DNA of 64,000 nt from a virus: the IMG/VR virus record IMGVR_UViG_3300008266_009201, positions 1 to 64,000 of that record; one strand, 5' to 3'. The position numbers were made by a program, and so were the translations under genes. The notes beneath the pieces were generated by a model. The model searched no databases and was not told the DNA's origin. It worked only from the letters and a program-made list of their open reading frames with translations. Positions 1 to 64,000 of the stretch are shown piece after piece; positions within the stretch are counted from its first letter, which is position 1, and each line of letters starts with the position of its first letter.

Positions 1-1
1 A

Positions 2-394
2 AAGCGTTACAACGCAGGAGAAGGCAATGCGGATTTTAATCGTGCTGGCAGTTTTTTACACAATAAGTTCTTCCCTCAGCTTAGGGCTCCTAAAGCTACC
101 AACCGTCCCCGCGGCGCAGTACTCGCGTTGATAGAAGAAAAATTTAAAACTTGGGAAGACTTCAAGGAGCAGTTCAAAGAAACTGCCATGAAGATCCAAG
201 GATCAGGTTGGGTGTATTTGAGTACTGGTGGTGACATCAAGACCATCGCCAATCATGCTGTACGCACAGACATCTGCTGTTTGGTAGACTGGTGGGAACA
301 TGCATGGGCGTTAGATTATCAAGCGGACAAAGAAGGTTATCTCAACAACGTGTGGAAGATAATCAACTGGGACGTTTGCAACGAAAGACTATAA
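2..394 (+). CDS. Fe/Mn superoxide dismutase, 3' part
   Basis: Open at the window's left edge, so the N-terminus is missing; the frame is open from base 2. The product dismutates superoxide to peroxide and oxygen using iron or manganese. The visible part carries the helix with a metal-type histidine ([13 protein letters not shown]), the central [12 protein letters not shown] region, the GSGWVYLS strand and the C-terminal metal motif [19 protein letters not shown], in which D and H are metal ligands in this family. It ends in TAA overlapping the ATG of the HesB-like gene (TAATG), so the two are probably translationally coupled. The pairing suggests iron and oxidative-stress management during infection. 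Iron versus manganese preference cannot be told. Confidence 0.9.
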
Positions 395-714
395 TGAATT
401 TAGAAACTGGTGCTGTGTCAAAATTACGCGAACTGATTGCTGAAGAAAATAACCCTAATCTCATGCTCAGAGTGTTTGTGCAGGGCGGCGGCTGTTCAGG
501 ATTCAGTTATGGATTCACATTTGAAGAAACCAAAAACGAAGATGATTTTGACTTTGCATATGATGAAGTCAAGGTAGTTGTGGATGCTATGAGCATGCAA
601 TATCTCAACGGCGCATCAATTGACTACAAAGAAGATTTGATGAGTGCCAGTTTTGTAATCAACAATCCACAGGCTTCTTCAACCTGTGGTTGTGGATCTA
701 GCTTTGCAGTTTAG
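394..714 (+). CDS. HesB/IscA/ErpA-type iron-sulfur cluster protein
   Basis: A 106-residue A-type Fe-S carrier, usual length for the family. The three conserved cysteines are present: one in [13 protein letters not shown] and two in the C-terminal [10 protein letters not shown]-type carriers pass Fe-S clusters to apo-proteins. The start at 394 is chosen because it overlaps the upstream stop codon; a longer open frame upstream lacks family similarity. It overlaps the convergent minus-strand gene ending at 698 by 17 bases. Three radical SAM proteins in this window also need 4Fe-4S clusters, so a link is possible but unproven. Confidence 0.9.
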
Positions 715-943
715 ATCGATTTTTTGGGTTTGATGCCCAAGCCTTATACTGCAACAGAATTGAACTGTTTTTGGCCCACACAGGAACACCACCATCACCT
801 TGCAGTATGTAAAGAAATAATGGGACGTTGGGTATAATTTCATTATACTGAGCTGCGTTCTTGGTCACCTGTTCAAACACCTTGTCTTTTGTGCTGTCAT
901 CAAGCGCATGAAATTTCTGTGTAAGTTCTTGTATGGTAAACAT
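698..943 (-). CDS. small protein of unknown function, fibre operon end
   Basis: About 81 residues, beginning [17 protein letters not shown] prefer this start over an in-frame ATG six codons upstream because a good ribosome site (AAGGA) sits just before it and the gene then begins one base after the upstream stop. It ends [15 protein letters not shown]. It is mainly helical with no motif I recognise. It is the last gene of the leftward tail-fibre block, so a small virion protein or fibre chaperone is possible; nothing in the sequence proves either. Confidence 0.7.
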
Positions 944-944
944 A

Positions 945-3152
945 TTATTCCTTGTAATCAATAGTACTGGTCTTTTTAATTTTCTTTACAATATAACCAA
1001 TGGCTTTGTTAACTGCAAGACCCACAGTCACACATGCCCATCCTCCAATGCTGAATGGAATGTTGTGCCCAGCACGTCGAGCAATTTCTTTAGAGAATGC
1101 GCCACCGATGACTCGTGCTAGTGATATGGCCAACTGCTGACTCAATCGTTGTTGTTCATCAGCGGTTTTCCAGAATAACAATTTAGGCAACATGGGTCGA
1201 CCTTGCCCTTTGACATATTGTACAAGTACATCAGCCCAGGCTCTGTAGCCACGATAAGACACAAAATCATTTTGATACAACCATAAACCATAGGCTTGGT
1301 CGTATTCAAATATTTCTTTTTCCATGTAGCCAAGTTCGTACAGTGCTGTACAGATCACTTTGCCACCACCACCTCCTCCACCACCGTCCCAACCGCCATA
1401 CCCATCTCCGCCGCCACTTGGTGGAGGAGGTGGTGGTAATTCTTCAAAATCTGCTGGCAATGGATTTGTTCCAAGGCCAAGATAATTTGCAAACACCGGA
1501 CTGGTTGATGCAATTGTTGGTACCCATTCGCCGTTTATTTTTATAAATTTTTTCTTAGCCAAGCGCCATAGTCCAGTATATTTTACAAAAGTTTTGGTCA
1601 CTGGATTCCATGTGCCAGCAGTTTTTACATGTATGTCCGGCACTTCAAACACAAATACCGCATAGCCGTTTCTGCCATTTCCTTCAAGATTGCCAACAAC
1701 GGCTTGAGACTGTCCACCTAATGCAACACCTGCTCGATAATAAATGTTGGTTGTGCCACCAGGAGTTCTACCCGAAGGATTTTGCACTTCAATTCCAGTG
1801 CTGCCACCAAATGATCCTGATGTGCCGCCGTCGCCGCCTGCACCTGGGGATGCACCACCACGGCCACCTGTGATGCCGCCACCGCCTCCGCCGCAGCCAC
1901 CGCCATTATAATACACTCTGCTGGTGCCATTTTGACCAGCAAAAAATCCTGCGGCATTCTGACCGCGTGCGCCCGGAGCACTAGCACCTGCACTGGTGAT
2001 ACCACCAGCTCCGCCTCCGCCTCCGCCACCGGCTGCACCAATTATCACATCATTCTTTAAAATTATTGTAGCGCCGCCGCCACCCCCGGCTCCGCCACCA
2101 CCTGCTATTCCATCACCGCCCCGGGCACCGGCATAATTAACACCAGATCCAATAACTAATGCAACGGCGCCTCGTTTGCCGGTAGCAGCAGTTGACACTA
2201 TTCTAATAGTTCTATTGCCAGCTGTAACAATAACTCCCACAGTCCAGGGAATTTGTGGATCATAACTGAATGCCGCAAATTCACCATCTACATAAAAATC
2301 TGCTCGTCCATTAGAGCATATGGTAAATTGATAGTTGCCAGTCGACGGAAATGCCACGGTATATGTTCTGTCAAACACTGATGCCGAAGGCGGGTCTACC
2401 CAAACTCCGTAATTGTTTAAAAATGTGCAGTAGGTCGGACTGAATTCACGATAAACAGGTGGGGAGGCAGTGTTAGTAACAGTGTTAAAAAGACTCGATG
2501 TAAGTAAACCAGCACCAGCTTCGCCGCCTGGTGTTATTCCAGAGGCCAATGCAGTGACGCCGCCGGCACCACCACCTTGTCCTACTGCAACATCAAGTAT
2601 GTCACCTTCGTTGATGGTAAAATTAACCTGTGCATACGCACCGCCGCCGCCGGTGCCGCCTACTGCTGCGCCACTTGTGTACGTGGTATAATCAAAATCG
2701 TAAACTTTCACAAAATACGGAGACTGTACTCCATTTTGTGTGTATATTGTTACGCCTTGAAACGTTGTTGGGTTAGCCAGGATTGTGGGTGGTGGATTAT
2801 TAAGTCTGGCTGGATTTGGTGCAGGTGGCGGTGGCGGAACTGGAGAACCATAAACTATAATTCCATTTATTACCACAACCCATGCTATTGGGTAATAGGT
2901 TTCTGGTCCTTCGTTAAAAACGTTATAACCAAGTTCATAATAACCAGATTTATTTGGTATCAGTGGACCAAACCAAGGATCCTGCTGAATATCGCCTTGA
3001 TAACTGGTTGTAAATGACCCAGTTGGCGCCCTAGCGCCGCCTGCACCACCACCGCCCCACAAGTATGCAGTCACAGGCACAGCGTTGCCATGCACCCAGG
3101 TCAATCTCTGGACAAACCCAGTGTACCCTGCTTCTCTTATTACTTCTGCCAT
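945..3152 (-). CDS. glycine-rich tail fibre / adhesin
   Basis: A 735-residue protein dominated by long polyglycine stretches between short hydrophobic strands, as in distal receptor-binding adhesins of T4-like phages. A central part around residues 220-320 (reading NGRADFYVDGEFAAF) resembles a PA14-like carbohydrate-binding beta module. After it come more glycine blocks, a short Trp-containing segment (AGTWNPVTKTFVKYTG) and a non-repetitive 130-residue C-terminus with aromatic residues and a hydrophobic helix (FSIGGWACVTVGLAVNKA). It starts 3 bases after the upstream fibre gene and is surely co-transcribed with it. Probable role: host recognition at the fibre tip. The PA14 assignment is tentative. 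Confidence 0.75.
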   Translation of the reverse strand: MAEVIREAGYTGFVQRLTWVHGNAVPVTAYLWGGGGAGGARAPTGSFTTSYQGDIQQDPWFGPLIPNKSGYYELGYNVFNEGPETYYPIAWVVVINGIIVYGSPVPPPPPAPNPARLNNPPPTILANPTTFQGVTIYTQNGVQSPYFVKVYDFDYTTYTSGAAVGGTGGGGAYAQVNFTINEGDILDVAVGQGGGAGGVTALASGITPGGEAGAGLLTSSLFNTVTNTASPPVYREFSPTYCTFLNNYGVWVDPPSASVFDRTYTVAFPSTGNYQFTICSNGRADFYVDGEFAAFSYDPQIPWTVGVIVTAGNRTIRIVSTAATGKRGAVALVIGSGVNYAGARGGDGIAGGGGAGGGGGATIILKNDVIIGAAGGGGGGGAGGITSAGASAPGARGQNAAGFFAGQNGTSRVYYNGGGCGGGGGGITGGRGGASPGAGGDGGTSGSFGGSTGIEVQNPSGRTPGGTTNIYYRAGVALGGQSQAVVGNLEGNGRNGYAVFVFEVPDIHVKTAGTWNPVTKTFVKYTGLWRLAKKKFIKINGEWVPTIASTSPVFANYLGLGTNPLPADFEELPPPPPPSGGGDGYGGWDGGGGGGGGKVICTALYELGYMEKEIFEYDQAYGLWLYQNDFVSYRGYRAWADVLVQYVKGQGRPMLPKLLFWKTADEQQRLSQQLAISLARVIGGAFSKEIARRAGHNIPFSIGGWACVTVGLAVNKAIGYIVKKIKKTSTIDYKE

Positions 3153-3155
3153 ATA

Positions 3156-5423
3156 TTAAATTTGATACCAAACGTCGCCGTCATTACCACCAGTTGGAAG
3201 ATCAAACGAAATGTATCTTACACCATAGCCATTGCTGTTTGTTGCAATACTGAGTGTGAGATCAGATGCCAAGTTGCCGCCTCCAGCCAGCCCATTGCCT
3301 GTATTGATAGCTCTAGTTAATGGAGGAACCCCTAGACTTGTTCTTGCGGCTGCTGCTGTGGCTCCATTTGTTCCACCAGATTCGATAGGTATTGGTGCAG
3401 TCAATGTAGTTATGTAGCCGCCAGTGATGGCCACACTATTGGCATTTTGAGTGGCCATTGTCCCTACTGTAGTAGTAGCGCCAGACTCTAACTGCAATGC
3501 AGTTCTTGCACCGGCCGCAGTGGTGGCACCTGTACCACCATTTAGAAGAGACAGTGGGAAATCAGGAATGCCAAGAGCTGCTCTAGCATTGCCTGCTGTG
3601 GACGCTCCGGTACCGCCATTGGGAATTGTCAATGGAGTGATACCAGTAATAGAACCGCCTTCAATAGTTACTGCATTGGCATTTTGAGTGGCCATGGTGC
3701 CTACGTTTGTGGTAGCACCAGTTTCCAATCCCAAATTACTTCTAGCGCCGGCCGAGTCTGATGCACCGGTGCCACCTTGTGCAATTGACAACGGAGTGAT
3801 GCCTGTGATGGTACCGCCAGTGATGGTGATGTTTGACGAATTTTGAGTGGCCATGGTACCAAGGCCCAAATTGGTTCTGGCTTGCACCTCAGTGGTTGCG
3901 CCAGTTCCGCCAGATACAATTGCAATAGCACTGATACCGCTTATTTGACCACCAGTAATAGTGACATTGTCAGAAGCCTGTGTGGCCATGCTGTTAAGAC
4001 CCAGATTAATTCGAGCATTAACATTACTGGTTGCACCAGTTCCGCCGCTGGCAATAGGCAATGGTGTTGCTAAACTTTGTATGGTTACACCTTCAATTGC
4101 ACCACCAGTGATTGCAACTGCATTGGACTGCTGAATAGCAATAGTACCAAGTCCAAGATTGTCTCTAGCAGAAACAACGTCGAATCCCCCAGTACCACCT
4201 GCACTTATGGCCAATGGAGTGATGCCTGTAATTGTACCACCTGTGATGTTTACAGCAGTGGAATTTTGTGTGGATATTGTTCCTAGTCCCAAATTGGTTC
4301 TGGCGCCAGCTGCGGTACTTGCCCCAGTGCCGCCATCGGCCACTGCCAAGTCAATAATGCCAGTTATCTCGCCACCTGAAATTGCAACTGCGTTGGCATC
4401 TTGTTGTGATACTGATCCAAGTCCTAAACTGGATCTAGCTGTGGCAGCAGTGTTTCCGCCGGTGCCGCCATCAATAATAGCCAGTGGAGTGATACCTGTT
4501 ATTGTTCCACCAGTGATTGCAATAGCGTTGGCATTTTGCTGACTGGCTGTTCCCAAGTTACCAGTTACACTGTAAACAAACCCAGTGGTGGCCAATTGAG
4601 TGTTGGCTGTGCCTACCACTGCGGTTGGTGCTGTGGGCACTCCCAAAAATGCTGGACTTACTTTTTCGCCTTGAACAAAAGCAGTAGTGGCCAACTGCGA
4701 AGTGTTGGTTCCAGCGGCTGCGGTAGGCGCAGTGGGAATCCCAACCAACGCTGGACTGTCTTTTTGATTTTGCACAAACTCAGTGGTAGCCAATTGAGTG
4801 TTGTTAGACACATTTGCTGGTGTTGGTGCAGTGGGTATGCCTGCAAAGGCTGGTCCAGCAGTTACAAATGCTGTGGTTGCAATCTGTGTGGTTGCTGTAC
4901 CCGATGAGGCAGTGGGTGCTGTGGGCACACCACTCAATTGTGGACTGTTGGAAACAAATGCTGTGGTTGCAATCTGTGTGGTTGCTGTGCCAGCCGCAGC
5001 AGTAGGAGCAGTGGGCACGCCACTTAATTGTGGACTGTTGGAAACAAATGCAGTGGTTGCTAATTGTGTGTTGGCTGTGCCGGCAGCGGCTGTGGGTGCT
5101 GTGGGAACTCCAGTAAAAGCAGGACTGATTTTTTGAGCTTGCACATAATCTTGGCTGGCCAATGCAGTGAAAGTATTGCCAGAACTGTATACAGAAATAA
5201 CATCAGTACTGGAATTGTACCAAAGTTGTCCTAAAATTGGTTGCAATGGTCCAGTATCATTGGCAAAGTTTTCCAACAAAAACACATAGTTTTCGTTTTC
5301 TGCCGTGCCATAACTAGACACAGCACGACCTACTAGATTCAAACTAGTGCTAGTGGTGTTAATAGTGCCGTCTGGGACCACAGCAATTGTTTGTCCTCTG
5401 CTGTTATTGATGATATATGACAT
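3156..5423 (-). CDS. repeat-rich phage tail fibre protein
   Basis: 755 residues. The N-terminal 95 residues (MSYIINNSRGQTIAVVPDG, then GPLQPILGQLWYNSST) look like a virion-attachment domain. Next come six copies of a 28-31-residue repeat, core GVPTAPTAAAGTATTQIATT, matching the known phage tail-fibre repeat (bases about 4575-5130). These are followed by about nine copies of a 43-52-residue unit containing GGTGATTAAGARTNLGLG and TITGGTITGITPL (about 3300-4560). The C-terminus is short and ends with a VWYQ segment. The repeats are typical of trimeric fibre shafts. It is divergent from the gene at 5492, and a TAAATA late promoter lies upstream with an SD (CGGAG). Confidence 0.9.
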   Translation of the reverse strand: MSYIINNSRGQTIAVVPDGTINTTSTSLNLVGRAVSSYGTAENENYVFLLENFANDTGPLQPILGQLWYNSSTDVISVYSSGNTFTALASQDYVQAQKISPAFTGVPTAPTAAAGTANTQLATTAFVSNSPQLSGVPTAPTAAAGTATTQIATTAFVSNSPQLSGVPTAPTASSGTATTQIATTAFVTAGPAFAGIPTAPTPANVSNNTQLATTEFVQNQKDSPALVGIPTAPTAAAGTNTSQLATTAFVQGEKVSPAFLGVPTAPTAVVGTANTQLATTGFVYSVTGNLGTASQQNANAIAITGGTITGITPLAIIDGGTGGNTAATARSSLGLGSVSQQDANAVAISGGEITGIIDLAVADGGTGASTAAGARTNLGLGTISTQNSTAVNITGGTITGITPLAISAGGTGGFDVVSARDNLGLGTIAIQQSNAVAITGGAIEGVTIQSLATPLPIASGGTGATSNVNARINLGLNSMATQASDNVTITGGQISGISAIAIVSGGTGATTEVQARTNLGLGTMATQNSSNITITGGTITGITPLSIAQGGTGASDSAGARSNLGLETGATTNVGTMATQNANAVTIEGGSITGITPLTIPNGGTGASTAGNARAALGIPDFPLSLLNGGTGATTAAGARTALQLESGATTTVGTMATQNANSVAITGGYITTLTAPIPIESGGTNGATAAAARTSLGVPPLTRAINTGNGLAGGGNLASDLTLSIATNSNGYGVRYISFDLPTGGNDGDVWYQI
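4575..5130 (-). repeat. six tandem tail-fibre repeats (PTAPTA type)
   Basis: Six imperfect copies of about 84-96 bases encode the PTAPTAAAGT / QIATTAFV unit inside the fibre gene. Two neighbouring copies (about 4870-5060) are almost identical at DNA level, which suggests recent duplication or unequal recombination. Confidence 0.8.
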
Positions 5424-5442
5424 TGTTTACTCCGAGCTGGTG

Positions 5443-5448
5443 TATTTA
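5443..5448 (-). promoter_or_regulatory. T4-type late promoter box (fibre operon, leftward)
   Basis: TAAATA on the minus strand, 19 bases before the ATG at 5423, with an SD (CGGAG) between. It is paired back-to-back with the rightward box at 5468 in the 68-base divergent gap. Confidence 0.6.
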
Positions 5449-5467
5449 GCGGTGCACAGAGTTTTGG

Positions 5468-5473
5468 TAAATA
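5468..5473 (+). promoter_or_regulatory. T4-type late promoter box (fibre operon, rightward)
   Basis: TAAATA 18 bases before the ATG at 5492, followed by a weak SD (CTAGGA). It would drive the rightward fibre block. Confidence 0.6.
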
Positions 5474-5491
5474 GCTTACTAGGACTGGATT

Positions 5492-8400
5492 ATGGCACAA
5501 CAATTTATTGATACTGGCAATACTGCCAACGACGGCACCGGATCACCACTGAGAACAGCGTTCACAATTGTCAATGACAATTTTACAGAACTCTACAATA
5601 TTGGTGGTATTTCGGGCATTGCTAACGGTACTTCAAACATTCAAATTGTTGAAAATTCAACAGTTAGTGTGAGTGCAGCCAACGTTGCAAACGTGCTGGT
5701 TGTTTCGGGCACAGGTGCCACAGTAAAAGGCACATTATTAGCAAACTCAGCAATCAGTGCCACTGGCAACATCAGCGCCGGCGGATTTTATATTGGTAAC
5801 GGCAGTCAACTTACTGGTGTGGTTAGCCAGGCCAATGCAGCATTATTGACTGGAAATGTACTCAGTGCCAACGTAACTTCGGCCAGTTTTACCACAGTTG
5901 GCACACTGGCCAATCTCACTGCTACTGGAAATGTGGTTGGCGGGAACCTAACCACAGCTGGAGTAGTTTCTTCATCTGGCAATATTATTTCACAAAACAT
6001 AAACACTGGTATTGTGAATGCATCTGGCAATTTAATAGGTGACAGTGCAATTTTGTCAGGTAGTGTGTTGGCCACTGGCACAATCAGTGCCGCAGGCAAC
6101 GTTACAGGTGCATACGTCATTGGTAACGGCAGTCAATTAACAGGCATCAGCGTTAGTTCAAATGCTGCGTTGCTTACAGGAACCACACTCAGTGCTAACG
6201 TGATCAACTCAAGTTTGACCACGCTTGGTGATTTAAATTCATTGGTGGTAAGCAATGCGCTTGGTGGATCAGGAAATATTACCAGTAACAACTTGTCAAC
6301 CAGTGCAACTGTATCAGCAACAGGTAACATCATTGGCGCCAACTTTGTTACTGTTGGATTGATATCTGTTGGTGGCACAATCACTGCCAGCGGAGACATA
6401 ACTGGCGCCAATATAGTTGCCAATGCCAACGTAACTGGCAACAACATCAGCTCAACCAACAACATCACCAGCACTATTATATCCGCAAGTGGCAACGTCA
6501 CAGGCGGTAATTTAAGAACAGCTGGTCAAGTTAGTGCCACAGGCGACGTCACTGGTAACAACATAATTGGGTTGGGATCTGCAAACATTGTGAACAGTGT
6601 GGTGGTAGGATCCACGTTGAGTGCAGTGAGCAATATCACTGGTGGCAACTTGCTTACTGGTGGAACTGTAACAGCAAGCGGTAACATAACTGCTCCAAAT
6701 TTCATTGGCAATGTGGTTGGTAACATATCTGGAAATCTTTCAGTTGCTGGATCAAACACACAAGTTCTTTTTAATGATAATGGTTTGGCCAACGCCAGTG
6801 CTGGAATGACTTTTGACAAGACTTCCAATGTGTTTACCATAAGTGGTAACATAATTGGCGGCAATATTTCTACCGCAGGCAATGTAAATGGTGCCAATGT
6901 TGTGACTTCGGCGGGTCTTATTGTGGGCGGTGACGCAGTAATTGCTGGTAACCTAACTGTGTCAGGCGACACAGAATATACCAATGTTACCACTCTAGCA
7001 GTTGAGGATCCAATCATTGGTATTGGTAGAGCTGCAAACAATCAACCATTGGTAACCAATGATGGTAAGGACCGTGGTGAACAACTTTGGTATTTTACCA
7101 CAGCTGAAAGATCAGCATTTATTGGTTACGACAATTCTGCAGACAAATTGATTGCCGCAGTTCAAGTTACTATTGCCAGTGAAGTTGTTACTGTCAACAA
7201 CTATGGAAATTTAGTTGTGGGCAACATTGACGCACAGGGCACAGTCAGCGCCACAGGTGATGTGCAAGCTGCTGGCGCTATTTCTGGCACAGGCAACGTA
7301 ACTGGAGGAAACATACGAACTGCTGGGTTGATCACGGCTACCGGTAACATCATTGGCGGAAATATTTCTGCTACAAATCACACTGGCACAACTGTCAGCG
7401 TGACAGCCAATGTGATTGGTGGAAACTTAACCACAGGTGGACTAATCACATCCACAGGTAACGTCACCGGCGGCAACATAAACACCGGCGGGGTAGTATC
7501 AAGTACAGGCAACGTGATTGGTGGCAACATTGTTACAGGTGGTAGCATGTATTCATCTGGCGTGTTTAGCTCTACAGGCAACGTGATTGGTGGTAATGTA
7601 ACCACTGTGGGATTGGTCACTGCTACTGGAAACATTACTTCAGCTGCAAACATCAGTGGTGGCAATTACACCGCTACTGGTCAGATTTCTGCTGCTGCCA
7701 ATGTTATTGCACCGTTGTTTGTGGGTAATATTATAGCTACTACCGTCACAGGTAATTTGACAGCACCTGGCGGTAATACGTTTGTGCTGTTCAATGACAA
7801 CAACACAGCCAATGCCACATCTGGATTGCAATTTAATAAAATAACCAATAATTTGCTAGTGACTGGCAACATCAATGGTGCCAATATTGTCACCGGCGGT
7901 AGTGTTTCAGCATCTGGCAACTTGTCAGCGTTAGGAAATGTGATTGCCAATAATGTTTCAGCAACCCAGGTCAGCGGATTACTAACTACATCAATACAGA
8001 CCAACATCACACAATTAGGCACATTGGCCAATTTATCCGTTACTGGTAATGTCACTGGTGGCGGATTTGTTACCACAGGCGCTACTGGTAATATCACCGG
8101 CGCCAATGTAATCAGTGGTACTACTATTTCAGCCTCTGCTAACGTAGTGGCAGCTCTATTCATTGGCTCAGGCGCTGGCTTGTCTTTCATTCCTGGTGCT
8201 AATGTTACTGGATCAGTAGCCAATGCTATTTTTGCAGCCAGTGCGTCATCTGCTACCACTGCTACTTCTGCTACTTCTGCTACCACTGCTGGTACAGTGA
8301 CCACTGCGGCACAACCCAATATTACTTCTGTAGGAACACTGACTAGCCTAAGTGTCACAGGTGAGACAAGTGCTGGGAATGTCACCGGTGGAAATGTACA

Positions 8401-8533
8401 GGCCACATCCAGAATGATTATACCCGTTGCGTCTAGCGATCCAGCAAGCCCTGTTACAGGCCAACTTTATTACAGTACCAGCTTTGGCGCTTTGAGATTA
8501 TGGACCGGGTCTGCTTGGGACCAAATAGCTTAA
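5492..8533 (+). CDS. giant tail fibre with ATGNITGGN repeats
   Basis: 1013 residues. The N-terminus (FIDTGNTANDGTGSPLRTAF followed by NDNFTELYN) is a virion-attachment type shared in outline with the protein at 13176. Most of the rest is a degenerate 10-20-residue repeat around ATGNVTGGNLTTGGLVS, expected to fold as a trimeric beta shaft. Two YIGNGSQLTG segments and two segments reading TFVLFNDN or TQVLFNDN break it up, as does a globular stretch near residues 490-570 (VEDPIIGIGRAANNQP). The C-terminus (GQLYYSTSFGALRLWTGSAW) is a small knob found at fibre ends. It starts the rightward structural operon. Confidence 0.88.
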   Translation: MAQQFIDTGNTANDGTGSPLRTAFTIVNDNFTELYNIGGISGIANGTSNIQIVENSTVSVSAANVANVLVVSGTGATVKGTLLANSAISATGNISAGGFYIGNGSQLTGVVSQANAALLTGNVLSANVTSASFTTVGTLANLTATGNVVGGNLTTAGVVSSSGNIISQNINTGIVNASGNLIGDSAILSGSVLATGTISAAGNVTGAYVIGNGSQLTGISVSSNAALLTGTTLSANVINSSLTTLGDLNSLVVSNALGGSGNITSNNLSTSATVSATGNIIGANFVTVGLISVGGTITASGDITGANIVANANVTGNNISSTNNITSTIISASGNVTGGNLRTAGQVSATGDVTGNNIIGLGSANIVNSVVVGSTLSAVSNITGGNLLTGGTVTASGNITAPNFIGNVVGNISGNLSVAGSNTQVLFNDNGLANASAGMTFDKTSNVFTISGNIIGGNISTAGNVNGANVVTSAGLIVGGDAVIAGNLTVSGDTEYTNVTTLAVEDPIIGIGRAANNQPLVTNDGKDRGEQLWYFTTAERSAFIGYDNSADKLIAAVQVTIASEVVTVNNYGNLVVGNIDAQGTVSATGDVQAAGAISGTGNVTGGNIRTAGLITATGNIIGGNISATNHTGTTVSVTANVIGGNLTTGGLITSTGNVTGGNINTGGVVSSTGNVIGGNIVTGGSMYSSGVFSSTGNVIGGNVTTVGLVTATGNITSAANISGGNYTATGQISAAANVIAPLFVGNIIATTVTGNLTAPGGNTFVLFNDNNTANATSGLQFNKITNNLLVTGNINGANIVTGGSVSASGNLSALGNVIANNVSATQVSGLLTTSIQTNITQLGTLANLSVTGNVTGGGFVTTGATGNITGANVISGTTISASANVVAALFIGSGAGLSFIPGANVTGSVANAIFAASASSATTATSATSATTAGTVTTAAQPNITSVGTLTSLSVTGETSAGNVTGGNVQATSRMIIPVASSDPASPVTGQLYYSTSFGALRLWTGSAWDQIA

Positions 8534-8543
8534 GAAATAACAT

Positions 8544-11500
8544 ATGGCACAACCAACTTGGATCACTCCAGCAGGCGACCTAGGGGTCATACCCGAAGGT
8601 GTATTTTACCAGCAGTCCATGCGGGCAACCACACCACCAGTGGGCGACCCAATAACTTGTACTACTACCACAGCTACTACCAATCTCATAACTTGCGACA
8701 GCACCACTGGTATGATAGTTGGTCAGGTTATTGTTTTTAATGGTACTAGTTTTGGTGGGTTGACGCAACTGGCACAATACTATGTTTTTACAATCAACAG
8801 CGCAACACAATTTTCTGTTGCAACCACTGCCACTGCCACCACTGCTGTAGCATTGACCACTGCTACTGGCTTGCTGGTAGCCAGACTGTACAAACCATTG
8901 TACTACAGAATGATTGCTGGCACACTGCCAGCAGGTGTTCAATGCAGTGCCACTGGATTGATTGCTGGAGTTCCGCAGGCTGTTGCCAGCTTACAAGGTG
9001 TTCCTACAGAAGTCAACGAGGATGTTACCAGTAAATTTACGCTAAGAGCATATACAGAAAAAATGGTAAACGGCATCGAAGTTCCTGACCGTATTGCAGA
9101 TCGAACGTTTGAAATTACTGTGAGTGGCAATGATATTCCAGAGTTTGTGACTCCTGCTGGTGCGTTTGCAGACAATAATACTGCGAGCTTTATTGGCAGC
9201 ATTTCAGGAACCACACTAAACGTTACTTCATTGGTGTCTGGAACTGTGCAACTGGGCATGAGTCTCAAAGGGCCTGGCATCGAAGTAGGTACCACTATCA
9301 TTGGGCTAATCAACGGTGTGGGCGGAACTGGTACCTACGCAGTTAGTATCAGCCAGTCAATGACCAGCACTCCAATCAACGGTGTGGTTGGTGAATACTA
9401 TGATGGCGATAGAGTTGAATTGCAAATTGAATACACCACTACTGATAACAATGAGGCTGTGATAATTAGAAAAATTGCTGGTGAGTTGCCGCCAGGATTG
9501 CGACTGAGCACCAGTGGATTGATTTCAGGATATATTGCACCTGCACCCAACGAAGACGAAACTCCAGGATACGACCTCACACCTATAGCCACAGTACCTT
9601 TTGACTTTATCAGTGCAGCAGTGAGTCGTAACTATCAATTTACATTGGAAATCACTGATGGTAAAACCAGCAACATAAGAACATTCACTATATTTGTTTA
9701 CAATCGTGAAGACCTTGTGGCTGATGACACATACATTACTGCTGACTCGGTGTTTGTTACTGCTGATGAAACTCCCGAACGTGCTCCGTTCTTGTTGAAT
9801 TATGATCCTAGCGATCTTGGCATTGCTCGAGGAGACAATTACTATGCATACAGATTCATTGGACAAGACTACGACAAAGACGAACTTGACTACGTCATTT
9901 CGGTCAATCAAGGGTTTGGACTACCACCAGGATTGACATTGGATCCAAACTCAGGATGGTATTATGGCTTTATTCCTGATCAAGGTGTTACAGAAGTAAC
10001 CTACAGTTTTAATATTCAGGTACGGGCAAAAAGTGTAATTTGCACAGCAACCACAGCTGGCACAAACATAATAACTTGCAACAGTACTGCAAGAGCAGAT
10101 TTTTATATTGGTGCCGAAGTGGTTTTTGAAGGAACCAGTTTTGGCGGAATCACTGCTGGCACCACATATTATGTTGTGGCCATTCCAACCACTACCACTT
10201 TCCAAATTGCTACCAGCATTGTTGGATCGCCCATTACGCTGTCAACTGCCACTGGCGAACTTAAAGGCGTGCCAGTTGACATTCCACAAAGTCAGTTATA
10301 TCCATTTACACTCACTATCTCAGGAGCAGTTGATGCCGAAGTTACCTGGCTCACTCCAAGCGATCTTGGATCAATAGAAAATGGATCAACCAGCTTGCTC
10401 AAAGTTGAAGCTGTGAATCGTGGTGGCGTAGAACTACTGTACAGACTCAAGAGTGGCGCATTCAATGAGTTGCCACAAGGTCTAGTATTGCTGCCGTCAG
10501 GAGAAATAGCAGGCCGTGTTACATTTAATACGTTTGCTATTGACTTAGGAGAAACCACATTTGATCGCAGCCAAAGCACCATATCAGGCACTCAAGAAAC
10601 CACTTGGGACAGCTCGTTTACATTCACAGTAAATGCCTATGCTGAAGACACTGAACAAATTATATACAAAGTCAGTGAAGTTATTGTCAACAGCGGCGGC
10701 ATTGGTTACAGTTCGCCAACTATAGAATTTAGTACTCCAATTGGTGCCACTGCGGTTCAAGCAGAAGGTACACTGACTGCAAGCGCAGGAGCAATTACTG
10801 CTGTGACAATTACTGAACAAGGTGCTGGATATACTAGCCCAGCAACATTCACAATAACAGGTGCAGGATCAGGAGCAAACCTCTCAGTAGTCATGGCACC
10901 CACTGGCACAAGAGACGTGATTTCTGTGTTTAAAACATTCACAGTTCGAGTGATAAGAGAGTACAACAAACCCTACCAAAATCTCTTTGTGTTGGCTATG
11001 CCTCCACAGAATGATCGTGCGTTACTCAGACAACTGCTGACCAATACAGATATTTTTGTTCCTGACTATATATTTCGCCCAGACGATCCTAACTTTGGAC
11101 TTAGCACTCGTGTGAAATACGAACATGCATTTGGACTTGCTCCTGACAGTTTTTCAACTTATGTGGAAAGTCTGTATTTAAATCACTATTGGAAAAATCT
11201 AGTGCTTGGTGAAATTTCTACTGCACAAGCAGTTGATCCAGTCACTGGTGAAGTTGTATACGAAGTGGTTTACAGCAAAATTATTGACAATCTAGTGAAT
11301 GCCAGTGGACAAAGTGTTAACAAGATAGTAACACTGCCGTATGCTATTATAGATCCCTTAGATGGCAGCACACAATTGACATCAGTGTATCCCAACAGTT
11401 TGATCAACATGAGAGATCAAGTGATTGATGTTGTGGGGCAAATTTCTACCAAACTACCACTGTGGATGACTTCCAAACAATCCAATGGTCGTGTGTTGGG

Positions 11501-13163
11501 ATTTACACCTGCCTGGGTGATCTGTTATGCCAAACCAAATCGCAGCAAACAAATTGCATATTACCTTGAAGAATACTTTGGCAATCAACTGAACAAAATT
11601 GATTTCAAAGTTGATCGATATGAGCTTGATGCAACACTAAGCCGTAACTGGGACACTACCACACAAGACTGGACTCCGCAACCAAATCTTACCACGTTTG
11701 ATCGTGTGAACACCACTGGATTTACTGATCTTGGTCTAGTGAACGGCGCAACTGAACTGGCATTTGCAGATGTTAACGGTCGCACCTTGGCCGAAATCAA
11801 CGCCCTAGGTGGTATAGATGGTACTACCGAAGTCATAATTGGCAGCTTCCCTGCGCCTGATGCTGAGGTGTATTTGGAAGATGGCAGCATAATAATATTT
11901 GTCAAACAAGAAGGCTACAGTGGATCACCTGGCAGCAACTACAGTGATCTCAACCAGGCTTGGTCCAACAACATTGACAGTTTTGACGAAGAAGGGTTTG
12001 ACAGCGCCGCAAGCTCAGCTGTGGCCATTCCAGGAACTTATGACTATGGTCCATTGGTAAATGAAGGATATGCACAAACCTGCACAGCCACAACTGCCTC
12101 CACAAACGTAATTACTTGCGACAGTACACTAGGCATGACAGTTGGAGACAAAGTGTGGTTCACTGGCACCACGTTTGGTGGCATTGACAATGAAAATAGC
12201 AATGCACAAACAGAGGTATACTATGTAAGAACTGTGAGCAACGTTACCGCTAGTGCTACTTTAACAGGGTCAAATCGAATCACTGTGTCTAGCAGTACTC
12301 CGTTTGCAATAGGTGATGAAGTTTGGTTCAGCGGCACAGTTTTTGGAAATATTTCTCGATACGCCGCCACTGGACTGCCCAAACCCTATTATGTGGTTGA
12401 CGTTCCTACAGCAACCACAATTGTAGTCAGTGAAACTCTAGGCGGATCAGCATTGGGATTGAGTTCAGCTTCGGGATCTATGACTGTTTATTATGGAGCG
12501 TTTACAGTTACAGCCACAGCAGGATCCAGTACTGCTGTGACGTTGAGCACAGCGGCAGGCACCATGACTGCAAATTATGGCAATGACCGTATGAGCATGT
12601 ACACTGTGAATCTTGAAAATACCGGCGGAGATATAATTTGTACAGCAACCACCAGCATTGGAAATTGGATTACCACTGGTAGCATTGGGTTGCTTGGTAT
12701 AAATTATCAAATTTATTTTACCGGAACGTTGATTGGCGGCATCAGCAGTGATCAACTGTATTACATTGTGTCAATAGACGCAAGCAACAATCGATTTGCA
12801 ATTAGCAATGTTCAAGGTGGGCCCACAGTAAATTTGGTTACTGCTACCGGAGTCATGAATGCCGAAGCCATAAACTACATTGTAAACCTAACAGAATACA
12901 CGCAAACTGTGACCAATGATTATGTGACCACCACGCAAGGGCAAAAATACACTGGTGGCACATACCTCTATAGACCTGGCAATGCACCGCAGGATCTAAT
13001 CTATGTAAAATGGCTGCCTTTGATCACTGCTACCACTGTGGTTAGCACAGAAACAATATTTGATCAAGGTAGTTTGCAATTTATCGAACCAGTGGATATG
13101 TACGATCCGTCAGACCGCTCAGATAAATATCTCGTATTTCCCAAAGCCAATATTTTGGCTTAA
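8544..13163 (+). CDS. 1539-residue virion structural protein with Ig-like and inserted beta modules
   Basis: The longest gene of the window. It has putative-Ig (He_PIG-like) units, recognisable by GTLPAGVQCSATGLIAGVPQ, GELPPGLRLSTSGLISGYI and GLPPGLTLDPNSGWYYGFIP. A second module of about 70 residues (CTATTAGTNIITCNST, then FEGTSFGGI, then an ITLSTATG-type end) occurs about five times, near bases 8652-8880, 10035-10265, 12070-12236, 12246-12500 and 12636-12860. A third module near residues 215-270 reads TSLVSGTVQLGMSLKGPGIE. Between them are unique stretches, including residues about 810-1150. It is most likely a large tail or baseplate-attached protein. It follows the fibre at 5492 by 10 bases in the same operon. 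Confidence 0.8.
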   Translation: MAQPTWITPAGDLGVIPEGVFYQQSMRATTPPVGDPITCTTTTATTNLITCDSTTGMIVGQVIVFNGTSFGGLTQLAQYYVFTINSATQFSVATTATATTAVALTTATGLLVARLYKPLYYRMIAGTLPAGVQCSATGLIAGVPQAVASLQGVPTEVNEDVTSKFTLRAYTEKMVNGIEVPDRIADRTFEITVSGNDIPEFVTPAGAFADNNTASFIGSISGTTLNVTSLVSGTVQLGMSLKGPGIEVGTTIIGLINGVGGTGTYAVSISQSMTSTPINGVVGEYYDGDRVELQIEYTTTDNNEAVIIRKIAGELPPGLRLSTSGLISGYIAPAPNEDETPGYDLTPIATVPFDFISAAVSRNYQFTLEITDGKTSNIRTFTIFVYNREDLVADDTYITADSVFVTADETPERAPFLLNYDPSDLGIARGDNYYAYRFIGQDYDKDELDYVISVNQGFGLPPGLTLDPNSGWYYGFIPDQGVTEVTYSFNIQVRAKSVICTATTAGTNIITCNSTARADFYIGAEVVFEGTSFGGITAGTTYYVVAIPTTTTFQIATSIVGSPITLSTATGELKGVPVDIPQSQLYPFTLTISGAVDAEVTWLTPSDLGSIENGSTSLLKVEAVNRGGVELLYRLKSGAFNELPQGLVLLPSGEIAGRVTFNTFAIDLGETTFDRSQSTISGTQETTWDSSFTFTVNAYAEDTEQIIYKVSEVIVNSGGIGYSSPTIEFSTPIGATAVQAEGTLTASAGAITAVTITEQGAGYTSPATFTITGAGSGANLSVVMAPTGTRDVISVFKTFTVRVIREYNKPYQNLFVLAMPPQNDRALLRQLLTNTDIFVPDYIFRPDDPNFGLSTRVKYEHAFGLAPDSFSTYVESLYLNHYWKNLVLGEISTAQAVDPVTGEVVYEVVYSKIIDNLVNASGQSVNKIVTLPYAIIDPLDGSTQLTSVYPNSLINMRDQVIDVVGQISTKLPLWMTSKQSNGRVLGFTPAWVICYAKPNRSKQIAYYLEEYFGNQLNKIDFKVDRYELDATLSRNWDTTTQDWTPQPNLTTFDRVNTTGFTDLGLVNGATELAFADVNGRTLAEINALGGIDGTTEVIIGSFPAPDAEVYLEDGSIIIFVKQEGYSGSPGSNYSDLNQAWSNNIDSFDEEGFDSAASSAVAIPGTYDYGPLVNEGYAQTCTATTASTNVITCDSTLGMTVGDKVWFTGTTFGGIDNENSNAQTEVYYVRTVSNVTASATLTGSNRITVSSSTPFAIGDEVWFSGTVFGNISRYAATGLPKPYYVVDVPTATTIVVSETLGGSALGLSSASGSMTVYYGAFTVTATAGSSTAVTLSTAAGTMTANYGNDRMSMYTVNLENTGGDIICTATTSIGNWITTGSIGLLGINYQIYFTGTLIGGISSDQLYYIVSIDASNNRFAISNVQGGPTVNLVTATGVMNAEAINYIVNLTEYTQTVTNDYVTTTQGQKYTGGTYLYRPGNAPQDLIYVKWLPLITATTVVSTETIFDQGSLQFIEPVDMYDPSDRSDKYLVFPKANILA

Positions 13164-13175
13164 CAAGGACAAAAA

Positions 13176-14672
13176 ATGGCAAGTAATATTAACCCAAACA
13201 ACATTGACGGATCATATCCTGTAGCTGGACAAGACAACAACAGTCAAGGATTCCGCGATAACTTTACCAACACCAAGCAGAATTTCCAGTATGCTGAAGA
13301 CGAACTTAACGATCTCCAAGCCAAAGCAATTCTTAAAGCAGCCTTAACTGGACAAACCCTGGACAACAATATGGGTGGCAATCTGTTGTATGCTGCCCTG
13401 ATAAAAGACTTTGCAGCCACTAAAGTAGCTATAACTGGTACTTCGGGTGCTCTCACTGTTAATTACGCAACAGGACATTATCAAACTATATCTACCACTG
13501 GCAGCATCAGTTTATCATTCCAAAATTTTCCAATATCGGGCGAGTATGGATACATGCGTATACAGTTTAATATCACCAACATTGCACACACTCTCACACT
13601 GCCGGCTGCGGTGAGTTTGGGGCTGAGTGGTATTCAAGGCATCAGCCCTGGCACATCTGGAGTGAGCAATACCATTACATTTGGTGCCACAGGTTATTAT
13701 GAGTTTGCATTTAGCACATCTGATGGCGGCAGTACCATCACACTGTTTGACTTGAACCGTGCGCTGACCAACTTTACCAGTGCTGACATCAACACTGATG
13801 ACATTACTGCTACAGGTAATATTACCGCAACTGGCGCAGGCAAAGTTGCTGCTTTTACCACAGTAACTTCTACTGGTAATATCACTGCTACTGGCAACAC
13901 AGCAGGTGGCAACTTGATCACAGGCGGCCGAGTAGTTTCTACTGGCAACGTAGTTGGTGGCAACTTGACCACTGGTGGATTGATCACTGCCACAGGCAAT
14001 ATCAGTGGCCTAAACATCAACGGTTACATGTATCCCAGCGCCGGCACAACATCAGCGGCAGCATTGGATTTTACAGCTGGATCATTGCTGACCACTCCAA
14101 TAGCCGGTGCATTTGAATATGACGGCACAGTGTTTTACGCAACACCAGTAGCCAGCCAGCGCGGGCAGTTGCAAAGTCAATTTTTACGAGTGCAAGTGTC
14201 CAACAACACGTTGACTGACACCACATCAGCACAAGCAGTATTTTCATCTCCAAGTGCAGTGAGTCTTGCTGCGTCAACCACATACGAATTTGAAGCGGTG
14301 TATTATATCACTCGAGCAGCTGGTACTACCAGTCATACCACATCCGTGTTGTTCAATGCATCCAGTGCGTTGACCAGTATTACATACACTGCAGATGTTA
14401 CCACATCCACAGGTGTTGCATTGACTGCTGTCAGCAGAATCTACGGCACATCAACCACAGCATTGGTGGTAACTGGAGCATCAACGTCGGCCACTGAGAA
14501 CCTTGTGATCACTCTCAAAGGCATTATGAAAACCAATGCTGCCACAGCAATCACACCACAGTTCCTATATTCGGCGGCACCCGGCGGCGCACCAACTGTG
14601 TTGCCAAACAGTTACATCAAATTGATTCCATTAGGCAATAGTTCGATGATATCTGTGGGCAACTGGGCTTGA
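13176..14672 (+). CDS. tail fibre / virion structural protein
   Basis: 498 residues. The N-terminal 190 residues (MASNINPNNIDGSYPVAGQD, then NFTNTKQNFQYAEDELNDLQ) form a conserved-looking attachment domain. A short run of ATGNITATGN / GGNLTTGGLITATGN repeats (bases about 13800-14010) matches the repeats of the fibres at 5492 and 28713. The C-terminal 200 residues form a beta-rich knob. An SD (AAGGA) precedes the ATG by 8 bases. Its stop codon lies inside the -35 box of the next promoter. Confidence 0.82.
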   Translation: MASNINPNNIDGSYPVAGQDNNSQGFRDNFTNTKQNFQYAEDELNDLQAKAILKAALTGQTLDNNMGGNLLYAALIKDFAATKVAITGTSGALTVNYATGHYQTISTTGSISLSFQNFPISGEYGYMRIQFNITNIAHTLTLPAAVSLGLSGIQGISPGTSGVSNTITFGATGYYEFAFSTSDGGSTITLFDLNRALTNFTSADINTDDITATGNITATGAGKVAAFTTVTSTGNITATGNTAGGNLITGGRVVSTGNVVGGNLTTGGLITATGNISGLNINGYMYPSAGTTSAAALDFTAGSLLTTPIAGAFEYDGTVFYATPVASQRGQLQSQFLRVQVSNNTLTDTTSAQAVFSSPSAVSLAASTTYEFEAVYYITRAAGTTSHTTSVLFNASSALTSITYTADVTTSTGVALTAVSRIYGTSTTALVVTGASTSATENLVITLKGIMKTNAATAITPQFLYSAAPGGAPTVLPNSYIKLIPLGNSSMISVGNWA

Positions 14673-14697
14673 CCTTGATGGTAATGCATGTTATAAT
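14669..14697 (+). promoter_or_regulatory. sigma70 early promoter (TTGACC-17-TATAAT)
   Basis: -35 TTGACC at 14669-14674, spacer of exactly 17, -10 TATAAT at 14692-14697. The -35 box contains the stop codon of the preceding structural gene. The -10 ends 5 bases before ATG 14703, so the expected start point falls on or next to that ATG and there is no SD: a possible leaderless early mRNA. It probably serves the operon to 20855. Confidence 0.75.
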
Positions 14698-14702
14698 GCA
14701 TT

Positions 14703-14939
14703 ATGGAACATCCACTAATCGGTGACATATCACATTTGACTCAAGAACAACTGAGTCAAACCGTGAGCGATTTACAAAAAAAATTGGGCATGGCACAAAG
14801 AACTGGTAACGGGCATGTTGCCGATCAGATACGCATGGCCCTTGAAACATACTACAATGCATATCAGGCCCGCCTGGCAGAAAGCTATAAAAAAGCAGCC
14901 GGCGATAACGACTTTTCAGACAAAATTAATATCGGATGA
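14703..14939 (+). CDS. small helical protein, first gene of early operon
   Basis: 78 residues, almost wholly helical and charged, beginning MEHPLIGDISHLTQEQLSQT. I do not recognise a family. It overlaps the next gene by 4 bases (ATGA). It has no SD, and the promoter -10 box lies 5 bases upstream, so initiation may be leaderless. Confidence 0.7.
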   Translation: MEHPLIGDISHLTQEQLSQTVSDLQKKLGMAQRTGNGHVADQIRMALETYYNAYQARLAESYKKAAGDNDFSDKINIG

Positions 14940-15553
14940 ATGTACGACTACAATATGATCTAGAGTTCTTGGCAGGCATCTACTACGAAGACCAGTTGCA
15001 ACTTAACAGTTATTCAGTTAGTGTGAGTTTGCTAACTCAAACTGAAGATGCTGCCAGCAGTAACATTGCATTAGAAAGACTCAAATGCTTTGTGTATCAC
15101 GACTTGGCCAATACTGTGTTCTTTGGTCCGTCAGATCATGACAAAGCAGAAATGTTTCAAATGCTAGGTACCAATGTCACCACCCTGCCTGAAGCACCAG
15201 TTGACCAGATTGTTGGCATGATGTTATACTGCAAACTCAATGCTATCATGGAAGGCCGAATGACTGTGACCAGTTTGGATATCTCTAGTGTGCTGGGTGA
15301 TTCTGTTTGGTACTCGCATGACGACGAAGACAATCTTGGTGTGTTTGCACACTGGCCAGTGGCAGAAGATGCTTGGTGGCACAATCCTTCTGTTCAACAC
15401 CATACCTTGGAAACAGAATCAACGCCCGACAATGTGGTCAAAGTCACACCAAATGTTTGGCACGAATATGGCCTCATGTGGCCAGAAGATCGCATTGAAC
15501 CCACTGGTAATACTGTAATCTATCCCAACTTTCGCAAGCATGAAGCAAAATAA
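14936..15553 (+). CDS. hypothetical protein, early operon
   Basis: 205 residues beginning MNVRLQYDLEFLAGIYYEDQ. The N-terminal half is helical and the C-terminal third is rich in Trp and His (HWPVAEDAWWHNPSVQHH). No catalytic motif is visible. It overlaps both neighbours (4 bases upstream, 14 bases downstream), which supports a real coupled gene. Function unknown. Confidence 0.7.
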   Translation: MNVRLQYDLEFLAGIYYEDQLQLNSYSVSVSLLTQTEDAASSNIALERLKCFVYHDLANTVFFGPSDHDKAEMFQMLGTNVTTLPEAPVDQIVGMMLYCKLNAIMEGRMTVTSLDISSVLGDSVWYSHDDEDNLGVFAHWPVAEDAWWHNPSVQHHTLETESTPDNVVKVTPNVWHEYGLMWPEDRIEPTGNTVIYPNFRKHEAK

Positions 15554-16058
15554 TCACGGTGAACTGATATTCAACGAAGCAGACCTAGTTGACCTAGTCA
15601 TGCGTGGGTTTGACCCGTCGGGCTTTGACGGCATGATAGTGGACTCGTCAGTGGACCTGGAAACAGCCGCACTCATGTTGGACAATGTGCCCAAGTTAAT
15701 TGCCTACAATGACTTGATGGACATCATGCCCACAGAGGAATATGACCGAGAGTGCCAAAGCCGGTGGTACATGAGTGATCAATATCAGCAAATGGACATA
15801 GCAGAACATGTGCTGAGTCTATGCACTACAGATGCTGAACTACAACGATGTGGTGAAGAACTGTTGTTGTTTCAAGAACGCGACTTGTTTAATCTCTTGC
15901 GTTATCTCAAATACCTTGTGGATGTAATGACACAAAACAATTTGATTTGGGGCGTGGGCCGGGGATCTAGTACAGCCAGTTTTGTGCTGTACAAATTGGG
16001 TGTGCATCAAATCAACAGTTTATACTATGAATTAGATCCTGCGGAGTTTTTGCGTTAA
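15540..16058 (+). CDS. DnaE-like fragment (bacterial Pol III alpha motif)
   Basis: 172 residues. The last 60 residues, including LIWGVGRGSSTASFVLYKLG and INSLYYELDPAEFLR, closely follow the conserved palm segment of bacterial replicative polymerase DnaE, where the family reads roughly GPGRGSAAGSLVAY, LGITDIDPL, then ERFLN. In true DnaE the catalytic aspartates (D-x-D) come about ten residues later; here the protein stops before them. The N-terminal 100 residues show nothing I recognise. It cannot be a polymerase alone. It may bind DNA, mimic or inhibit host Pol III, or be a domesticated remnant. It overlaps the preceding gene by 14 bases. Confidence 0.7.
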   Translation: MKQNNHGELIFNEADLVDLVMRGFDPSGFDGMIVDSSVDLETAALMLDNVPKLIAYNDLMDIMPTEEYDRECQSRWYMSDQYQQMDIAEHVLSLCTTDAELQRCGEELLLFQERDLFNLLRYLKYLVDVMTQNNLIWGVGRGSSTASFVLYKLGVHQINSLYYELDPAEFLR

Positions 16059-16061
16059 ATA
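16056..16061 (+). promoter_or_regulatory. T4-type late promoter box
   Basis: TAAATA overlapping the stop codon of the DnaE-like gene, 18 bases before ATG 16080, with a strong SD (TTAGGAG) between. Confidence 0.5.
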
Positions 16062-16079
16062 TTGTTTTAGGAGATAATC

Positions 16080-16283
16080 ATGACAAAAAGTTTATATAAA
16101 ACAGCTCAAGGAAAATCAATTGACATGGGCGCATTGCGTCTGCAAAACGAAAAAGTTCGTGCAGTGGGCAATATGAAAGTCAACGCAAGAGGCGATGTAG
16201 TTGACGATCGCGGCGGTGTGGTTAACAGCAAGACAGCACAAGTCAATCGACAGTACAACCGGACACACAAGAAATCACCATGA
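16080..16283 (+). CDS. small conserved-type basic protein
   Basis: 67 residues, strongly basic with several GG/DD turns (NARGDVVDDRGGVVNSKTAQ), and a C-terminus reading NRQYNRTHKKSP. A TAGGAG ribosome site lies 8 bases upstream. I recall no function; basic charge and size would fit a nucleic-acid-binding or small virion protein. It overlaps the GroES-like gene by 4 bases. Confidence 0.7.
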   Translation: MTKSLYKTAQGKSIDMGALRLQNEKVRAVGNMKVNARGDVVDDRGGVVNSKTAQVNRQYNRTHKKSP

Positions 16284-16678
16284 AACTAGCATATTCCGCA
16301 CATCAATTAAACAAGAATCAAATCCATCCACTGAATGATTCAGTGATTGTGACTGACATGACCTTTGACGAACGTTTTACCACAGGTGGTATTGTGTTGC
16401 TGAACGACAACGGCAAAAGCACCGGTATCCGTCCACGCTGGGGACAAGTGTATGCTGTGGGTCCAGAACAACATGAAGTCACTGTGGGACAATGGGTGTG
16501 TGTGGCACATGGTCGTTGGACCAGGGGCATTGAAGTAGAAGATGAAACTGGCAAGCAAACCCTACGCAGAGTAGATCCAAAAGACATCATGCTGGTGAGT
16601 GACGAACAGCCGCAAGATGAAACATTTTCGGGTGCCATTCACGTGGAAGCCAAACCTAGTCATATGCAACACAACTGA
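16280..16678 (+). CDS. GroES-like co-chaperonin (gp31 type)
   Basis: 132 residues. The GroES fold is shown by HPLNDSVIVTDM at the N-terminus, the mobile-loop region (DERFTTGGIVLLNDNGKSTG), RWGQVYAVGPEQ and GQWVCVAHGRWTRGIEVED, ending in a DPKDIMLVSDE strand. In T4, gp31 replaces host GroES on GroEL so that the capsid protein can fold. This copy is longer than GroES (about 97) because of a C-terminal extension after residue 110. It lies in the early operon beside clamp-loader genes. Confidence 0.88.
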   Translation: MKLAYSAHQLNKNQIHPLNDSVIVTDMTFDERFTTGGIVLLNDNGKSTGIRPRWGQVYAVGPEQHEVTVGQWVCVAHGRWTRGIEVEDETGKQTLRRVDPKDIMLVSDEQPQDETFSGAIHVEAKPSHMQHN

Positions 16679-16679
16679 C

Positions 16680-16910
16680 ATGATAATCAACTGGGACGTG
16701 GACAAGGTCATTGCTGACTGTCAAAAAATGTACTATGGTGCAAACGACAATTATGAAACTGGTTGGAACAATTGGCCTTGTAAACAAGACTTGTATCGTG
16801 TGAAATTTGCTGTGGAAGAAATGCTCAAAGACACTGCTACCTTTACTGGTGAACAAGAGTGGCTGGAACAATTGGAAAAAGAAAAAATGTGGAAGGCTCT
16901 GAAGAAATGA
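16680..16910 (+). CDS. small hypothetical protein
   Basis: 76 residues, beginning MIINWDVDKVIADCQKMYYG. I take the ATG at 16680 rather than an upstream in-frame one because it follows the GroES stop directly and the upstream residues would overlap that gene by about 80 bases. Helical, with no recognised motif. It overlaps the next gene by 4 bases (ATGA). Confidence 0.65.
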   Translation: MIINWDVDKVIADCQKMYYGANDNYETGWNNWPCKQDLYRVKFAVEEMLKDTATFTGEQEWLEQLEKEKMWKALKK

Positions 16911-17098
16911 GCAAAGGATCAAGACCACGACAATCAACTGTCAGTCAAGAAGAACTAGCGGCCAGACATACTGAGATTTTTGGCAAAAAAGAACCCAAGC
17001 CGCGTTGGGTTCCGCCACCTTTACCTGATGAACTACAAACACAAAGTTCATTTGAGCGGCAATTGGGTACCAACAAACTACCGCCAGGACGCACATGA
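16907..17098 (+). CDS. small hypothetical protein
   Basis: 63 residues starting MSKGSRPRQSTVSQEELAAR. It has a proline-rich middle (PKPRWVPPPLPDELQ) and is probably largely unstructured. The start is set by the ATGA overlap with the preceding stop. Function unknown. Confidence 0.6.
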   Translation: MSKGSRPRQSTVSQEELAARHTEIFGKKEPKPRWVPPPLPDELQTQSSFERQLGTNKLPPGRT

Positions 17099-17301
17099 TG
17101 TTTACCGATCCGGATGCAAACTATCAGTGTTTCTGCTATAATTGCAACAAGGACAGAGAAACAGAATCAGGTTGGTCCTGGGTGCTAACCAGAATGATTG
17201 TTTGTCCCACGTGTGGCAACAAACGGTGCCCGCACTCCACAGATCACCACTTACAATGCACCGGATCAAATGAACCCGGACAACCAGGAAGCAGATACTA
17301 A
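17095..17301 (+). CDS. small cysteine/histidine-rich, zinc-finger-like protein
   Basis: 68 residues with a CFCYNC pair near the N-terminus and CPTCGNKRCPHSTDHH later: several CxxC pairs and histidines, enough for one or two zinc sites. Start at tandem ATGATG (17095 or 17098), overlapping the preceding stop. The zinc-binding role is inferred from spacing only. It may act in nucleic-acid or protein binding beside the clamp loader. Confidence 0.65.
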   Translation: MMFTDPDANYQCFCYNCNKDRETESGWSWVLTRMIVCPTCGNKRCPHSTDHHLQCTGSNEPGQPGSRY

Positions 17302-18224
17302 TGAAAGAACTATGGGTAGAAAAATATCGTCCTAGCACAGTCGATGGCTATGTGTTTGTGGATGATGCACAACGTGAGCAAGTACAACAATGGATACGAG
17401 ACAAAAGCATTCCACATTTGATGCTGTCGGGGTCGCCGGGCACAGGTAAAACCACACTGGCCAAACTGCTGATCAATGAACTGGGCGTGGATCAATTTGA
17501 TGTGATGTACGCAAACGGATCCAAGGAAGCTCGCAAGGTTGAGTGGGTAGACAAGCTGATCTCTTTTTGTCAGACCATGCCATTTGGAACTTTCAAAGTT
17601 GTGCTGATTGACGAAGCTGACTACATGAACGTGAACTCAGTTCAGCCTGCACTACGTAACCTCATGGAAGACTACTCACAAACTGTGAGATTTATATTAA
17701 CTTGCAACAGTCCCAGCAAGATCATGAAACCCATCCACAGTCGATGCCAGAGTTTTCATATCATCAAAACTGATCACACAGAGTTCACTGCTCGAGTGGC
17801 CACGGTGTTGGTCACCGAAGGTGTGGAGTTTGATTTGGACACCTTGGACACGTATATCAAAGCAACATACCCTGATCTGCGCAAGTGTTTGAATTTGGTA
17901 CAGCCCAACAGTCAAAGTGGCACGTTGTTGCCACCAGGTCGAGCAGATGTTGGCACACAAGACTGGAGACTGAAATCAGTTGAACTGTTTAAAGCAGGAC
18001 AGGTGCGCCAGGCTCGCACACTGATTGCACAAAGCACCAGCCCGGACGATGCAGACGAAGTGTTTACTTGGATGTACAACAACTTGGATCTGTGGGGCGA
18101 CACACCTGAACGTCAGGATCAAGCCATTGTGATCATACGCAACGGCATGGTGAATATTCCATTGAGTGCAGATCAGGAAATCAACTTGAGTGCCACTTTA
18201 ATTGAACTGAGTAATATTGAATGA
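17301..18224 (+). CDS. 44: sliding-clamp loader ATPase (gp44 type)
   Basis: 307 residues, the usual size of T4 gp44. It opens with the clamp-loader signature KELWVEKYRPSTVDGYV; Walker A GSPGTGKTT is at residues 44-52, Walker B VVLIDEADYM follows, and the sensor/arginine-finger motif SRCQSFH is present. Four gp44 subunits plus one gp62 load the gp45 clamp in T4. gp62 is not recognisable in this window. The clamp and polymerase lie 40 kb away. It starts with overlap at 17301 and overlaps the next gene by 4 bases. Confidence 0.93.
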   Translation: MKELWVEKYRPSTVDGYVFVDDAQREQVQQWIRDKSIPHLMLSGSPGTGKTTLAKLLINELGVDQFDVMYANGSKEARKVEWVDKLISFCQTMPFGTFKVVLIDEADYMNVNSVQPALRNLMEDYSQTVRFILTCNSPSKIMKPIHSRCQSFHIIKTDHTEFTARVATVLVTEGVEFDLDTLDTYIKATYPDLRKCLNLVQPNSQSGTLLPPGRADVGTQDWRLKSVELFKAGQVRQARTLIAQSTSPDDADEVFTWMYNNLDLWGDTPERQDQAIVIIRNGMVNIPLSADQEINLSATLIELSNIE

Positions 18225-18487
18225 GATACCTAATCCTGACCTACTATAAGAAGCCTACTGGCCAAATTGATGAAGTTATGGCTGTGGCCAAAAATCTCAA
18301 AACAAGAGATCATGCCACTGCCAATGTTATTCTTGATTTTAAAAAGCTAGAGGTAGTGAAGTGCAGTATGGGCGGAGTGCAAGTTCCTAGAGACTTTAAC
18401 AAAATTGTAGAATACTACATGAAACACTATGAATCAACCATAACACGGTTGTTCAACGAGAATGGATATGAAATTGTTGAGCCATAA
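18221..18487 (+). CDS. small hypothetical protein downstream of clamp loader
   Basis: 88 residues, beginning MRYLILTYYKKPTGQIDEVM, alpha/beta, no recognised motif. It sits where T4 carries gp62/regA, but I see no similarity to either. Overlaps neighbours on both sides (4 and 26 bases). Confidence 0.65.
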   Translation: MRYLILTYYKKPTGQIDEVMAVAKNLKTRDHATANVILDFKKLEVVKCSMGGVQVPRDFNKIVEYYMKHYESTITRLFNENGYEIVEP

Positions 18488-19619
18488 GAAAAAGTTTTTC
18501 TTATTCAAAGAGTCAAAACATTTTTGTGCAGTACCATGGAACCATTTTCAAATTTTTTCTGATGGTGCTGTTCGCACTTGCAGCAAAGGAATTCCGTTTG
18601 GCAATATAAATGATCAACCGCTGGATCAAATCTTACAGTCAGCAGATATACAGGCAATCAAACAAGATTTATTACAAGATACTTTCAATCAAAACTGCAC
18701 AGCTTGTCATCGCCTGACCACTGGTACTGAGCACTTTGATTTACGCAATCATTATAATCCCATGTTTAAAAACTTTGATATCAACTATGAAGATATCACT
18801 GCATTTGAACTTAATGGCGTTGATTTACATTGGGACAATACCTGCAATTTTAAATGTGTGTATTGCAATCCGGCTCAAAGCAGTTTGATTGCACAAGAAC
18901 AAGGCATAACAACCAATCGAAGTGACAACAAGAATATTGATGACATTATTGCTAGGATTGAACAAAATCAGTATGTCATGAAAGAGATATATCTTTCTGG
19001 TGGCGAACCGTTGTTGATCAAACACAATGTTAAATTACTCAAAAAACTTGTCAATACAGAACTTCCAATAAGAATCAATTCAAACATCAGTCAAGCCACT
19101 GACTCTAATTCAGTGTTTGTCGAACTCAAACGATTTAAAAATGTTCTTTGGACTGTGAGTGCAGACTGTATAGAAGATAAATTCAATTATGTAAGACAAG
19201 GCGGCAACTGGAATCAGTTTCTTAACAATCTCAAAACTATCAAAACACTTGGTCATGACATACGATTAAATCTAGTATGGTTTGTGGGCAGTGTATCTGA
19301 CTTGACTGATACTATCAAATATTTTGTGCAAGAGCACGGAATTACAGACATCACAATCAATCAACTGTACAAACATCAATATCTACGTGCCAGGCATGCA
19401 CCCACTGCAATCAAGCAACTTGCTTGCACACAGATAAATCAATTGTTGACATCTGGACTGATTGAAAACAAATCAAACTCCTGGTTCAATATTGCAAGAT
19501 GTACACAAGAATTAGAAACAGTAGAGTCTGATCCTTCGGGATATGTCAAATATTTTGATCATTTGGACCAGCTGCGGGGCACCAATTGGCGCCGGGTGTT
19601 TCCGGAGCTGGTAGTATGA
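18462..19619 (+). CDS. radical SAM protein with extra Cys region
   Basis: 385 residues. The radical SAM cluster motif CNFKCVYC has cysteines at residues 128, 132 and 135, followed by the SAM-binding strand IYLSGGEPLL. An N-terminal part (residues 20-80, with CAVPWNHFQIFSDGAVRTC and CTACH) supplies further cysteines, as in proteins that carry an auxiliary-cluster twitch domain, here placed before the barrel. The substrate is unknown. It overlaps the previous gene by 26 bases and the next by 4. It is one of three radical SAM genes in the window. Confidence 0.88.
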   Translation: MDMKLLSHKKKFFLFKESKHFCAVPWNHFQIFSDGAVRTCSKGIPFGNINDQPLDQILQSADIQAIKQDLLQDTFNQNCTACHRLTTGTEHFDLRNHYNPMFKNFDINYEDITAFELNGVDLHWDNTCNFKCVYCNPAQSSLIAQEQGITTNRSDNKNIDDIIARIEQNQYVMKEIYLSGGEPLLIKHNVKLLKKLVNTELPIRINSNISQATDSNSVFVELKRFKNVLWTVSADCIEDKFNYVRQGGNWNQFLNNLKTIKTLGHDIRLNLVWFVGSVSDLTDTIKYFVQEHGITDITINQLYKHQYLRARHAPTAIKQLACTQINQLLTSGLIENKSNSWFNIARCTQELETVESDPSGYVKYFDHLDQLRGTNWRRVFPELVV

Positions 19620-20278
19620 AAACTTGTTTGATCATGGGCGGCGGATCAAAATTTGGCGCCAAATTGACTGAACAACTTGTGGCACACGACTATCATGTGT
19701 ATCTTGTGACCAGCAATGCTAACGCTTGGGTCCACACCCCCAACGTGACTGTGATACCAGTTGAATGGAAAAAAATGCAATTGGCAAACATTCGACAATG
19801 CATTCCAAATTTACAGCATATTGACTTGGTATTTTTCAATCACAATGCATCAGCGTTGAGCGAATCAAAATTTAAAAAATCTACTGTGCAAAATCCTAGA
19901 GATTGGCAACAGAGTTATTTTGTATCTTGTCAATTTCCATTTTATCTTGTGCATGCGTTGGGCAATCGGATTGATCATAGTACCAAAATTGGTTGGATGT
20001 TGAGTGAGTTAATTGTGCAACCAAAACTCAATCATGTTGGTTACGCAGATTACATTGGCAACAAGTTTACCAATGCTTGTATCATGAAGTCGTTTGCAAT
20101 GAACTTTCCTGCTTGTTTTTTTGGTGTGCATCCTGACGGTGGGTTATCAAATCAACTTGACAACAAAGCCCGAGATATAGTACACTTGATTAACACAAAA
20201 TCAACCACAGAACTAAACGGAAATATTTTTTCCACACAAGGCGAAATACTCAGACTCTATGAAAAAATACAACCCTAA
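19616..20278 (+). CDS. short-chain dehydrogenase/reductase-like protein
   Basis: About 220 residues. A Rossmann start CLIMGGGSKFGAKLTEQL suits NAD(P) binding. HIDLVFFNHNAS matches the NNA-type strand of SDRs, and YADYIGNKFTNACIMKSF is in the place of the catalytic YxxxK, with Y and K five residues apart instead of four. The odd spacing makes catalysis uncertain. The start at ATG 19616 overlaps the radical SAM stop (ATGA); an upstream in-frame ATG adds ten unsupported residues. It probably works with the adjacent radical SAM product. Confidence 0.65.
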   Translation: MKTCLIMGGGSKFGAKLTEQLVAHDYHVYLVTSNANAWVHTPNVTVIPVEWKKMQLANIRQCIPNLQHIDLVFFNHNASALSESKFKKSTVQNPRDWQQSYFVSCQFPFYLVHALGNRIDHSTKIGWMLSELIVQPKLNHVGYADYIGNKFTNACIMKSFAMNFPACFFGVHPDGGLSNQLDNKARDIVHLINTKSTTELNGNIFSTQGEILRLYEKIQP

Positions 20279-20855
20279 ACAATTGATCCTAGTTGACGCA
20301 GATGGCGTGCTCCTTAACTGGGAGTATGCATTTGCCATCTGGATGGAACAGCACGGGCACGAACAACAGGCCGGCGGCGAATTTGTGTACGATATTGGTG
20401 ACCGCTATGGCATCTCAAAAGACCAAGGCCGCAAGCTGATCAAACTGTTTAACGAGTCAGCTGCCATTGGGTTCTTGCCACCCTTGAGAGATGCCATGTA
20501 CTATGTGAAACGCCTGCATGAAGAACATGGCTATCGATTTCACTGCATCACAAGTCTAAGCTCAGATGTAAATGCACAGCGACTGAGAGAAATGAATCTT
20601 GCCAAACTGTTTGGAAAAACAGCGTTTGAACAGATTGTTTGTTTGGAAACTGGTGCAGATAAGAATGAAGCACTGGAGCCCTACAGAGATTCCGGCTGTT
20701 GGTGGATAGAAGACAAACCGGAAAATGCTGAAGTTGGACACAAATTAGGGTTACGTAGCATCCTGGTGGAGCACGGGCATAATATGAATCATGTCAACGA
20801 ACAAATTCCGGTCGTCAAAAATTGGCGGGAAATTTACGCGATAATCACCTCCTAA
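20259..20855 (+). CDS. HAD-family 5'-nucleotidase-like phosphatase
   Basis: 198 residues. HAD motif I is LVDADGVLLNW with D13 and D15; motif II is in HCITSLS, and a late CWWIEDKPENAEVG segment fits motif IV. The small cap and the layout resemble 5'(3')-deoxyribonucleotidases, which would recycle nucleotides; the exact substrate is not provable. It overlaps the upstream gene by 20 bases and the convergent phoH gene by 4 bases at its 3' end. Confidence 0.75.
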   Translation: MKKYNPKQLILVDADGVLLNWEYAFAIWMEQHGHEQQAGGEFVYDIGDRYGISKDQGRKLIKLFNESAAIGFLPPLRDAMYYVKRLHEEHGYRFHCITSLSSDVNAQRLREMNLAKLFGKTAFEQIVCLETGADKNEALEPYRDSGCWWIEDKPENAEVGHKLGLRSILVEHGHNMNHVNEQIPVVKNWREIYAIITS

Positions 20856-21622
20856 TCTGCGTACAACTTCAACACTGACCCAATTATCCGGTGACGTTGA
20901 ACGTCCCGTGTTTCCATCTTACACACAGCAATACCATTCACATCACGATTCTGCAAGCGATTGCACAGATCCAATAGTCCATTATTGACAGTGCTACGAT
21001 CAGCTTGCTCCACATCACCTGTGATCACAATCTTGCTGTTTTGCCCTATTCTAGTCATCAGCATTTTGGCCTGTGCGGGAGTTGCATTTTGCATTTCGTC
21101 CGCGATTATATAACTGTTTTTAAAGGTTCGACCTCGCATGAATGCCAGTGGCGAGATTTCGATAGTACCTTCTTCTATCATGGCCGTAATGTCTGCTGGG
21201 CGGTAAAATTCCCGCATGACGTCAAACAAAGGTCTTGTCCATGGCTCCATTTTCTTTTCAAGAGTGCCAGGTAAGAATCCTATTTTTTCACCTTCTACCT
21301 CAACGGCAGGTCGTGTTAGTACTATGCGATCGCATACTCCTTCTTTAAGTGCTTTTACTGCGGCCAACATGGCTAGGTAAGTTTTACCTGTACCAGCTGG
21401 TCCAGCAGTGACAACAATATGTTGATCAGGATCCATGAGAGCCAACACAAGAGCTTCTTGATTTCGTGTTCGAGGGATCAATTCTACTCTGCGTTGGGCC
21501 GCTTTGGGTGCTTGTGAAAAGCTGATGGTGTTTTCTACCGCCTGATTCATACGTTTTGCTTGTGCTTTTGCTGCTCGATTTCTGCTCAAAGTTTCTATAC
21601 TCCTTTTGTCCTTGATGGACAT
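20852..21622 (-). CDS. phoH: PhoH-like ATPase
   Basis: 256 residues. Walker A GPAGTGKTYLAM and Walker B IIADEMQNATPAQ are the PhoH signature, with RPAVEVEGEKIGFLPG between them. PhoH proteins are P-loop ATPases/putative RNA helicases, very common in aquatic phages, with unsettled function. The first ATG (21622) lies only 3 bases from a TAAATA box. A TTG at 21589, preceded by a strong AAAGGAG, is an alternative start that would remove 11 residues. It is the only leftward gene between 5.4 and 48.3 kb. Confidence 0.92.
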   Translation of the reverse strand: MSIKDKRSIETLSRNRAAKAQAKRMNQAVENTISFSQAPKAAQRRVELIPRTRNQEALVLALMDPDQHIVVTAGPAGTGKTYLAMLAAVKALKEGVCDRIVLTRPAVEVEGEKIGFLPGTLEKKMEPWTRPLFDVMREFYRPADITAMIEEGTIEISPLAFMRGRTFKNSYIIADEMQNATPAQAKMLMTRIGQNSKIVITGDVEQADRSTVNNGLLDLCNRLQNRDVNGIAVCKMETRDVQRHRIIGSVLKLYAD

Positions 21623-21625
21623 GGA

Positions 21626-21631
21626 TATTTA
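21626..21631 (-). promoter_or_regulatory. T4-type late promoter box (phoH)
   Basis: TAAATA on the minus strand. By T4 geometry transcription would begin at or just inside the annotated ATG, favouring the downstream TTG start with its AAAGGAG site. Confidence 0.45.
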
Positions 21632-21682
21632 CGGCCAGCACAACTTCAAGATATGTGGACTGATCTGGATGGATTCAATCAC

Positions 21683-21688
21683 TAAATA
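21683..21688 (+). promoter_or_regulatory. T4-type late promoter box
   Basis: TAAATA 19 bases before the TTG start of the radical SAM gene at 21708, divergent from the phoH box. Confidence 0.5.
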
Positions 21689-21707
21689 CTGACCAGGCGG
21701 AATTGCA

Positions 21708-22622
21708 TTGAAATACACATTTGAAAACAAAGTAGAATTCTACATCACCAACGTATGCAATTTGACATGTGAAAATTGCAATCGTTTTAACAATCATCGA
21801 TTCACTGGTTGGCAACGCTGGAGTGACTATGCTGACACCTATCGACGCTGGGGCGAATATATTGAATTAAAAAACATTGTGATCCTGGGTGGCGAACCCA
21901 CCCTAAACCCCACACTGTCAGAATGGGTTGTGGGATTAAATGATATTTTTAAATGCAACATACAGATTCTTTCAAATGGATTGCAGTTAAAATCCAATCC
22001 TGATTTGTACAATGCTCTTGCCAATATAAAAGCCGACAACGGCCTGGCCTGCGGCAATATTGAAATAAGCCTGCACAACTTGGACCATTTTGATCAAATA
22101 CGAAGCAATATAAAAAGTTTTTTACAGCCAATCAATGAAGAATATGGCACAGCAATTGATGTGGTTGACAAATACAACTCAGACAATCATGCTTTCTATT
22201 CAGCACGAGATGTGAACAATGTGCTGGTCAGAATGCATTTGGCCAACAGTTTTCACGATGCAGCAGTGTACAGAAACAATCAAGGACAATTTGCACTGCA
22301 TGATTCAGACCCTTTTTTTGCACATCAAGCCTGCGGGTTTGCTCAGTACAAATGCTATCATTTCATTCGTGGCCAACTGTACAAATGCGGGCCAGTGGCC
22401 CTGATGCCTGAATTTGACCAACAGCACAATCTAGCAATCAGCGACCAAGATCGACTGTTATTAAACAGCTATCAACCGCTGACAGTGAATGACTGGCCAG
22501 GTCCTGCTGTGGACTGGCTGGCACGATTAGATGACCCTATTGCACAGTGCAAATTTTGCCCTACTATTACCAAACAAAACATCACAATTTACCCCACGGT
22601 CAAAGGCCGCAATGCATCATAA
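21708..22622 (+). CDS. radical SAM protein
   Basis: 304 residues. Cluster motif CNLTCENC has cysteines 17, 21 and 24, followed by IVILGGEPTLNP (SAM-binding GGEP). C-terminal cysteine pairs (CGFAQYKCYHF, LYKCGP, CKFCPT) suggest an auxiliary Fe-S site of SPASM/twitch type. The start is TTG with an AGGCGG element upstream; there is no in-frame ATG before the cluster motif. It is not QueE, whose cluster motif spacing differs. Substrate unknown; peptide or nucleotide modification are both possible. Confidence 0.87.
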   Translation: MKYTFENKVEFYITNVCNLTCENCNRFNNHRFTGWQRWSDYADTYRRWGEYIELKNIVILGGEPTLNPTLSEWVVGLNDIFKCNIQILSNGLQLKSNPDLYNALANIKADNGLACGNIEISLHNLDHFDQIRSNIKSFLQPINEEYGTAIDVVDKYNSDNHAFYSARDVNNVLVRMHLANSFHDAAVYRNNQGQFALHDSDPFFAHQACGFAQYKCYHFIRGQLYKCGPVALMPEFDQQHNLAISDQDRLLLNSYQPLTVNDWPGPAVDWLARLDDPIAQCKFCPTITKQNITIYPTVKGRNAS

Positions 22623-22653
22623 AACCAAAAACCACAACACAGTGTTTTTGCCA

Positions 22654-22659
22654 TAAATA
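22654..22659 (+). promoter_or_regulatory. late promoter box giving a possibly leaderless mRNA
   Basis: TAAATA ends 5 bases before ATG 22665. By T4 geometry +1 would be the A of the start codon. No SD is present. An A/T-rich imperfect hairpin (22626-22650) lies just upstream. Confidence 0.55.
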
Positions 22660-22664
22660 ATCAC

Positions 22665-23261
22665 ATGCAAACCAAGAACGCACACGGCATCAACGACAAA
22701 GAACTGTTCAAAAATCACGAAGATTATTGGCAGGTAGCCGACAATATTCGCAACATCTACATGAGCGACGGCAGTCTTACCACGCTGTTGGACTTTGAGC
22801 GTGTGCTGGACGAATTAGATATCTATGCATTTCGCAACTGGGCCATTGGCGAACTGGTACAAGGCCCGGATATTGGCAAGTACACAGTGGGCTGTATTTT
22901 CATGTGGCCTGAAAAGCTCATGCCCGACCCACGTGGTGGTCGACGCTTGTTGCCATTTGACTGCGAAATAAAGTACAAAAAGCAAAAGATCAAGATTCCC
23001 ATCAAAATTACAGACCCATCAGACTACCGCCCGGGTACCAAAAAAGCCAAGATCATGGAACGTGATGTATGGCTGGTAGAAATAGTCATGCCCAAGGCCT
23101 TAATGAGTGAAATACGTACAGGTTCCATTGAAATGGAAGACGAGGACATTGACCTCGGAGATTTAGATGATGCCTACGAGCAGGATCTAGATCAAGAAGC
23201 CAATCAAAGTGATTCACAAGCAAATGATGCACAACAACAACTCTCACAACCCTCTGCTTGA
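22665..23261 (+). CDS. hypothetical protein with acidic tail
   Basis: 198 residues. The folded part (residues 1-150, including GKYTVGCIFMWPEKLMPDPR) is followed by a highly acidic, Gln/Asn-rich tail (MEDEDIDLGDLDDAYEQDLD). I recognise no family. It overlaps the next gene by about 38 bases, so the pair is probably a unit, and late expression is suggested by the promoter. Confidence 0.72.
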   Translation: MQTKNAHGINDKELFKNHEDYWQVADNIRNIYMSDGSLTTLLDFERVLDELDIYAFRNWAIGELVQGPDIGKYTVGCIFMWPEKLMPDPRGGRRLLPFDCEIKYKKQKIKIPIKITDPSDYRPGTKKAKIMERDVWLVEIVMPKALMSEIRTGSIEMEDEDIDLGDLDDAYEQDLDQEANQSDSQANDAQQQLSQPSA

Positions 23262-23781
23262 AGGTCTACAGTATCGTGACCTCGACGGCATAATGAAGCC
23301 CACTATTCACGTGGATGAATTCAGCTCAAAAATGGGCGACGACGAAGACATCATTGTGCTGAGCTTTTTTGTGCGTGACAAAGCCGCTGCCAAGGATCTT
23401 GTGGCGTGGTTTGAAAAAGGCTATGATTTTGTGCTGGACGCTGACCGTTCACCCGGCGAAATCAAACCCAACAGATACTTGGTTTATCTGGAAATACGCA
23501 GACGCAGTTCAGCCCCACAGCATGTGCAAACACTGCTGGATGATCTTTCCACGCTCACAGAGTATGAACCCGACGACTGGATGGTACACTACAACAATGG
23601 CAAATTTTCCTGGGACGAACAGGTGTTTGCTGACACTGTGCCACTCACGCCAGACGCTTATAGAAAAAGCACAGATCAGGATCTAAATGAATGGCGAGCA
23701 GCCGCTGGCCTGCCTGAAAAACAAATTCACGCAGTCAAGCGTGATCTGCGCGAACTTCAAGCCGCTGCTGGTTTGCTGTAA
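23224..23781 (+). CDS. hypothetical protein
   Basis: 185 residues. The ATG at 23224 is preferred to a GTG at 23209. Its start is MMHNNNSHNPLLEGLQYRDL; a central alpha/beta part contains DEDIIVLSFFVRDKAAAKDL and RYLVYLEIRRRS. The N-terminal HNPLLEGL sequence may be disordered. Function unknown; it overlaps and probably partners the preceding acidic protein. It ends 10 bases before a terminator-like hairpin. Confidence 0.72.
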   Translation: MMHNNNSHNPLLEGLQYRDLDGIMKPTIHVDEFSSKMGDDEDIIVLSFFVRDKAAAKDLVAWFEKGYDFVLDADRSPGEIKPNRYLVYLEIRRRSSAPQHVQTLLDDLSTLTEYEPDDWMVHYNNGKFSWDEQVFADTVPLTPDAYRKSTDQDLNEWRAAAGLPEKQIHAVKRDLRELQAAAGLL

Positions 23782-23791
23782 ACAAAATAAA

Positions 23792-23819
23792 GACGCCCCA
23801 ATTCAGCGGGCTCTTTTTT
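23792..23819 (+). terminator. probable rho-independent terminator
   Basis: GA(c)GCCC pairs with GGGCTC around a 9-base loop, followed by a run of six T. It lies just after the stop at 23781. The stem is short with one bulge, so strength is uncertain. Confidence 0.5.
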
Positions 23820-23872
23820 GAACGTTTCCAATCGCAAATTGTAGCGTTCAGCAAATGCATTTACTATTTCAA

Positions 23873-24787
23873 ATGTCCACAAAAAAGATTGTGATTCGTA
23901 CAGCTGATGTGCCGCCTTTTCTGTCAGTGTTTTCATACATAAAATTACGCACCAACATTGAACGACTGTTTCGACGCCTGCCCCAACCAGCAAATCAAGT
24001 GCATGAGTGTGAGTTGAATTATCCTGTTGGCGCACTGCAACAGGCAGCTGAACAGGCTCTTGCACTGTATGGCAGCTACGGCTGGTTGAGCAGGCAAGGA
24101 CGATCACGCAGTTCATATCAGTCACTGAGTTTGACACACAATCCCCACATACGTGATCCTGCTGTGACAGAATTCAATTCCACCCTGGGTTCAAGTTTTA
24201 TTAACAATCAATCATTTTTTTATGGCAACGTGCGCACTTGGTTGGCCTTGCGTGGTCGTTTAAAAAATTCATACTATGACAGCTATGCATTCAATCAGCC
24301 CAACACAGTGGCACGTGAACAATTTGGTGATTTGTTGAGTCATTTTCCAAGAACTCTAATAAGATCGCGACTGAGTGTGATTCGTGCTCATGCACAAGAC
24401 AGTACAAATCCTGAATATCTACTGCACAAAGACGAGCCTGTGTATGAAAATGTCAGAATAAACATACCTTTAACTCAATCGCCTGATCATTATTTGCAGT
24501 ACCGCGGTGAGGATATCAATTTACAATTGGGCCGGGCCTACACCTGGGACACCAATCAGTCCCATCGAGTGCATGGTGTGGATAGCGCAGACAGAACCAA
24601 TCTAGTGCTGGGATTTAGCCCTTGGTTTGATTATGACGCAGAACACGAGGCCTGGGTCAGCAATGAATACTACGGTGAATGCCACCCCATTGAAATGGTG
24701 CAAAATGGTTGGGTTGCAGATATTTTAAAGGTCAAAGTTTCATCATTAAATAATTCAAAGGACACACTATGCCACAACGTATCTTAA
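23873..24787 (+). CDS. 2-oxoglutarate/Fe(II) oxygenase-like (Asp/Asn hydroxylase type)
   Basis: 304 residues. An iron-binding facial triad is visible: H185-K-D187 in LLHKDEP and a distal histidine in SHRVHGVDSADRTNLVLGF (H231 or H234), with an arginine near residue 241 that would bind 2-oxoglutarate. The layout is that of aspartyl/asparaginyl beta-hydroxylase-like cupins. The substrate may be a protein or nucleobase. Start at ATG 23873; an upstream ATG in the same frame overlaps the terminator region. The end overlaps the APS kinase gene by 19 bases. Confidence 0.72.
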   Translation: MSTKKIVIRTADVPPFLSVFSYIKLRTNIERLFRRLPQPANQVHECELNYPVGALQQAAEQALALYGSYGWLSRQGRSRSSYQSLSLTHNPHIRDPAVTEFNSTLGSSFINNQSFFYGNVRTWLALRGRLKNSYYDSYAFNQPNTVAREQFGDLLSHFPRTLIRSRLSVIRAHAQDSTNPEYLLHKDEPVYENVRINIPLTQSPDHYLQYRGEDINLQLGRAYTWDTNQSHRVHGVDSADRTNLVLGFSPWFDYDAEHEAWVSNEYYGECHPIEMVQNGWVADILKVKVSSLNNSKDTLCHNVS

Positions 24788-25563
24788 TCATGGGCCTGCC
24801 AGGCTCGGGTAAAACCACACTGGCACGGGAATTGCAAGCACAGCTAGAAGCAGCTGGCAAGCAAGTGGGTTGGCTGAACGCAGACGAAATCCGCGAACAG
24901 TACAATGACTGGGACTTTTCAGAAGCCGGGCGTATTCGTCAAGCACGAAGAATGCGTGAACTAGCAGACAAGCTCACAGCATATGACTACATGATAGCAG
25001 ACTTTGTGGCACCCTTGGTGGAAATGCGCAATGTGTTCAAAGCAGATTGGACTGTATGGGTAGACACCATCCGTGAAGGTCGATATGCTGATACCAATGC
25101 CATGTTTGTGGAACCCGAAGTGTACGACTTTCGCATAAATGAACAGAACTGTGAGAAATGGGCGGACTTCATTAAAGAGCACATTATCGACAATCGTCGA
25201 CGTCCTGTGTTTGATTTCAAACGAGAAACTGTGCAAATGCTGGGTCGCTGGCAGCCCTGGCATGACGGCCATCGTGCGTTATTTGAACGCCTGCTAGAAC
25301 GCACAGGGCAGGTTGTTATTCAAGTGCGTGATGTACAGGGCTGGCAGGGTTCTAATCCGTTTGAAGTGGAACGAGTGAAATCATTTATTCGACGTGACTT
25401 AGATCCTCTGTATCAAGGCCAGTATGAAATACAAGTTGTGCCCAACATTGTGCATATTGGCTGGGGTCGCGGCGTGGGCTATTCAGCCGGCGAAGAGTCA
25501 TTTGACGAAGCAATCACAGATATTTCAGCCACAAAAATTCGCAAAGAATTAGGATTAAAGTGA
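24769..25563 (+). CDS. APS kinase fused to a cytidylyltransferase-fold domain
   Basis: 264 residues in two domains. Residues 1-150 are adenylylsulfate kinase-like (CysC): P-loop GLPGSGKTTLARE (9-21), WLNADEIREQYNDWDFS and IADFVAPL. This family phosphorylates APS to PAPS, the sulfate donor. Residues 158-264 are a nucleotidyltransferase domain: GRWQPWHDGHRALFERL contains the (H/W)xGH site, and the end reads DISATKIRKELG, like the ISxTxIR motif of NMN adenylyltransferases. A phage sulfotransferase occurs at 60485. It overlaps the DUF2061-like gene by 4 bases. Confidence 0.82.
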   Translation: MPQRILIMGLPGSGKTTLARELQAQLEAAGKQVGWLNADEIREQYNDWDFSEAGRIRQARRMRELADKLTAYDYMIADFVAPLVEMRNVFKADWTVWVDTIREGRYADTNAMFVEPEVYDFRINEQNCEKWADFIKEHIIDNRRRPVFDFKRETVQMLGRWQPWHDGHRALFERLLERTGQVVIQVRDVQGWQGSNPFEVERVKSFIRRDLDPLYQGQYEIQVVPNIVHIGWGRGVGYSAGEESFDEAITDISATKIRKELGLK

Positions 25564-25763
25564 CCGACAGCAATGGTCGTAGTCTAGTAAAAACTCTGAC
25601 CTGGCGCATTACTGGCAGCGCCAGCACATTTACCATTGCGTATTTAATTACTGGTAGTTTTGGAATTAGCTCGGTCATTGCATTTGTGCAAATGGGTGTG
25701 AATACTGTGCTGTATTGGTTGCATGAACGGGCCTGGGCTCGGGTATCCTGGGGGCGCAACTAA
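25560..25763 (+). CDS. DUF2061-like small membrane protein
   Basis: 67 residues with a GTG start overlapping the kinase stop. It begins SLVKTLTWRITGSASTFTIA, a typical DUF2061 opening, then has two hydrophobic segments (residues 20-35 and 38-55) and the ending YWLHERAWARVSWG. Inner-membrane location is predicted; function unknown. Tight coupling to the APS kinase fusion suggests a shared task in sulfur chemistry. Confidence 0.75.
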   Translation: MTDSNGRSLVKTLTWRITGSASTFTIAYLITGSFGISSVIAFVQMGVNTVLYWLHERAWARVSWGRN

Positions 25764-25766
25764 ATA
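25761..25766 (+). promoter_or_regulatory. late promoter box giving a possibly leaderless mRNA
   Basis: TAAATA begins with the stop codon of the DUF2061-like gene and ends 5 bases before ATG 25772, placing the predicted +1 exactly on that ATG. No SD. Confidence 0.55.
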
Positions 25767-25771
25767 ATGGC

Positions 25772-26242
25772 ATGTGGATTTTACATTTTCTTCCTGATGC
25801 CTTGATCTTATGGTTTTGTAACATCCTGTTATTAGCGGGCCTTGTGCTTACTGTAGCAGGATTTTTTGCGCATCGTATTCCTCTAGTGTGGCAATATCAG
25901 TTGCCCTTTAAAGTCCTGGGCATTGCACTTTTGGTGCTAGGAGTTTACTTTCGCGGCGGATACGCAGTGGAAGCAGAATGGCGCGAGCGTGTGGCTGAAG
26001 TGGAACAAAAACTAAAGATTGCTGAAGCTGAAAGCGCACGGGAAAATGTAAAGATTGTGGAACGAGTTGTGAAGAAAACTGAATACATCACTCGTAGAGG
26101 TCAAGACATCATACAGTATATTGACAGAGAAATAGTCAAGTACGATGTAAAATTTGCACCTGGTGGACAGTGTGAAATTCCTCGAGAATTCATTACCACT
26201 ATAAATCGTGCAGCGGAGGCACCAAAAAATGAAACTAAATGA
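25772..26242 (+). CDS. membrane protein with coiled coil, probable inner-membrane spanin
   Basis: 156 residues. Two hydrophobic segments (about residues 8-30 and 45-62) are followed by a long charged coiled coil (VAEVEQKLKIAEAESARENV to about residue 125) and a short Cys-containing end. Rz-like spanins have one N-terminal membrane segment and a periplasmic coiled coil; the extra segment is unusual. A lipoprotein of o-spanin type, an endolysin and a holin follow within 6 kb, supporting a lysis role. Confidence 0.6.
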   Translation: MWILHFLPDALILWFCNILLLAGLVLTVAGFFAHRIPLVWQYQLPFKVLGIALLVLGVYFRGGYAVEAEWRERVAEVEQKLKIAEAESARENVKIVERVVKKTEYITRRGQDIIQYIDREIVKYDVKFAPGGQCEIPREFITTINRAAEAPKNETK

Positions 26243-27620
26243 CGTAATACTAGAAGCAGCGTCGCCTGCTCAACAGGCAGCCATTGCTATTGCTAAAAAG
26301 AAAAAGGCCGGCATGGTCAAAGAACAACAGCTTGATGAATTTGCGCCGTTGTTGGCAGCAGGTGCAAGACTGTTCATGGCTGCTGCCCCAAAAATAGCAC
26401 AGGTTCTTGGCCAAGCAGGACAAGCAGGAGCTCGCGGTGCAGGTCAGGCTGCTCGAGCTGGCACAGAAATTGCAGCCAAGAATGCTGGAAAAATTGGCAT
26501 GGGTGCTGGTGCTTACGAAATTGGATCTTCTGTGGCAGACATTGCCAAAGATATTGCTGCCAAGGTGGGCACGGCCATTGACGAGAAAACATTGCTTGAC
26601 CTGTCTGCTTTGGCTTTTAAATATGCCATCCCTGCTGGCATTGTGTTGGCTGTGTTGTATGGCGGCAAAAAAGCCATAGACTCCTTGTTTGACGAGCCCA
26701 AAGATCAGCAAGGTGTGGCGGAAGGCAAAGCTGATTACAACTTTGATATTGAGGATCTAAAACGTCTTGAACAAATCAGAGACTTGTCCACGTTGAAAGC
26801 ACAGGCACTGGCATTGATCAGCAAGCCCAGTGCCAAGCCAATGAAACCAGAAAAAGTTGAATGGTTTAAAAATGCCCTGGAAAGAATGAACAGCCCTTTA
26901 AAAGTAATCAAACTCATGTATGATTTGTTGCTGAGTGGCGAAGGTAATGCTGTAGTTGGTTCTAGATCGTCAATGAATCCCAACAGTTATCGTCAGCGAT
27001 TTAGTGAGCAAGGTGTAGCGGAAGACTACAATGGCGAGTATGACGACGAAGCAGGCATGGCCGACAACAACTTAGAAACGCTACAACGTGCTGTAGAAGG
27101 TATTGACGATCTAATTCAATCAGGTGATAACTTGCCTGAATGGTGTCAAGAAAAGATTGCTGTGGCCAAGTCAATGCTGGTTGCTGTGTGGGACTATATG
27201 TATTCAGAGGAAGCGTCAGACGAAGTGGATCCCGAAGTGGATGAAATGTTTGAAGCCATGCAAGAGTTGGTAGCAGAAATGGCTGTGAAAAATCGTGTGA
27301 GCGAAGATCTAGTGTGGGAACAGTTTGAAGCCATGCCGGACAATGTGCTGTATGAAACAGCCGCCTGGCGACGTAAAGAAGGCAAGAGCAAAAAAGGCGG
27401 ATTAAACGCCAAAGGTGTGGCATCATATCGTAGAGAAAATCCTGGATCAAAATTGCAAATGGCCGTGACCACCAAGCCTTCAAAACTAAAGAAAGGCTCT
27501 AAGGCAGCAAAAAGACGCAAATCATTCTGCGCCAGAATGTCAGGCGTTAAAGGCCCAATGAAAAAACCCAACGGCAAACCCACACGCAAGGCTCTAGCAT
27601 TGAGAAAATGGAACTGCTGA
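26229..27620 (+). CDS. putative capsid-targeted polyprotein with GVAE cleavage-like sites
   Basis: 463 residues from ATG 26229, which has a GGAGG ribosome site; an earlier in-frame ATG lacks one. The N-terminus MKLNDVILEAASPAQQ resembles T4 capsid-targeting leaders, with ILE|A fitting the prohead-protease rule. Residues 30-150 are Ala/Gly-rich with a hydrophobic helix (YAIPAGIVLAVLYGG). QGVAEG (160-166) and EQGVAED (260-266) divide the protein into three parts. The C-terminal 85 residues are strongly basic, with SKKGGLNAKGVASYRRENPG and SFCARMSG, a type I recall from marine T4-like phages. Probable internal head protein; function unknown. Confidence 0.7.
   Translation: MKLNDVILEAASPAQQAAIAIAKKKKAGMVKEQQLDEFAPLLAAGARLFMAAAPKIAQVLGQAGQAGARGAGQAARAGTEIAAKNAGKIGMGAGAYEIGSSVADIAKDIAAKVGTAIDEKTLLDLSALAFKYAIPAGIVLAVLYGGKKAIDSLFDEPKDQQGVAEGKADYNFDIEDLKRLEQIRDLSTLKAQALALISKPSAKPMKPEKVEWFKNALERMNSPLKVIKLMYDLLLSGEGNAVVGSRSSMNPNSYRQRFSEQGVAEDYNGEYDDEAGMADNNLETLQRAVEGIDDLIQSGDNLPEWCQEKIAVAKSMLVAVWDYMYSEEASDEVDPEVDEMFEAMQELVAEMAVKNRVSEDLVWEQFEAMPDNVLYETAAWRRKEGKSKKGGLNAKGVASYRRENPGSKLQMAVTTKPSKLKKGSKAAKRRKSFCARMSGVKGPMKKPNGKPTRKALALRKWNC
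26709..27026 (+). repeat. two copies of the CAAGGTGTRGCGGAAG motif
   Basis: Copies at 26709-26726 and 27009-27026 share the 16-mer CAAGGTGTRGCGGAAG exactly, encoding QGVAE followed by G or D. They lie exactly 300 bases apart, dividing the protein into modules. The same 16-mer recurs at 44303 and 45137. Confidence 0.8.
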
Positions 27621-27621
27621 C

Positions 27622-27930
27622 ATGAAAAATCAACAGGATCAACAACTTGTTTCCAGTTTGATTATATTTGCAATTGTTGTGATGCTGATGTTGGCCATCA
27701 CTGGGTGCAGCACTGTGGTGCCTGTTGTGGCCAAGTTTCCAGATGCACCCGGACGATCAGCCATGGTGCCGTGCCCACAACTGGAACAGATTCCAGGTGA
27801 AGCTCGACTCAGTGACGTTGGTCGAACTGTGGTACAAAACTACACCACTTACTATGCTTGTGCTGTGAAAGCAGATGCTTGGATTGAGTGGTACTCAGTA
27901 CAGAAAAAAATATTTGAAGGTGCAAAATGA
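27622..27930 (+). CDS. lipoprotein, probable outer-membrane spanin
   Basis: 102 residues. A signal sequence of hydrophobic residues 10-28 ends in the lipobox ITGC (Cys29), so the mature protein should be lipidated. The mature part contains PCPQLEQIPGEARLSDVGRT and ends in the helix YYACAVKADAWIEWYSVQKK. Its location directly before the endolysin (4-base overlap) fits an o-spanin, the partner of the coiled-coil protein at 25772. Confidence 0.65.
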   Translation: MKNQQDQQLVSSLIIFAIVVMLMLAITGCSTVVPVVAKFPDAPGRSAMVPCPQLEQIPGEARLSDVGRTVVQNYTTYYACAVKADAWIEWYSVQKKIFEGAK

Positions 27931-28541
27931 GCATACTATCCGTACAACAACTAAAACAAATGGTAAAGAATCCCCACATTGATCACTGGCACGAAGCCCT
28001 AGATCAACTGTTAGATGACTACGGCATTGACACACCCCTACGTGTGGCACATTTTGTTGCACAATGCGCTCATGAGTCAGGAAATTTTATTTTCATCAAA
28101 GAAAATCTCAACTACAAAGCCGCAAGCCTACAAAAAGTTTTCCCCAAGTATTTCCCCACAGCTGAATTGGCTGCACAGTATGCCAACCGGCCTGAACGTA
28201 TTGCCAACAGAGTCTATGCCAATAGAATGGGCAACGGCGACGAAGCATCAGGCGATGGCTGGCGCTATTGTGGTCGTGGGCTAATACAGTTGACAGGCAA
28301 GGACAACTACACATTCTTTGCAGGCAGCCTGAGTATTTCTGAAGCCGAAGCCGCAGAATATCTAGCCACTTTTGAAGGTGCCGCACAGTCAGCTTGTTGG
28401 TACTGGGAACAGAACAATCTAAATAGATTTGCAGATGCCAATGACGCAAAAGGTCTAACACGGGCCATCAACGGTGGCTACATTGGTCTTGAGGATCGCA
28501 TCAAACACACTGAACATGCACTGCATGTGTTGGGAGCCTAA
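27927..28541 (+). CDS. GH19 chitinase-like endolysin
   Basis: 204 residues. The GH19-type lysozyme motifs are HFVAQCAHESGNFIFIKENL, with the catalytic-type glutamate in HES, then a YANRMGNGDEASGDGWRY region and the signature CGRGLIQLTGKDNY. GH19 phage lysins cut peptidoglycan glycan strands. No signal peptide is visible, so it should need the holin encoded at 32063. ATGA overlap with the spanin-like gene. Confidence 0.9.
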   Translation: MSILSVQQLKQMVKNPHIDHWHEALDQLLDDYGIDTPLRVAHFVAQCAHESGNFIFIKENLNYKAASLQKVFPKYFPTAELAAQYANRPERIANRVYANRMGNGDEASGDGWRYCGRGLIQLTGKDNYTFFAGSLSISEAEAAEYLATFEGAAQSACWYWEQNNLNRFADANDAKGLTRAINGGYIGLEDRIKHTEHALHVLGA

Positions 28542-28703
28542 ATGCCATTAGCAATTGGTGGGGGCATATCCATTGGTGGGGGCATAAGTGTTGCAGTTGC
28601 ACCGCCCACACCTTCGGCCACATCCATTACCACAGAGTCGGATGATCCCATCACAACAGAATTGGCAAACTCGCCGCCCAGCGACGAGATTATTACAGAA
28701 TAA
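28542..28703 (+). CDS. 53-residue protein with IGGGI start module
   Basis: ATG follows the endolysin stop directly. It begins MPLAIGGGISIGGGISVAVA and ends in an acidic Ser/Thr/Pro stretch. The start module of two IGxG steps is also found at the N-termini of the proteins at 31010 and 31736, which suggests a common virion-attachment or fibre-tip element. Function otherwise unknown. Confidence 0.6.
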   Translation: MPLAIGGGISIGGGISVAVAPPTPSATSITTESDDPITTELANSPPSDEIITE

Positions 28704-28712
28704 GGAAAGCAC

Positions 28713-29459
28713 ATGCCCATTAAAATATCACAACTAACTTCACTAGCCGCAATGACTGATGCAGCCATTGTGCCAGTGGTCAGCAGTGGAGTTACCTATC
28801 AAATTTCAGGCAGCAACTTGAAAACATATTTTTCTTCTGTGACCGGCAACATCACAGGCGGCAACTTGAACACAGGCGGCTTGGTTACAGCCACAGGCAA
28901 CGTGAACACAGCATCAGGCGTGTTGGCCACTGGCAATGTGCGTGGTGGCAACGTAACGTCTGTGGCCCTGGTACAAGGCGCCACAGTGAGTGCCACAGGT
29001 AATGTACAAGCTGGCAACCTCAACACCACAGGATTGATTTCTGCTACAGGAACCATCACATCTGGCGCTAATATCATTGGTAGTTTCTTTGTGGGCAATG
29101 GATCACAGTTGACTGGAATTTCAGGTGGAGTGGCATCACTCAGCGGCAACTTGTCCGGCAACCTAGTAGGTAATGGATTTGGAGCAGATGCATTTAGTTT
29201 TGTCAGCGTTACTGGCAACGTAACAGCCGCAAACTTTATAGGTGGCGGCGCAGGCACACCCACACTGAGTTCAGCCACAAACTTGGATCTGTCAGCTGTG
29301 TCAGCAGTTAGAGTAGTTGGCGGTGGCACGTTCCGACTGCCTAGTTTAACCACAGCACAAATTGCCAACACAATTGCAGCCAATGGTGACATGATTTACA
29401 ACTCATCTACTAACAAGTTTCAGGGTTACGAAAATGGTGCCTGGGCCAATTTAATTTAA
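28713..29459 (+). CDS. short tail fibre with ATGN repeats
   Basis: 248 residues. An N-terminal attachment part MPIKISQLTSLAAMTDAAIV is followed by ATGNVRGGN / TGGLVTATGN repeats, a FFVGNGSQLTG segment as in the fibre at 5492, and a C-terminal knob (GDMIYNSSTNKFQGYENGAW). An SD (AAGGA) precedes the ATG. It is a shorter relative of the fibres at 5492 and 13176, perhaps an alternative receptor-binding fibre. Confidence 0.82.
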   Translation: MPIKISQLTSLAAMTDAAIVPVVSSGVTYQISGSNLKTYFSSVTGNITGGNLNTGGLVTATGNVNTASGVLATGNVRGGNVTSVALVQGATVSATGNVQAGNLNTTGLISATGTITSGANIIGSFFVGNGSQLTGISGGVASLSGNLSGNLVGNGFGADAFSFVSVTGNVTAANFIGGGAGTPTLSSATNLDLSAVSAVRVVGGGTFRLPSLTTAQIANTIAANGDMIYNSSTNKFQGYENGAWANLI

Positions 29460-29460
29460 T

Positions 29461-31008
29461 ATGACCACATATAACGTAGCATTAAATGAAGGTGTTGATT
29501 ATGATGCTTTCTGGCAGGAAATAGAAACTGACGGATCAGGCAGCGTCTACGTGCCCCAACGCGGGGTGGCAATTGTGAATGAACGTCCCACCAGTCTACG
29601 CCAGTGTTGGTATGAGTTAACTGATGACGAAGCAGACAAACTGCGTCAAGACCCCAGAGTGTATTGTGTGGAGATACCGCCTGAGCAACGAACAGATATT
29701 GAAATCCACAACAATGCCTCACAAACTGGCTTGTATTACAAAAGTCCCGGCACCAATCCTGCCAACAATCTTGGAATCAATTGGGGGTTGTTTAGACTGA
29801 ATTCAACCACAATGAACACTCCTGGTTCATCAGGTACATTGACCTACAACTATCCCTTGGACGGCACTGGAGTAGACTTTGTGGTACAAGACTCAGGACT
29901 GCAAGTTGACCATCCTGAGTTTACGGATGCAGCTGGCGTGACTAGAGTACAACAAATTGACTGGTACACAGCGTCAGGTATTGCAGGTACCATGCCTGCT
30001 AATTTCTACACCGACTATGACGGACATGGCACACACTGTTGTGGCATTGCCGCGGGCAAAACATACGGTCGTGCTAAAAATGCTAGAATTTACTGTATGA
30101 CTGTGAGTGGACTCAACGTGGCACCCACCAATGGTATATCAACCACAGATGTGTTTGACTGCATCAAAGGGTGGCACAACAACAAAACTGTGGACCCCGC
30201 CACAGGATACAAACGACCCACAGTTGTAAACATGAGCTGGAGTTACATCAACACGTTCACCAGTATCAATGGTGGCATTTATCGTGGAACGCCCTGGAGT
30301 GGGTCTGCCAAACAAGCTACATTTGGTATGATTGGCAGTGCATCCAATCGCTTTGGTGTAAGAGTAGACAGTGTGGATGTGGATGTGGCCGAATTGCTGG
30401 CAGCAGGTGTGGTGTTAGTGGGCGCAGCCGGCAATTACTATCAAACTTTAGATGTGCCAGGCGGCCCTGATTACGATAACTTTTTTTATCAAACAAGCAC
30501 TCCTAGGTATTACATGCGCGGCGGATCACCGGCCAGTGCTGATGGAGTGATCTGTGTGGGCAACGTCAGCACTGGATATGACAATCCTGAACACAAAAGT
30601 GGCTCTAGTGAATCTGGGCCCAGGGTGGATATTTATGCACCTGGCACAAACATTGTGAGTACCACCAGTACCAGCAATGCATTTGGTGCTACCACACCAT
30701 ATCCATTCAATGCCAGCTACTTGATAATGAGTATTTCAGGCACGTCAATGGCCAGTCCCAATGTCGCTGGCCTGGCTGCTCAACTGCTACAAGTTTACCC
30801 CACAGCTACCCCAGCACAGATACGAGCCAAGGTCATTGCTATGAGCACTCCCAACATGCTGTATGACACAGGATCGCAAACTGACTACAGCAATGAAGAA
30901 ATTCTGCACGGTGGACCCAATAGATTTGCCTATCAGGCATTTAACACAACCAGCGGCGGCAACATAAGCGGCCCAGTGTCAGTAAGTAACACAAGCATGA
31001 GGACATGA
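29461..31008 (+). CDS. subtilisin-like serine protease (S8)
   Basis: 515 residues. The S8 catalytic triad is complete: Asp in VDFVVQDSGLQVDHPEF, His in DYDGHGTHCCGIAAG and Ser in ISGTSMASPNVAGLAA. The usual oxyanion Asn region is VLVGAAGNYY. The N-terminal 85 residues replace a classical propeptide and there is no signal peptide. The C-terminus ends in a short Ser/Gly-rich tail. It lies between fibre genes, so a virion-borne protease acting on host surface proteins or in fibre maturation is likely. Confidence 0.9.
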   Translation: MTTYNVALNEGVDYDAFWQEIETDGSGSVYVPQRGVAIVNERPTSLRQCWYELTDDEADKLRQDPRVYCVEIPPEQRTDIEIHNNASQTGLYYKSPGTNPANNLGINWGLFRLNSTTMNTPGSSGTLTYNYPLDGTGVDFVVQDSGLQVDHPEFTDAAGVTRVQQIDWYTASGIAGTMPANFYTDYDGHGTHCCGIAAGKTYGRAKNARIYCMTVSGLNVAPTNGISTTDVFDCIKGWHNNKTVDPATGYKRPTVVNMSWSYINTFTSINGGIYRGTPWSGSAKQATFGMIGSASNRFGVRVDSVDVDVAELLAAGVVLVGAAGNYYQTLDVPGGPDYDNFFYQTSTPRYYMRGGSPASADGVICVGNVSTGYDNPEHKSGSSESGPRVDIYAPGTNIVSTTSTSNAFGATTPYPFNASYLIMSISGTSMASPNVAGLAAQLLQVYPTATPAQIRAKVIAMSTPNMLYDTGSQTDYSNEEILHGGPNRFAYQAFNTTSGGNISGPVSVSNTSMRT

Positions 31009-31009
31009 T

Positions 31010-31732
31010 ATGCCAATAGTAATAGGACCCGGAATTGAAATAGGACCAGGAGTCACTGCTGGTGGTGGGTTTGCGCCAACAGTGAGTTTGATTTATGATT
31101 TAGATGCAGCCAATTACTCAGCTGTGCCCACCAACGGATCAGTCACAGAAGGAACAGGTACCACAGGAGAACGCACACTAACAGTGGCCAATGCAGGCGG
31201 CAGTATTAGCTGGCAAGCTGACAATGGTGGGTTGTTCAGAAAATCTAACGCCACTGGAACTGACAGTATCCGCGGCGGTCCCAACTGGAGTACTGGTCAG
31301 AGTTATTCAGTGTTTGCAACCTACAAGTTGTCGGTCACAAGTTCTGGTAGATTGTTAAACACACAAAGTGAAGCCACTAGAGACTGGGGTGCCTACAATG
31401 GTTTTGTAAATGCATTCTATCCCAACTATGCAGTTAACTTGCCCAGCTCAGGAACAAATGCTGTGTGGAACTTTATATGGGGTACTTGGAACGCCAGCAC
31501 CGGCCTAGGCCAAGTGTACACAGCAACAAGTGCTCAACCAACTACCACTTCTTTTACAGCCACTAATCTAGGCAGCGGCGGCGGCCCCAATCAAATAAGA
31601 TTATTCAGTCGTTCAGCAGGCACCGAAGTGCAAACTGGCGACATAGGATTTGTCAAGGCCTACAACGGAATATTAACGCTGGGAGACGTACAAGGTTTGT
31701 ACGCTCAATACAAAACAAGATTTGGATATTAA
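31010..31732 (+). CDS. LamG/concanavalin-type lectin fibre protein
   Basis: 240 residues. Start module MPIVIGPGIEIGPGVTAGGG, then a beta-sandwich of LamG/ConA-like type (LIYDLDAANYSAVPTNG, SYSVFATYKLS, IGFVKAYNGILTLGDVQGLY). Such domains bind sugars. It starts one base after the protease stop. Probably a receptor-binding tip or decoration protein. Confidence 0.72.
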   Translation: MPIVIGPGIEIGPGVTAGGGFAPTVSLIYDLDAANYSAVPTNGSVTEGTGTTGERTLTVANAGGSISWQADNGGLFRKSNATGTDSIRGGPNWSTGQSYSVFATYKLSVTSSGRLLNTQSEATRDWGAYNGFVNAFYPNYAVNLPSSGTNAVWNFIWGTWNASTGLGQVYTATSAQPTTTSFTATNLGSGGGPNQIRLFSRSAGTEVQTGDIGFVKAYNGILTLGDVQGLYAQYKTRFGY

Positions 31733-31735
31733 TAT

Positions 31736-32050
31736 ATGGCAATGATAATAGGTTCAGGTATTACTTTAGGCACAGGTCTTCAACTAACCAGCGGAGCCGC
31801 ACCACCTCCGCCTCCATTGGTCATTCCCACCAGCGATACAGGTGGGGTAACAGGGTGGAATCCTCAAGCCGCAGGAATACCATACAGTGCCACAGTGATT
31901 GCCACATATCCAGTGGGTAGTACAATCACTTTTCAGGACAGCACCACAGCAACTATTACGCAGTGGGATGACTATGGTCCTACTTACATTGACATTTTTT
32001 GGGATACGCCTAAGGTTGGCACAATATTCCCAATCACACTATCAACTTAA
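31736..32050 (+). CDS. small fibre-tip-type protein with IGSGI start module
   Basis: 104 residues: MAMIIGSGITLGTGLQLTSG, a run of prolines, then a small beta domain (ATVIATYPVGSTITFQDSTT). It shares its start with the products at 28542 and 31010. Precise function unknown. Confidence 0.65.
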   Translation: MAMIIGSGITLGTGLQLTSGAAPPPPPLVIPTSDTGGVTGWNPQAAGIPYSATVIATYPVGSTITFQDSTTATITQWDDYGPTYIDIFWDTPKVGTIFPITLST

Positions 32051-32062
32051 TAAGGAAACAAC

Positions 32063-32599
32063 ATGACAACAAAAATGTCAGAATCAGAAAAGAAAAAAGA
32101 AGACTGGATGAACTCAAAATGGCGGCCCATGATGGGTTGGTCATACATGCTGACCTGCATTGCAGATTTTGTGATATTTCCAGTGTTGTGGTCTATACTA
32201 CAAAGCCTTTCAAAAGGTCAAGTCAACGTGCAGTGGCAACCTATCACCTTGCAAGGTGCAGGCCTGTATCACATTGCCATGGGTGCTGTGCTGGGTATTG
32301 CGGCTTATGGTCGCACACAAGAAAAACTAGGAGGAGCCAACAATGGCGGAATCAACTTACCATCAAATGTCGGTACAACATATACGCCTCCGGGATCAGT
32401 ACAACAGCCAGCCGCACCCGGTGGTTTTGGTGCACCAACCACAAACACCTGGGGCTCACAACCCCTGGGAGGCGGAAGCGCATTTGGAGGCGCACCTGCA
32501 ACAGGCTTTGGAGCACCAGCGGCTGGATTTACTGAAGTAACCATTGGGTTTGGTGGTAAAAAAGCTCCGCCAGCCATAACTGACTATCCAGAACGATAA
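32063..32599 (+). CDS. holin (3-TM, GTA-holin-like) with Gly/Pro-rich tail
   Basis: 178 residues. After a charged start comes WMNSKWRPMMGWSYMLTCIA, then hydrophobic segments IADFVIFPVLWSILQSL and LQGAGLYHIAMGAVLGIAAYG and the YGRTQEK end, which match 3-TM phage holins. The last 80 residues are a flexible Gly/Pro/Ala-rich tail, longer than usual. It would permeabilise the inner membrane to release the GH19 endolysin. SD AAGGA upstream. Confidence 0.75.
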   Translation: MTTKMSESEKKKEDWMNSKWRPMMGWSYMLTCIADFVIFPVLWSILQSLSKGQVNVQWQPITLQGAGLYHIAMGAVLGIAAYGRTQEKLGGANNGGINLPSNVGTTYTPPGSVQQPAAPGGFGAPTTNTWGSQPLGGGSAFGGAPATGFGAPAAGFTEVTIGFGGKKAPPAITDYPER

Positions 32600-32620
32600 T
32601 AACTAAAAAGGAAAATCAAA

Positions 32621-32827
32621 ATGAAAAATATTATATTTGTAGCAGGATTAATTCTTAGTTTGCCAGCAATTGCTGACGAAGCCAAAGAAACCAAACGAGT
32701 CTGCGTTGACGTAAAGAAAGACGGCAAGGAAGTAAAAGATCCCAAAACAGGCAAGACCAAGCAAAGCTGTAAAGAAGTCAAACAGCACAAAAAACTAGAT
32801 GGCACCAAAGTGCCGGAGAAAAAGTAA
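32621..32827 (+). CDS. small secreted lysine-rich protein
   Basis: 68 residues. A signal peptide (MKNIIFVAGLILSLPAIADE, cleavage probably near Ala19) is followed by a mature part of about 49 residues, very rich in lysine, with two cysteines (RVCVDVKKDGKE, KQSCKEVKQHKK) that may form a disulfide. Good SD (AAAGGA). It overlaps the next ATG by one base. A periplasmic role in lysis is possible, unproven. Confidence 0.65.
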   Translation: MKNIIFVAGLILSLPAIADEAKETKRVCVDVKKDGKEVKDPKTGKTKQSCKEVKQHKKLDGTKVPEKK

Positions 32828-32904
32828 TGGAATGGTTATTGTTTGTTGTGGTGGCTGCTGGCATTGGCTGGTGGTGCTGGGACTACTACAATAAGTTTCG
32901 TTAA
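32827..32904 (+). CDS. 25-residue membrane microprotein
   Basis: Reads MEWLLFVVVAAGIGWW, then CWDYYNKFR. A single hydrophobic helix of about 17 residues is capped by aromatic and basic residues. Its ATG overlaps the preceding stop (TAATG). Coming after holin and secreted-peptide genes, it may be an accessory lysis or membrane protein; it is short enough that chance cannot be excluded. Confidence 0.45.
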   Translation: MEWLLFVVVAAGIGWWCWDYYNKFR

Positions 32905-32905
32905 T

Positions 32906-32934
32906 TTGACAACCAGTACCGGGCCCTGTATAAT
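32906..32934 (+). promoter_or_regulatory. consensus sigma70 promoter (TTGACA-17-TATAAT)
   Basis: -35 TTGACA at 32906-32911, -10 TATAAT at 32929-32934, spacer 17: perfect consensus. The -10 overlaps the 5' arm of the terminator stem at 32922-32954. Expected +1 near 32941, about 15 bases before ATG 32956. Confidence 0.85.
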
Positions 32935-32954
32935 TAAACATACAGGGCCTTTTT
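32922..32954 (+). terminator. rho-independent terminator overlapping the next promoter
   Basis: A perfect 10-base stem (GGCCCTGTAT / ATACAGGGCC) with loop AATTAAAC, then TTTTT. It would end transcripts from the lysis/fibre block. Transcripts starting at the overlapping promoter contain at most the 3' arm and escape it. Confidence 0.85.
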
Positions 32955-32955
32955 C

Positions 32956-33732
32956 ATGACCGATCACTATGCAACACTAGGTGTTGCTCGAACTGCCACA
33001 CAAGACGAAATCAAACGAGCTTTCCGTCGGCTGGCCAGCCAGCATCATCCGGACAAGGGCGGCGATACAGCCAAGTTCCAAGAGATACAAGCAGCCTACG
33101 ACACTCTAGGCGACGAAGCCAAACGAGCTGAGTACAACAATCCACGCCCACAGTTTGGGGGATTCCCCAACGGCACACACTTCAACATGAATGATATTTT
33201 TTCAAGCATGTTTGGACAGAACTTTGCGCAACAGCAAGCTCGTAGAGGTCATGTGAGAATGAGTCTCTGGATCAGTCTTGCTGACGTTGCAACTGGTGGA
33301 CAGCGCACAGTGACCATTGGTACACAGCAAGGTGCCCAAGCAGTTGAAATTGAAGTACCGCGTGGCATTGACGACGGAGACAATGTGCAATACCAAGGCC
33401 TGGGCCCAGGTGGCGCAGATCTAGTGGTGCAGTATCGAGTGCAACCAGATCCAAACTGGGAACGGCAAGGACTAAACTTGATTACCAATCGCAAAATCAA
33501 TGTGTTTGATTTGATATTGGGTGCGGACATTCGAGTTAGAGATTTGCTAGGCAATGAATTGTCTATGACTGTGCCGTCGGGCACTCAACCGGGCACACTG
33601 CTAAGACTCAAAGGTCGTGGTCTGCCCAATCGTCAAGGTCAGCAGGGCGATGCGTTTGTTCGCATATCAACCGAATTGCCCATACACATTGCCCCAGAAA
33701 TTCGTGAAGCTATCCAAAAGCATCACAAATAA
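32956..33732 (+). CDS. J-domain co-chaperone (CbpA/DnaJ-like, no zinc finger)
   Basis: 258 residues. J-domain residues 1-70 contain the HPD motif at 31-33 (HHPDKGGDTAKF), which stimulates DnaK ATPase. A Gly/Phe-type linker follows (PQFGGFPNGTHFNMNDIF), then two C-terminal DnaJ substrate-binding modules (TGGQRTVTIG; LNLITNRKINVFDLILGADI). The CxxCxGxG zinc region is absent, as in type II DnaJ. It would recruit host DnaK for folding or disassembly. It has its own strong early promoter. Confidence 0.92.
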   Translation: MTDHYATLGVARTATQDEIKRAFRRLASQHHPDKGGDTAKFQEIQAAYDTLGDEAKRAEYNNPRPQFGGFPNGTHFNMNDIFSSMFGQNFAQQQARRGHVRMSLWISLADVATGGQRTVTIGTQQGAQAVEIEVPRGIDDGDNVQYQGLGPGGADLVVQYRVQPDPNWERQGLNLITNRKINVFDLILGADIRVRDLLGNELSMTVPSGTQPGTLLRLKGRGLPNRQGQQGDAFVRISTELPIHIAPEIREAIQKHHK

Positions 33733-33744
33733 ATATTTTGAGTA

Positions 33745-33773
33745 TTGCATTACTCACAACAATGTGCTACAAT
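33745..33773 (+). promoter_or_regulatory. sigma70-like promoter (TTGCAT-17-TACAAT)
   Basis: -35 at 33745-33750 and -10 at 33768-33773 with a 17-base spacer, 22 bases before the ClpA-like ATG. A TAAATA box in the preceding stop region may add late expression. Confidence 0.6.
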
Positions 33774-33795
33774 ACACAAGGTAACAACTTAACTC

Positions 33796-36078
33796 ATGCC
33801 CATGTCACAACATTCTGAACTCGAAAGTATCGTAGAAGACGCCATTGAATTGGCTCGTTCCAAAAGTCACGAATACGTGACCACAGAACATTTGCTGTTG
33901 GCCCTGATACGGCACCAGCCATTTAGAAAAACTCTGGACAAATTTGGCACCGACTCTGGCATGCTGGATCAAGAAGTAGACAGCTACCTCAACAGCTTGA
34001 TTTCTATTGTGAGTAAAAGCGCAGATATACAACCTCGAAAGACCACTGCACTGGAACGCATTTTCAATCGTGCCAATGTACAGGTCATGTTTACTGGACG
34101 CAGAACACTCACTGTGATTGATGTGTATCTTTCAATCATGGCAGAAACCAACAGTCATGCACACTACTTCTTGTTGAAGTATGGTGTGAAGAAACAGGAG
34201 TTTGTGGATCATTGGCAAAAGACCTACACTCACTCAGACGCCAAGCTGAGTCAAGCACAGGCCACAGAAATACTCACTGAGTACTGTACAGATCTCACAG
34301 GTGCGGCTCGCGGCAATCGTCTGGAGCCCATGATTGGGCGAGCCACAGAAGTTCAAGAAATGGTCACCACACTGGCACGCCGTTTCAAAGCCAACGTGCT
34401 GATGGTAGGTGATCCTGGTGTGGGCAAAACACACATTGTGGAAGGACTAGCACAGGAAATTGTGGCTGGTCGTGTGCCAGAGTTTCTTAAGGATCACGAA
34501 GTGTGGAGCCTGGAAATTGGGTCATTGTTGGCAGGATCAAAGTATCGCGGTGAGTTTGAAGAAAAATTCAAAGCAGTAATAGCTGCTCTTGAAACCAAGA
34601 AGAAATGTATCTTGTTCATTGACGAAGCACACACCATGCGTGGCGCAGGTTCAGGCTCTAACAGTTCACTTGACTTTGCTAACATGCTGAAACCTGCTAT
34701 TACCAAAGGCAACTTGAAAGTTGTGGCGTCGACCACCTGGGAAGAATACTATGAATCATTTGAGAAAGATCGCGCACTCATGCGCAGATTCTACCGCTTG
34801 TCAATTGATGAACCAGATACTGCAACCACGGAGCAGATTCTTATTGGTCTATCTCCCCGGCTCGAAACGTTTCATAATGTGCTGATTGAAACTGAAGCAA
34901 TGACTGCGGCTGTGGAACTGGCCAATCGTTACATACACGATCGTAAGAATCCTGACAAATCAATTGACTTGATTGATGCAGCCTGTGCTAGAGAGCGTGT
35001 GAAAGATCTGGGCACAGTAGTAGTTACCAAGGCCATGATTGAAGAACAGTTGACTCGTGTGACTGGTGTGCCCACAGACAAACTGCAAAACGAACGTTCA
35101 GCTAAGATTGTGGATCTTGAAGGCAACATCAAGCAGAAATTGTACGGACAAGATTCAGCAGTTGATTCAGTGCTGGAACGTGTGTACATCAACTTTGCTG
35201 GCATTGCCAATGACAAAAAGCCCATGGCGAGTTTCTTGTTCTTGGGCCCAACAGGCACAGGTAAAACAGAACTAGCACGACTGTTGAGTGACAATTTGGA
35301 TATGAAACTGCTGAAATATGACATGAGTGAATTCCAAGAGCGTCATTCAGTCAGCAGCCTTATTGGTGCGCCTCCGGGTTATGTGGGATTTGAAGATGGC
35401 AATGTAGGTGGCGGCAAACTGATCTCTGACATCAGCAAGAATCCCTTCGCAGTAATATTGTTTGATGAGATTGAAAAGGCGCACCCTGATGTTACCAACA
35501 TCTTGTTGCAGATGCTGGATGAAGGTGTTATTACCAGTTCGAACGGCAAGAAAGCCAACTGCAAGAATACCATCATTATCATGACTTCAAACTTAGGAGC
35601 ACGGGACAGTGAAGCAAACAACATTGGCTTTGGCAGCTTTGAAAAGACTGGTGAGGACGACCGAGCTCTCAAAGAGTTTTTCAAGCCTGAACTACGCAAC
35701 AGAATCGACCAAATTGTTAAATTCTCCAAGCTGGATACTTTGGCAATCAAGAAAGTTGTGGTCAAGTTTGTGGATGAACTCAAAACGAGTTTGCTTGCAA
35801 AAGGTATACGTCTCAACTTATCCGAAGGCGCAGTTGACCTGCTTGCTGACAAGGGCTATGATTCGAAGCTGGGTGCGCGACCACTCTCGAGGAAGATTGA
35901 TGAACTGATTCGTGTGCCGTTGAGCAAGAAGATCCTGTTTGATCGCTTGCGTGATTGTACTATCACTGCGGATGTTGTGGCGGACAAAATTGTGTTTGAT
36001 GTTCAAGCGGACGCACCTGTGGAAGTGATTGCAAGTGTAAATGTTGATGGAATTATAGTGGTGGACAATGAGAAGTGA
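33796..36078 (+). CDS. ClpA-like AAA+ unfoldase
   Basis: 760 residues, the same size as bacterial ClpA. An N-terminal Clp repeat domain (EYVTTEHLLLALIRHQPF) is followed by AAA+ module 1 with Walker A GDPGVGKTH (205-213) and FIDEAH, then module 2 with GPTGTGKTE (484-492) and ILFDEIEKAHPD. The ClpP-docking type loop is present as IGF (610-612) in NNIGFGSFEKTG. It could redirect host ClpP or act alone in protein remodelling. ClpB-type middle domain is absent. Confidence 0.92.
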   Translation: MPMSQHSELESIVEDAIELARSKSHEYVTTEHLLLALIRHQPFRKTLDKFGTDSGMLDQEVDSYLNSLISIVSKSADIQPRKTTALERIFNRANVQVMFTGRRTLTVIDVYLSIMAETNSHAHYFLLKYGVKKQEFVDHWQKTYTHSDAKLSQAQATEILTEYCTDLTGAARGNRLEPMIGRATEVQEMVTTLARRFKANVLMVGDPGVGKTHIVEGLAQEIVAGRVPEFLKDHEVWSLEIGSLLAGSKYRGEFEEKFKAVIAALETKKKCILFIDEAHTMRGAGSGSNSSLDFANMLKPAITKGNLKVVASTTWEEYYESFEKDRALMRRFYRLSIDEPDTATTEQILIGLSPRLETFHNVLIETEAMTAAVELANRYIHDRKNPDKSIDLIDAACARERVKDLGTVVVTKAMIEEQLTRVTGVPTDKLQNERSAKIVDLEGNIKQKLYGQDSAVDSVLERVYINFAGIANDKKPMASFLFLGPTGTGKTELARLLSDNLDMKLLKYDMSEFQERHSVSSLIGAPPGYVGFEDGNVGGGKLISDISKNPFAVILFDEIEKAHPDVTNILLQMLDEGVITSSNGKKANCKNTIIIMTSNLGARDSEANNIGFGSFEKTGEDDRALKEFFKPELRNRIDQIVKFSKLDTLAIKKVVVKFVDELKTSLLAKGIRLNLSEGAVDLLADKGYDSKLGARPLSRKIDELIRVPLSKKILFDRLRDCTITADVVADKIVFDVQADAPVEVIASVNVDGIIVVDNEK

Positions 36079-36763
36079 ATCGCGTAGTTCGTTGTACTAC
36101 AACGCATATGAATATGCCATGACCTGGCAGCAGGACGAAATTGGGTGTATTCGCAGTCTTGATCAAAAGAAAATGCAGTCACACATTCGCGTGAGAATGG
36201 AGTACGAAGCTAGTAGAAATTCTCATTACCAACGCTATGGCGAAAAATTTATAAGCAAATTTACCACACGCTGTTGTGACAATTTAGAAGGCATGCGAGC
36301 ACTGTTGGCAGCAGAAACTCCCCCAAAGAAAATGGTGTTTTTCAACAATTATCTCACAGTGTACACAAACAATCTTGGCTTGCATGGTCGATTGATGGCA
36401 TGCGATTGGATTGAGTCTGTAGATCTCAAACGAGCAGAACTCAATTTGCCACCTGATACAATTTTATTAAAAAATCCACAGTATCAATACCGCACTTATT
36501 TCCGTGGGCGATCACTTGGCAAAACACAAAAGTCTCGACTGGCTGCATGGATAACCACCCAGGGCAATGACGTTGCAGCCAGCAAGAGTTTGCGAGAATT
36601 TTTAGATATTGAAATTAGGCCAACACGGGTGTATTGGTGGCGCAATGATGTTACTGAAAGCTATTACTACATCGAGCACAATAGCCTACAATATGAAACC
36701 ATGCTGAGTATGGTATGCCCGGGCATGGTTAGGAAAACTCTGCCCATAGTGAAAAAACAATAA
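36068..36763 (+). CDS. hypothetical protein
   Basis: 231 residues, beginning MRSESRSSLYYNAYEYAMTW, rich in Tyr, Arg and Trp. It has an alpha/beta middle (PKKMVFFNNYLTVYTNNLGL) and no catalytic motif I recognise. It overlaps the ClpA-like gene by 11 bases, suggesting a coupled partner or adaptor, which is speculation. Confidence 0.68.
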   Translation: MRSESRSSLYYNAYEYAMTWQQDEIGCIRSLDQKKMQSHIRVRMEYEASRNSHYQRYGEKFISKFTTRCCDNLEGMRALLAAETPPKKMVFFNNYLTVYTNNLGLHGRLMACDWIESVDLKRAELNLPPDTILLKNPQYQYRTYFRGRSLGKTQKSRLAAWITTQGNDVAASKSLREFLDIEIRPTRVYWWRNDVTESYYYIEHNSLQYETMLSMVCPGMVRKTLPIVKKQ

Positions 36764-36766
36764 ATA
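36761..36766 (+). promoter_or_regulatory. late promoter box close to ATG
   Basis: TAAATA, starting with the upstream stop codon and ending 7 bases before ATG 36774; predicted leader about 2 bases. No SD. Confidence 0.55.
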
Positions 36767-36773
36767 ACACACT

Positions 36774-36938
36774 ATGGCAAAAATACATGAAGAAATAGTT
36801 GTGATCAAACTATCAAAATTGGTCAAAGACGATGCAACAGCAGAAGCAATTGCCACTGATGACATTGTGGCAGCCCTGCAATCAGTTGCAGAAGAACTAG
36901 CCGGCAGCGGTGTTGTTGTGGAAGCTGATCGCGCATAA
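36774..36938 (+). CDS. 54-residue hypothetical protein
   Basis: Reads MAKIHEEIVVIKLSKLVKDD and ends AEELAGSGVVVEADRA. Pattern of strand-helix-strand; acidic. The TAATG overlap with the next gene and the late promoter box just upstream support it as real. Likely expressed with the following virion-type proteins. Confidence 0.6.
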   Translation: MAKIHEEIVVIKLSKLVKDDATAEAIATDDIVAALQSVAEELAGSGVVVEADRA

Positions 36939-37300
36939 TGACCACTGAAATCATTCTTGGCACCACAGTTTACGGAGAACCTTCGGGCAACTACGACGGG
37001 TCAAGTCAAGACTGGGCATCAGACGCTGTGCCAGCAGCCAGTTATTATCGCGGCCGTGGCGGCTTGCAAACTGTGACTTTTAGTGTTGAAAATTTTGAAG
37101 GTACCATTTATCTTGACGCCACGCTGGATACACTACCAGAATCAGCCACTTGGTTTAACACATTTATTTTTGATGATGGGTCTACTATACCAATAACTGA
37201 TTACCATCCTGCAACAATAACTGGTAATTTTGTGTGGCTGCGTTGCAGAATTGAAAACTTTTCTGGTGGCACTATAAATTCTGTCACCGCCACTTACTAA
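36938..37300 (+). CDS. small beta-rich virion-type protein
   Basis: 120 residues, beta-rich, Thr/Gly/Tyr-rich (TVYGEPSGNYDGSSQDWASD; RGRGGLQTVTFSVENF). Amphipathic strand pattern resembles small fibre or decoration proteins. No family recognised. Confidence 0.62.
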   Translation: MTTEIILGTTVYGEPSGNYDGSSQDWASDAVPAASYYRGRGGLQTVTFSVENFEGTIYLDATLDTLPESATWFNTFIFDDGSTIPITDYHPATITGNFVWLRCRIENFSGGTINSVTATY

Positions 37301-37308
37301 GGAAATCC

Positions 37309-37749
37309 ATGTCAGAAGTTGTTAAATTTCAGTGTACGTTAGGCACCACCTCGTCCGCTGCACCACTGAGTTTTGAAGCTTTACTAAATGGCCAAAGTGT
37401 TTTTAAGTTAGATCATGTGACTGATAACTGTCAGGTAACATTTGACATTCCAGATACAGATGACACTGAACAAAAACTACAACTGGTGATGTCAGGCAAA
37501 ACTACAGAACACACACAAGTTGATGATCAGGGCAATATCACTGCTGATGCCATGTTGACCATTGATACTGTGTCAATTGACGGAGTTGATATCACTCAGT
37601 TGTTGAATGAAACAGCAGATTATGCACACGATTTCAATGGCACACAAGATCCCATAAAAGACAAGTTCTATGGAGCCATGGGCTGTAACGGCTCAATAAC
37701 ACTTGAATTTACCACACCATTTTATCTGTGGTTGCTGGAACACATGTAA
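37309..37749 (+). CDS. small beta-sandwich-type virion protein
   Basis: 146 residues. The N-terminal half alternates strands (VVKFQCTLGTTSSAAPLSFE; KLQLVMSGKTTEH) like a carbohydrate-binding or Ig-type sandwich. The C-terminal part contains DYAHDFNGTQDPIKDKFYGA and an aromatic tail. SD AAGGA. Function unknown; late structural expression is inferred from context. Confidence 0.62.
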   Translation: MSEVVKFQCTLGTTSSAAPLSFEALLNGQSVFKLDHVTDNCQVTFDIPDTDDTEQKLQLVMSGKTTEHTQVDDQGNITADAMLTIDTVSIDGVDITQLLNETADYAHDFNGTQDPIKDKFYGAMGCNGSITLEFTTPFYLWLLEHM

Positions 37750-37753
37750 GCAC

Positions 37754-37759
37754 TAAATA
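37754..37759 (+). promoter_or_regulatory. late promoter box close to ATG
   Basis: TAAATA ends 6 bases before ATG 37766; predicted leader about 1 base. No SD. Confidence 0.55.
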
Positions 37760-37765
37760 CAGTGT

Positions 37766-38482
37766 ATGAGCACTGTAGTAATCATGCCCGGGGGATTTCA
37801 TCCTTTCCATGCAGGGCACCTAGCACTTTATCAATCCGCACAACGGGCATTCCCTGATGCTGAAGTTTTTGTTGCGGCCACAAACGATACCTCAGCTAGA
37901 CCATTTCCATTTGCAGTAAAAGAAAAGTTGGCCAAGCTGGCTGGAGTAGATGCTGGACATTTTGTGCAGGTCAAATCACCGTTTCGTGCTGAAGAAATTA
38001 CTGCGCAATTTAACCCTGCTACAGACACATTAATTTTTGTGCGTTCTGATAAAGACGCCAACAAACCTCCACAAGCAGGCGGCATAAAGAAAGATGGCAA
38101 TCCTGCATACTTGCAACCACTGATAGGTGCAAAGCGATTAGAGCCATTTGCAAAACATGCCTACATGGCCTACCTACCCACAGTGGAGTTTGGTCCAGGC
38201 ATGACGTCGGCCACAGAGATTCGTGGCGCATGGCCCACACTAAACGAAAAACGCAAAACAGCTCTTGTGATGAGCTTGTATCCAGCAACACAAAAGAATC
38301 CCAAATTGGCTGCTAATGTTGTCAAACTGTTGGACACTGCCATTGGTACTGTGGCTGAGAATCAAGGCTGGGCCGCGACATTTACCAGCGAGAATCAACT
38401 GAGTGTGGGTGGCATGAAGGCAGGCTATCAAGCTAGAGAAAATCAGCCCGTTATTGACTACATGGAAGAGTCTAGGTCGTAA
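37766..38482 (+). CDS. nucleotidyltransferase (HxGH, cytidylyltransferase fold)
   Basis: 238 residues. MPGGFHPFHAGHLALYQSA carries the HxGH site of cytidylyl/NMN-adenylyl transferases, and MTSATEIRGAWP matches the later xSxTxIR motif. The C-terminal 60 residues are an extra part ending QPVIDYMEESRS. It may make an activated nucleotide or NAD precursor; a role in virion decoration is possible. A second domain of this fold is fused to the APS kinase at 24769. Confidence 0.75.
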   Translation: MSTVVIMPGGFHPFHAGHLALYQSAQRAFPDAEVFVAATNDTSARPFPFAVKEKLAKLAGVDAGHFVQVKSPFRAEEITAQFNPATDTLIFVRSDKDANKPPQAGGIKKDGNPAYLQPLIGAKRLEPFAKHAYMAYLPTVEFGPGMTSATEIRGAWPTLNEKRKTALVMSLYPATQKNPKLAANVVKLLDTAIGTVAENQGWAATFTSENQLSVGGMKAGYQARENQPVIDYMEESRS

Positions 38483-38505
38483 AAATTTTGCCTTGGCTGT
38501 ATAAT

Positions 38506-38530
38506 CCGTAAATACTACACTTTTTTACGG
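38506..38530 (+). promoter_or_regulatory. late promoter box inside an inverted repeat
   Basis: CCGTAAA and TTTACGG form a perfect 7-base inverted repeat around TACTACACTTT. The TAAATA box (38509-38514) lies in the left arm and the SD (CGGAG) begins at the right arm. A TATAAT lies just upstream at 38500-38505. Candidate site for regulation of the glycosyltransferase at 38539. Confidence 0.5.
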
Positions 38531-38538
38531 AGATCTAA

Positions 38539-39399
38539 ATGGCAGAGCCACAACAAGTTCAAATTCAAGTCGACCTTGAATATCTAAAAACCACTCGTGT
38601 TCACATCTGTATGCCCTGTTATGGGGGCCAGCTGACAGAAGCAACATTCATGAGTTTTATCAAATGGGGCAATACCTGCCGACAACTAGGCATTGATTGG
38701 ACTGTAGAAACCATGACTAATGAAAGTTTGATTAGTCGTGCTAGAAACACTCTGACTGCAAAGTTTTTGAATACAGAAGGTTCAACACACTTGATGTTTA
38801 TTGACGCGGACATTGGCTGGGAACCCTGGCATTTGTTGGTGTTGCTAAATCGCCAAGTGGATGTGATTGGTGGATTGTATCCCATGAAATCACTGCCAGT
38901 TAAATGGTGTGTGAATGGCATTCCAGGTCAAGAAGAAGGCGTGGACAACTTGGTAGAAGTTACCAAGACTGGCACAGGATTCTTGTTGATCAAGAAAGAT
39001 GTGTTTGACAAACTGAATGCACACCCTGCTGTGCGTCATTTCAACAATGACATTGGTCTAGATCCTGCGCTGGACAAGTACATGAAAACCTACTTTGACA
39101 CTGCTGTGCGTGAAAACCGCTACTATTCAGAAGACTGGACATTCTGCGAAAACTGGCGTGATCTAGGCGGCAAAGTGTATATCGACAAACGTGTGTTGTT
39201 GAAACACGTGGGCACCTATGTGTTTGATGCGCAAACACAGGACAAGTTGTACCAAGACTTGCATGCTATTGCTGCTCCTAAGATTGCCAATGCACATGAT
39301 GCAGCCAAGCAACCAGTTGATATAACTGAGCCTGAAATCATGGCATCCAGCACCCCTGTGGATGTTGTGCCCGTGGAAGAACCAGCTACAGCCAAGTAA
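38539..39399 (+). CDS. GT-A family glycosyltransferase
   Basis: 286 residues. VHICMPCYGGQLTEATFMSF opens the Rossmann-like fold, SRARNTLTAKFL follows, and LMFIDADIGW supplies the DxD metal/nucleotide-sugar site. YYSEDWTFCENWRDLGGKVY is the usual acceptor-side motif. The C-terminal 40 residues are a disordered Pro/Val/Glu tail. Possible roles: glycosylating modified DNA bases, virion proteins or host surface sugars. The sequence does not decide between them. Confidence 0.82.
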   Translation: MAEPQQVQIQVDLEYLKTTRVHICMPCYGGQLTEATFMSFIKWGNTCRQLGIDWTVETMTNESLISRARNTLTAKFLNTEGSTHLMFIDADIGWEPWHLLVLLNRQVDVIGGLYPMKSLPVKWCVNGIPGQEEGVDNLVEVTKTGTGFLLIKKDVFDKLNAHPAVRHFNNDIGLDPALDKYMKTYFDTAVRENRYYSEDWTFCENWRDLGGKVYIDKRVLLKHVGTYVFDAQTQDKLYQDLHAIAAPKIANAHDAAKQPVDITEPEIMASSTPVDVVPVEEPATAK

Positions 39400-39402
39400 C
39401 GG

Positions 39403-39408
39403 TAAATA
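39403..39408 (+). promoter_or_regulatory. late promoter box close to ATG
   Basis: TAAATA ends 8 bases before ATG 39417; predicted leader about 3 bases. No SD before this 4.2-kb gene. Confidence 0.55.
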
Positions 39409-39416
39409 CAGTTCGT

Positions 39417-42400
39417 ATGAACATCAACGAACTGGATTCCTTCAAGCTGAGTGATGCTGTAAAGTTTCACAATCGTCTCAACCCTAAAATCTGGGGCAGG
39501 GACGAGCAATTGTTACCCGAAGTACGCGAAAAGCTGTTGGCCATTGCTGACAATTTTCGCGAATTTCTTGGCGTAGGTGACCTTGACGTCCGTGACATAA
39601 CCATCTCAGGCAGTAATGCTGCCTACAGCTATACCCCATATTCCGACATTGATCTACACCTTGTGGTGGAGTTTCCTGCTGACGACGAAGTTTATCAGGA
39701 ACTGTTCAATGCCAAAAAATACCAATATAACGATGAACACAAGTTGAGCATCGGCGGCGTGCCTGTGGAACTGTATGTGCAAAATGCAGCCGAGTCTCCT
39801 GTGAGTCAAGGTGAGTATTCTATCCCACGTGACGAATGGATTCAAGTGCCACGCAGAAAACGTGCCAGAATTGACGACACCTGTGTGCGAGCCAAGGTCG
39901 AAGATTTGGATGCTAGAATACATTCAGCAATTGAATCTGGCAACGCTGAATCCATGAGCAGACTGTGGGACAAGATCAAGGCCATGCGCCAAAGTGGCTT
40001 GGATGCTCACGGCGAGTTTGGGTGTGAAAACATTGTGTTCAAAATCCTGCGTAACAAAGGTTGCATCAAGGATTTGCGCACAGCTAGAACAGCCGCACAA
40101 GATCACGAGCTGAGTCTACAAGAACGCCGAAAAAAGAAATCCCGAGTGCGTTATGGATTTGGCAGCTATTGGTCTCCTGGATTTGGCTACGGAGGAGAAT
40201 CAGGCGAAGGTGGTGACGGTGGTGGTGGCGAAAGCATGCGCGAAGGCCATCAAGGACAACCCTACAGTTCAGAAGATGGTGTTGCTGCCAGCACACAAAT
40301 GTTCTTGAATGAAGATGACACTGAGAGCATGGTGCAACAGTTTATTCAAGACACTGCTGAACGCTTGGGCATTGAACGCATGCCTGAAATTGTACTACAT
40401 GACAATGACGGATGGAGTGAACAAAATCGTTCATTTGGCATGTACCAACCAGAGCTGCATGTTTTGCATGTGAATCTGCGCGATCGACATGTGATGGATA
40501 TTCTTCGCACTGTGGCACACGAACTGGCACACTGCCGCCAACAGGAATTAGAACAATTGGATCACACATCTGGCAACACAGGCTCTCCTGTGGAGAACGA
40601 AGCAAACGCTGTGGCTGGCATTATCATGCGAGACTTTGCTGATGCACACCCAGAACTGTTTGACCATGAAGACATTCGTGAGTCATCTGGATACATTCCC
40701 ACCTGGGCCGAACGCAACGATCCTCGATTTGAAATGGCACTGAGTGTGGATGTGCATCCAGGACAAACTGGCACAGAAGCCAACAAGATGCGACTGGCCA
40801 CTGATTCGCAAGGCCATCCACAACTGTTGCGAGCAGATGGCAAGGTAAAGTTAGCAGAAAGTCTAGCACAAGAATTTGAACTGTTTGAAGAACAAGACCT
40901 GTTTGAAATAAACATGGGCAGCAAAAATTTGCGCAGGGAAGCTGCCAAAACAGGTGCCATTGCTGGCATGGAATTTGAAATGATTGTGCCTGGTATGGAA
41001 TCCGAAGATCCTGAAATGGAACCAGACTATGATCAGGATGAACGCTGTGTTAGCATTGATGATGCTGTGCGATTCTTTCATGATGGCGACTACAACGGCC
41101 GTAGAGATGTTGAACGCCTGCGTGAAAGAATGCAGGACGATTTCCAGGAATGGCTGGATGAAAAACTTCGCGATGACTGGGGCGGTGAAAGCCAAGATTA
41201 CATTCGTGACTGGCTTCGGAATAATGTAAATGAAGATGAATGGAATCCTAACGAGTTAACTGGTGATGAACGAAACGAAGCATTTGATGAATTTGCAGCC
41301 AATGTAGACGCTGATCCTTCGAGTACTTACTACAATGAAGCCTTTGATGAATGGCGGGAAGAATTCCAAGAAAATTATGACGAAAGCGACTGGTTAGACG
41401 CCACAGACCTTGACAGAATGAGTGAGGTTGAGCAAATGTATGGAATGAATTGGCCCTACTGGACTAGCATGAACAGCGGCGAGATTGACGCAGATCAAGT
41501 GGCTGACGAATTCAGTCAGGCTGTGGGTCGTGAAGTGCGAGTGAACACAAGATATCATCAGTCCGGCGACAGACCTGGACCCAACAATCAATTCTATGTA
41601 GTAGAACCAGACGCCAGTTTGGAAGGCGACAATGACGGCGACGAAGGCTTGGAGTTTGTGAGCCCGCCCATGCCCATAGATGAACTGCTGAAAGATTTAA
41701 ATGCCGTGAAGGCCTGGGCTGGACGCATGGGCGTTTATACCAACAGTTCGACTGGCCTGCACATCAACATATCAGTGCCTGACTACAGTTTAGATCGTTT
41801 GGACTATGTAAAACTGGCCTTGCTGTTGGGCGACGAGTATGTGCTCAAACAATTTGGTCGCAGTTCCAATACCTACACCAAATCAGCACTAGGCAAGGTG
41901 CGTGATCGTGTGCGGTCCAACCCCGAAGACGCACAGCGTTTGCTGGACAAGATGAAAGGTCAAATGGGTGAACTGGCTTCCAAGGCCATCCATTCAGGCA
42001 GCACAGACAAGTACACATCAATCAACACCAAGAGCGGACACATTGAATTCCGTTCGCCGGGTGGTGACTGGCTGGATGACAACTTTGACAAGATTGAAAA
42101 CACTCTGTTGCGTTTCACAGTGGCCATGAGTGCAGCACTTAACCCTGAAGCCTATCGAGAAGAGTATCAAAAGAAACTATACAAACTGTTGACTCAGGAT
42201 CAAAAAGGGTCAGACACAATCCGATACTTTGCTGACTATGTGGCTGGCAAGATTCCCAAGGCTGCCTTGCGTAGTTTTGTCAAGCAAGCACAACTACAAC
42301 GCAAGACGGAGCGTAATAAAACAAGCGGTGAAAAGATGTGGTGGAACGTTTCCAATCCTGGCAATAGTTATGCCAGTGTAGAAGTTGTTGCCACCTCTCG

Positions 42401-43586
42401 AGAAGAAGCCATTGAAAAAGCCTTGGGGGATGATGGCTATCCGTCTTGGGCCAACACACGACAATCTATTGTGGCTGAACCTGTGCGTCCGTATAATTTG
42501 GATGCACAATCTACACAAGACGACGACACAGCTAGTGCCTTTACTGCACCGCCAGGTTCTCAAGGTGGTGGCCGCCCCAATGACCCCAACGGTCGCTATG
42601 CCATTGTGCTACGCTCGGATCCAGGCCTGTATGGCAGTTTTACTGGCCCAGCACCTGACTATCAGTTTAGATTTAACATGGGCAATCCAGCGGAACAGGC
42701 ACAAGGCAGATATGTTCTCCAAGCCTGGGCTGCTAGAAACAATGTGGTTGCTGCTGACTACATGGTGGTGGATACTGAACAATGGGATCGGCCTGCAGAT
42801 GCAGCATCGGGTGGTATCATTGACATTGAACCAGATATAGAGGTGGTCTACCCTGGAAGCACAGCAGCCTTGGCACAACAGCGAGCCACGCCAGGCACAT
42901 TCTCTGGTGCATGGAAGGTGTTGGTCAATGGTGAAGAAGTTCATAGATTTTCAGGCGTGGGCAACAATCAAGGCGATGCTAACCGTGTAGCGGCTCAATG
43001 GTTGCGAAACAATGGTCGGGGAGTGTCAGGCGAAGGCTTTGAAGTTGTGCCAATCATGACAGAAGGTGTAGCCGAAGGCAAGGATCGCTACGGAAACTTT
43101 GATCCTCCTGGTCCTGAAAGCCGACCCACAATGCCAGCGGGCACTGTGCGAGTGGATGTGTCAGACATGTATGACTGGTACAAGTTGGGCAAGAACATTG
43201 CTAACTTAGACAGAGATAACACTGACGATTTTGGCAAAGGACCACCCAGTACTATTGTGAGTTTTGGCGACGAAGATCTTGAACATGAATACATCAAGCA
43301 GTTGGAAAAACTAGGGTTAACCACCACTGACATTGATCCTGTAGATCCCAATCAACCTGCTGGCATCAAGCGTCAAAAAACTGATCCCACATACAACGTA
43401 GGTGAAAACTTTGCTGACGGTCGGAATCCCCAAGACAAAGGCGATTCAAAGCGACACGGCGTGCCCACCAAAGCATCAGTAAGCACCCTGCGTAAAGTGG
43501 CCAAACAAGGCGGTCGCAAAGGACAATTGGCACACTGGATGGCCAACATGAAGGCTGGACGGGCTCGAGCCAAACGCAATAAATAA
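39417..43586 (+). CDS. 1389-residue nucleotidyltransferase-metallopeptidase-amidoligase protein
   Basis: Domains in order. Residues about 20-160: nucleotidyltransferase, GSNAAYSYTPYSDIDLHLVV (65-84) with the paired aspartates. About 245-275: glycine linker. About 300-440: zinc-metallopeptidase-like, HELAH at 368-372 and a downstream EAN motif. About 510-960: amidoligase-like (GS/ATP-grasp-related COOH-NH2 ligase), with GMEFE (517-521), GLEFVSPP (744-751), TGLHINIS around His782 and HIEFRSPGG (875-883). About 1000-1215: two or three small beta modules (WWNVSNPGNSYASVEVVATS; GAWKVLVNGEEVHRF). TEGVAEG (1215-1221) then separates a basic 168-residue C-terminus. Probably an internal head polyprotein with enzymatic cargo. 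Confidence 0.8.
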   Translation: MNINELDSFKLSDAVKFHNRLNPKIWGRDEQLLPEVREKLLAIADNFREFLGVGDLDVRDITISGSNAAYSYTPYSDIDLHLVVEFPADDEVYQELFNAKKYQYNDEHKLSIGGVPVELYVQNAAESPVSQGEYSIPRDEWIQVPRRKRARIDDTCVRAKVEDLDARIHSAIESGNAESMSRLWDKIKAMRQSGLDAHGEFGCENIVFKILRNKGCIKDLRTARTAAQDHELSLQERRKKKSRVRYGFGSYWSPGFGYGGESGEGGDGGGGESMREGHQGQPYSSEDGVAASTQMFLNEDDTESMVQQFIQDTAERLGIERMPEIVLHDNDGWSEQNRSFGMYQPELHVLHVNLRDRHVMDILRTVAHELAHCRQQELEQLDHTSGNTGSPVENEANAVAGIIMRDFADAHPELFDHEDIRESSGYIPTWAERNDPRFEMALSVDVHPGQTGTEANKMRLATDSQGHPQLLRADGKVKLAESLAQEFELFEEQDLFEINMGSKNLRREAAKTGAIAGMEFEMIVPGMESEDPEMEPDYDQDERCVSIDDAVRFFHDGDYNGRRDVERLRERMQDDFQEWLDEKLRDDWGGESQDYIRDWLRNNVNEDEWNPNELTGDERNEAFDEFAANVDADPSSTYYNEAFDEWREEFQENYDESDWLDATDLDRMSEVEQMYGMNWPYWTSMNSGEIDADQVADEFSQAVGREVRVNTRYHQSGDRPGPNNQFYVVEPDASLEGDNDGDEGLEFVSPPMPIDELLKDLNAVKAWAGRMGVYTNSSTGLHINISVPDYSLDRLDYVKLALLLGDEYVLKQFGRSSNTYTKSALGKVRDRVRSNPEDAQRLLDKMKGQMGELASKAIHSGSTDKYTSINTKSGHIEFRSPGGDWLDDNFDKIENTLLRFTVAMSAALNPEAYREEYQKKLYKLLTQDQKGSDTIRYFADYVAGKIPKAALRSFVKQAQLQRKTERNKTSGEKMWWNVSNPGNSYASVEVVATSREEAIEKALGDDGYPSWANTRQSIVAEPVRPYNLDAQSTQDDDTASAFTAPPGSQGGGRPNDPNGRYAIVLRSDPGLYGSFTGPAPDYQFRFNMGNPAEQAQGRYVLQAWAARNNVVAADYMVVDTEQWDRPADAASGGIIDIEPDIEVVYPGSTAALAQQRATPGTFSGAWKVLVNGEEVHRFSGVGNNQGDANRVAAQWLRNNGRGVSGEGFEVVPIMTEGVAEGKDRYGNFDPPGPESRPTMPAGTVRVDVSDMYDWYKLGKNIANLDRDNTDDFGKGPPSTIVSFGDEDLEHEYIKQLEKLGLTTTDIDPVDPNQPAGIKRQKTDPTYNVGENFADGRNPQDKGDSKRHGVPTKASVSTLRKVAKQGGRKGQLAHWMANMKAGRARAKRNK
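43062..43079 (+). repeat. variant copy of the GVAEG-coding motif
   Basis: GAAGGTGTAGCCGAAGGC, encoding EGVAEG. It differs from the 16-mer at two bases but preserves the peptide, and it marks the boundary of the basic C-terminal domain. Confidence 0.65.
43580..43585 (+). promoter_or_regulatory. late promoter box close to ATG
   Basis: TAAATA at the stop codon of the giant gene ends 7 bases before ATG 43593; predicted leader about 2 bases. No SD. Confidence 0.55.
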
Positions 43587-43592
43587 CCCATC

Positions 43593-43946
43593 ATGAGATA
43601 TAAAGAAATTCTTGAAGCCTGCTGGACTGGTTATCGCCAAGCAGGCATGAAAAACAAAGGTGGTCGTCAGGTGCCCAATTGTGTGCCTGTGAGCGAAACC
43701 GAGTTGGAAGAAAATCTCCGTGATTGGTTCAAAGACAAGTGGGTACGCTTTGGGCCCGACGGCAAGATCCGTGGTGATTGTGCTAGAGGCAGTTCAAAAG
43801 AAGGCAAGCCCAAGTGTTTGCCGCAAGCCAAAGCACATGCCCTGGGCAAAAAAGGTCGTGCGTCAGCAGCCGCAAGAAAACGCAGACAAGATCCCAACCC
43901 CAACCGCACAGGAAAGGCCATCAACGTGGCCACTAAAAAGAAATGA
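43593..43946 (+). CDS. basic head-type protein with DUF5872-like C-terminus
   Basis: 117 residues. MRYKEILEACWTGYRQ is a capsid-leader-type start (ILE|A). AGMKNKGGRQVPNCVP is a short Cys motif I recall from marine T4-like phages. WFKDKWVRFGPDGKIRGDCA and PKCLPQAKAHALGKKGRASA resemble DUF5872, a basic domain of unknown function. The C-terminus is very basic (ARKRRQDPNPNRTGKA), suiting DNA contact inside the head. It overlaps the next gene by 4 bases. Confidence 0.68.
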   Translation: MRYKEILEACWTGYRQAGMKNKGGRQVPNCVPVSETELEENLRDWFKDKWVRFGPDGKIRGDCARGSSKEGKPKCLPQAKAHALGKKGRASAAARKRRQDPNPNRTGKAINVATKKK

Positions 43947-45778
43947 TTATAGACGACTTATTTGAAGCCTCACAGTCATGCCCACACTGTGGTGGTCCCA
44001 TGTTCAGTGAAATGCTGATGATGGAAAAGAAAGACGCCTGCTACTACAAAGTAAAAGCGTCAGCAAAAGTATGGCCATCAGCCTATGCATCTGGACGCTT
44101 GGTTCAGTGTCGCAAAAAAGGCGCTGGCAATTATGGCAACAAGTCTGAAGGTGTGATGGAAATGGACAAATCACAAACACCTCCAGGGCGTGATGGTAGT
44201 AACGATGAAGGCGGCAAAAAAGAATACACTGCTAAAGCAACCACTGCTAAAAAAGTAGCCAAGGATGCTGAAAAGATTCTAAACAAAGAGTTAAACAAGA
44301 AGCAAGGTGTGGCGGAAGCAACTGGCGATCAAAAGTTTGACTCAATGATGGGTCAGATCACAGGTGGTGCTACTGCTAGGCAAAGTGTAGATAGTTTGAA
44401 TAAGTCTCTCACTGCAAGAACAGGCAGCGACCCAGAAACAGCATTGGCCAAATGGGGCCAGGAATTTATAAATTGGCTTGAAAAAATTTGCCGCAACTTT
44501 GAAAGGCAAGGTGTAGATAGGTTTAATAAATTAGAAAAAGTAGGTAATCTTGACGACGGTGGCGAAACTATGGCGCACTGGTTGATTGAGGTCGCCAAAC
44601 AATCCAATACCTCAGGCATTACACAGGCTGACATACAGGAATTTTCTAGCGAGTTTAATACCCACGGAATGTGGGCTTGGCATCAGTTTCCTATAGCTTG
44701 GGGTCTAAAAGAATGGCAAGACTATAAAGATCAATGGACTGGCCCTGATGGTTACATAGCCAATCTAGGACAAGGCATGGCGGAAGGCTCGGAGTCAGAT
44801 GCTTACGGTAACACTGGTGAAAAGCATGAATGTGGTTCTTGCGATGGCACTGGAATAGATACACACGATGATGAGTGCCCAGAATGCGGTGGCAAAGGCT
44901 GGGTGAGAAATAAGGAAGCATTGAAGAAGAAAGGCATGGCGGAAGAGTATGAACTAGCAGGTGTTGGCGTAGCATACGAACTGGGTCGTCGAGCATACAA
45001 ACAAGGTATGACCATCAGAGACAATCCATATAGTGCCACAAGAGAAGCCCGTAAAAATGACGAATGGGCCAAAGGATTAGAACGCGGCAAACACGATGCA
45101 AATGATGCCAGACATTTCCGCAGTAGTGTAAGAGAACAAGGTGTAGCGGAAGGTGATCTTGACGAAGGCTGGAAAGAAAAATTAGGTGGCGCGGCATTGG
45201 CAGGTGCAATGGCACTGGGCGCAGGTGGTGCCAATGCTAGAGTTACTCCTGATGGCCAAGGCGGTTTCACTGGCGGATTCAAGCCAAGTGCAACAATGAC
45301 ATCACCTGCTGATAATAAACCGGCTGCAGAAGCACCAAAAGGCTTTAGCAAAGAATATTTACAAAGTGTAATAGACGGCAAGCACCCAAGACCAATGGTT
45401 AGTGTTGAAAAAGCAAAAGAACTATTAAAGAACATGCAAGAAGGTGACTTGAATGAAAAGTCAACCAGCCAAGCACAATTCCGCACCATGGCAGCAGCCG
45501 CACACAATCCTGAATTTGCAAAAAAAGTTGGCATCAGCCAAGACGTTGCTCAAGAGTTCCACGGTGCTGATCGCAAGCAGGACTATGCAGACTTGCCTAA
45601 AAAGGCTGACGAAAGCAAATCAACTCCCAAAGAAAAAGAAGCCGACTACGGTGATGATTATCAAGACATGATTGCTAGAGTAAAGAAACTGGCTGGCTTG
45701 GGCCCACTTAAAACTGTGTATGATCCCCAAAAGCGTGTGTATCGCAACATGCCCACAGCGGTGCAACCTAAAAAATGA
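43943..45778 (+). CDS. multi-domain polyprotein with five GVAE/GMAE-type sites
   Basis: 611 residues. Leader MIIDDLFEASQSC fits LFE|A cleavage. Predicted segments: 9-125, Cys-rich start CPHCGGPMFSEML and KVWPSAYASGRLVQCRKKG; QGVAEA (121-126); 126-281, a helical domain with SDPETALAKWGQEFINWLEK; QGMAEG (277-282); 282-334, DnaJ-type zinc site CGSCDGTGIDTHDDECPECG; GMAEE (331-335); 335-403, RMF/CrpP-like GRRAYKQGMTIRDNPYS with WAKGLERGKHD; EQGVAEG (398-404); 404-611, a hydrophobic Gly/Ala helix, then AQFRTMAAAAHNPEFAKK and a basic end. Sites coincide with domain borders. Probably an internal head polyprotein. Confidence 0.72.
   Translation: MIIDDLFEASQSCPHCGGPMFSEMLMMEKKDACYYKVKASAKVWPSAYASGRLVQCRKKGAGNYGNKSEGVMEMDKSQTPPGRDGSNDEGGKKEYTAKATTAKKVAKDAEKILNKELNKKQGVAEATGDQKFDSMMGQITGGATARQSVDSLNKSLTARTGSDPETALAKWGQEFINWLEKICRNFERQGVDRFNKLEKVGNLDDGGETMAHWLIEVAKQSNTSGITQADIQEFSSEFNTHGMWAWHQFPIAWGLKEWQDYKDQWTGPDGYIANLGQGMAEGSESDAYGNTGEKHECGSCDGTGIDTHDDECPECGGKGWVRNKEALKKKGMAEEYELAGVGVAYELGRRAYKQGMTIRDNPYSATREARKNDEWAKGLERGKHDANDARHFRSSVREQGVAEGDLDEGWKEKLGGAALAGAMALGAGGANARVTPDGQGGFTGGFKPSATMTSPADNKPAAEAPKGFSKEYLQSVIDGKHPRPMVSVEKAKELLKNMQEGDLNEKSTSQAQFRTMAAAAHNPEFAKKVGISQDVAQEFHGADRKQDYADLPKKADESKSTPKEKEADYGDDYQDMIARVKKLAGLGPLKTVYDPQKRVYRNMPTAVQPKK
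44303..45154 (+). repeat. four copies of the GVAE/GMAE-coding motif
   Basis: Copies at 44303-44320 and 45137-45154 match CAAGGTGTRGCGGAAG exactly. Those at 44771-44788 and 44930-44947 read CAAGGCATGGCGGAAG and AAAGGCATGGCGGAAG. GCG for alanine and GAA for glutamate are kept in all four although alanine codons vary elsewhere. Confidence 0.8.
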
Positions 45779-46131
45779 GAGCATACGAGTTTGCACAGTT
45801 GAAAGAAGGCGCTGTAGAAGATTTGGAAAAAGATCTAGATGATCCCAAGAGCTACAGCGCAATTGATCACATGATGCAAACCATTGCTCGTGACTACGGC
45901 ATTACTGGCAAACAACTGCACGACGAGTTTGTGAAAAAACACGGCACAATTCCAGACAAGTGGACCCGCGAGCAACTGCGTGAATTAAGTTTTCTAGGTT
46001 CACAATGCACCAAAGACTGTTCTGGTCACAGAGCAGGATATGCCTGGAGTCAAAAGCGCGGTGGCCGACAACCTGCAAGTTGGAGCGACAGTTTCAATCG
46101 CGGTGCCGCACTGTTTGCAGCAGGAAAATAA
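45775..46131 (+). CDS. small head-type protein with CTKDCSGH domain
   Basis: 118 residues. MRAYEFAQLKEGAVED is a leader-like start with LKE|G. A helical part (IARDYGITGKQLHDEFVKKH) is followed by LGSQCTKDCSGHRAGYAWSQ and the end WSDSFNRGAALFAAGK, a Cys/Gly domain I recall from other aquatic phage proteins but cannot name. It overlaps the preceding polyprotein gene by 4 bases and belongs to the same late operon. Confidence 0.66.
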   Translation: MRAYEFAQLKEGAVEDLEKDLDDPKSYSAIDHMMQTIARDYGITGKQLHDEFVKKHGTIPDKWTREQLRELSFLGSQCTKDCSGHRAGYAWSQKRGGRQPASWSDSFNRGAALFAAGK

Positions 46132-46164
46132 TTAGGCCACCCCAAAACCCAAATACATAACTGC

Positions 46165-47010
46165 ATGATTGATATCTGCACAGTAGTATTTGAACAGGAA
46201 CTGCCGATCCTTAAAATTCAGGCACAAAGCATAAACAATTATTGTCGCAACATAGGCATAAGAAATATCTATGTGGTGCTCAATGATTACGAAACCCTAG
46301 CGGAAAAAATTGATCCAGCATGGTGGGGTGATCTAGCAAGCTCTGTCTTGGTAGTGCCGCGCACAGCATTCAGCAGTGCTTGGATAGCAAACGGCTGGGT
46401 AAGCCAGCAGATTCTAAAACTTCTCACCGCGTCTATAAGTTACAATGTCTACACCATGGTATTAGACGCCAAGACTATATTTGTTAGACCCTTGGAAATA
46501 TCCAAATTGGTTAACGAACAAGGTCAGCTTACTGTGGGACAATTGGATATATTTGATGTTTTTAAACCCAGTAAGAACATTGTGGATCAGCTGTTTGACA
46601 TCAACATGACCAAACAAGCTGGCCCTGGCGGTGTGCCATTTTTCTTCCACAATGACACTGTACGCTTTATGATTGCTGATACCACAATCAAAACACATGA
46701 AAGTTTTCCCACATGGTTTCAGCGCCAAGGCATGCTGACAGAATTCATGTTGTACTCAGGATTTTGTCAATACAAGTATGGACATTTGGATCATTTTTAT
46801 ACCAAACAAAACACACTTGGCGGTGTGGTAAATGTTTGTCATAGCGAAGTTGACCAGTTTGATAAGAAACTTGAACTCATGCGTGATAAAAATGCTCTCA
46901 CAGTGAGTATTCATCGAAATGCTTGGTCAAAAATGTTACCAGAACAAAAAACTGCATTTAAGATGTTGTTGATTGATCGCGGCCATTTTGCTGCTTGGGA
47001 ACTTGAATGA
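46165..47010 (+). CDS. DUF6492-like glycosyltransferase
   Basis: 281 residues. MIDICTVVFEQELPILKIQA, IYVVLNDYE and VYTMVLDAKTIFVRPLE follow the pattern of DUF6492 putative glycosyltransferases, where a D-x-(D/K) strand replaces DxD. VPFFFHNDTVRF and LTEFMLYSGFCQY are typical later motifs. A weak CAAATA box lies 9 bases upstream. First gene of a glycan-type cassette; overlaps the PIG-L gene by 4 bases. Confidence 0.7.
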   Translation: MIDICTVVFEQELPILKIQAQSINNYCRNIGIRNIYVVLNDYETLAEKIDPAWWGDLASSVLVVPRTAFSSAWIANGWVSQQILKLLTASISYNVYTMVLDAKTIFVRPLEISKLVNEQGQLTVGQLDIFDVFKPSKNIVDQLFDINMTKQAGPGGVPFFFHNDTVRFMIADTTIKTHESFPTWFQRQGMLTEFMLYSGFCQYKYGHLDHFYTKQNTLGGVVNVCHSEVDQFDKKLELMRDKNALTVSIHRNAWSKMLPEQKTAFKMLLIDRGHFAAWELE

Positions 47011-47519
47011 ACGCATTGTGTATGGTAGCGCATCCAGATGACTGTGTGATATTTGGTTACAGTTATATTCATGCGCACCCTGAGCACAAATGGACCATTG
47101 GCTATTTAACGTACACTGAGCATGATCCCCGAGGCCAAGAACTTTTGGCGTTTTGGAAACGTCGGGGAATCGACTGTGTGTTTTTGGGCTTTGAAGACCA
47201 CTGGCATGACAACGAGCAAAAAGTATTCACACGCTGGGCTGAAGAATCTGCCGACCGTGCCTGCTGGCACCTTGCTCGTGATTATGATCTAGTGCTCACC
47301 CATGACGAACTAGGAGACTATGGACACATACATCATGTGCTGGTACATCGTGCAGTGCAGTGGCATCCTAGACTGGTAACTTTTGCACGGCCTGGTGAAG
47401 GAGTTACACATACAATTCCACCTGGCACATACAACTTAGACGAATTGCCCATGCACAAAGAAATTATTGCTAGTTTTCACAGCGAAGAACACCGAAACAG
47501 TTACAAGGAAACACTATGA
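47007..47519 (+). CDS. PIG-L family deacetylase
   Basis: 170 residues. The zinc site AHPDD (residues 8-12) and the second motif YGHIHHVLVHRA are diagnostic. PIG-L/LmbE enzymes remove N-acetyl groups from GlcNAc-containing sugars or lipids. Located between a glycosyltransferase and an SGNH-like hydrolase with 4-base overlaps, so it probably edits the sugar that the cassette handles. Confidence 0.88.
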   Translation: MNALCMVAHPDDCVIFGYSYIHAHPEHKWTIGYLTYTEHDPRGQELLAFWKRRGIDCVFLGFEDHWHDNEQKVFTRWAEESADRACWHLARDYDLVLTHDELGDYGHIHHVLVHRAVQWHPRLVTFARPGEGVTHTIPPGTYNLDELPMHKEIIASFHSEEHRNSYKETL

Positions 47520-48331
47520 AATTAATGGTAGCAGGCTGCTCGTTTTCGGCAGTGAGTCAAACTTTGCCAGGCACTGCTTGGAGTGAACGCTTGGCCGAAA
47601 AACTAGGTGGCTGGGAGTTGGTTAACCTAGCACGCCAAGGTTGTTCAAACGGCGGCATCCGTATACAAATAGACGAGATACGCAGACAGCGTCCAGACTT
47701 TGCTGTGATTGGTCCTACCTTCTGGGATCGTATGGAAATACCTGCAAACTCTGTGCCATATGATTGGTCACAGGCACCCAGCGCCGGGGAAAATCCTCCA
47801 CTAGAACGACACCTACAAAATAGAAAACTGGGCAATGGCTACAACAGACAAGATGGCATACGCAATGTAAATTATGGTCGGGAGCCATCAAACATGATCT
47901 GCGAAACTATTTTTACTCTTGCAGAAAACTTTGATCATCCGTACAGACAGGGCCGCATTACCAAACAAGCGCAGAACGGCATACGTCACTGGATTGATTC
48001 AATCTATGACAATGCTTGGAAAAAGCAACAGGACGAGTGGATGATCCGAGAAGGTGTGATTACCATGTTCTTGGATGACATCAAGTTTTTAGTGCTACCC
48101 AACTTGCTGTGGCCATTCGATCCTGACAATCATACCTTATGGCGTGATGCGTTTCCTAAACTTATCCCTGATCACTACATACAATTGGACACAACTAAAA
48201 GTCCTCAAGCCATATGTGGCAGTTACCCATTTTCAGGAGACGACCCTGGATATCATTCTGGTCCCGAAGGACAGGAAAAAATTGCTGAAAACTTCTATCA
48301 GCACATTTCAACCCACTTCGTCATCCCATAA
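47516..48331 (+). CDS. SGNH/GDSL-like hydrolase
   Basis: 271 residues. Block I is VAGCSFSAVSQ with Ser9 as candidate nucleophile; block II NLARQGCSNGGIRIQ; block III FAVIGPTFWDRME; block V GYHSGPEGQEKIAENFYQHI with the histidine. Typical SGNH enzymes deacylate sugars or lipids. Together with the PIG-L gene it suggests O- and N-deacetylation of a glycan. Its 3' end overlaps the convergent gene at 48308 by 24 bases. Confidence 0.72.
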   Translation: MKLMVAGCSFSAVSQTLPGTAWSERLAEKLGGWELVNLARQGCSNGGIRIQIDEIRRQRPDFAVIGPTFWDRMEIPANSVPYDWSQAPSAGENPPLERHLQNRKLGNGYNRQDGIRNVNYGREPSNMICETIFTLAENFDHPYRQGRITKQAQNGIRHWIDSIYDNAWKKQQDEWMIREGVITMFLDDIKFLVLPNLLWPFDPDNHTLWRDAFPKLIPDHYIQLDTTKSPQAICGSYPFSGDDPGYHSGPEGQEKIAENFYQHISTHFVIP

Positions 48332-49435
48332 CCAATGGCCACCTTCAATGTGTTGATGCAGTAGATCAGACATTGTGGCTTGAAACTGAATCTGGTAACT
48401 GCGCAATCTAGCTTGGTTGTGATCCAGTATGGCTTGTATGCGTTCATACAACACTTTGGGATTTTCAAAATATGCCAACTGCAATACCTGATGCATGGCC
48501 CGTTCAAATCGTATGCTGTCCACAGGATGTTCATCGTAGCTTTCGTCAAGGATACTGCTAAATGTTTCAAACCCTAGTTCGCGCATGCGAGCAAGAAATC
48601 CTTGTGCGCCAAAAAACACAAAAATTCTTCTGGCTAACAAACACTTGGTAACTTTTTCACTCCAGAAAAATGTTGTGCCAGTGCCCAGTGTTTCACACAC
48701 AATGCTGTAATGACTGCGTTGATAGATGTTCCAGGGCACATATGGACTGATACTGCGAGTGATGTTGTCCGTGACTTCCCATGCAGGATTTAAGTTTGCA
48801 CTCACGTAAGGCCACTTTAGCGGAGTGTCATAAAAAGTCTGCTGAAATTGATCACAGTTTCTGTCAATCAATTTGCCTTCAAAGCAATCTCTGTAGGTCA
48901 CAATGCTACGATCCAACAGCCCAGTTTTGTCCATGGCCATCATCACATAGTCACGGTGCGGTCTACGTGCTCCTAACAGTGCTTCAAACATGTAGGGTTT
49001 TTGATCTTGGTAGGTGTCTTGGTATTCGTTGTGTCGCAAGAGATTGTAAGCCCACCAAGGGCGATACACCATGCAGGATTGATCCAATTCTTCTCCTTGC
49101 ACAAGACCGCCTACTGCCAACACATAACGTTGAATTTTGTTTTTTTCAATCCAGGCACGTATTTCTTTAACACTGTAGTATTCAATGTCACTCAGCAGTA
49201 CCAAATCAAACTGACTGAGATCCATGTCAGCCAGTGCTGGATCATAATCAAACACGCCGGGCTCGTTGCACAGCACACGAAATGCTGCTACAGACCACGG
49301 TTGACTCAGCGCCAGTGCAGGATCGTTGGTAGTTTCAAATCTGCCCAGACCCCAATCAGCTGTGACATCAATACTTTGTGATGCAGGTTGATACACAGGA
49401 TATCGGAACTTTGCTGGGTATGTTATTGTGTACAT
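48308..49435 (-). CDS. glycosyltransferase, GT10 fucosyltransferase-like C-terminus
   Basis: 375 residues. YSIVCETLGTGTTFFWSEKV, then LLARRIFVFFGAQGFLARMR, LGFETFSSILDESYD, follow the C-terminal nucleotide-sugar half of GT10-like fucosyltransferases (the xSEKxxKxLLAxRxFxxFG pattern). The N-terminal half (LSQFDLVLLSDIEYYSVKEI) is a Rossmann-like acceptor domain. Exact sugar unknown. It overlaps the upstream minus-strand gene by 13 bases. Confidence 0.68.
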   Translation of the reverse strand: MYTITYPAKFRYPVYQPASQSIDVTADWGLGRFETTNDPALALSQPWSVAAFRVLCNEPGVFDYDPALADMDLSQFDLVLLSDIEYYSVKEIRAWIEKNKIQRYVLAVGGLVQGEELDQSCMVYRPWWAYNLLRHNEYQDTYQDQKPYMFEALLGARRPHRDYVMMAMDKTGLLDRSIVTYRDCFEGKLIDRNCDQFQQTFYDTPLKWPYVSANLNPAWEVTDNITRSISPYVPWNIYQRSHYSIVCETLGTGTTFFWSEKVTKCLLARRIFVFFGAQGFLARMRELGFETFSSILDESYDEHPVDSIRFERAMHQVLQLAYFENPKVLYERIQAILDHNQARLRSYQIQFQATMSDLLHQHIEGGHWLWDDEVG

Positions 49436-50292
49436 TGCTTCACCATGTGTTGATAATGTTCAAAATTAGGTATGTCCAATGTGTCCCAATCAAGTTGCAT
49501 GCTTTGACTTAGGTCCGGCACAGCATCACATACTGCATTGAACTCTTTGGCATTCAATGTAGACAACAGCTCCAATTGATTGTATTCAAAACGTTTCTGA
49601 AAAGTGTAGTTGATGGGATCACAACATGCTGCCCAGTTTCCTATCAATTCATATTCTGAAAACCATTTGATTATTTCGCCTGTGCCCCAGGGAGGTATTG
49701 TGGGCATGCCAGGAACAGCGTCAATAATAGCGTCCAGCCACAGTTTGTTGGGCCAACGTTGGGCCAGCAGTTTGCGCAATTCAAGCCAGTGTGTGCGCAG
49801 TACAGGCACAAGCTCTGACACAAAACAATGCGGGCTGGCCTCTGGCAATCCAGTAATGCTTTCAAATACCCCATGATAACTGCCGTGCTTGGTGTCAGGT
49901 ATCACAAGATAATTCAGTTGTTCACCATCCCAGCATCTATAAGGTTCAATCATAAAAGTGTCACAGTCATGCATGAGTATGACATCTTCTTCCAACAGGT
50001 CTCGGTAGGCCAGTTTGATTGCTTGTTGTCGCAACCACCAGCCCCGATAGTCATGGTCAAACACCCAGTTGTTGACTTCAGGATAGCGTTGGTATATCAC
50101 ACTGTCATTCATGTACTTTAGCTGTGAAGTATCAATACCATAGCGTTCAAACACTGGCCATAGTTCATGCTGTGGCACTGGCGAAGCTATTATGGTGTAA
50201 TCTATGCCCAGTAAATTATGGTCCCACTGCATGGCAAAACATGCATGTGGCACACGATATCTTGCTAGGAACAATACTCTTGCTACAGTCAT
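49423..50292 (-). CDS. DUF6492-like glycosyltransferase
   Basis: 289 residues. DHDYRGWWLRQQAIKLAYRD and EEDVILMHDCDTFMIEPYR are the DUF6492 hallmarks (acceptor helix and DxD). PTIPPWGTGEIIKWFSEYE is a later conserved-type segment. It is a second member of the type seen at 46165 on the opposite strand. Co-directional with the fucosyltransferase-like and radical SAM genes. Confidence 0.75.
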   Translation of the reverse strand: MTVARVLFLARYRVPHACFAMQWDHNLLGIDYTIIASPVPQHELWPVFERYGIDTSQLKYMNDSVIYQRYPEVNNWVFDHDYRGWWLRQQAIKLAYRDLLEEDVILMHDCDTFMIEPYRCWDGEQLNYLVIPDTKHGSYHGVFESITGLPEASPHCFVSELVPVLRTHWLELRKLLAQRWPNKLWLDAIIDAVPGMPTIPPWGTGEIIKWFSEYELIGNWAACCDPINYTFQKRFEYNQLELLSTLNAKEFNAVCDAVPDLSQSMQLDWDTLDIPNFEHYQHMVKQCTQ

Positions 50293-50335
50293 AACAAGTT
50301 GACAATTTGATTCATGAATTGTTGTAGATCTTTAT

Positions 50336-51382
50336 TCATGTTCGATTACAAGTTACTACACATTGATAAGTTCTGCCAGCCGCAATGCTAGACTCATTCC
50401 AGGTTTGTTCCACACGTTCAAACCATTCAAGACAGTGTTCAAGAGGATATTCCAATGCATTGTTTTCTGTTACTAATGGAGCCAGTTCTTGATTGCCGGG
50501 ATGATTCATGGTATGCGGATAAAACCCCAAAAAGCAGCAGGGATAAACAGAGCCGTCGGCAGCTATGTATATTTCTCGATTGCGTTTGTGATGACACTGC
50601 ATGTCTAGCACAGGAGTATCTTTGTGATGTGTGATTGTTTTGGCATCGTACCAAGTGATATGACTTTCCAAAAAAGGATGCACTGTTTGATTGGTAAGAC
50701 CGCCAGGGTCTGGACCAATCTTGTGACTGAATGTGCCGTCTCGATTGTATACCGACGTGCGATCTCTTCCATCATAGATATTTTCAAACTTTGCAAAGCC
50801 CATTTGGGCAGCCATATCTCTGCAGGCCTGTTCCTGATGACGGTTATGATCAAACGGCACAAACCTCCATACAGCTTGTCCACCAGCGTTGATCAGTGCT
50901 TGAGCATGTGAAATTATTCTATGCCAGTCTGTGTCTTGGCGATACAAATGATGCGTGTCTGCTAGGCCATCAATGGCAAAACCCACTGTAACTTTGGGTA
51001 GAGCCAGTCTTGCCCACCATTCTGGACTGCGCACAGAACCATTGGTATTGATAATAACAGGTACCTGATGCTCTACCAGGTATTCTACTATTTCAACAGC
51101 ATCACGTGCAGAAGCAAAATCACCCAGATTTCCATTGAATGCCACACCTCTAAATTCATATATGATTGGCACACGATCTCCAATGGGCGGATCGGGCTGA
51201 ATTAGTTGTGCTAAAACGTTAGGAGTTAGAATTTTCTTGAAATCTCCAACACTGAGTTCACACAGCGGATATCCACTATTGTAATCATACCCTCGATAGT
51301 TTCTCATGCACATGGGGCATCTGGCATTGCATCTAGTGGTCAATTCCACATGCACTTTGCGTATATCATTCAATTTTAGCAT
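50336..51382 (-). CDS. radical SAM protein with SPASM-type C-terminus
   Basis: 348 residues from the ATG at 51382, chosen because a perfect TATAAATA box lies just before it; longer in-frame starts cross that box. Cluster motif TTRCNARCPMCMRN has Cys18, 22 and 25. The C-terminus has CHHKRNREIYIAADGSVYPC and CCFLGFYPHT, typical of a SPASM/twitch auxiliary cluster. Such enzymes modify peptides or sugars. It heads the leftward glycan operon. Confidence 0.88.
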   Translation of the reverse strand: MLKLNDIRKVHVELTTRCNARCPMCMRNYRGYDYNSGYPLCELSVGDFKKILTPNVLAQLIQPDPPIGDRVPIIYEFRGVAFNGNLGDFASARDAVEIVEYLVEHQVPVIINTNGSVRSPEWWARLALPKVTVGFAIDGLADTHHLYRQDTDWHRIISHAQALINAGGQAVWRFVPFDHNRHQEQACRDMAAQMGFAKFENIYDGRDRTSVYNRDGTFSHKIGPDPGGLTNQTVHPFLESHITWYDAKTITHHKDTPVLDMQCHHKRNREIYIAADGSVYPCCFLGFYPHTMNHPGNQELAPLVTENNALEYPLEHCLEWFERVEQTWNESSIAAGRTYQCVVTCNRT

Positions 51383-51386
51383 GCAA

Positions 51387-51394
51387 TATTTATA
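51387..51394 (-). promoter_or_regulatory. perfect TATAAATA late promoter (leftward)
   Basis: TATAAATA ends 4 bases before ATG 51382, so the transcript may start on the start codon. Back-to-back with the rightward box at 51409. Confidence 0.65.
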
Positions 51395-51408
51395 GACCCA
51401 CTTAATGA

Positions 51409-51414
51409 TAAATA
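51409..51414 (+). promoter_or_regulatory. late promoter box giving a possibly leaderless mRNA
   Basis: TAAATA (GATAAATAT) ends 5 bases before ATG 51420, predicted +1 exactly on the A of ATG. No SD. Confidence 0.58.
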
Positions 51415-51419
51415 TCTTT

Positions 51420-51704
51420 ATGAACAAAAAGTTTGTCAAGGTAATTTGCGAAGTTTATTGCCAAGGTTGGACTGACCCTCCAACCTACCGAGCTTATGTC
51501 AATAATGAATTGTTTACCGAACGCACCTGGGTTTGGCGTGATCAGCATTTGGAAGAGTCTTTTCAAATTGCCGCAGAACCAGGTAAGTACAAGTTGCGCT
51601 ATGAATTATTGCCTGGAACATTAGCGTCAATACAGCAGCTGAATTGGCGTGTGGTTGATGGCCCGGGCATGATAGACAGCGGCGGCGAGTTGGAAATACT
51701 ATAA
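51420..51704 (+). CDS. small hypothetical protein, head operon
   Basis: 94 residues from ATG 51420 (MNKKFVKVICEVYCQGWTD). Beta-rich, with PTYRAYVNNELFTERTWVWR and EPGKYKLRYELLPG; looks like a small sandwich domain. An in-frame ATG at 51405 is rejected because the promoter box lies between. It ends on the ATG of the next gene (TAATG). Confidence 0.65.
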   Translation: MNKKFVKVICEVYCQGWTDPPTYRAYVNNELFTERTWVWRDQHLEESFQIAAEPGKYKLRYELLPGTLASIQQLNWRVVDGPGMIDSGGELEIL

Positions 51705-51916
51705 TGAAAATTCAAGAAATCATGGAAAATGCGTCAGTGGGCGGCACCAGTGCTGGTAGTATAGCACCTGTGAGCCAGGCCTTAGGCATGGTGTCAAGAT
51801 CAGGCGGATCCTTGTTGAGTGGTAAATATACAACTGATCCTACGCCTAACACGCCCAAGGAATACAAAAGGAATAAGAATGTTAGCGGACGCTTTAAAAA
51901 CACTCCTGGCAACTGA
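51704..51916 (+). CDS. small head-type protein with GGTSAGSIA motif
   Basis: 70 residues. MKIQEIMENASVGGTSAGSI begins like a capsid-targeting leader (IME|N). The remainder (SQALGMVSRSGGSLLSGKYT) is low-complexity and probably flexible. I recall GGTSAGSIA-type starts in other aquatic T4-like phages. It overlaps dps by 38 bases. Confidence 0.55.
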   Translation: MKIQEIMENASVGGTSAGSIAPVSQALGMVSRSGGSLLSGKYTTDPTPNTPKEYKRNKNVSGRFKNTPGN

Positions 51917-52319
51917 GGAGGCTTTTGCTCTCAAAGCCAAACAGTTCCACTGGAACGTTGAAGGCCCAGACTTTGGCCAGCTTCACGCTTTCTTTGACGC
52001 AATCCATGACGATGTTTATGGTGCTACAGATCCCACAGCAGAATACATACGTGCCCTGGGCGACTATGCTCCTGGTAGTTTTGAACGATTTGTAGAATTA
52101 ACAAAAATACAGGGCCAAACAAAAATTCCACGTGCCCGACTCATGCTAGAAGAACTCTTGGCCAACAACGGCCAAATGTTGGATCTTCTCAATCAAGTCT
52201 TCCAAGTAGCAACTGAAGAAAACCAACAAGGTATTGCTAACTTCATTGCTGAACGCATCGATGCTCATCAAAAGCATGGCTGGATGCTGAGAAGTTACCT
52301 GAAAGAAGAAAGAGCATGA
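51879..52319 (+). CDS. dps: Dps-like ferritin
   Basis: 146 residues from ATG 51879, preceded by AAAAGGA. KAKQFHWNVEGPDFGQLHAF carries both ferroxidase-type histidines, and GATDPTAEYIRALGDYAPGS the Asp and Glu, so the Dps iron site appears intact. A C-terminal helix IAERIDAHQKHGWMLRSYL completes the four-helix bundle. Dps stores iron, removes peroxide and often binds DNA. Its place within a head-protein operon hints at packaging into the virion, which is an inference. Confidence 0.9.
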   Translation: MLADALKTLLATEEAFALKAKQFHWNVEGPDFGQLHAFFDAIHDDVYGATDPTAEYIRALGDYAPGSFERFVELTKIQGQTKIPRARLMLEELLANNGQMLDLLNQVFQVATEENQQGIANFIAERIDAHQKHGWMLRSYLKEERA

Positions 52320-53041
52320 GTTCGGACATTAGATCAATACTGGAACGCCTTGCGGCGGTAGAAGGTAAACTTACGCCAGTAGGCGTCAAGCATGGGCTTA
52401 ACACACAACAAAAAGGTGTGCCACAGTTGCCTGCGCTGTTCAAGCCTAAATCAGCCAGTCCTGCGTTGCGTGCCAAAAAAGATCCAGCACATCCAATGGA
52501 TGGATACATGGTGGGTGATTCTGTAGAGCCCAGAAAATCCGCACTAGAAGAAGCCATGCAAGAAGTTGAAGAAGATATGTTGAGCAAGGTCAAGAAGGAC
52601 CTTACACAATATCTTGATCAGTTGGAACAAAAAGTTCGAGTTGATCGTGAACTCAAAGACAAAGCAGTTGACGCTGTGGAAAAAGGTCAAGCCGAAGAAG
52701 AAATTGAAGAAGATGACTACGAGTTGACAGATCCCAGCACAGTGCATGGCATCGAGGACAAAGTAGACACTCAGCTAGGCAACCCACAACAGCCTATCAA
52801 TGACATGTCAGAAACATCATCTGCTCCGGTAAAAAGTTACGCCATGGAATATGGTGTTACCTTTGAATGTTATGGCAACGAAAAGGATGGATTTGAACTG
52901 CGGCAAGGTAATAGATCCATGCCCAGCAAATTTAAAAACCTAGACCATGCTGACATGGCAGTAAAGTTGTTTCAAAAACGCAGAGCAATGAAACAACAGG
53001 CTCAACAAACAAGCCAACAAGATTATTTGGATGAACGCTAA
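52316..53041 (+). CDS. acidic head-type protein
   Basis: 241 residues, beginning MSSDIRSILERLAAVEGKLT. A coiled-coil, strongly acidic middle (EEAMQEVEEDMLSKVKKDLT; EEEIEEDDYELTDPSTVHG) resembles scaffold/core proteins. A C-terminal small domain reads YGVTFECYGNEKDGFELRQG. SAVE|G and similar sites are only weak candidates for protease cutting. It overlaps dps (ATGA) and the next gene. Confidence 0.65.
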   Translation: MSSDIRSILERLAAVEGKLTPVGVKHGLNTQQKGVPQLPALFKPKSASPALRAKKDPAHPMDGYMVGDSVEPRKSALEEAMQEVEEDMLSKVKKDLTQYLDQLEQKVRVDRELKDKAVDAVEKGQAEEEIEEDDYELTDPSTVHGIEDKVDTQLGNPQQPINDMSETSSAPVKSYAMEYGVTFECYGNEKDGFELRQGNRSMPSKFKNLDHADMAVKLFQKRRAMKQQAQQTSQQDYLDER

Positions 53042-54575
53042 AATGATATACACTGATCTAATCAAACCAACTACCACAATCAACGAGCAACAGCTTGACG
53101 AAATTAGCCTGGACCAGGTTGGTCGAGGCATTGGCGGCCTTGTCGGCGGCATTGGTAAAACAGCAGGCGCTGTGGCAGGTATTCCGCAAGGCCTGGGTCG
53201 AGCAATTAAAAAAGGTTATCGTGGATCAGTAAAAGGCATTGGTGGCGAAGATGATGCTGGCAGCACAGTGCCCGGCGCAGCCTATGGTGACACATCTGGC
53301 GCCAAGGCCGGCGGTAAAGCAGAAATGCCAATTGGATCTAATACGATTAATCCTCGTACCGGCAAGCCCTATGTGCCTAGTGATTTTTCTGGGCCGTCAG
53401 GTGGTAGTGCAACAGCAACACCTGCACCTGCTGCTTCTGGCGGTGGCGGTGGCGCAGCAGCCACACGAGATGCTGACACAGTCAAAACAGAACTGCGCAA
53501 TTTAGATGCAGCCTACAAAACAAGACGCAATGCGCTAAACAAAGAACTTGAAGCACTGTCATCAACACCTGCTGGTGATGCTGGCACAGAACCTACTGCA
53601 GAACCCGCAACCGGTGCATTGGGATCAGCAATTGCAGGAACCCCAACTGGTGGCAAGCCTGAAACAGTCAGCATTGGTGGACAAAAGATTTCTCCAAGCG
53701 ATCCGTTGTATGCCAAAATTGCCGCATCACAAGTGATGCAAAACAAACCTCTAGTGCAATCCATTCAAGCTCTTGACGCCAAGCAGTTGGAAATAGTCAA
53801 ACAGATATTGTCTAAAAAGGCCGCTGGTGCATTGGAAGAACGTTTGCCTCCTACAGTCGCACCTGTGGTACCAAACAAAAGCAGAATGAGCCAAGCATAC
53901 GACATGGGCAAACAAGCTCTAAAAACCACAGGTTCAGCAATTGCTGCAACACCACGTGCGCTTTCAACTGCTGCTGGTGCCACAAGAGGTGCATTCACTG
54001 GAATGTCACAAGCATACGCTAAAGGCAAACAAGCTGGTACCAAGTATGTAGGGCAAGGCGAATTGAGCTGGGACGATATACAAGTTGAATTGGCCAATCT
54101 GTCAGTAGAAGATGCCAAAGCATTGTTGAGTTTTGTAAATCAACTGGGAGTCACAGCAGCAGAGCCTGCTCCAGCACCAGCGCCAGCACCAGGAGCGACA
54201 GCACATGAACCAAGTGATGTTCAAATAGCTAATTTAGTTAGAGATGTTCAGAAAGGACCTGATGAAGTATTATCCAGATTTGCCGCAAGAACAGATTTAC
54301 ATCCAAAAATGAAAGCAGTTCTTGATGCTGAGATAGCAAAAAGAGCTAGTAGACCACCCGCACCTGCTCCAGCAGACGCCTCTGGCTCAGGAGCAGCCGG
54401 CAAGGTTCCTGGATACACAGGTCGCAAGGTCAAACTGCCTACAAAGCAAACAAAAACTCTGCCCACAAAGACTAAAAAGAAAAAACTAAGAGAGAAGATT
54501 GTTGCAGAAACTTTGACTTGGAGCAAAAACTTTGATCCAAGCCGCCACCTAATCAAACAAATCCGTCGTACATAA
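53031..54575 (+). CDS. Ala/Gly-rich putative internal head protein
   Basis: 514 residues (510 if ATG 53043 is used). TINEQQLDEISLDQVG shares EQQLDE with the polyprotein at 26229 (VKEQQLDEF); LDE fits a prohead-protease P3-P1. Gly-rich helical stretches (GRGIGGLVGGIGKTAGAVAG), proline-alanine linkers (APAPAPAPGATAHEPSD), two SQAYxxGKQA segments and a basic C-terminus follow. It looks largely disordered and DNA-facing. Function unknown. Confidence 0.66.
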   Translation: MNAKMIYTDLIKPTTTINEQQLDEISLDQVGRGIGGLVGGIGKTAGAVAGIPQGLGRAIKKGYRGSVKGIGGEDDAGSTVPGAAYGDTSGAKAGGKAEMPIGSNTINPRTGKPYVPSDFSGPSGGSATATPAPAASGGGGGAAATRDADTVKTELRNLDAAYKTRRNALNKELEALSSTPAGDAGTEPTAEPATGALGSAIAGTPTGGKPETVSIGGQKISPSDPLYAKIAASQVMQNKPLVQSIQALDAKQLEIVKQILSKKAAGALEERLPPTVAPVVPNKSRMSQAYDMGKQALKTTGSAIAATPRALSTAAGATRGAFTGMSQAYAKGKQAGTKYVGQGELSWDDIQVELANLSVEDAKALLSFVNQLGVTAAEPAPAPAPAPGATAHEPSDVQIANLVRDVQKGPDEVLSRFAARTDLHPKMKAVLDAEIAKRASRPPAPAPADASGSGAAGKVPGYTGRKVKLPTKQTKTLPTKTKKKKLREKIVAETLTWSKNFDPSRHLIKQIRRT

Positions 54576-54578
54576 GAA

Positions 54579-54642
54579 CTCTGGCCTTAGGACCGAGTGG
54601 GCGGCTTCTGCCCGGGTCATTGGATTCGCTACCCAATGATCC
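54579..54642 (+). ncRNA. putative structured non-coding element (three hairpins)
   Basis: Within the 132-base gap 54576-54707. Hairpin 1 at 54579-54597 (CTC..GAG, GG..CC). Hairpin 2 at 54598-54614 (TGGGC/GCCCG, 7-base loop GGCTTCT). Hairpin 3 at 54614-54642, with a 10-base stem GGGTCATTGG/CCAATGATCC (one G-U) and loop ATTCGCTAC. They stack without spacers. No T-run follows, so it is not an ordinary terminator, and no acceptor stem or T-loop supports a tRNA. Either a small RNA, a processed 3' UTR element or a decayed RNA gene. Confidence 0.45.
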
Positions 54643-54660
54643 AAAACGAGCAACCATACA

Positions 54661-54689
54661 TTGACTTTCTTTAAATAAATCTATATACT
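54661..54689 (+). promoter_or_regulatory. sigma70 promoter (TTGACT-17-TATACT) with internal TAAATA
   Basis: -35 at 54661-54666, -10 at 54684-54689, spacer 17. A TAAATA lies inside the spacer, so early and late use are both possible. SD TTAGGAGG follows before ATG 54708. Confidence 0.7.
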
Positions 54690-54707
54690 ATTGTTTTAGG
54701 AGGCTCT

Positions 54708-54968
54708 ATGAGCGGCAAAACATTTAACGGCGAGCAAAAACTCAAACTCACTCAGATCATCAACGAAGGCATGCAAGTCATGCACGAAATTGAAACTCTC
54801 AACGGCGGACTTACTGACACCATCAAGGCTGTGGCTGAAGAACTGGAAATCAAGCCTGCTGTACTTAAAAAAGCAATCAAGCTGGCACACAAAGCTGAAT
54901 TTGGCAAAGCCAAACAGGATCACGAAACCCTGGAAACTATTTTAGAAACAGTTGGTAAAACTCTTTGA
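54708..54968 (+). CDS. dsbA: DsbA-like double-stranded DNA-binding protein
   Basis: 86 residues, helical: KLTQIINEGMQVMHEIETLN then TDTIKAVAEELEIKPAVLKK, the pattern of the T4 DsbA family (a dsDNA-binding protein linked to late transcription). A strong TTAGGAGG ribosome site and its own promoter suggest high expression. Not related to the thiol oxidase of the same name. Its stop overlaps the next TTG start. Confidence 0.78.
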   Translation: MSGKTFNGEQKLKLTQIINEGMQVMHEIETLNGGLTDTIKAVAEELEIKPAVLKKAIKLAHKAEFGKAKQDHETLETILETVGKTL

Positions 54969-56029
54969 GCTATCAAGTTTTTCAACACTGGGATCCATTA
55001 CAGGTATGCGTGGTCGGTATGACGTACCCGCCGGATTATTACTATTGGATCCAAGATCGCAACACACGCCAACGTTTCCAAACGTTGGCAGAAGAAACTG
55101 AACAAGATTATCAAGCCCTTATTGCACTATTGCAAAGCCGGTTCGGAATCCGTGTGTTGCGGCCTCAACTGCCTGAGGATCTCAGTGCTTTGAAAATTCA
55201 TGATCATTGGGTGCCACCGCCTGTAACTCCAAGAGATTATTTCATCATGATTCATGATGAACTGTGGGTTCCGCAACAGCCAAACAGCTCACATGCTCAA
55301 AGAGCATACGCCAATCAAACTGAACTGACTTGGACAGAATTTCAACATAGAGATCTTGCACAACATCGTGCTAAATTGAGTTGTTATCAAAACGTCGTTG
55401 AGCATGTGTTGTCACAAGGCAACACAGTACGACATACAGATCTTGATGTAGTGTCAGGATGCTTTGTGAGTCGCATTGGTCAAGACTTGTATTTTGCCAC
55501 TCAAAGTTATGATGAAGATCAAACACAACTGTTGGCCAAAGTCAATCAACTGTTCCCGCGCACACGCAATCGCATTGTGAATGCTGGCGGTCACGGAGAT
55601 GCTACCTATTGCCCAGTTACTCCTGGATTGATCATTAGCCTACGAGATGTGCCAACTTACGCAGACACTTTTCCTGGATGGGAAGTGGTGTACTTGCCAC
55701 CAAGTGATTATGCAGACACTGCGGAATTTCGAGCCAGCATGAAGCACAATCGAGGCCGCTGGAACATTCCGGGCTTTGAATCAGATCCTAATCTTGTACA
55801 CATGGTTGAACATTACTTTGAGTCTTGGGTAGGCAATGCTAGTGAAACTGTGTTTGATGTCAACATACTTGTGATAGATCAAAAGAACATTGTGGTATCC
55901 AGCCACAATGATCAAGTTGAAAAAGCCTGTGCTAGACACGGTATTGAAGTTCATGTGTCGCCGTTTAGGCATCGTTATTTTTGGGACGCTGGTATACACT
56001 GTATCACAAACGACTTGAGTCGAGCATGA
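54965..56029 (+). CDS. glycine amidinotransferase-like pentein enzyme
   Basis: 354 residues, TTG start overlapping the dsbA stop. WDPLQVCVVGMTYPPDYYYW is the pentein N-terminus; PRDYFIMIHDELWV matches the substrate Asp region; NAGGHGDATYCPVTPGLIIS has the His-Gly-Asp (210-212); DAGIHCITNDLSR holds the catalytic Cys346. Members move amidino groups from arginine to an amine. Partner amine unknown: glycine, a polyamine or an aminated base are options. Confidence 0.8.
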   Translation: MSYQVFQHWDPLQVCVVGMTYPPDYYYWIQDRNTRQRFQTLAEETEQDYQALIALLQSRFGIRVLRPQLPEDLSALKIHDHWVPPPVTPRDYFIMIHDELWVPQQPNSSHAQRAYANQTELTWTEFQHRDLAQHRAKLSCYQNVVEHVLSQGNTVRHTDLDVVSGCFVSRIGQDLYFATQSYDEDQTQLLAKVNQLFPRTRNRIVNAGGHGDATYCPVTPGLIISLRDVPTYADTFPGWEVVYLPPSDYADTAEFRASMKHNRGRWNIPGFESDPNLVHMVEHYFESWVGNASETVFDVNILVIDQKNIVVSSHNDQVEKACARHGIEVHVSPFRHRYFWDAGIHCITNDLSRA

Positions 56030-56057
56030 TAAGATTTCCTGTCAACACACTGTCTAA

Positions 56058-56065
56058 TATAAATA
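56058..56065 (+). promoter_or_regulatory. perfect TATAAATA box upstream of the polymerase
   Basis: TATAAATA 60 bases before ATG 56126. A short inverted repeat (GCTC..GAGC, about 56078-56093) lies in the leader and could be a translational operator, as the T4 polymerase is autoregulated at its mRNA. Confidence 0.5.
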
Positions 56066-56125
56066 TCTGCGAGTCGCTCTCGTTACGAGCATGAATCATG
56101 GCTTACCGGCCACAAACGGAGAACA

Positions 56126-58786
56126 ATGAGTTATATCGACGCACTTTTTGATCGTGAACACGATCGCATACATGTAGTAGAACGCCGCGATGGCGAACGA
56201 GTCTACAAGGAATATCCTGCCAACTACATTTTCTATTATGACGATCCTAGAGGCAAGTTTCAAAGCATCTACGGCACACCTGTAAATAGATTCTCATCGC
56301 GCAACAACAAAGAATTTCGCAAGGAAGTTCGCAGCCAGTCGGGCAAGCAGTTGTATGAATCAGACATCAATCCTATCTTTAGATGTTTGGAAGAGAACTA
56401 CAAAGACCAAGATGCTCCAGAACTGCACACAGCATTTTTTGACATCGAAGTTGCGTTTGATGCAGAGCGTGGATTCTCGCCTGTGGCAGATCCCTTCAAT
56501 CCTATCACTGCTATATCTGTATATTTAGATTGGCTGGATCAGATGATCACACTGGCGGTGCCGCCTAAACATCTAAGCTGGGATACTGCACAAGAGCTGG
56601 TGGCCGAGTTTGAAAATACCATCTTGTTTGAGCGTGAAGAAGACATGATCAAAATGTTCTTGGATGTGATTGAAGGTGCGGATGTACTTACAGGTTGGAA
56701 CTCAGAAGGTTACGACATTCCTTACACAGTAAATCGTACCACAAGAATACTCAGCAAGGATGACACACGACGCTTTTGTTTGTGGGGACAGTTTCCCAAG
56801 CAAAGAATGTTTGAACGCTTTGGCGCAGAGAATCAAACTTACGACTTAGTCGGTCGTGTGCATATGGACTACATGCAGTTGTATCGCAAGTACACATACG
56901 AGGAACGCCACTCATATAGTTTGGATGCTATCGGCGAGTACGAGCTGGGTGAACGCAAAACACAATTTGAAGGCACACTGGATCAGTTGTACAACCAGCA
57001 CTTCAAAAAGTTTATTGAGTACAACCGCCAAGACACCATGATCATTGCCAAGTTAGACAAGAAATTGCGTTTCTTGGACCTAGCCAATGAACTGGCACAC
57101 GCCAATACTGTGTTGCTACAAACCACAATGGGTGCTGTGGCAGTGACTGAACAGGCCATTATCAATGAAGCACACGAGCGTGGAATGGTTGTGCCCAATC
57201 GTAAGCAACGCCTTACAGATGATGACACCCAGGCCGCAGGTGCTTATGTGGCATATCCTAAAAAGGGCCTGCACATGTGGATTGGGTCAGTGGACATCAA
57301 CAGTCTATATCCATCTGCAATTCGTGCCATGAACATGGGTCCAGAAACTGTGGTGGGCCAATTGCGGCAAACCATGACTGATCAGTTGATCAAATCCAAC
57401 ATGGCCAAGGGACAAAGTTTTGCGGCTGCATGGGAAGGCTTGTTTGCCAGTTTAGAGTATACTGCTGTGATGGAACAGCAACGTGGTACAGAAATTACCA
57501 TTGACTGGGAAGGTGGCGAAGAGTCAGTACACTCTGCTATGGAAATCTGGCACATGATCTTTGACTCAAATCAACCTTGGATCCTTACTGCCAATGGTAC
57601 CATTCTCACTTACGAGAAGAAAGGTATCATCCCTGGCCTGCTGGAACGCTGGTATCGTGAACGACAAGAACTGCAAGCCAAGAAGAAGCAGACCAAGGAT
57701 CCCAAAGAGATTGCGTTCTGGGACAAACGTCAATTGGTCAAGAAGATTAACTTGAATAGCTTGTATGGTGCTATTTTGAATCCAGGCTGTAGATTCTTTG
57801 ACAAGCGTATTGGGCAGTCAACCACACTGGCAGGTCGAAGTATTGCCAAGCACATGGATGCTCACATCAATGAGTGCATCACAGGCGAATATGATCACAC
57901 AGGCAAGGCCATCATCTATGGTGATACAGACTCATGCTATTTTTCTGCGTGGCCCATACTGGAAAAAGAAGTTGCAGAAGGACGGATGGAATGGTCAAAA
58001 GAAATCTGCATCCAACTGTACGACTCAATTGCTGATCAAGTGAATGAGAGCTTTCCAGCGTTTATGGAACAGGCGTTCCATTGTCCCCGAGACATGGGTG
58101 CGTTGATCAAAGCAGGTCGTGAACTGGTTGCTGACCGCAGTTTGTTCATTACCAAGAAGCGTTATGCTGTGAACATCATTGACTTGGAAGGCAAGCGACT
58201 GGATGTAGACGGCAAGATTGGCAAGACCAAGGCCATGGGCTTGGATCTCAAGCGTTCAGATACCCCCAAAGTAATTCAAGACTTCCTGTTAGAAATTCTA
58301 AATAAAGTACTGGCAGGTACACAACGAGATGAGATCATTGAACGCATTAGAGAATTCAAGTATGAGTTTAAAGAGCGTCCAGGCTGGGAAAAAGGATCGC
58401 CTAAGCGTGTGAACAACTTGACCAAATATGCGGCAGAGGAAGCACGCCTGGGCAAAGCAAACATGCCAGGACACGTTCGTGCCGCAATGAATTGGAATCA
58501 AATGCGTAGAATGAATTCAGACAACTACTCAATGCAGGTTGTGGATGGTATGAAAACCATTGTGTGCAAACTCAAATCAAATGCACTTGGATGGACATCA
58601 ATTGGCTATCCTACAGATGAGCAAAGATTGCCTGCATGGTTTACTGAACTGCCGTTTGACGATGGGCTAATGGAAGCAACTGTTGTGGATCAAAAGGTCG
58701 ACAACTTGCTGGGTGTGTTGGAATGGGACCTTGCGTCTGCTACCAACACAGAAAATACTTTTACATCACTATTTTCATTCGAATGA
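56126..58786 (+). CDS. 43: family B DNA polymerase (gp43 type)
   Basis: 886 residues, close to T4 gp43 (898). The exonuclease domain has TAFFDIEVAFD (D106, E108) and a later YNRQDTMI. Polymerase motif A is VDINSLYPSAIRAMN (S393-L-Y-P-S), motif B KKINLNSLYGAIL and motif C YGDTDSCYF with D600 and D602. The C-terminal tail, ending NTFTSLFSFE, is of the clamp-binding type. All catalytic residues are present. It is followed within 1 kb by the clamp gene. Confidence 0.96.
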   Translation: MSYIDALFDREHDRIHVVERRDGERVYKEYPANYIFYYDDPRGKFQSIYGTPVNRFSSRNNKEFRKEVRSQSGKQLYESDINPIFRCLEENYKDQDAPELHTAFFDIEVAFDAERGFSPVADPFNPITAISVYLDWLDQMITLAVPPKHLSWDTAQELVAEFENTILFEREEDMIKMFLDVIEGADVLTGWNSEGYDIPYTVNRTTRILSKDDTRRFCLWGQFPKQRMFERFGAENQTYDLVGRVHMDYMQLYRKYTYEERHSYSLDAIGEYELGERKTQFEGTLDQLYNQHFKKFIEYNRQDTMIIAKLDKKLRFLDLANELAHANTVLLQTTMGAVAVTEQAIINEAHERGMVVPNRKQRLTDDDTQAAGAYVAYPKKGLHMWIGSVDINSLYPSAIRAMNMGPETVVGQLRQTMTDQLIKSNMAKGQSFAAAWEGLFASLEYTAVMEQQRGTEITIDWEGGEESVHSAMEIWHMIFDSNQPWILTANGTILTYEKKGIIPGLLERWYRERQELQAKKKQTKDPKEIAFWDKRQLVKKINLNSLYGAILNPGCRFFDKRIGQSTTLAGRSIAKHMDAHINECITGEYDHTGKAIIYGDTDSCYFSAWPILEKEVAEGRMEWSKEICIQLYDSIADQVNESFPAFMEQAFHCPRDMGALIKAGRELVADRSLFITKKRYAVNIIDLEGKRLDVDGKIGKTKAMGLDLKRSDTPKVIQDFLLEILNKVLAGTQRDEIIERIREFKYEFKERPGWEKGSPKRVNNLTKYAAEEARLGKANMPGHVRAAMNWNQMRRMNSDNYSMQVVDGMKTIVCKLKSNALGWTSIGYPTDEQRLPAWFTELPFDDGLMEATVVDQKVDNLLGVLEWDLASATNTENTFTSLFSFE

Positions 58787-59727
58787 AACTGAGCGAACTT
58801 GTTGATTACTTGAACCACATTGATGAATTTGAGTTAGGTCAAATTCATCAAGAAGCCCGTCACAGACTTGATGCTGTGATACACAAAATTGCCAACCACA
58901 ATGTGCAATTTAACAAATTTACACAAGGCATCATTGCCAATGGTAACAAAATTAATGAAAGTTTCCAGCAATTCAATCATACCATTGACGCTATACGCAG
59001 TCACGTGATTGACGCTATGACTGCACAGCATCCAGAATACTTGCGTGAAAGTTTGAGATTGTTCCAGCATGAAATGTGTTATGACACTACCGAACACATT
59101 CTTAATCGTAGGCTACGTTGCGATCCCGAAAGTGCTGAACTACTACAAGGTAGAATTTTACGCTACACAGATTGGCGTGTGCCTGGATTGATTTTCAGAC
59201 CAGCACTGGAACAACACGTGGAGCAATTGGTACCATTGGACCCGTTGTACATGATTGACAACAATCTTGAATTGCTAGAACCTGCCTGTCAAGGATTTAC
59301 TGAAGAATATCGACGTAGACTGAGATTATACACAGCTGAAGAGATTCTAGGCAAACCAATACTTGCACTGTTGCCAGATGCTCAGTTTGGATATTGCTTT
59401 GCTTACAATTACTTCAATTACAAACCATTGGAATTGATATGTCAGTACTTGGATGAGCTGTGGAAAAAACTTCGGCCTGGCGGAGTGGTGTTTTTTACCT
59501 ACAACGACTGTGATCGTGCTCACGGAGTTGCATTGGCCGAGCGCAGTTACATGTGCTACACTCCAGGATCGTTGATTCAAGAACATGCTGAAACATTGGG
59601 ATTTGAGCTCATGCATCGTCACAATGGCCCTGCTGACGTTGCATGGTTTGAGTTCCAAAAACCTGGAGAAATAGATTCGCTTAGAGGCGGACAAACATTA
59701 GCCAGAATAGTTGCAAATTCTAAATAA
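58783..59727 (+). CDS. methyltransferase-like protein lacking a clear SAM loop
   Basis: 314 residues from ATG 58783, which overlaps the polymerase stop. The N-terminal 110 residues form a helical coiled region. ELWKKLRPGGVVFFTYNDCD matches the strand-4/5 region of class I methyltransferases, followed by GSLIQEHAETLGFELMHRHN. The usual GxGxG SAM loop is not visible; DPLYMIDNNLELL may be the degenerate acidic strand. Activity is therefore uncertain. Located between polymerase and clamp. Confidence 0.6.
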   Translation: MKLSELVDYLNHIDEFELGQIHQEARHRLDAVIHKIANHNVQFNKFTQGIIANGNKINESFQQFNHTIDAIRSHVIDAMTAQHPEYLRESLRLFQHEMCYDTTEHILNRRLRCDPESAELLQGRILRYTDWRVPGLIFRPALEQHVEQLVPLDPLYMIDNNLELLEPACQGFTEEYRRRLRLYTAEEILGKPILALLPDAQFGYCFAYNYFNYKPLELICQYLDELWKKLRPGGVVFFTYNDCDRAHGVALAERSYMCYTPGSLIQEHAETLGFELMHRHNGPADVAWFEFQKPGEIDSLRGGQTLARIVANSK

Positions 59728-59739
59728 ACCTGTTAAACT
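59711..59739 (+). promoter_or_regulatory. sigma70-like promoter (TTGCAA-17-TAAACT)
   Basis: -35 at 59711-59716, -10 at 59734-59739, spacer 17, overlapping a TAAATA at the upstream stop. SD TTAGGAG before ATG 59761. Confidence 0.5.
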
Positions 59740-59760
59740 TAAACATTAGGAGTATACAAA

Positions 59761-60483
59761 ATGAGAGATTATCTATTAGACTTAGTACAACACACACACG
59801 ATCTTGGCTGCATTGATTTGATCAAGATTGTAGGCGATGACAAAGCCACACAAATTGTAGGCCTTGCTGAAGACATGAGCGTGGTTGTGGAAGGTGAATT
59901 CAAAAATCCACATCCAGACTTTGTGGGCACATTTGGCATGCCAAACTTGGCCAAGATCAAAATTCTGTTGAACTTGCAGGAGTACAAAGAAAACGCCAAA
60001 CTCAGCTTGAGTCGCCGAGCAGGCGGCGAGCCAGATGGCATCAAGTTTGAAAATGCCGCAGGCGATTTTCAAAACAACTATCGTTTCATGGCCGAAGCCA
60101 TTGTGACTGAAAAACTCAAGACGCCCAAGTTCAAAGGTGTAAACTGGCACATTGAATTTGAACCCACTGTGGCTGCCATCCAACGCCTGCGTATGCAAGC
60201 ACAGGCCAATGCTGAAGAACCACATTTCCAGGCCAAGACTGAAAACGGAGACTTGAAGTTTTTCTTTGGTGATCATAGCACACATGCTGGTAACTTTGTG
60301 TTCCACCCAGGTGTAAATGGTCAATTGAAACGTGCTTGGTCGTGGCCTGCTCAACAAGTCATGAGTATCCTGTCATTGACTGGGGACAAGACCGTTCGTA
60401 TCAGTGATGATGGTGCTGCCAAGATCACGGTGGATAGTGGCATTGCTGTTTACAATTATATCTTACCAGCACAAAGCAAGTGA
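59761..60483 (+). CDS. 45: DNA polymerase sliding clamp (gp45 type)
   Basis: 240 residues, similar to T4 gp45 (228). MSVVVEGEFKNPHPDFVGTF, GMPNLAKIKILLNL and LKFFFGDHSTHAGNFVFHPG, then the final AKITVDSGIAVYNYILP, match the T4-like clamp fold. In T4 the trimer holds polymerase and also activates late transcription with gp33/gp55, consistent with the many late boxes here. Own promoter and good SD. Confidence 0.93.
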   Translation: MRDYLLDLVQHTHDLGCIDLIKIVGDDKATQIVGLAEDMSVVVEGEFKNPHPDFVGTFGMPNLAKIKILLNLQEYKENAKLSLSRRAGGEPDGIKFENAAGDFQNNYRFMAEAIVTEKLKTPKFKGVNWHIEFEPTVAAIQRLRMQAQANAEEPHFQAKTENGDLKFFFGDHSTHAGNFVFHPGVNGQLKRAWSWPAQQVMSILSLTGDKTVRISDDGAAKITVDSGIAVYNYILPAQSK

Positions 60484-60484
60484 T

Positions 60485-61243
60485 ATGTTTAAAAAACCAA
60501 CAGGACCTAAATTTGTTGATGATGGTGATCCGGCAGGACCTAACCAAGCTGGGAATGGACAAAGCTATTGCATTGTCAAAGATAATCCATCAAGATGTTT
60601 GATTTACGTTCACATTCCTAAAAATGCCAGCAGCTGGACCAAGCATCATACACCGGGATATTTGTTTAACTACCGTACACAAAAATTTTACGAAGATATT
60701 CCAACACAATACAATATCAACGTTTCAACATGGTCAGAACATTTACAGAATGCCCAGTATGCTGTGATACTTAGAGATCCTATCAATCGGTGGGTGACTG
60801 GACTAGCACAGTATCTGCAAGGATGGGATCCAGAACATCCATTGCATATAAACAATGTTGATTGGGATATGATATTCGATACTGTAATGTTCGACAGTCA
60901 CACTCAACCACAATGTGATTTTATTAAAGGTATCGATCATTCTAAGATCACTTGGTTACGGTGTGATGATGAGCTGGCCAAAAACTTTGGCAAGATGATG
61001 GAACAGTTTACTGGTACACCGTTTAATCTCACAACAGAAGATCAAGATCCTACCAATGTGTTTAATATTACTAAAAAGATCAACCCCACAGTGACAGAAT
61101 TGTTCACTACAGAGTTACAACAAAATATAGTAGATCGTATCAATGAAAAACTTTCAAGCAATCCAGACTATCTAAATAGACTTCGCAGTTTCTATAAAGA
61201 GGACTGTGAACTATTTGAAACAGTAAACTTTTACCAAGCATGA
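60485..61243 (+). CDS. PAPS-dependent sulfotransferase-like protein
   Basis: 252 residues. The PAPS-binding 5'-phosphosulfate loop is YVHIPKNASSWTKHH (HIPKNASS 43-50), and the 3'-phosphate motif is VILRDPINRWVTGLAQYL (97-106). These are hallmarks of carbohydrate sulfotransferases. ATG 60485 begins one base after the clamp stop; upstream in-frame ATGs lie within the clamp gene. The donor PAPS could come from the phage APS kinase at 24769. Acceptor unknown. It overlaps the next gene by 4 bases. Confidence 0.82.
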   Translation: MFKKPTGPKFVDDGDPAGPNQAGNGQSYCIVKDNPSRCLIYVHIPKNASSWTKHHTPGYLFNYRTQKFYEDIPTQYNINVSTWSEHLQNAQYAVILRDPINRWVTGLAQYLQGWDPEHPLHINNVDWDMIFDTVMFDSHTQPQCDFIKGIDHSKITWLRCDDELAKNFGKMMEQFTGTPFNLTTEDQDPTNVFNITKKINPTVTELFTTELQQNIVDRINEKLSSNPDYLNRLRSFYKEDCELFETVNFYQA

Positions 61244-62778
61244 CCCAAGACGACTTAACTGCCAAGCAATCGGACTACGCTGTGTTCCTTCCGGCCATCA
61301 GCGGGTTCTATGCCACGTTCATAGGCAAGCAAAGGAATGAACCATATGTGGATCCGGCGAGATTGCCTCAGGGCCTTAGTGACATGGAGCAACTTAATTG
61401 GCTTAACTCTACCAAAGCACTTTTCCCTTACCGTTGGTCCCTATACTCTGGAGGGCATGCAAATCTCGATCTTGCTAAACAAGACTGGTCAGAAGACATG
61501 GTACGGAACAGAGAGCCTGGCACAATCATGCTGGGCGACTCTGGTGGTTTCCAGATTGCTAAAGGTGTGTGGGAAGGTGATTGGCGAGCCAACTCAGGTT
61601 GTGCCAAGGCTCAGGCCAAACGAGAACAAGCACTAGCCTGGTTAGATGGTATAGCAGACTATGCTATGACACTTGATATTCCAAGTTTTGTTATCAATGA
61701 AAAGAATGGATGGAAGTCTGGCATTAGCACTTTGGATGAGGCAGTCAAGGCAACACATTACAACAACGAATACTTCATGAAACATCGCAAGGGTGTGGCA
61801 AACGGTGGTACCAAGTTCTTGAATGTGTTGCAAGGTGGTAACCATACTCATGCAGAAGAATGGTATCAGATGATGAAGGATTATTGCGATCCACAAAAAT
61901 ATCCAGATACGCATTTCAATGGCTGGGCCATGGGCGGACAAAACATGTGTGATGTTCACTTGGTACTCAAACGTATTGTGGCATTGCGCTATGACAATTT
62001 ACTTCAAGAAGGTGTCCATGATTGGATGCACTTCTTGGGAACCTCCAAACTGGAGTGGGCTGTTTTATTAACTGTAATCCAAAGGGCCGTGAGAAAATAT
62101 GTCAATCCAAACTTCACAATCTCGTTTGACTGCGCCAGTCCGTTCCTTGCAACAGCAAACGGACAGGTCTACTTTGAAAATGTCTTTGAAAACAACTCAA
62201 AATGGTCGTATCGCATGGCTCCTACAGCCGACGACAAAAAGTACGCCACTGACACACGTGCCTGGGGTACAAGTATAGTTGCCGATGGAGTAGTACCACG
62301 TTGGGAAGATAGCCCCATAAGCAAACTTCTCAAGATGAAAGACATCTGTATCTACAAGCCAGGCGACCTAAATAAAAATGGTAAAGAAGGCAAGACATCG
62401 TGGGACAGTTTCTCATATGCTTTACTCATGGGCCATAATGTCTGGATGCACTTGACCGCAGTACAAGAAGCCAATAGACGTTTTGATGCAGGAGAACATC
62501 CTGCCATGATGCGTCGTAGCACTGGTGACTATGCTTACTTTGAAGACATTGTGGAAGATATTTTCACTGCACCCACAAGAGAACAAGCCGAATCTATTGT
62601 TGAGAAATACAGTACATATTGGATGGAGATTGTGGGCACACGAGGCTTTAAGGGCAAGAAGACTGTGAATGCTACTACTCAATTCAATGCATTGTTTGAA
62701 TATGAGGACAGTGAGTCGGAGCCCGACGAAGTAGATTTGGACAGTGACAAATTGGACAACCTGAGCACAGAAATATAA
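61240..62778 (+). CDS. dpdA: tRNA-guanine transglycosylase-like, DpdA-type DNA base exchanger
   Basis: 512 residues. TGT motifs occur in order: LGDSGGFQIAKG with D100 (general-base position), FLNVLQGGNHTH (VQGG equivalent), NGWAMGGQN (GGL equivalent) and TISFDCASPF with D297 in the nucleophile position (FDCxxP). The C-terminal zinc Cys cluster of bacterial TGT is absent. Phage DpdA proteins are TGT relatives that insert 7-deazaguanine bases into DNA. Placement beside polymerase and clamp favours a DNA rather than tRNA substrate. A C-terminal acidic tail follows residue 480. No queuosine-precursor genes are in this window. Confidence 0.78.
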   Translation: MTQDDLTAKQSDYAVFLPAISGFYATFIGKQRNEPYVDPARLPQGLSDMEQLNWLNSTKALFPYRWSLYSGGHANLDLAKQDWSEDMVRNREPGTIMLGDSGGFQIAKGVWEGDWRANSGCAKAQAKREQALAWLDGIADYAMTLDIPSFVINEKNGWKSGISTLDEAVKATHYNNEYFMKHRKGVANGGTKFLNVLQGGNHTHAEEWYQMMKDYCDPQKYPDTHFNGWAMGGQNMCDVHLVLKRIVALRYDNLLQEGVHDWMHFLGTSKLEWAVLLTVIQRAVRKYVNPNFTISFDCASPFLATANGQVYFENVFENNSKWSYRMAPTADDKKYATDTRAWGTSIVADGVVPRWEDSPISKLLKMKDICIYKPGDLNKNGKEGKTSWDSFSYALLMGHNVWMHLTAVQEANRRFDAGEHPAMMRRSTGDYAYFEDIVEDIFTAPTREQAESIVEKYSTYWMEIVGTRGFKGKKTVNATTQFNALFEYEDSESEPDEVDLDSDKLDNLSTEI

Positions 62779-62800
62779 TACTTTTATTTTAACAATTTGA

Positions 62801-62829
62801 TTGACTCAAAATTGTTCTTGTGTTATAGT
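62801..62829 (+). promoter_or_regulatory. sigma70 promoter (TTGACT-17-TATAGT)
   Basis: -35 at 62801-62806, -10 at 62824-62829, spacer 17. SD TTAGGAG at 62847-62853 precedes a TTG start at 62860. Confidence 0.75.
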
Positions 62830-62859
62830 GTGTGCATTGTAACAACTTAGGAGTTGGTT

Positions 62860-63777
62860 TTGAATATTCAGAAACTACTTGCACAAGATCCCAACAAAGC
62901 CGTTCTAAAGGCTATAACGGCCGGTGTAAGATTAGCATTTATGGCCGGCGACTTGCGAAAATTTGCTAATCATGTTAAAGCCCGCACAATCGAAGAACTC
63001 AAAGAATATTGCTATTACAAAAGATTTTTCAATGGTGGTTTTGCCGCAGGACCTGAATATAACCAGGCGAGCATTTCTGGTGACACTGTGCATTGGAGTA
63101 ATGGCGGTATCAGAAAATTTCATTCAGATGTTATGGGATTACAACATGCTACCGGCAATAGCGGTACAGATCTAATCACTGGCAAGGCCATTGGAAGAAT
63201 GCATGAGCTAGGGTTGGCCGGTTTATCAGGTGATAACTTTGCCAATGAATGGCATTGCGAGCACACATATCCTATTAAACAAATTGAAAAAGATTTAATT
63301 CGAGAAGTGATCGAAAACAGCAGGAGAGTCAGCCCTAAAGACATGGCTAGATATGCAATGAATCATGCTTTAGCAACGACCGTTCATACGTCAGAAAGAA
63401 CACACGGTGGTCCCACTACTAACGAAAATTTACGTCCGTTTGAAAAATATAACGACGGAGTGTTACAGTATGTTGACGGAAGATTCATTGACGTAACCAA
63501 TGCAACAATACAAGAAGTAACCTATAATAGATGGAATCGTAATTCTTACTACAAGGAATTTATTTGCTTGTTTGAAGATCTTCCTGATTCAAATTTTGAA
63601 GATGTTAGGGAAGAAACAAAGCAGAGTCTCTACAATATAACTCCTGGTTCGACAGAACGCAAGTTAATCGATTTGACTCCTGAAGCATTAGATGTATTGG
63701 CTCAAAATGATCCAATGGAAATTGCAACCAGATGGTGCCCTGATGCCTTCAAAGATCGTTGGAAAAAGAAGAAGTAA
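62860..63777 (+). CDS. possible HNH-type nuclease, otherwise unknown
   Basis: 305 residues. Start TTG 62860, 6 bases after TTAGGAG (another in-frame TTG at 62854 is too near the SD). NEWHCEHTYPIKQIEKDLI could be the first strand-loop of a beta-beta-alpha-metal (HNH) site, with CEHTYPI in the xHxxP position, and GPTTNENLRPFEKYNDG the following Asn region. No second Cys pair is seen, so this is tentative. Other parts are helical. It has its own strong early-type promoter, suggesting an early host-takeover or competition role. Confidence 0.5.
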   Translation: MNIQKLLAQDPNKAVLKAITAGVRLAFMAGDLRKFANHVKARTIEELKEYCYYKRFFNGGFAAGPEYNQASISGDTVHWSNGGIRKFHSDVMGLQHATGNSGTDLITGKAIGRMHELGLAGLSGDNFANEWHCEHTYPIKQIEKDLIREVIENSRRVSPKDMARYAMNHALATTVHTSERTHGGPTTNENLRPFEKYNDGVLQYVDGRFIDVTNATIQEVTYNRWNRNSYYKEFICLFEDLPDSNFEDVREETKQSLYNITPGSTERKLIDLTPEALDVLAQNDPMEIATRWCPDAFKDRWKKKK

Positions 63778-63780
63778 CTC

Positions 63781-63809
63781 TTGCTTTCTCTCTCGTGATC
63801 CTGTATACT
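63781..63809 (+). promoter_or_regulatory. sigma70 promoter (TTGCTT-17-TATACT)
   Basis: -35 at 63781-63786, -10 at 63804-63809, spacer 17, followed by a TAAATA. SD-like ATAAGG lies before ATG 63849. Confidence 0.68.
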
Positions 63810-63848
63810 GTTAAATATGTATGCAGGATTTCTTTATAAGGCAACAAC

Positions 63849-64000
63849 ATGGCACAACTATTTGATATCAACAACAAAAAACTAGTAACAAACCGCATAG
63901 GCAGGCAATATTGGATCTGGGACAATGACAAACTTTATGAACAGCGTATGGCAAGAGAAAACGGTCCATACCAGGCTCGCAATTTGGTAATGAATCGTCG
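63849..64000 (+). CDS. start of an FkbM-type methyltransferase-like protein (truncated by window)
   Basis: 50 residues visible: MAQLFDINNKKLVTNRIGRQ, then YWIWDNDKLYEQRMARENGP and YQARNLVMN. This opening resembles phage FkbM-family methyltransferases as I remember them; the SAM-binding part would lie beyond base 64000, so the assignment is provisional. The frame is open to the right edge. Confidence 0.5.
   Translation, partial: MAQLFDINNKKLVTNRIGRQYWIWDNDKLYEQRMARENGPYQARNLVMNR

Follow-up and report, generated by a model that had tools for sequence, protein, structure and literature searches.

In the stretch of viral DNA analysed here (the window; 64,000 nucleotides, positions 1 to 64,000 of the IMG/VR record IMGVR_UViG_3300008266_009201), three genes repeat a short peptide word, [QEK]G[VM]AE[GADE], between protein modules. 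The question raised by this locus is what the word does: whether it is cut by the head protease of a T4-like phage to release packaged modules, as proposed in a preliminary description, whether it is cut by another protease, whether it acts as a DNA element, or whether it has no function at all.

Seven linkers in three polyprotein genes

The genes and their parts are as follows (↓, cut position, predicted in the window).

26229..27620, +: polyprotein A, 463 aa from ATG 26229, with DUF6321 at its C-terminus (Pfam)
26229..26255, +: capsid-targeting-like N-terminus MKLNDVILE↓A of polyprotein A (sequence; compared with T4 MKTYQEFIAE↓A)
26709..26726, +: linker 1, QGVAE↓G, predicted cut after 26723 (motif scan)
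27009..27026, +: linker 2, QGVAE↓D, predicted cut after 27023 (motif scan)
27345..27617, +: DUF6321 basic module (Pfam), preceded by VLYE↓T with a predicted cut after 27356
39417..43586, +: polyprotein B, 1389 aa (Pfam; alignment to S-CREM2 gp156)
41487..42071, +: Amidoligase_2 of polyprotein B, aa 691-885 (Pfam, E 3.3e-8)
43062..43079, +: linker 3, EGVAE↓G, predicted cut after 43076 (motif scan)
43593..43946, +: short protein of two modules that lacks GVAE, each module matching S-CREM2 gp160
43943..45778, +: polyprotein C, 611 aa, N-terminus MIIDDLFE↓A (sequence)
43967..44302, +: zinc-ribbon/KDACYYKVKASAKVWPSAYASGRL basic module, 78% identity over 41 aa to S-CREM2 gp160
44303..44320, +: linker 4, QGVAE↓A, predicted cut after 44317 (motif scan)
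44771..44788, +: linker 5, QGMAE↓G, predicted cut after 44785, ahead of a CxxC zinc module (motif scan)
44930..44947, +: linker 6, KGMAE↓E, predicted cut after 44944, ahead of a weakly RMF-like module (motif scan; RMF E 0.0053, below cut-off)
45137..45154, +: linker 7, QGVAE↓G, predicted cut after 45151, ahead of a Sec-signal-like stretch whose last residues are ANA (motif scan)
45431..45457, +: junction NMQE↓GDLNE, where the relative L145 has an extra module of ~220 aa between GMAE linkers
45775..46131, +: protein of one module, MRAYEFAQLKE↓G, that lacks GVAE (sequence)

The open reading frame of polyprotein A is listed from GTG 26208, and ATG 26229 is its likelier start. Polyprotein B comprises a nucleotidyltransferase-like module, a HELAH metallopeptidase-like stretch recognised by eye, Amidoligase_2 and a C-terminal basic module, and its residues 11-235 align with S-CREM2 gp156. 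The neighbour at 43593-43946 reads MRYKEILE↓A, a CWTGY..PNCV module, LEE↓N and a basic DWF module; like the one at 45775-46131, it is made of modules of the linker-polyprotein family and lacks the GVAE word. Some of the domain labels are weak: DUF6321 and Amidoligase_2 stood above the Pfam cut-off, while RMF (E 0.0053), DnaJ zinc (0.00055) and NTP_transf_2 (0.0046) fell below it. In an AlphaFold2 model of polyprotein C, whose mean pLDDT is 49.7, the linkers fall in stretches scoring below 50; this says little because 379 of the 611 residues score below 50 too.

The count of seven copies confined to three genes was borne out by a six-frame scan of the whole window, with no eighth copy in any of the six frames. 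Residue-shuffling of 68 window proteins (300 rounds) gave a mean of 0.04 copies and a maximum of 1, and no xG[VMIL]AE word turned up in ORFs of the other 34 kb of that IMG/VR record. A 364-kb record, G026, is identical to the window across 19,001 bp; there, the pattern AAGGTGTNGCNGAAG has five exact matches, spaced as the window's five, and one further match with 1 mismatch whose window counterpart lies at 9982, the window's two GGCATGGCGGAA variants not being covered by this pattern. Chance, or a flexible linker of the ordinary, functionless kind, can practically be dismissed: the motif is short and bacterial and archaeal genomes contain the 18-mer 26 times, yet seven copies stand against 0.04 expected, the DNA of the linker is itself conserved (see below), and the longest frame holds 89 of 97 viral matches versus 9 of 26 cellular-genome matches. 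The former count drew on 80 of 119 loci (L003-L121) that were selected with a DNA pattern in which CAA, GGT and GAA are set, while the Val and Ala codons may have any third base. Across the sequence records compared, the polyprotein family is widespread in uncultured T4-like jumbo phages, and no earlier description of it was found in the open-licence PMC literature.

The linker as a DNA word and module joint

Besides its peptide, the linker is conserved as the DNA word AAGGTGTGGCGGAAG, with GCG making up 70% of its Ala codons (background 9%) and synonymous positions kept far beyond the expectation from codon usage. One comparison of synonymous positions excluded the copies selected by pattern; at least 160 other loci (L137-L296) were picked by module homology among the matches listed. 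The word spans about 15 nt, its flanks are not conserved, and jumbo phages that differ in base composition keep it in a single reading frame (368 copies in frame, 4 in another frame and 8 antisense). As causes of the codon bias, a translational pause at rare codons was rejected, since it would suit GCG while GGT and GAA are common codons, and an internal start site was dropped because the flanks are unconserved.

Alignments stop within the linker in 299 of 606 cases versus 32 at random, an excess that is partly expected because both sequences share the linker. Relatives also gain or lose modules in frame at this point, as documented in four cases chosen from 34 candidate insertion pairs; 19 of these 34 pairs carry a linker within or at the insertion and 15 do not, counts that have no random control. 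Comparison at the sequence level thus shows the linker to be a DNA-conserved joint at which modules are gained, lost and swapped. Integron-like gene cassettes, with their folded recombination sites and tyrosine integrase, provide an analogy only, the linker here being some 15 nt long with unconserved flanks.

These observations raise the alternative that the linker is mainly a DNA element, whether a recombination joint, the target of an endonuclease or a word made uniform by gene conversion, and that the proteins stay intact and multidomain, the QGVAEG reading being incidental. Conservation at synonymous positions and the alignments stopping inside the linker favour this explanation, which we nevertheless regard as improbable: the copies are confined to one frame, and the protein-level evidence presented below speaks against it.

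Evidence bearing on the proposed cleavage and packaging

Selection at the peptide level is apparent in altered linker copies, which vary at P2 and P4 but retain the P1 Glu and the P3 hydrophobic residue: Glu is still encoded in 22 of 24 altered P1 codons, and V/M/I/L is kept at P3 in 69 of 71. The hydrophobic-x-Glu (hxE) pattern also persists where the DNA word is missing. Among 321 junctions without GVAE, a set that excludes matches starting beyond residue 2 and junctions with at least 10 of 16 identical residues, P1 is Glu in 159 (50%) versus a background of 6%, and P3 is one of LIVFM in 52% versus 25%. P3 of the linker is mostly V or M, unlike the L/I of the T4 cut rule as published, L/I-X-E (PMC9026906).

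An N-terminal capsid-targeting class is established in T4, with about 10-20 residues ending in L/I-x-E, and MKLNDVILE↓A, MRYKEILE↓A, MIIDDLFE↓A and MRAYEFAQLKE↓G fit it on sequence alone; polyprotein B has no clear capsid-targeting sequence (CTS). A tight CTS pattern was matched by 32 of 1130 proteins in one set and by 80 of 1476 in another, compared with means of 0.23 and 0.28 after shuffling. This pattern marks a subclass, since none of 61 window proteins and none of 60 T4 proteins match it, and a looser pattern was far less specific. The same modules occur either after a capsid-targeting-like N-terminus or after GVAE, in register with the Glu, and the module after linker 2 recurs behind N-terminal peptides in other phages (L113, L045, L080). 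The equivalence of the two junctions again argues against a pure DNA element.

Polyproteins of the family contain eight internal matches to twin-arginine (Tat) signals, six of which lie 3-7 residues after an hxE site (random, 13%), the other two (L058, L250) being unlike Tat signals. Overall, Tat-like matches numbered 10 among 2930 proteins and 11 among 2978, deduplicated on whole proteins, and Pfam TAT_signal scored above cut-off in L027 and L033 only, of eight proteins scanned. Sec-type signals after linkers as a rule were not significant (4 of 346, where random sets averaged 1.5 and reached at most 4).

The protease that the preliminary description suggested looking for elsewhere in the genome was located in G026, where a gp21-type S77 prohead protease gene (262536-263162; E 1.0e-115 to the S77 protease alignment A1) accompanies a head gene cluster with a gp23-type capsid protein gene; many linker-bearing fragments lack both protease and capsid genes. 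A clearly different cut rule in the capsid protein, named at the outset as an argument against cleavage, did not emerge, because the presumed site LxE↓N/S/T, placed by eye where the T4 cut column faces a gap, is compatible with GVAE.

In cyanophage S-CREM2, gp137, gp156 and gp160 were detected in virions by mass spectrometry (PMC10665884), and all three are homologues of module proteins; S-SCSM1 gp029 is a virion homologue by annotation. Coverage of the virion homologues was low (4-15%), and the authors of the virion studies allowed for co-purification of some non-structural proteins (PMC10665884, PMC9602691). The exact linker was found in none of nine cultured phages searched, so that the virion evidence covers modules joined by other junctions.

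GVAE might instead be cut by another host or phage protease outside the capsid, with modules acting in the producing cell rather than as cargo. The window does encode a ClpB/ClpA-like ATPase annotated as an ATP-dependent protease, and the link between the S77 protease and GVAE is drawn from sequence; given the T4-like capsid-targeting N-termini and the homologues detected in virions, we consider this explanation very unlikely.

A proposed cargo system and its relation to known phage proteins

The reading we favour, and hold to be probable from the sequence comparisons, is that these genes are cargo cassettes of a T4-like jumbo phage in which the adaptor is both DNA joint and protease site. The original proposal of a head-protease cut after GVAE and packaged modules thus gains several indirect lines of support (the S77 protease with gp23, CTS-like N-termini, CTS/GVAE interchange, P1/P3 selection, Tat signals after hxE and cyanophage virion homologues), while it had missed the DNA-level conservation of the linker and its role as a joint. 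For the phage of the window, we infer cleavage, packaging and injection. A short capsid-targeting peptide would draw the precursor into the prohead core, where a gp21-type protease would cut after hydrophobic-x-Glu, at the CTS, the GVAE↓ linkers and decayed hxE↓ junctions, freeing each module. The module proteins would remain in the virion, as supported for homologues, and, to judge from T4 internal proteins and the internal Tat signals, would enter the next host with the DNA, some being exported. At the near-invariant, one-frame 15-nt word, comparison shows modules to be gained, lost and swapped in frame. The linker could act as a universal adaptor for cargo shuffling because a freed module need not fit its neighbours. 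Whether this amounts to a dedicated cassette system, in which a one-frame adaptor of 15-18 nt combines exchange joint and in-capsid protease site, any module can be plugged in and some Tat-bearing modules are injected and then exported, is a possibility that we advance tentatively.

The T4 internal (ejection) proteins IPI, IPII, IPIII and Alt carry a capsid-targeting sequence, are cut by gp21 and are injected (PMC9026906, PMC9958956). The window proteins resemble them in a putative short N-terminal targeting peptide ending in hydrophobic-x-Glu, an S77 protease in the same phage and variable candidate cargo, but the T4 proteins are single-module, whereas here many modules follow one another in a chain that has repeated internal sites and a conserved linker DNA; Pfam and homology searches gave no match between T4 internal-protein families and window proteins. 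In phiKZ and SPN3US, a gp21-related protease likewise cuts head proteins after x-x-Glu (PMC5694885, PMC10052503), with several sites per propeptide, and 13 of 14 reported giant-phage sites remove N-terminal propeptides (PMC10052503). Those phages use an AXE motif and have no chained modules; instead of S/A-x-E in long N-terminal propeptides, sites here are internal with mostly V, L or I at P3.

Polyvalent proteins are mosaic multidomain phage proteins thought to be packaged and delivered with DNA, the release of their domains being attributed to embedded peptidases (PMC5512222). Polyprotein B resembles them in joining unrelated domains (nucleotidyltransferase-like, amidoligase and others) in one polypeptide; its HELAH stretch has no Pfam peptidase match, and the sites here suit a head protease acting in trans, with a DNA-conserved linker. 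Also comparable are the cyanophage gp113/gp114-like chains near gp15-gp17 (S-CAM8, P-SSM2, S-SCSM1) and S-CREM2 gp160/gp137, with the same small basic modules and hxE junctions and with homologues detected in virions. They differ in lacking the GVAE linker DNA, in having fewer modules and in being annotated as hypothetical or virion proteins. Domain mosaicism also recalls phage protein-fragment shuffling (PMC10684548), in the searched text of which the terms "linker", "prohead" and "internal virion" never occur.

Together, hxE↓ and the GVAE linker DNA offer a readable punctuation with which sequence alone could yield a list of the capsid-packaged proteins of many uncultured T4-like phages, a listing that would take in families without assigned function such as DUF6321. 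If true, polyproteins that a head protease cuts in trans would have a phage example, and the in-frame exchange of injected proteins a mechanism. Which proteins phages inject, and how that set evolves, would become directly testable in cultured relatives.

The GVAE linker as a conserved word and exchange point

The word (Q/E/K)G(V/M)AE(G/A/D/E) was originally reported seven times in three proteins of the window; all seven copies were found there and nowhere else in the window, against a mean of 0.04 copies in shuffled window proteins. The genes concerned are:
26229-27620, polyprotein A
39417-43586, polyprotein B
43943-45778, polyprotein C
43593-43946 and 45775-46131, neighbours of polyprotein C that lack the word but have modules of the same family

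The DNA of the seven sites is near-identical too (CAAGGTGTGGCGGAAGGC and close variants), a point absent from the preliminary description. In 122 copies from a sample chosen independently of the motif, the linker codons were mostly GGT (99 copies; background 42% of Gly codons), GTG (77; 31% of Val) and GCG (86; 9% of Ala), and the flanking sequence exhibited no conservation. With all sets pooled, 193 of 344 copies were identical over 15 nt, as were 45/67 in contigs below 38% GC and 64/137 in contigs above 44% GC. As an internal control, codons of the capsid-targeting N-terminal peptides (CTS) were near background, except for AGA (98 of 141 second codons). This constant DNA word is compatible with use as a recombination joint, with gene conversion among copies, or with a recent source having spread by recombination.

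IMG/VR searches with the linker DNA pattern revealed at least 119 stretches; in the first 80 loci, 89 of 97 matches lay within the longest open frame, reading QGVAEG, with up to seven GVAE copies per protein. The 26 occurrences of the 18-mer in GTDB genomes, all in contigs of 53-74% GC, look like chance: nine fell in the longest frame, and for one of the 26 that frame included a further GVAE word. No exact copy was found in the nine cultured phages searched (T4, PA5oct, Vibrio 2.275.O, Phosso, XaC1, S-CREM2, S-SCSM1, S-CAM8 and P-SSM2), seven of which carry one or two 1-mismatch matches. Among the matches listed, the GVAE word occurred in 55/80 loci fetched by the zinc-ribbon module and 16/80 fetched by DUF6321. 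Homologues of window gene 52316-53041 are numerous among the linker-bearing loci and all lack GVAE inside, and no homologue of 53031-54575 (start TTTINE|QQLDE) was found in the locus set.

Module exchange occurs at the linker, which is conserved in one frame. DNA alignments between polyprotein genes ended within it in 299/606 cases (random 32) and began within it in 104/553 (random 24), an excess partly due to the linker being common to both sequences. In-frame module gains and losses are a firmer sign. Locus L202 carries two modules more than L200, in frame between YINRQQGVAEG and KGDFAQ; loci L016 and L055, and L006 and L017, differ likewise at the linker, and polyprotein C differs from L145 by ~220 aa between MQEGMAEG and EQGMAED. 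These four cases were picked from 34 candidate pairs, 15 of which had an inserted segment without a linker in or at it; thus, the linker is not the sole exchange route.

GVAE as a putative protease site

One and the same module can follow either GVAE| or a CTS in different proteins, in a register set by the Glu (QGVAE|EWSQKYKSSIN, MKLSEIIIE|GWSEKYKRSID, MRAKEFISE|KWSKKYKSSIN). Among 321 non-redundant junctions without GVAE (159 in a first estimate), P1, before the predicted cut (|), was Glu in 159 (50%, background 6%) and P3 was L, I, V, F or M in 52% (background 25%), with P2 Ala (14%, background 8%) and P4 Gly (12%, background 7%) closer to background. Among 368 in-frame linker copies with at most two mismatches, Glu was retained in 22 of the 24 with an altered P1 codon (a single random substitution would replace the residue in 8/9), and 69 of the 71 with an altered P3 codon encoded V, M, I or L; altered P4 and P2 codons were non-synonymous in 26/46 and 22/72, with varied residues. 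These patterns show selection on P1 and P3 of the linker. The proposed likeness to the T4 prohead protease rule, given as L/I-X-E in PMC9026906 (section 2.5), holds in that P1 Glu and a hydrophobic P3 are kept; the conserved positions are those of the T4 rule, with V and M accepted at P3 besides.

T4 IPII and IPIII begin with MKTYQEFIAE|A, and the polyproteins and their single-module neighbours with MRAQEFIVE, MKPSDFLTE, MKLSEIIIE and similar peptides. A tight CTS pattern matched 32/1130 and 80/1476 proteins (shuffled means 0.23 and 0.28). It matched 0/61 window proteins, 0/47 in the remainder of the record and 0/60 of a T4 stretch, IPI-III included, and therefore marks a subclass. Window N-termini are looser variants (MKLNDVILE|A, MRYKEILE|A, MIIDDLFE|A, MRAYEFAQLKE|G). 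The looser pattern occurred in 29/89 proteins with at least two GVAE words, 19/96 with one and 219/2099 with none, the last group taking in CTS-bearing single-module genes. Beside the polyproteins in linker-pattern loci (L003-L121) and module-homology loci (L137-L296), small genes that start MRAxEF(I/V)xE stand in series and resemble arrays of single-module cargo for the capsid.

Twin-arginine (Tat) signals normally function at an N-terminus. Six lie inside polyproteins, 3-7 residues past a hydrophobic-x-Glu (hxE) site, two of them past GVAE itself; an hxE was present within 8 residues upstream of 6/8 internal Tat pattern matches; for random positions in these proteins the figure was 13%. Two further Tat-like signals come after a CTS in GH19-domain proteins, and one stands at its own N-terminus. 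Since a Tat signal may still function behind a CTS, the weight rests on the internal cases. In the proteins L027:3858-4493 and L055:6261-6890, a GH19 (endolysin/chitinase-like) domain goes together with a Tat-like signal and an N-terminus resembling a CTS, Pfam TAT_signal being above cut-off only in L027. Judged by module equivalence after CTS, junction residues, codon changes and internal Tat signals, GVAE appears to behave as a cut site.

Head genes, and module homologues in cyanophage virions

Neither a gp21-type (S77) prohead protease nor a gp23 gene was found in the 98,440-bp IMG/VR record in which the window lies. Such a protease is nonetheless present in the phage: the 364,404-bp record G026, identical to window 40805-59805 over 19,001 bp, contains a T4-like head cluster of portal, gp67-like (MLLQEFF...), gp68-like, S77 protease, scaffold and gp23-type capsid protein, named, protease excepted, from position and likeness to four records matching both PF07068 and PF03420. 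Among cultured phages, its capsid protein is closest to those of jumbo phages, PA5oct and Vibrio phage 2.275.O among them, at 65-66% identity. Just upstream of the conserved core, capsid proteins of the group to which this phage belongs read LKE|N, LAE|N, LLE|N or LAE|S, and four cultured jumbo phages LVE|N, LME|S, LME|T and LNE|S. These residues fit an LxE| cut, at a site placed by eye where the T4 cut column faces an alignment gap. The S77 protease was present in 4/22, 4/7 (two being cyanophages) and 6/22 records of overlapping lists, and the capsid gene in 4/22, the very four with the protease in that list, the uncultured records all being fragments. Protease and capsid genes co-occur in the same phage. 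Elsewhere in the window, 32956-36078 encodes a J-domain-like protein, then a ClpA/ClpB-like ATPase (PHROG ATP-dependent protease); 18462-19619 a radical SAM protein (PHROG match), which 21708-22622 and 50336-51439 resemble by eye; and 20852-21622 looks PhoH-like, also by eye.

Homologues of the modules occur in cyanophage virions. Table 3 of PMC10665884 gives the S-CREM2 proteins seen by mass spectrometry, among them ORF160 (7 unique peptides, 13.1% coverage), ORF137 (4, 4.1%), ORF156 (6, 15.2%), the cytidylyltransferase ORF154 (3, 11.2%) and ORF136 (8, 24.1%); co-purification of some non-structural proteins is considered possible by the authors of such studies (PMC10665884, PMC9602691). Matches to gp160 cover window 43593-43946 in both its modules and polyprotein C in its N-terminal one, DUF6321 lies at the C-terminal end of gp137, and polyprotein B aa 11-235 align with gp156; gp154 and gp136 begin with MKNFSSFLTE|A and MQTFSMFFSE|D. 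Window gene 37766-38482 is cytidylyltransferase-like (CTP_transf_like), a Pfam family shared with gp154, with no tblastn match between the two at 1e-5. S-CAM8 AGN33936 and P-SSM2 PSSM2_123 are chains of window-type basic modules. The S-SCSM1 DUF6321 protein gp029 is annotated as a virion protein, a label that probably stems from mass spectrometry, which detected 45 proteins.

A proposed model for chained capsid cargo

Neither QGVAEG nor DUF6321 was mentioned in any paper of the open-licence literature searched, and titles and abstract openings on prohead protease (with capsid targeting or with polyproteins), on capsid-targeted internal proteins and on fragment shuffling contained none on linker polyproteins. 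Polyvalent proteins are alike, but PMC5512222 ascribes their release to embedded peptidases. In this phage, the modules would be cut from their precursors, packaged and released, and may then be delivered to the host and exported, a way of working similar to that of T4 internal proteins but with many modules chained per precursor.
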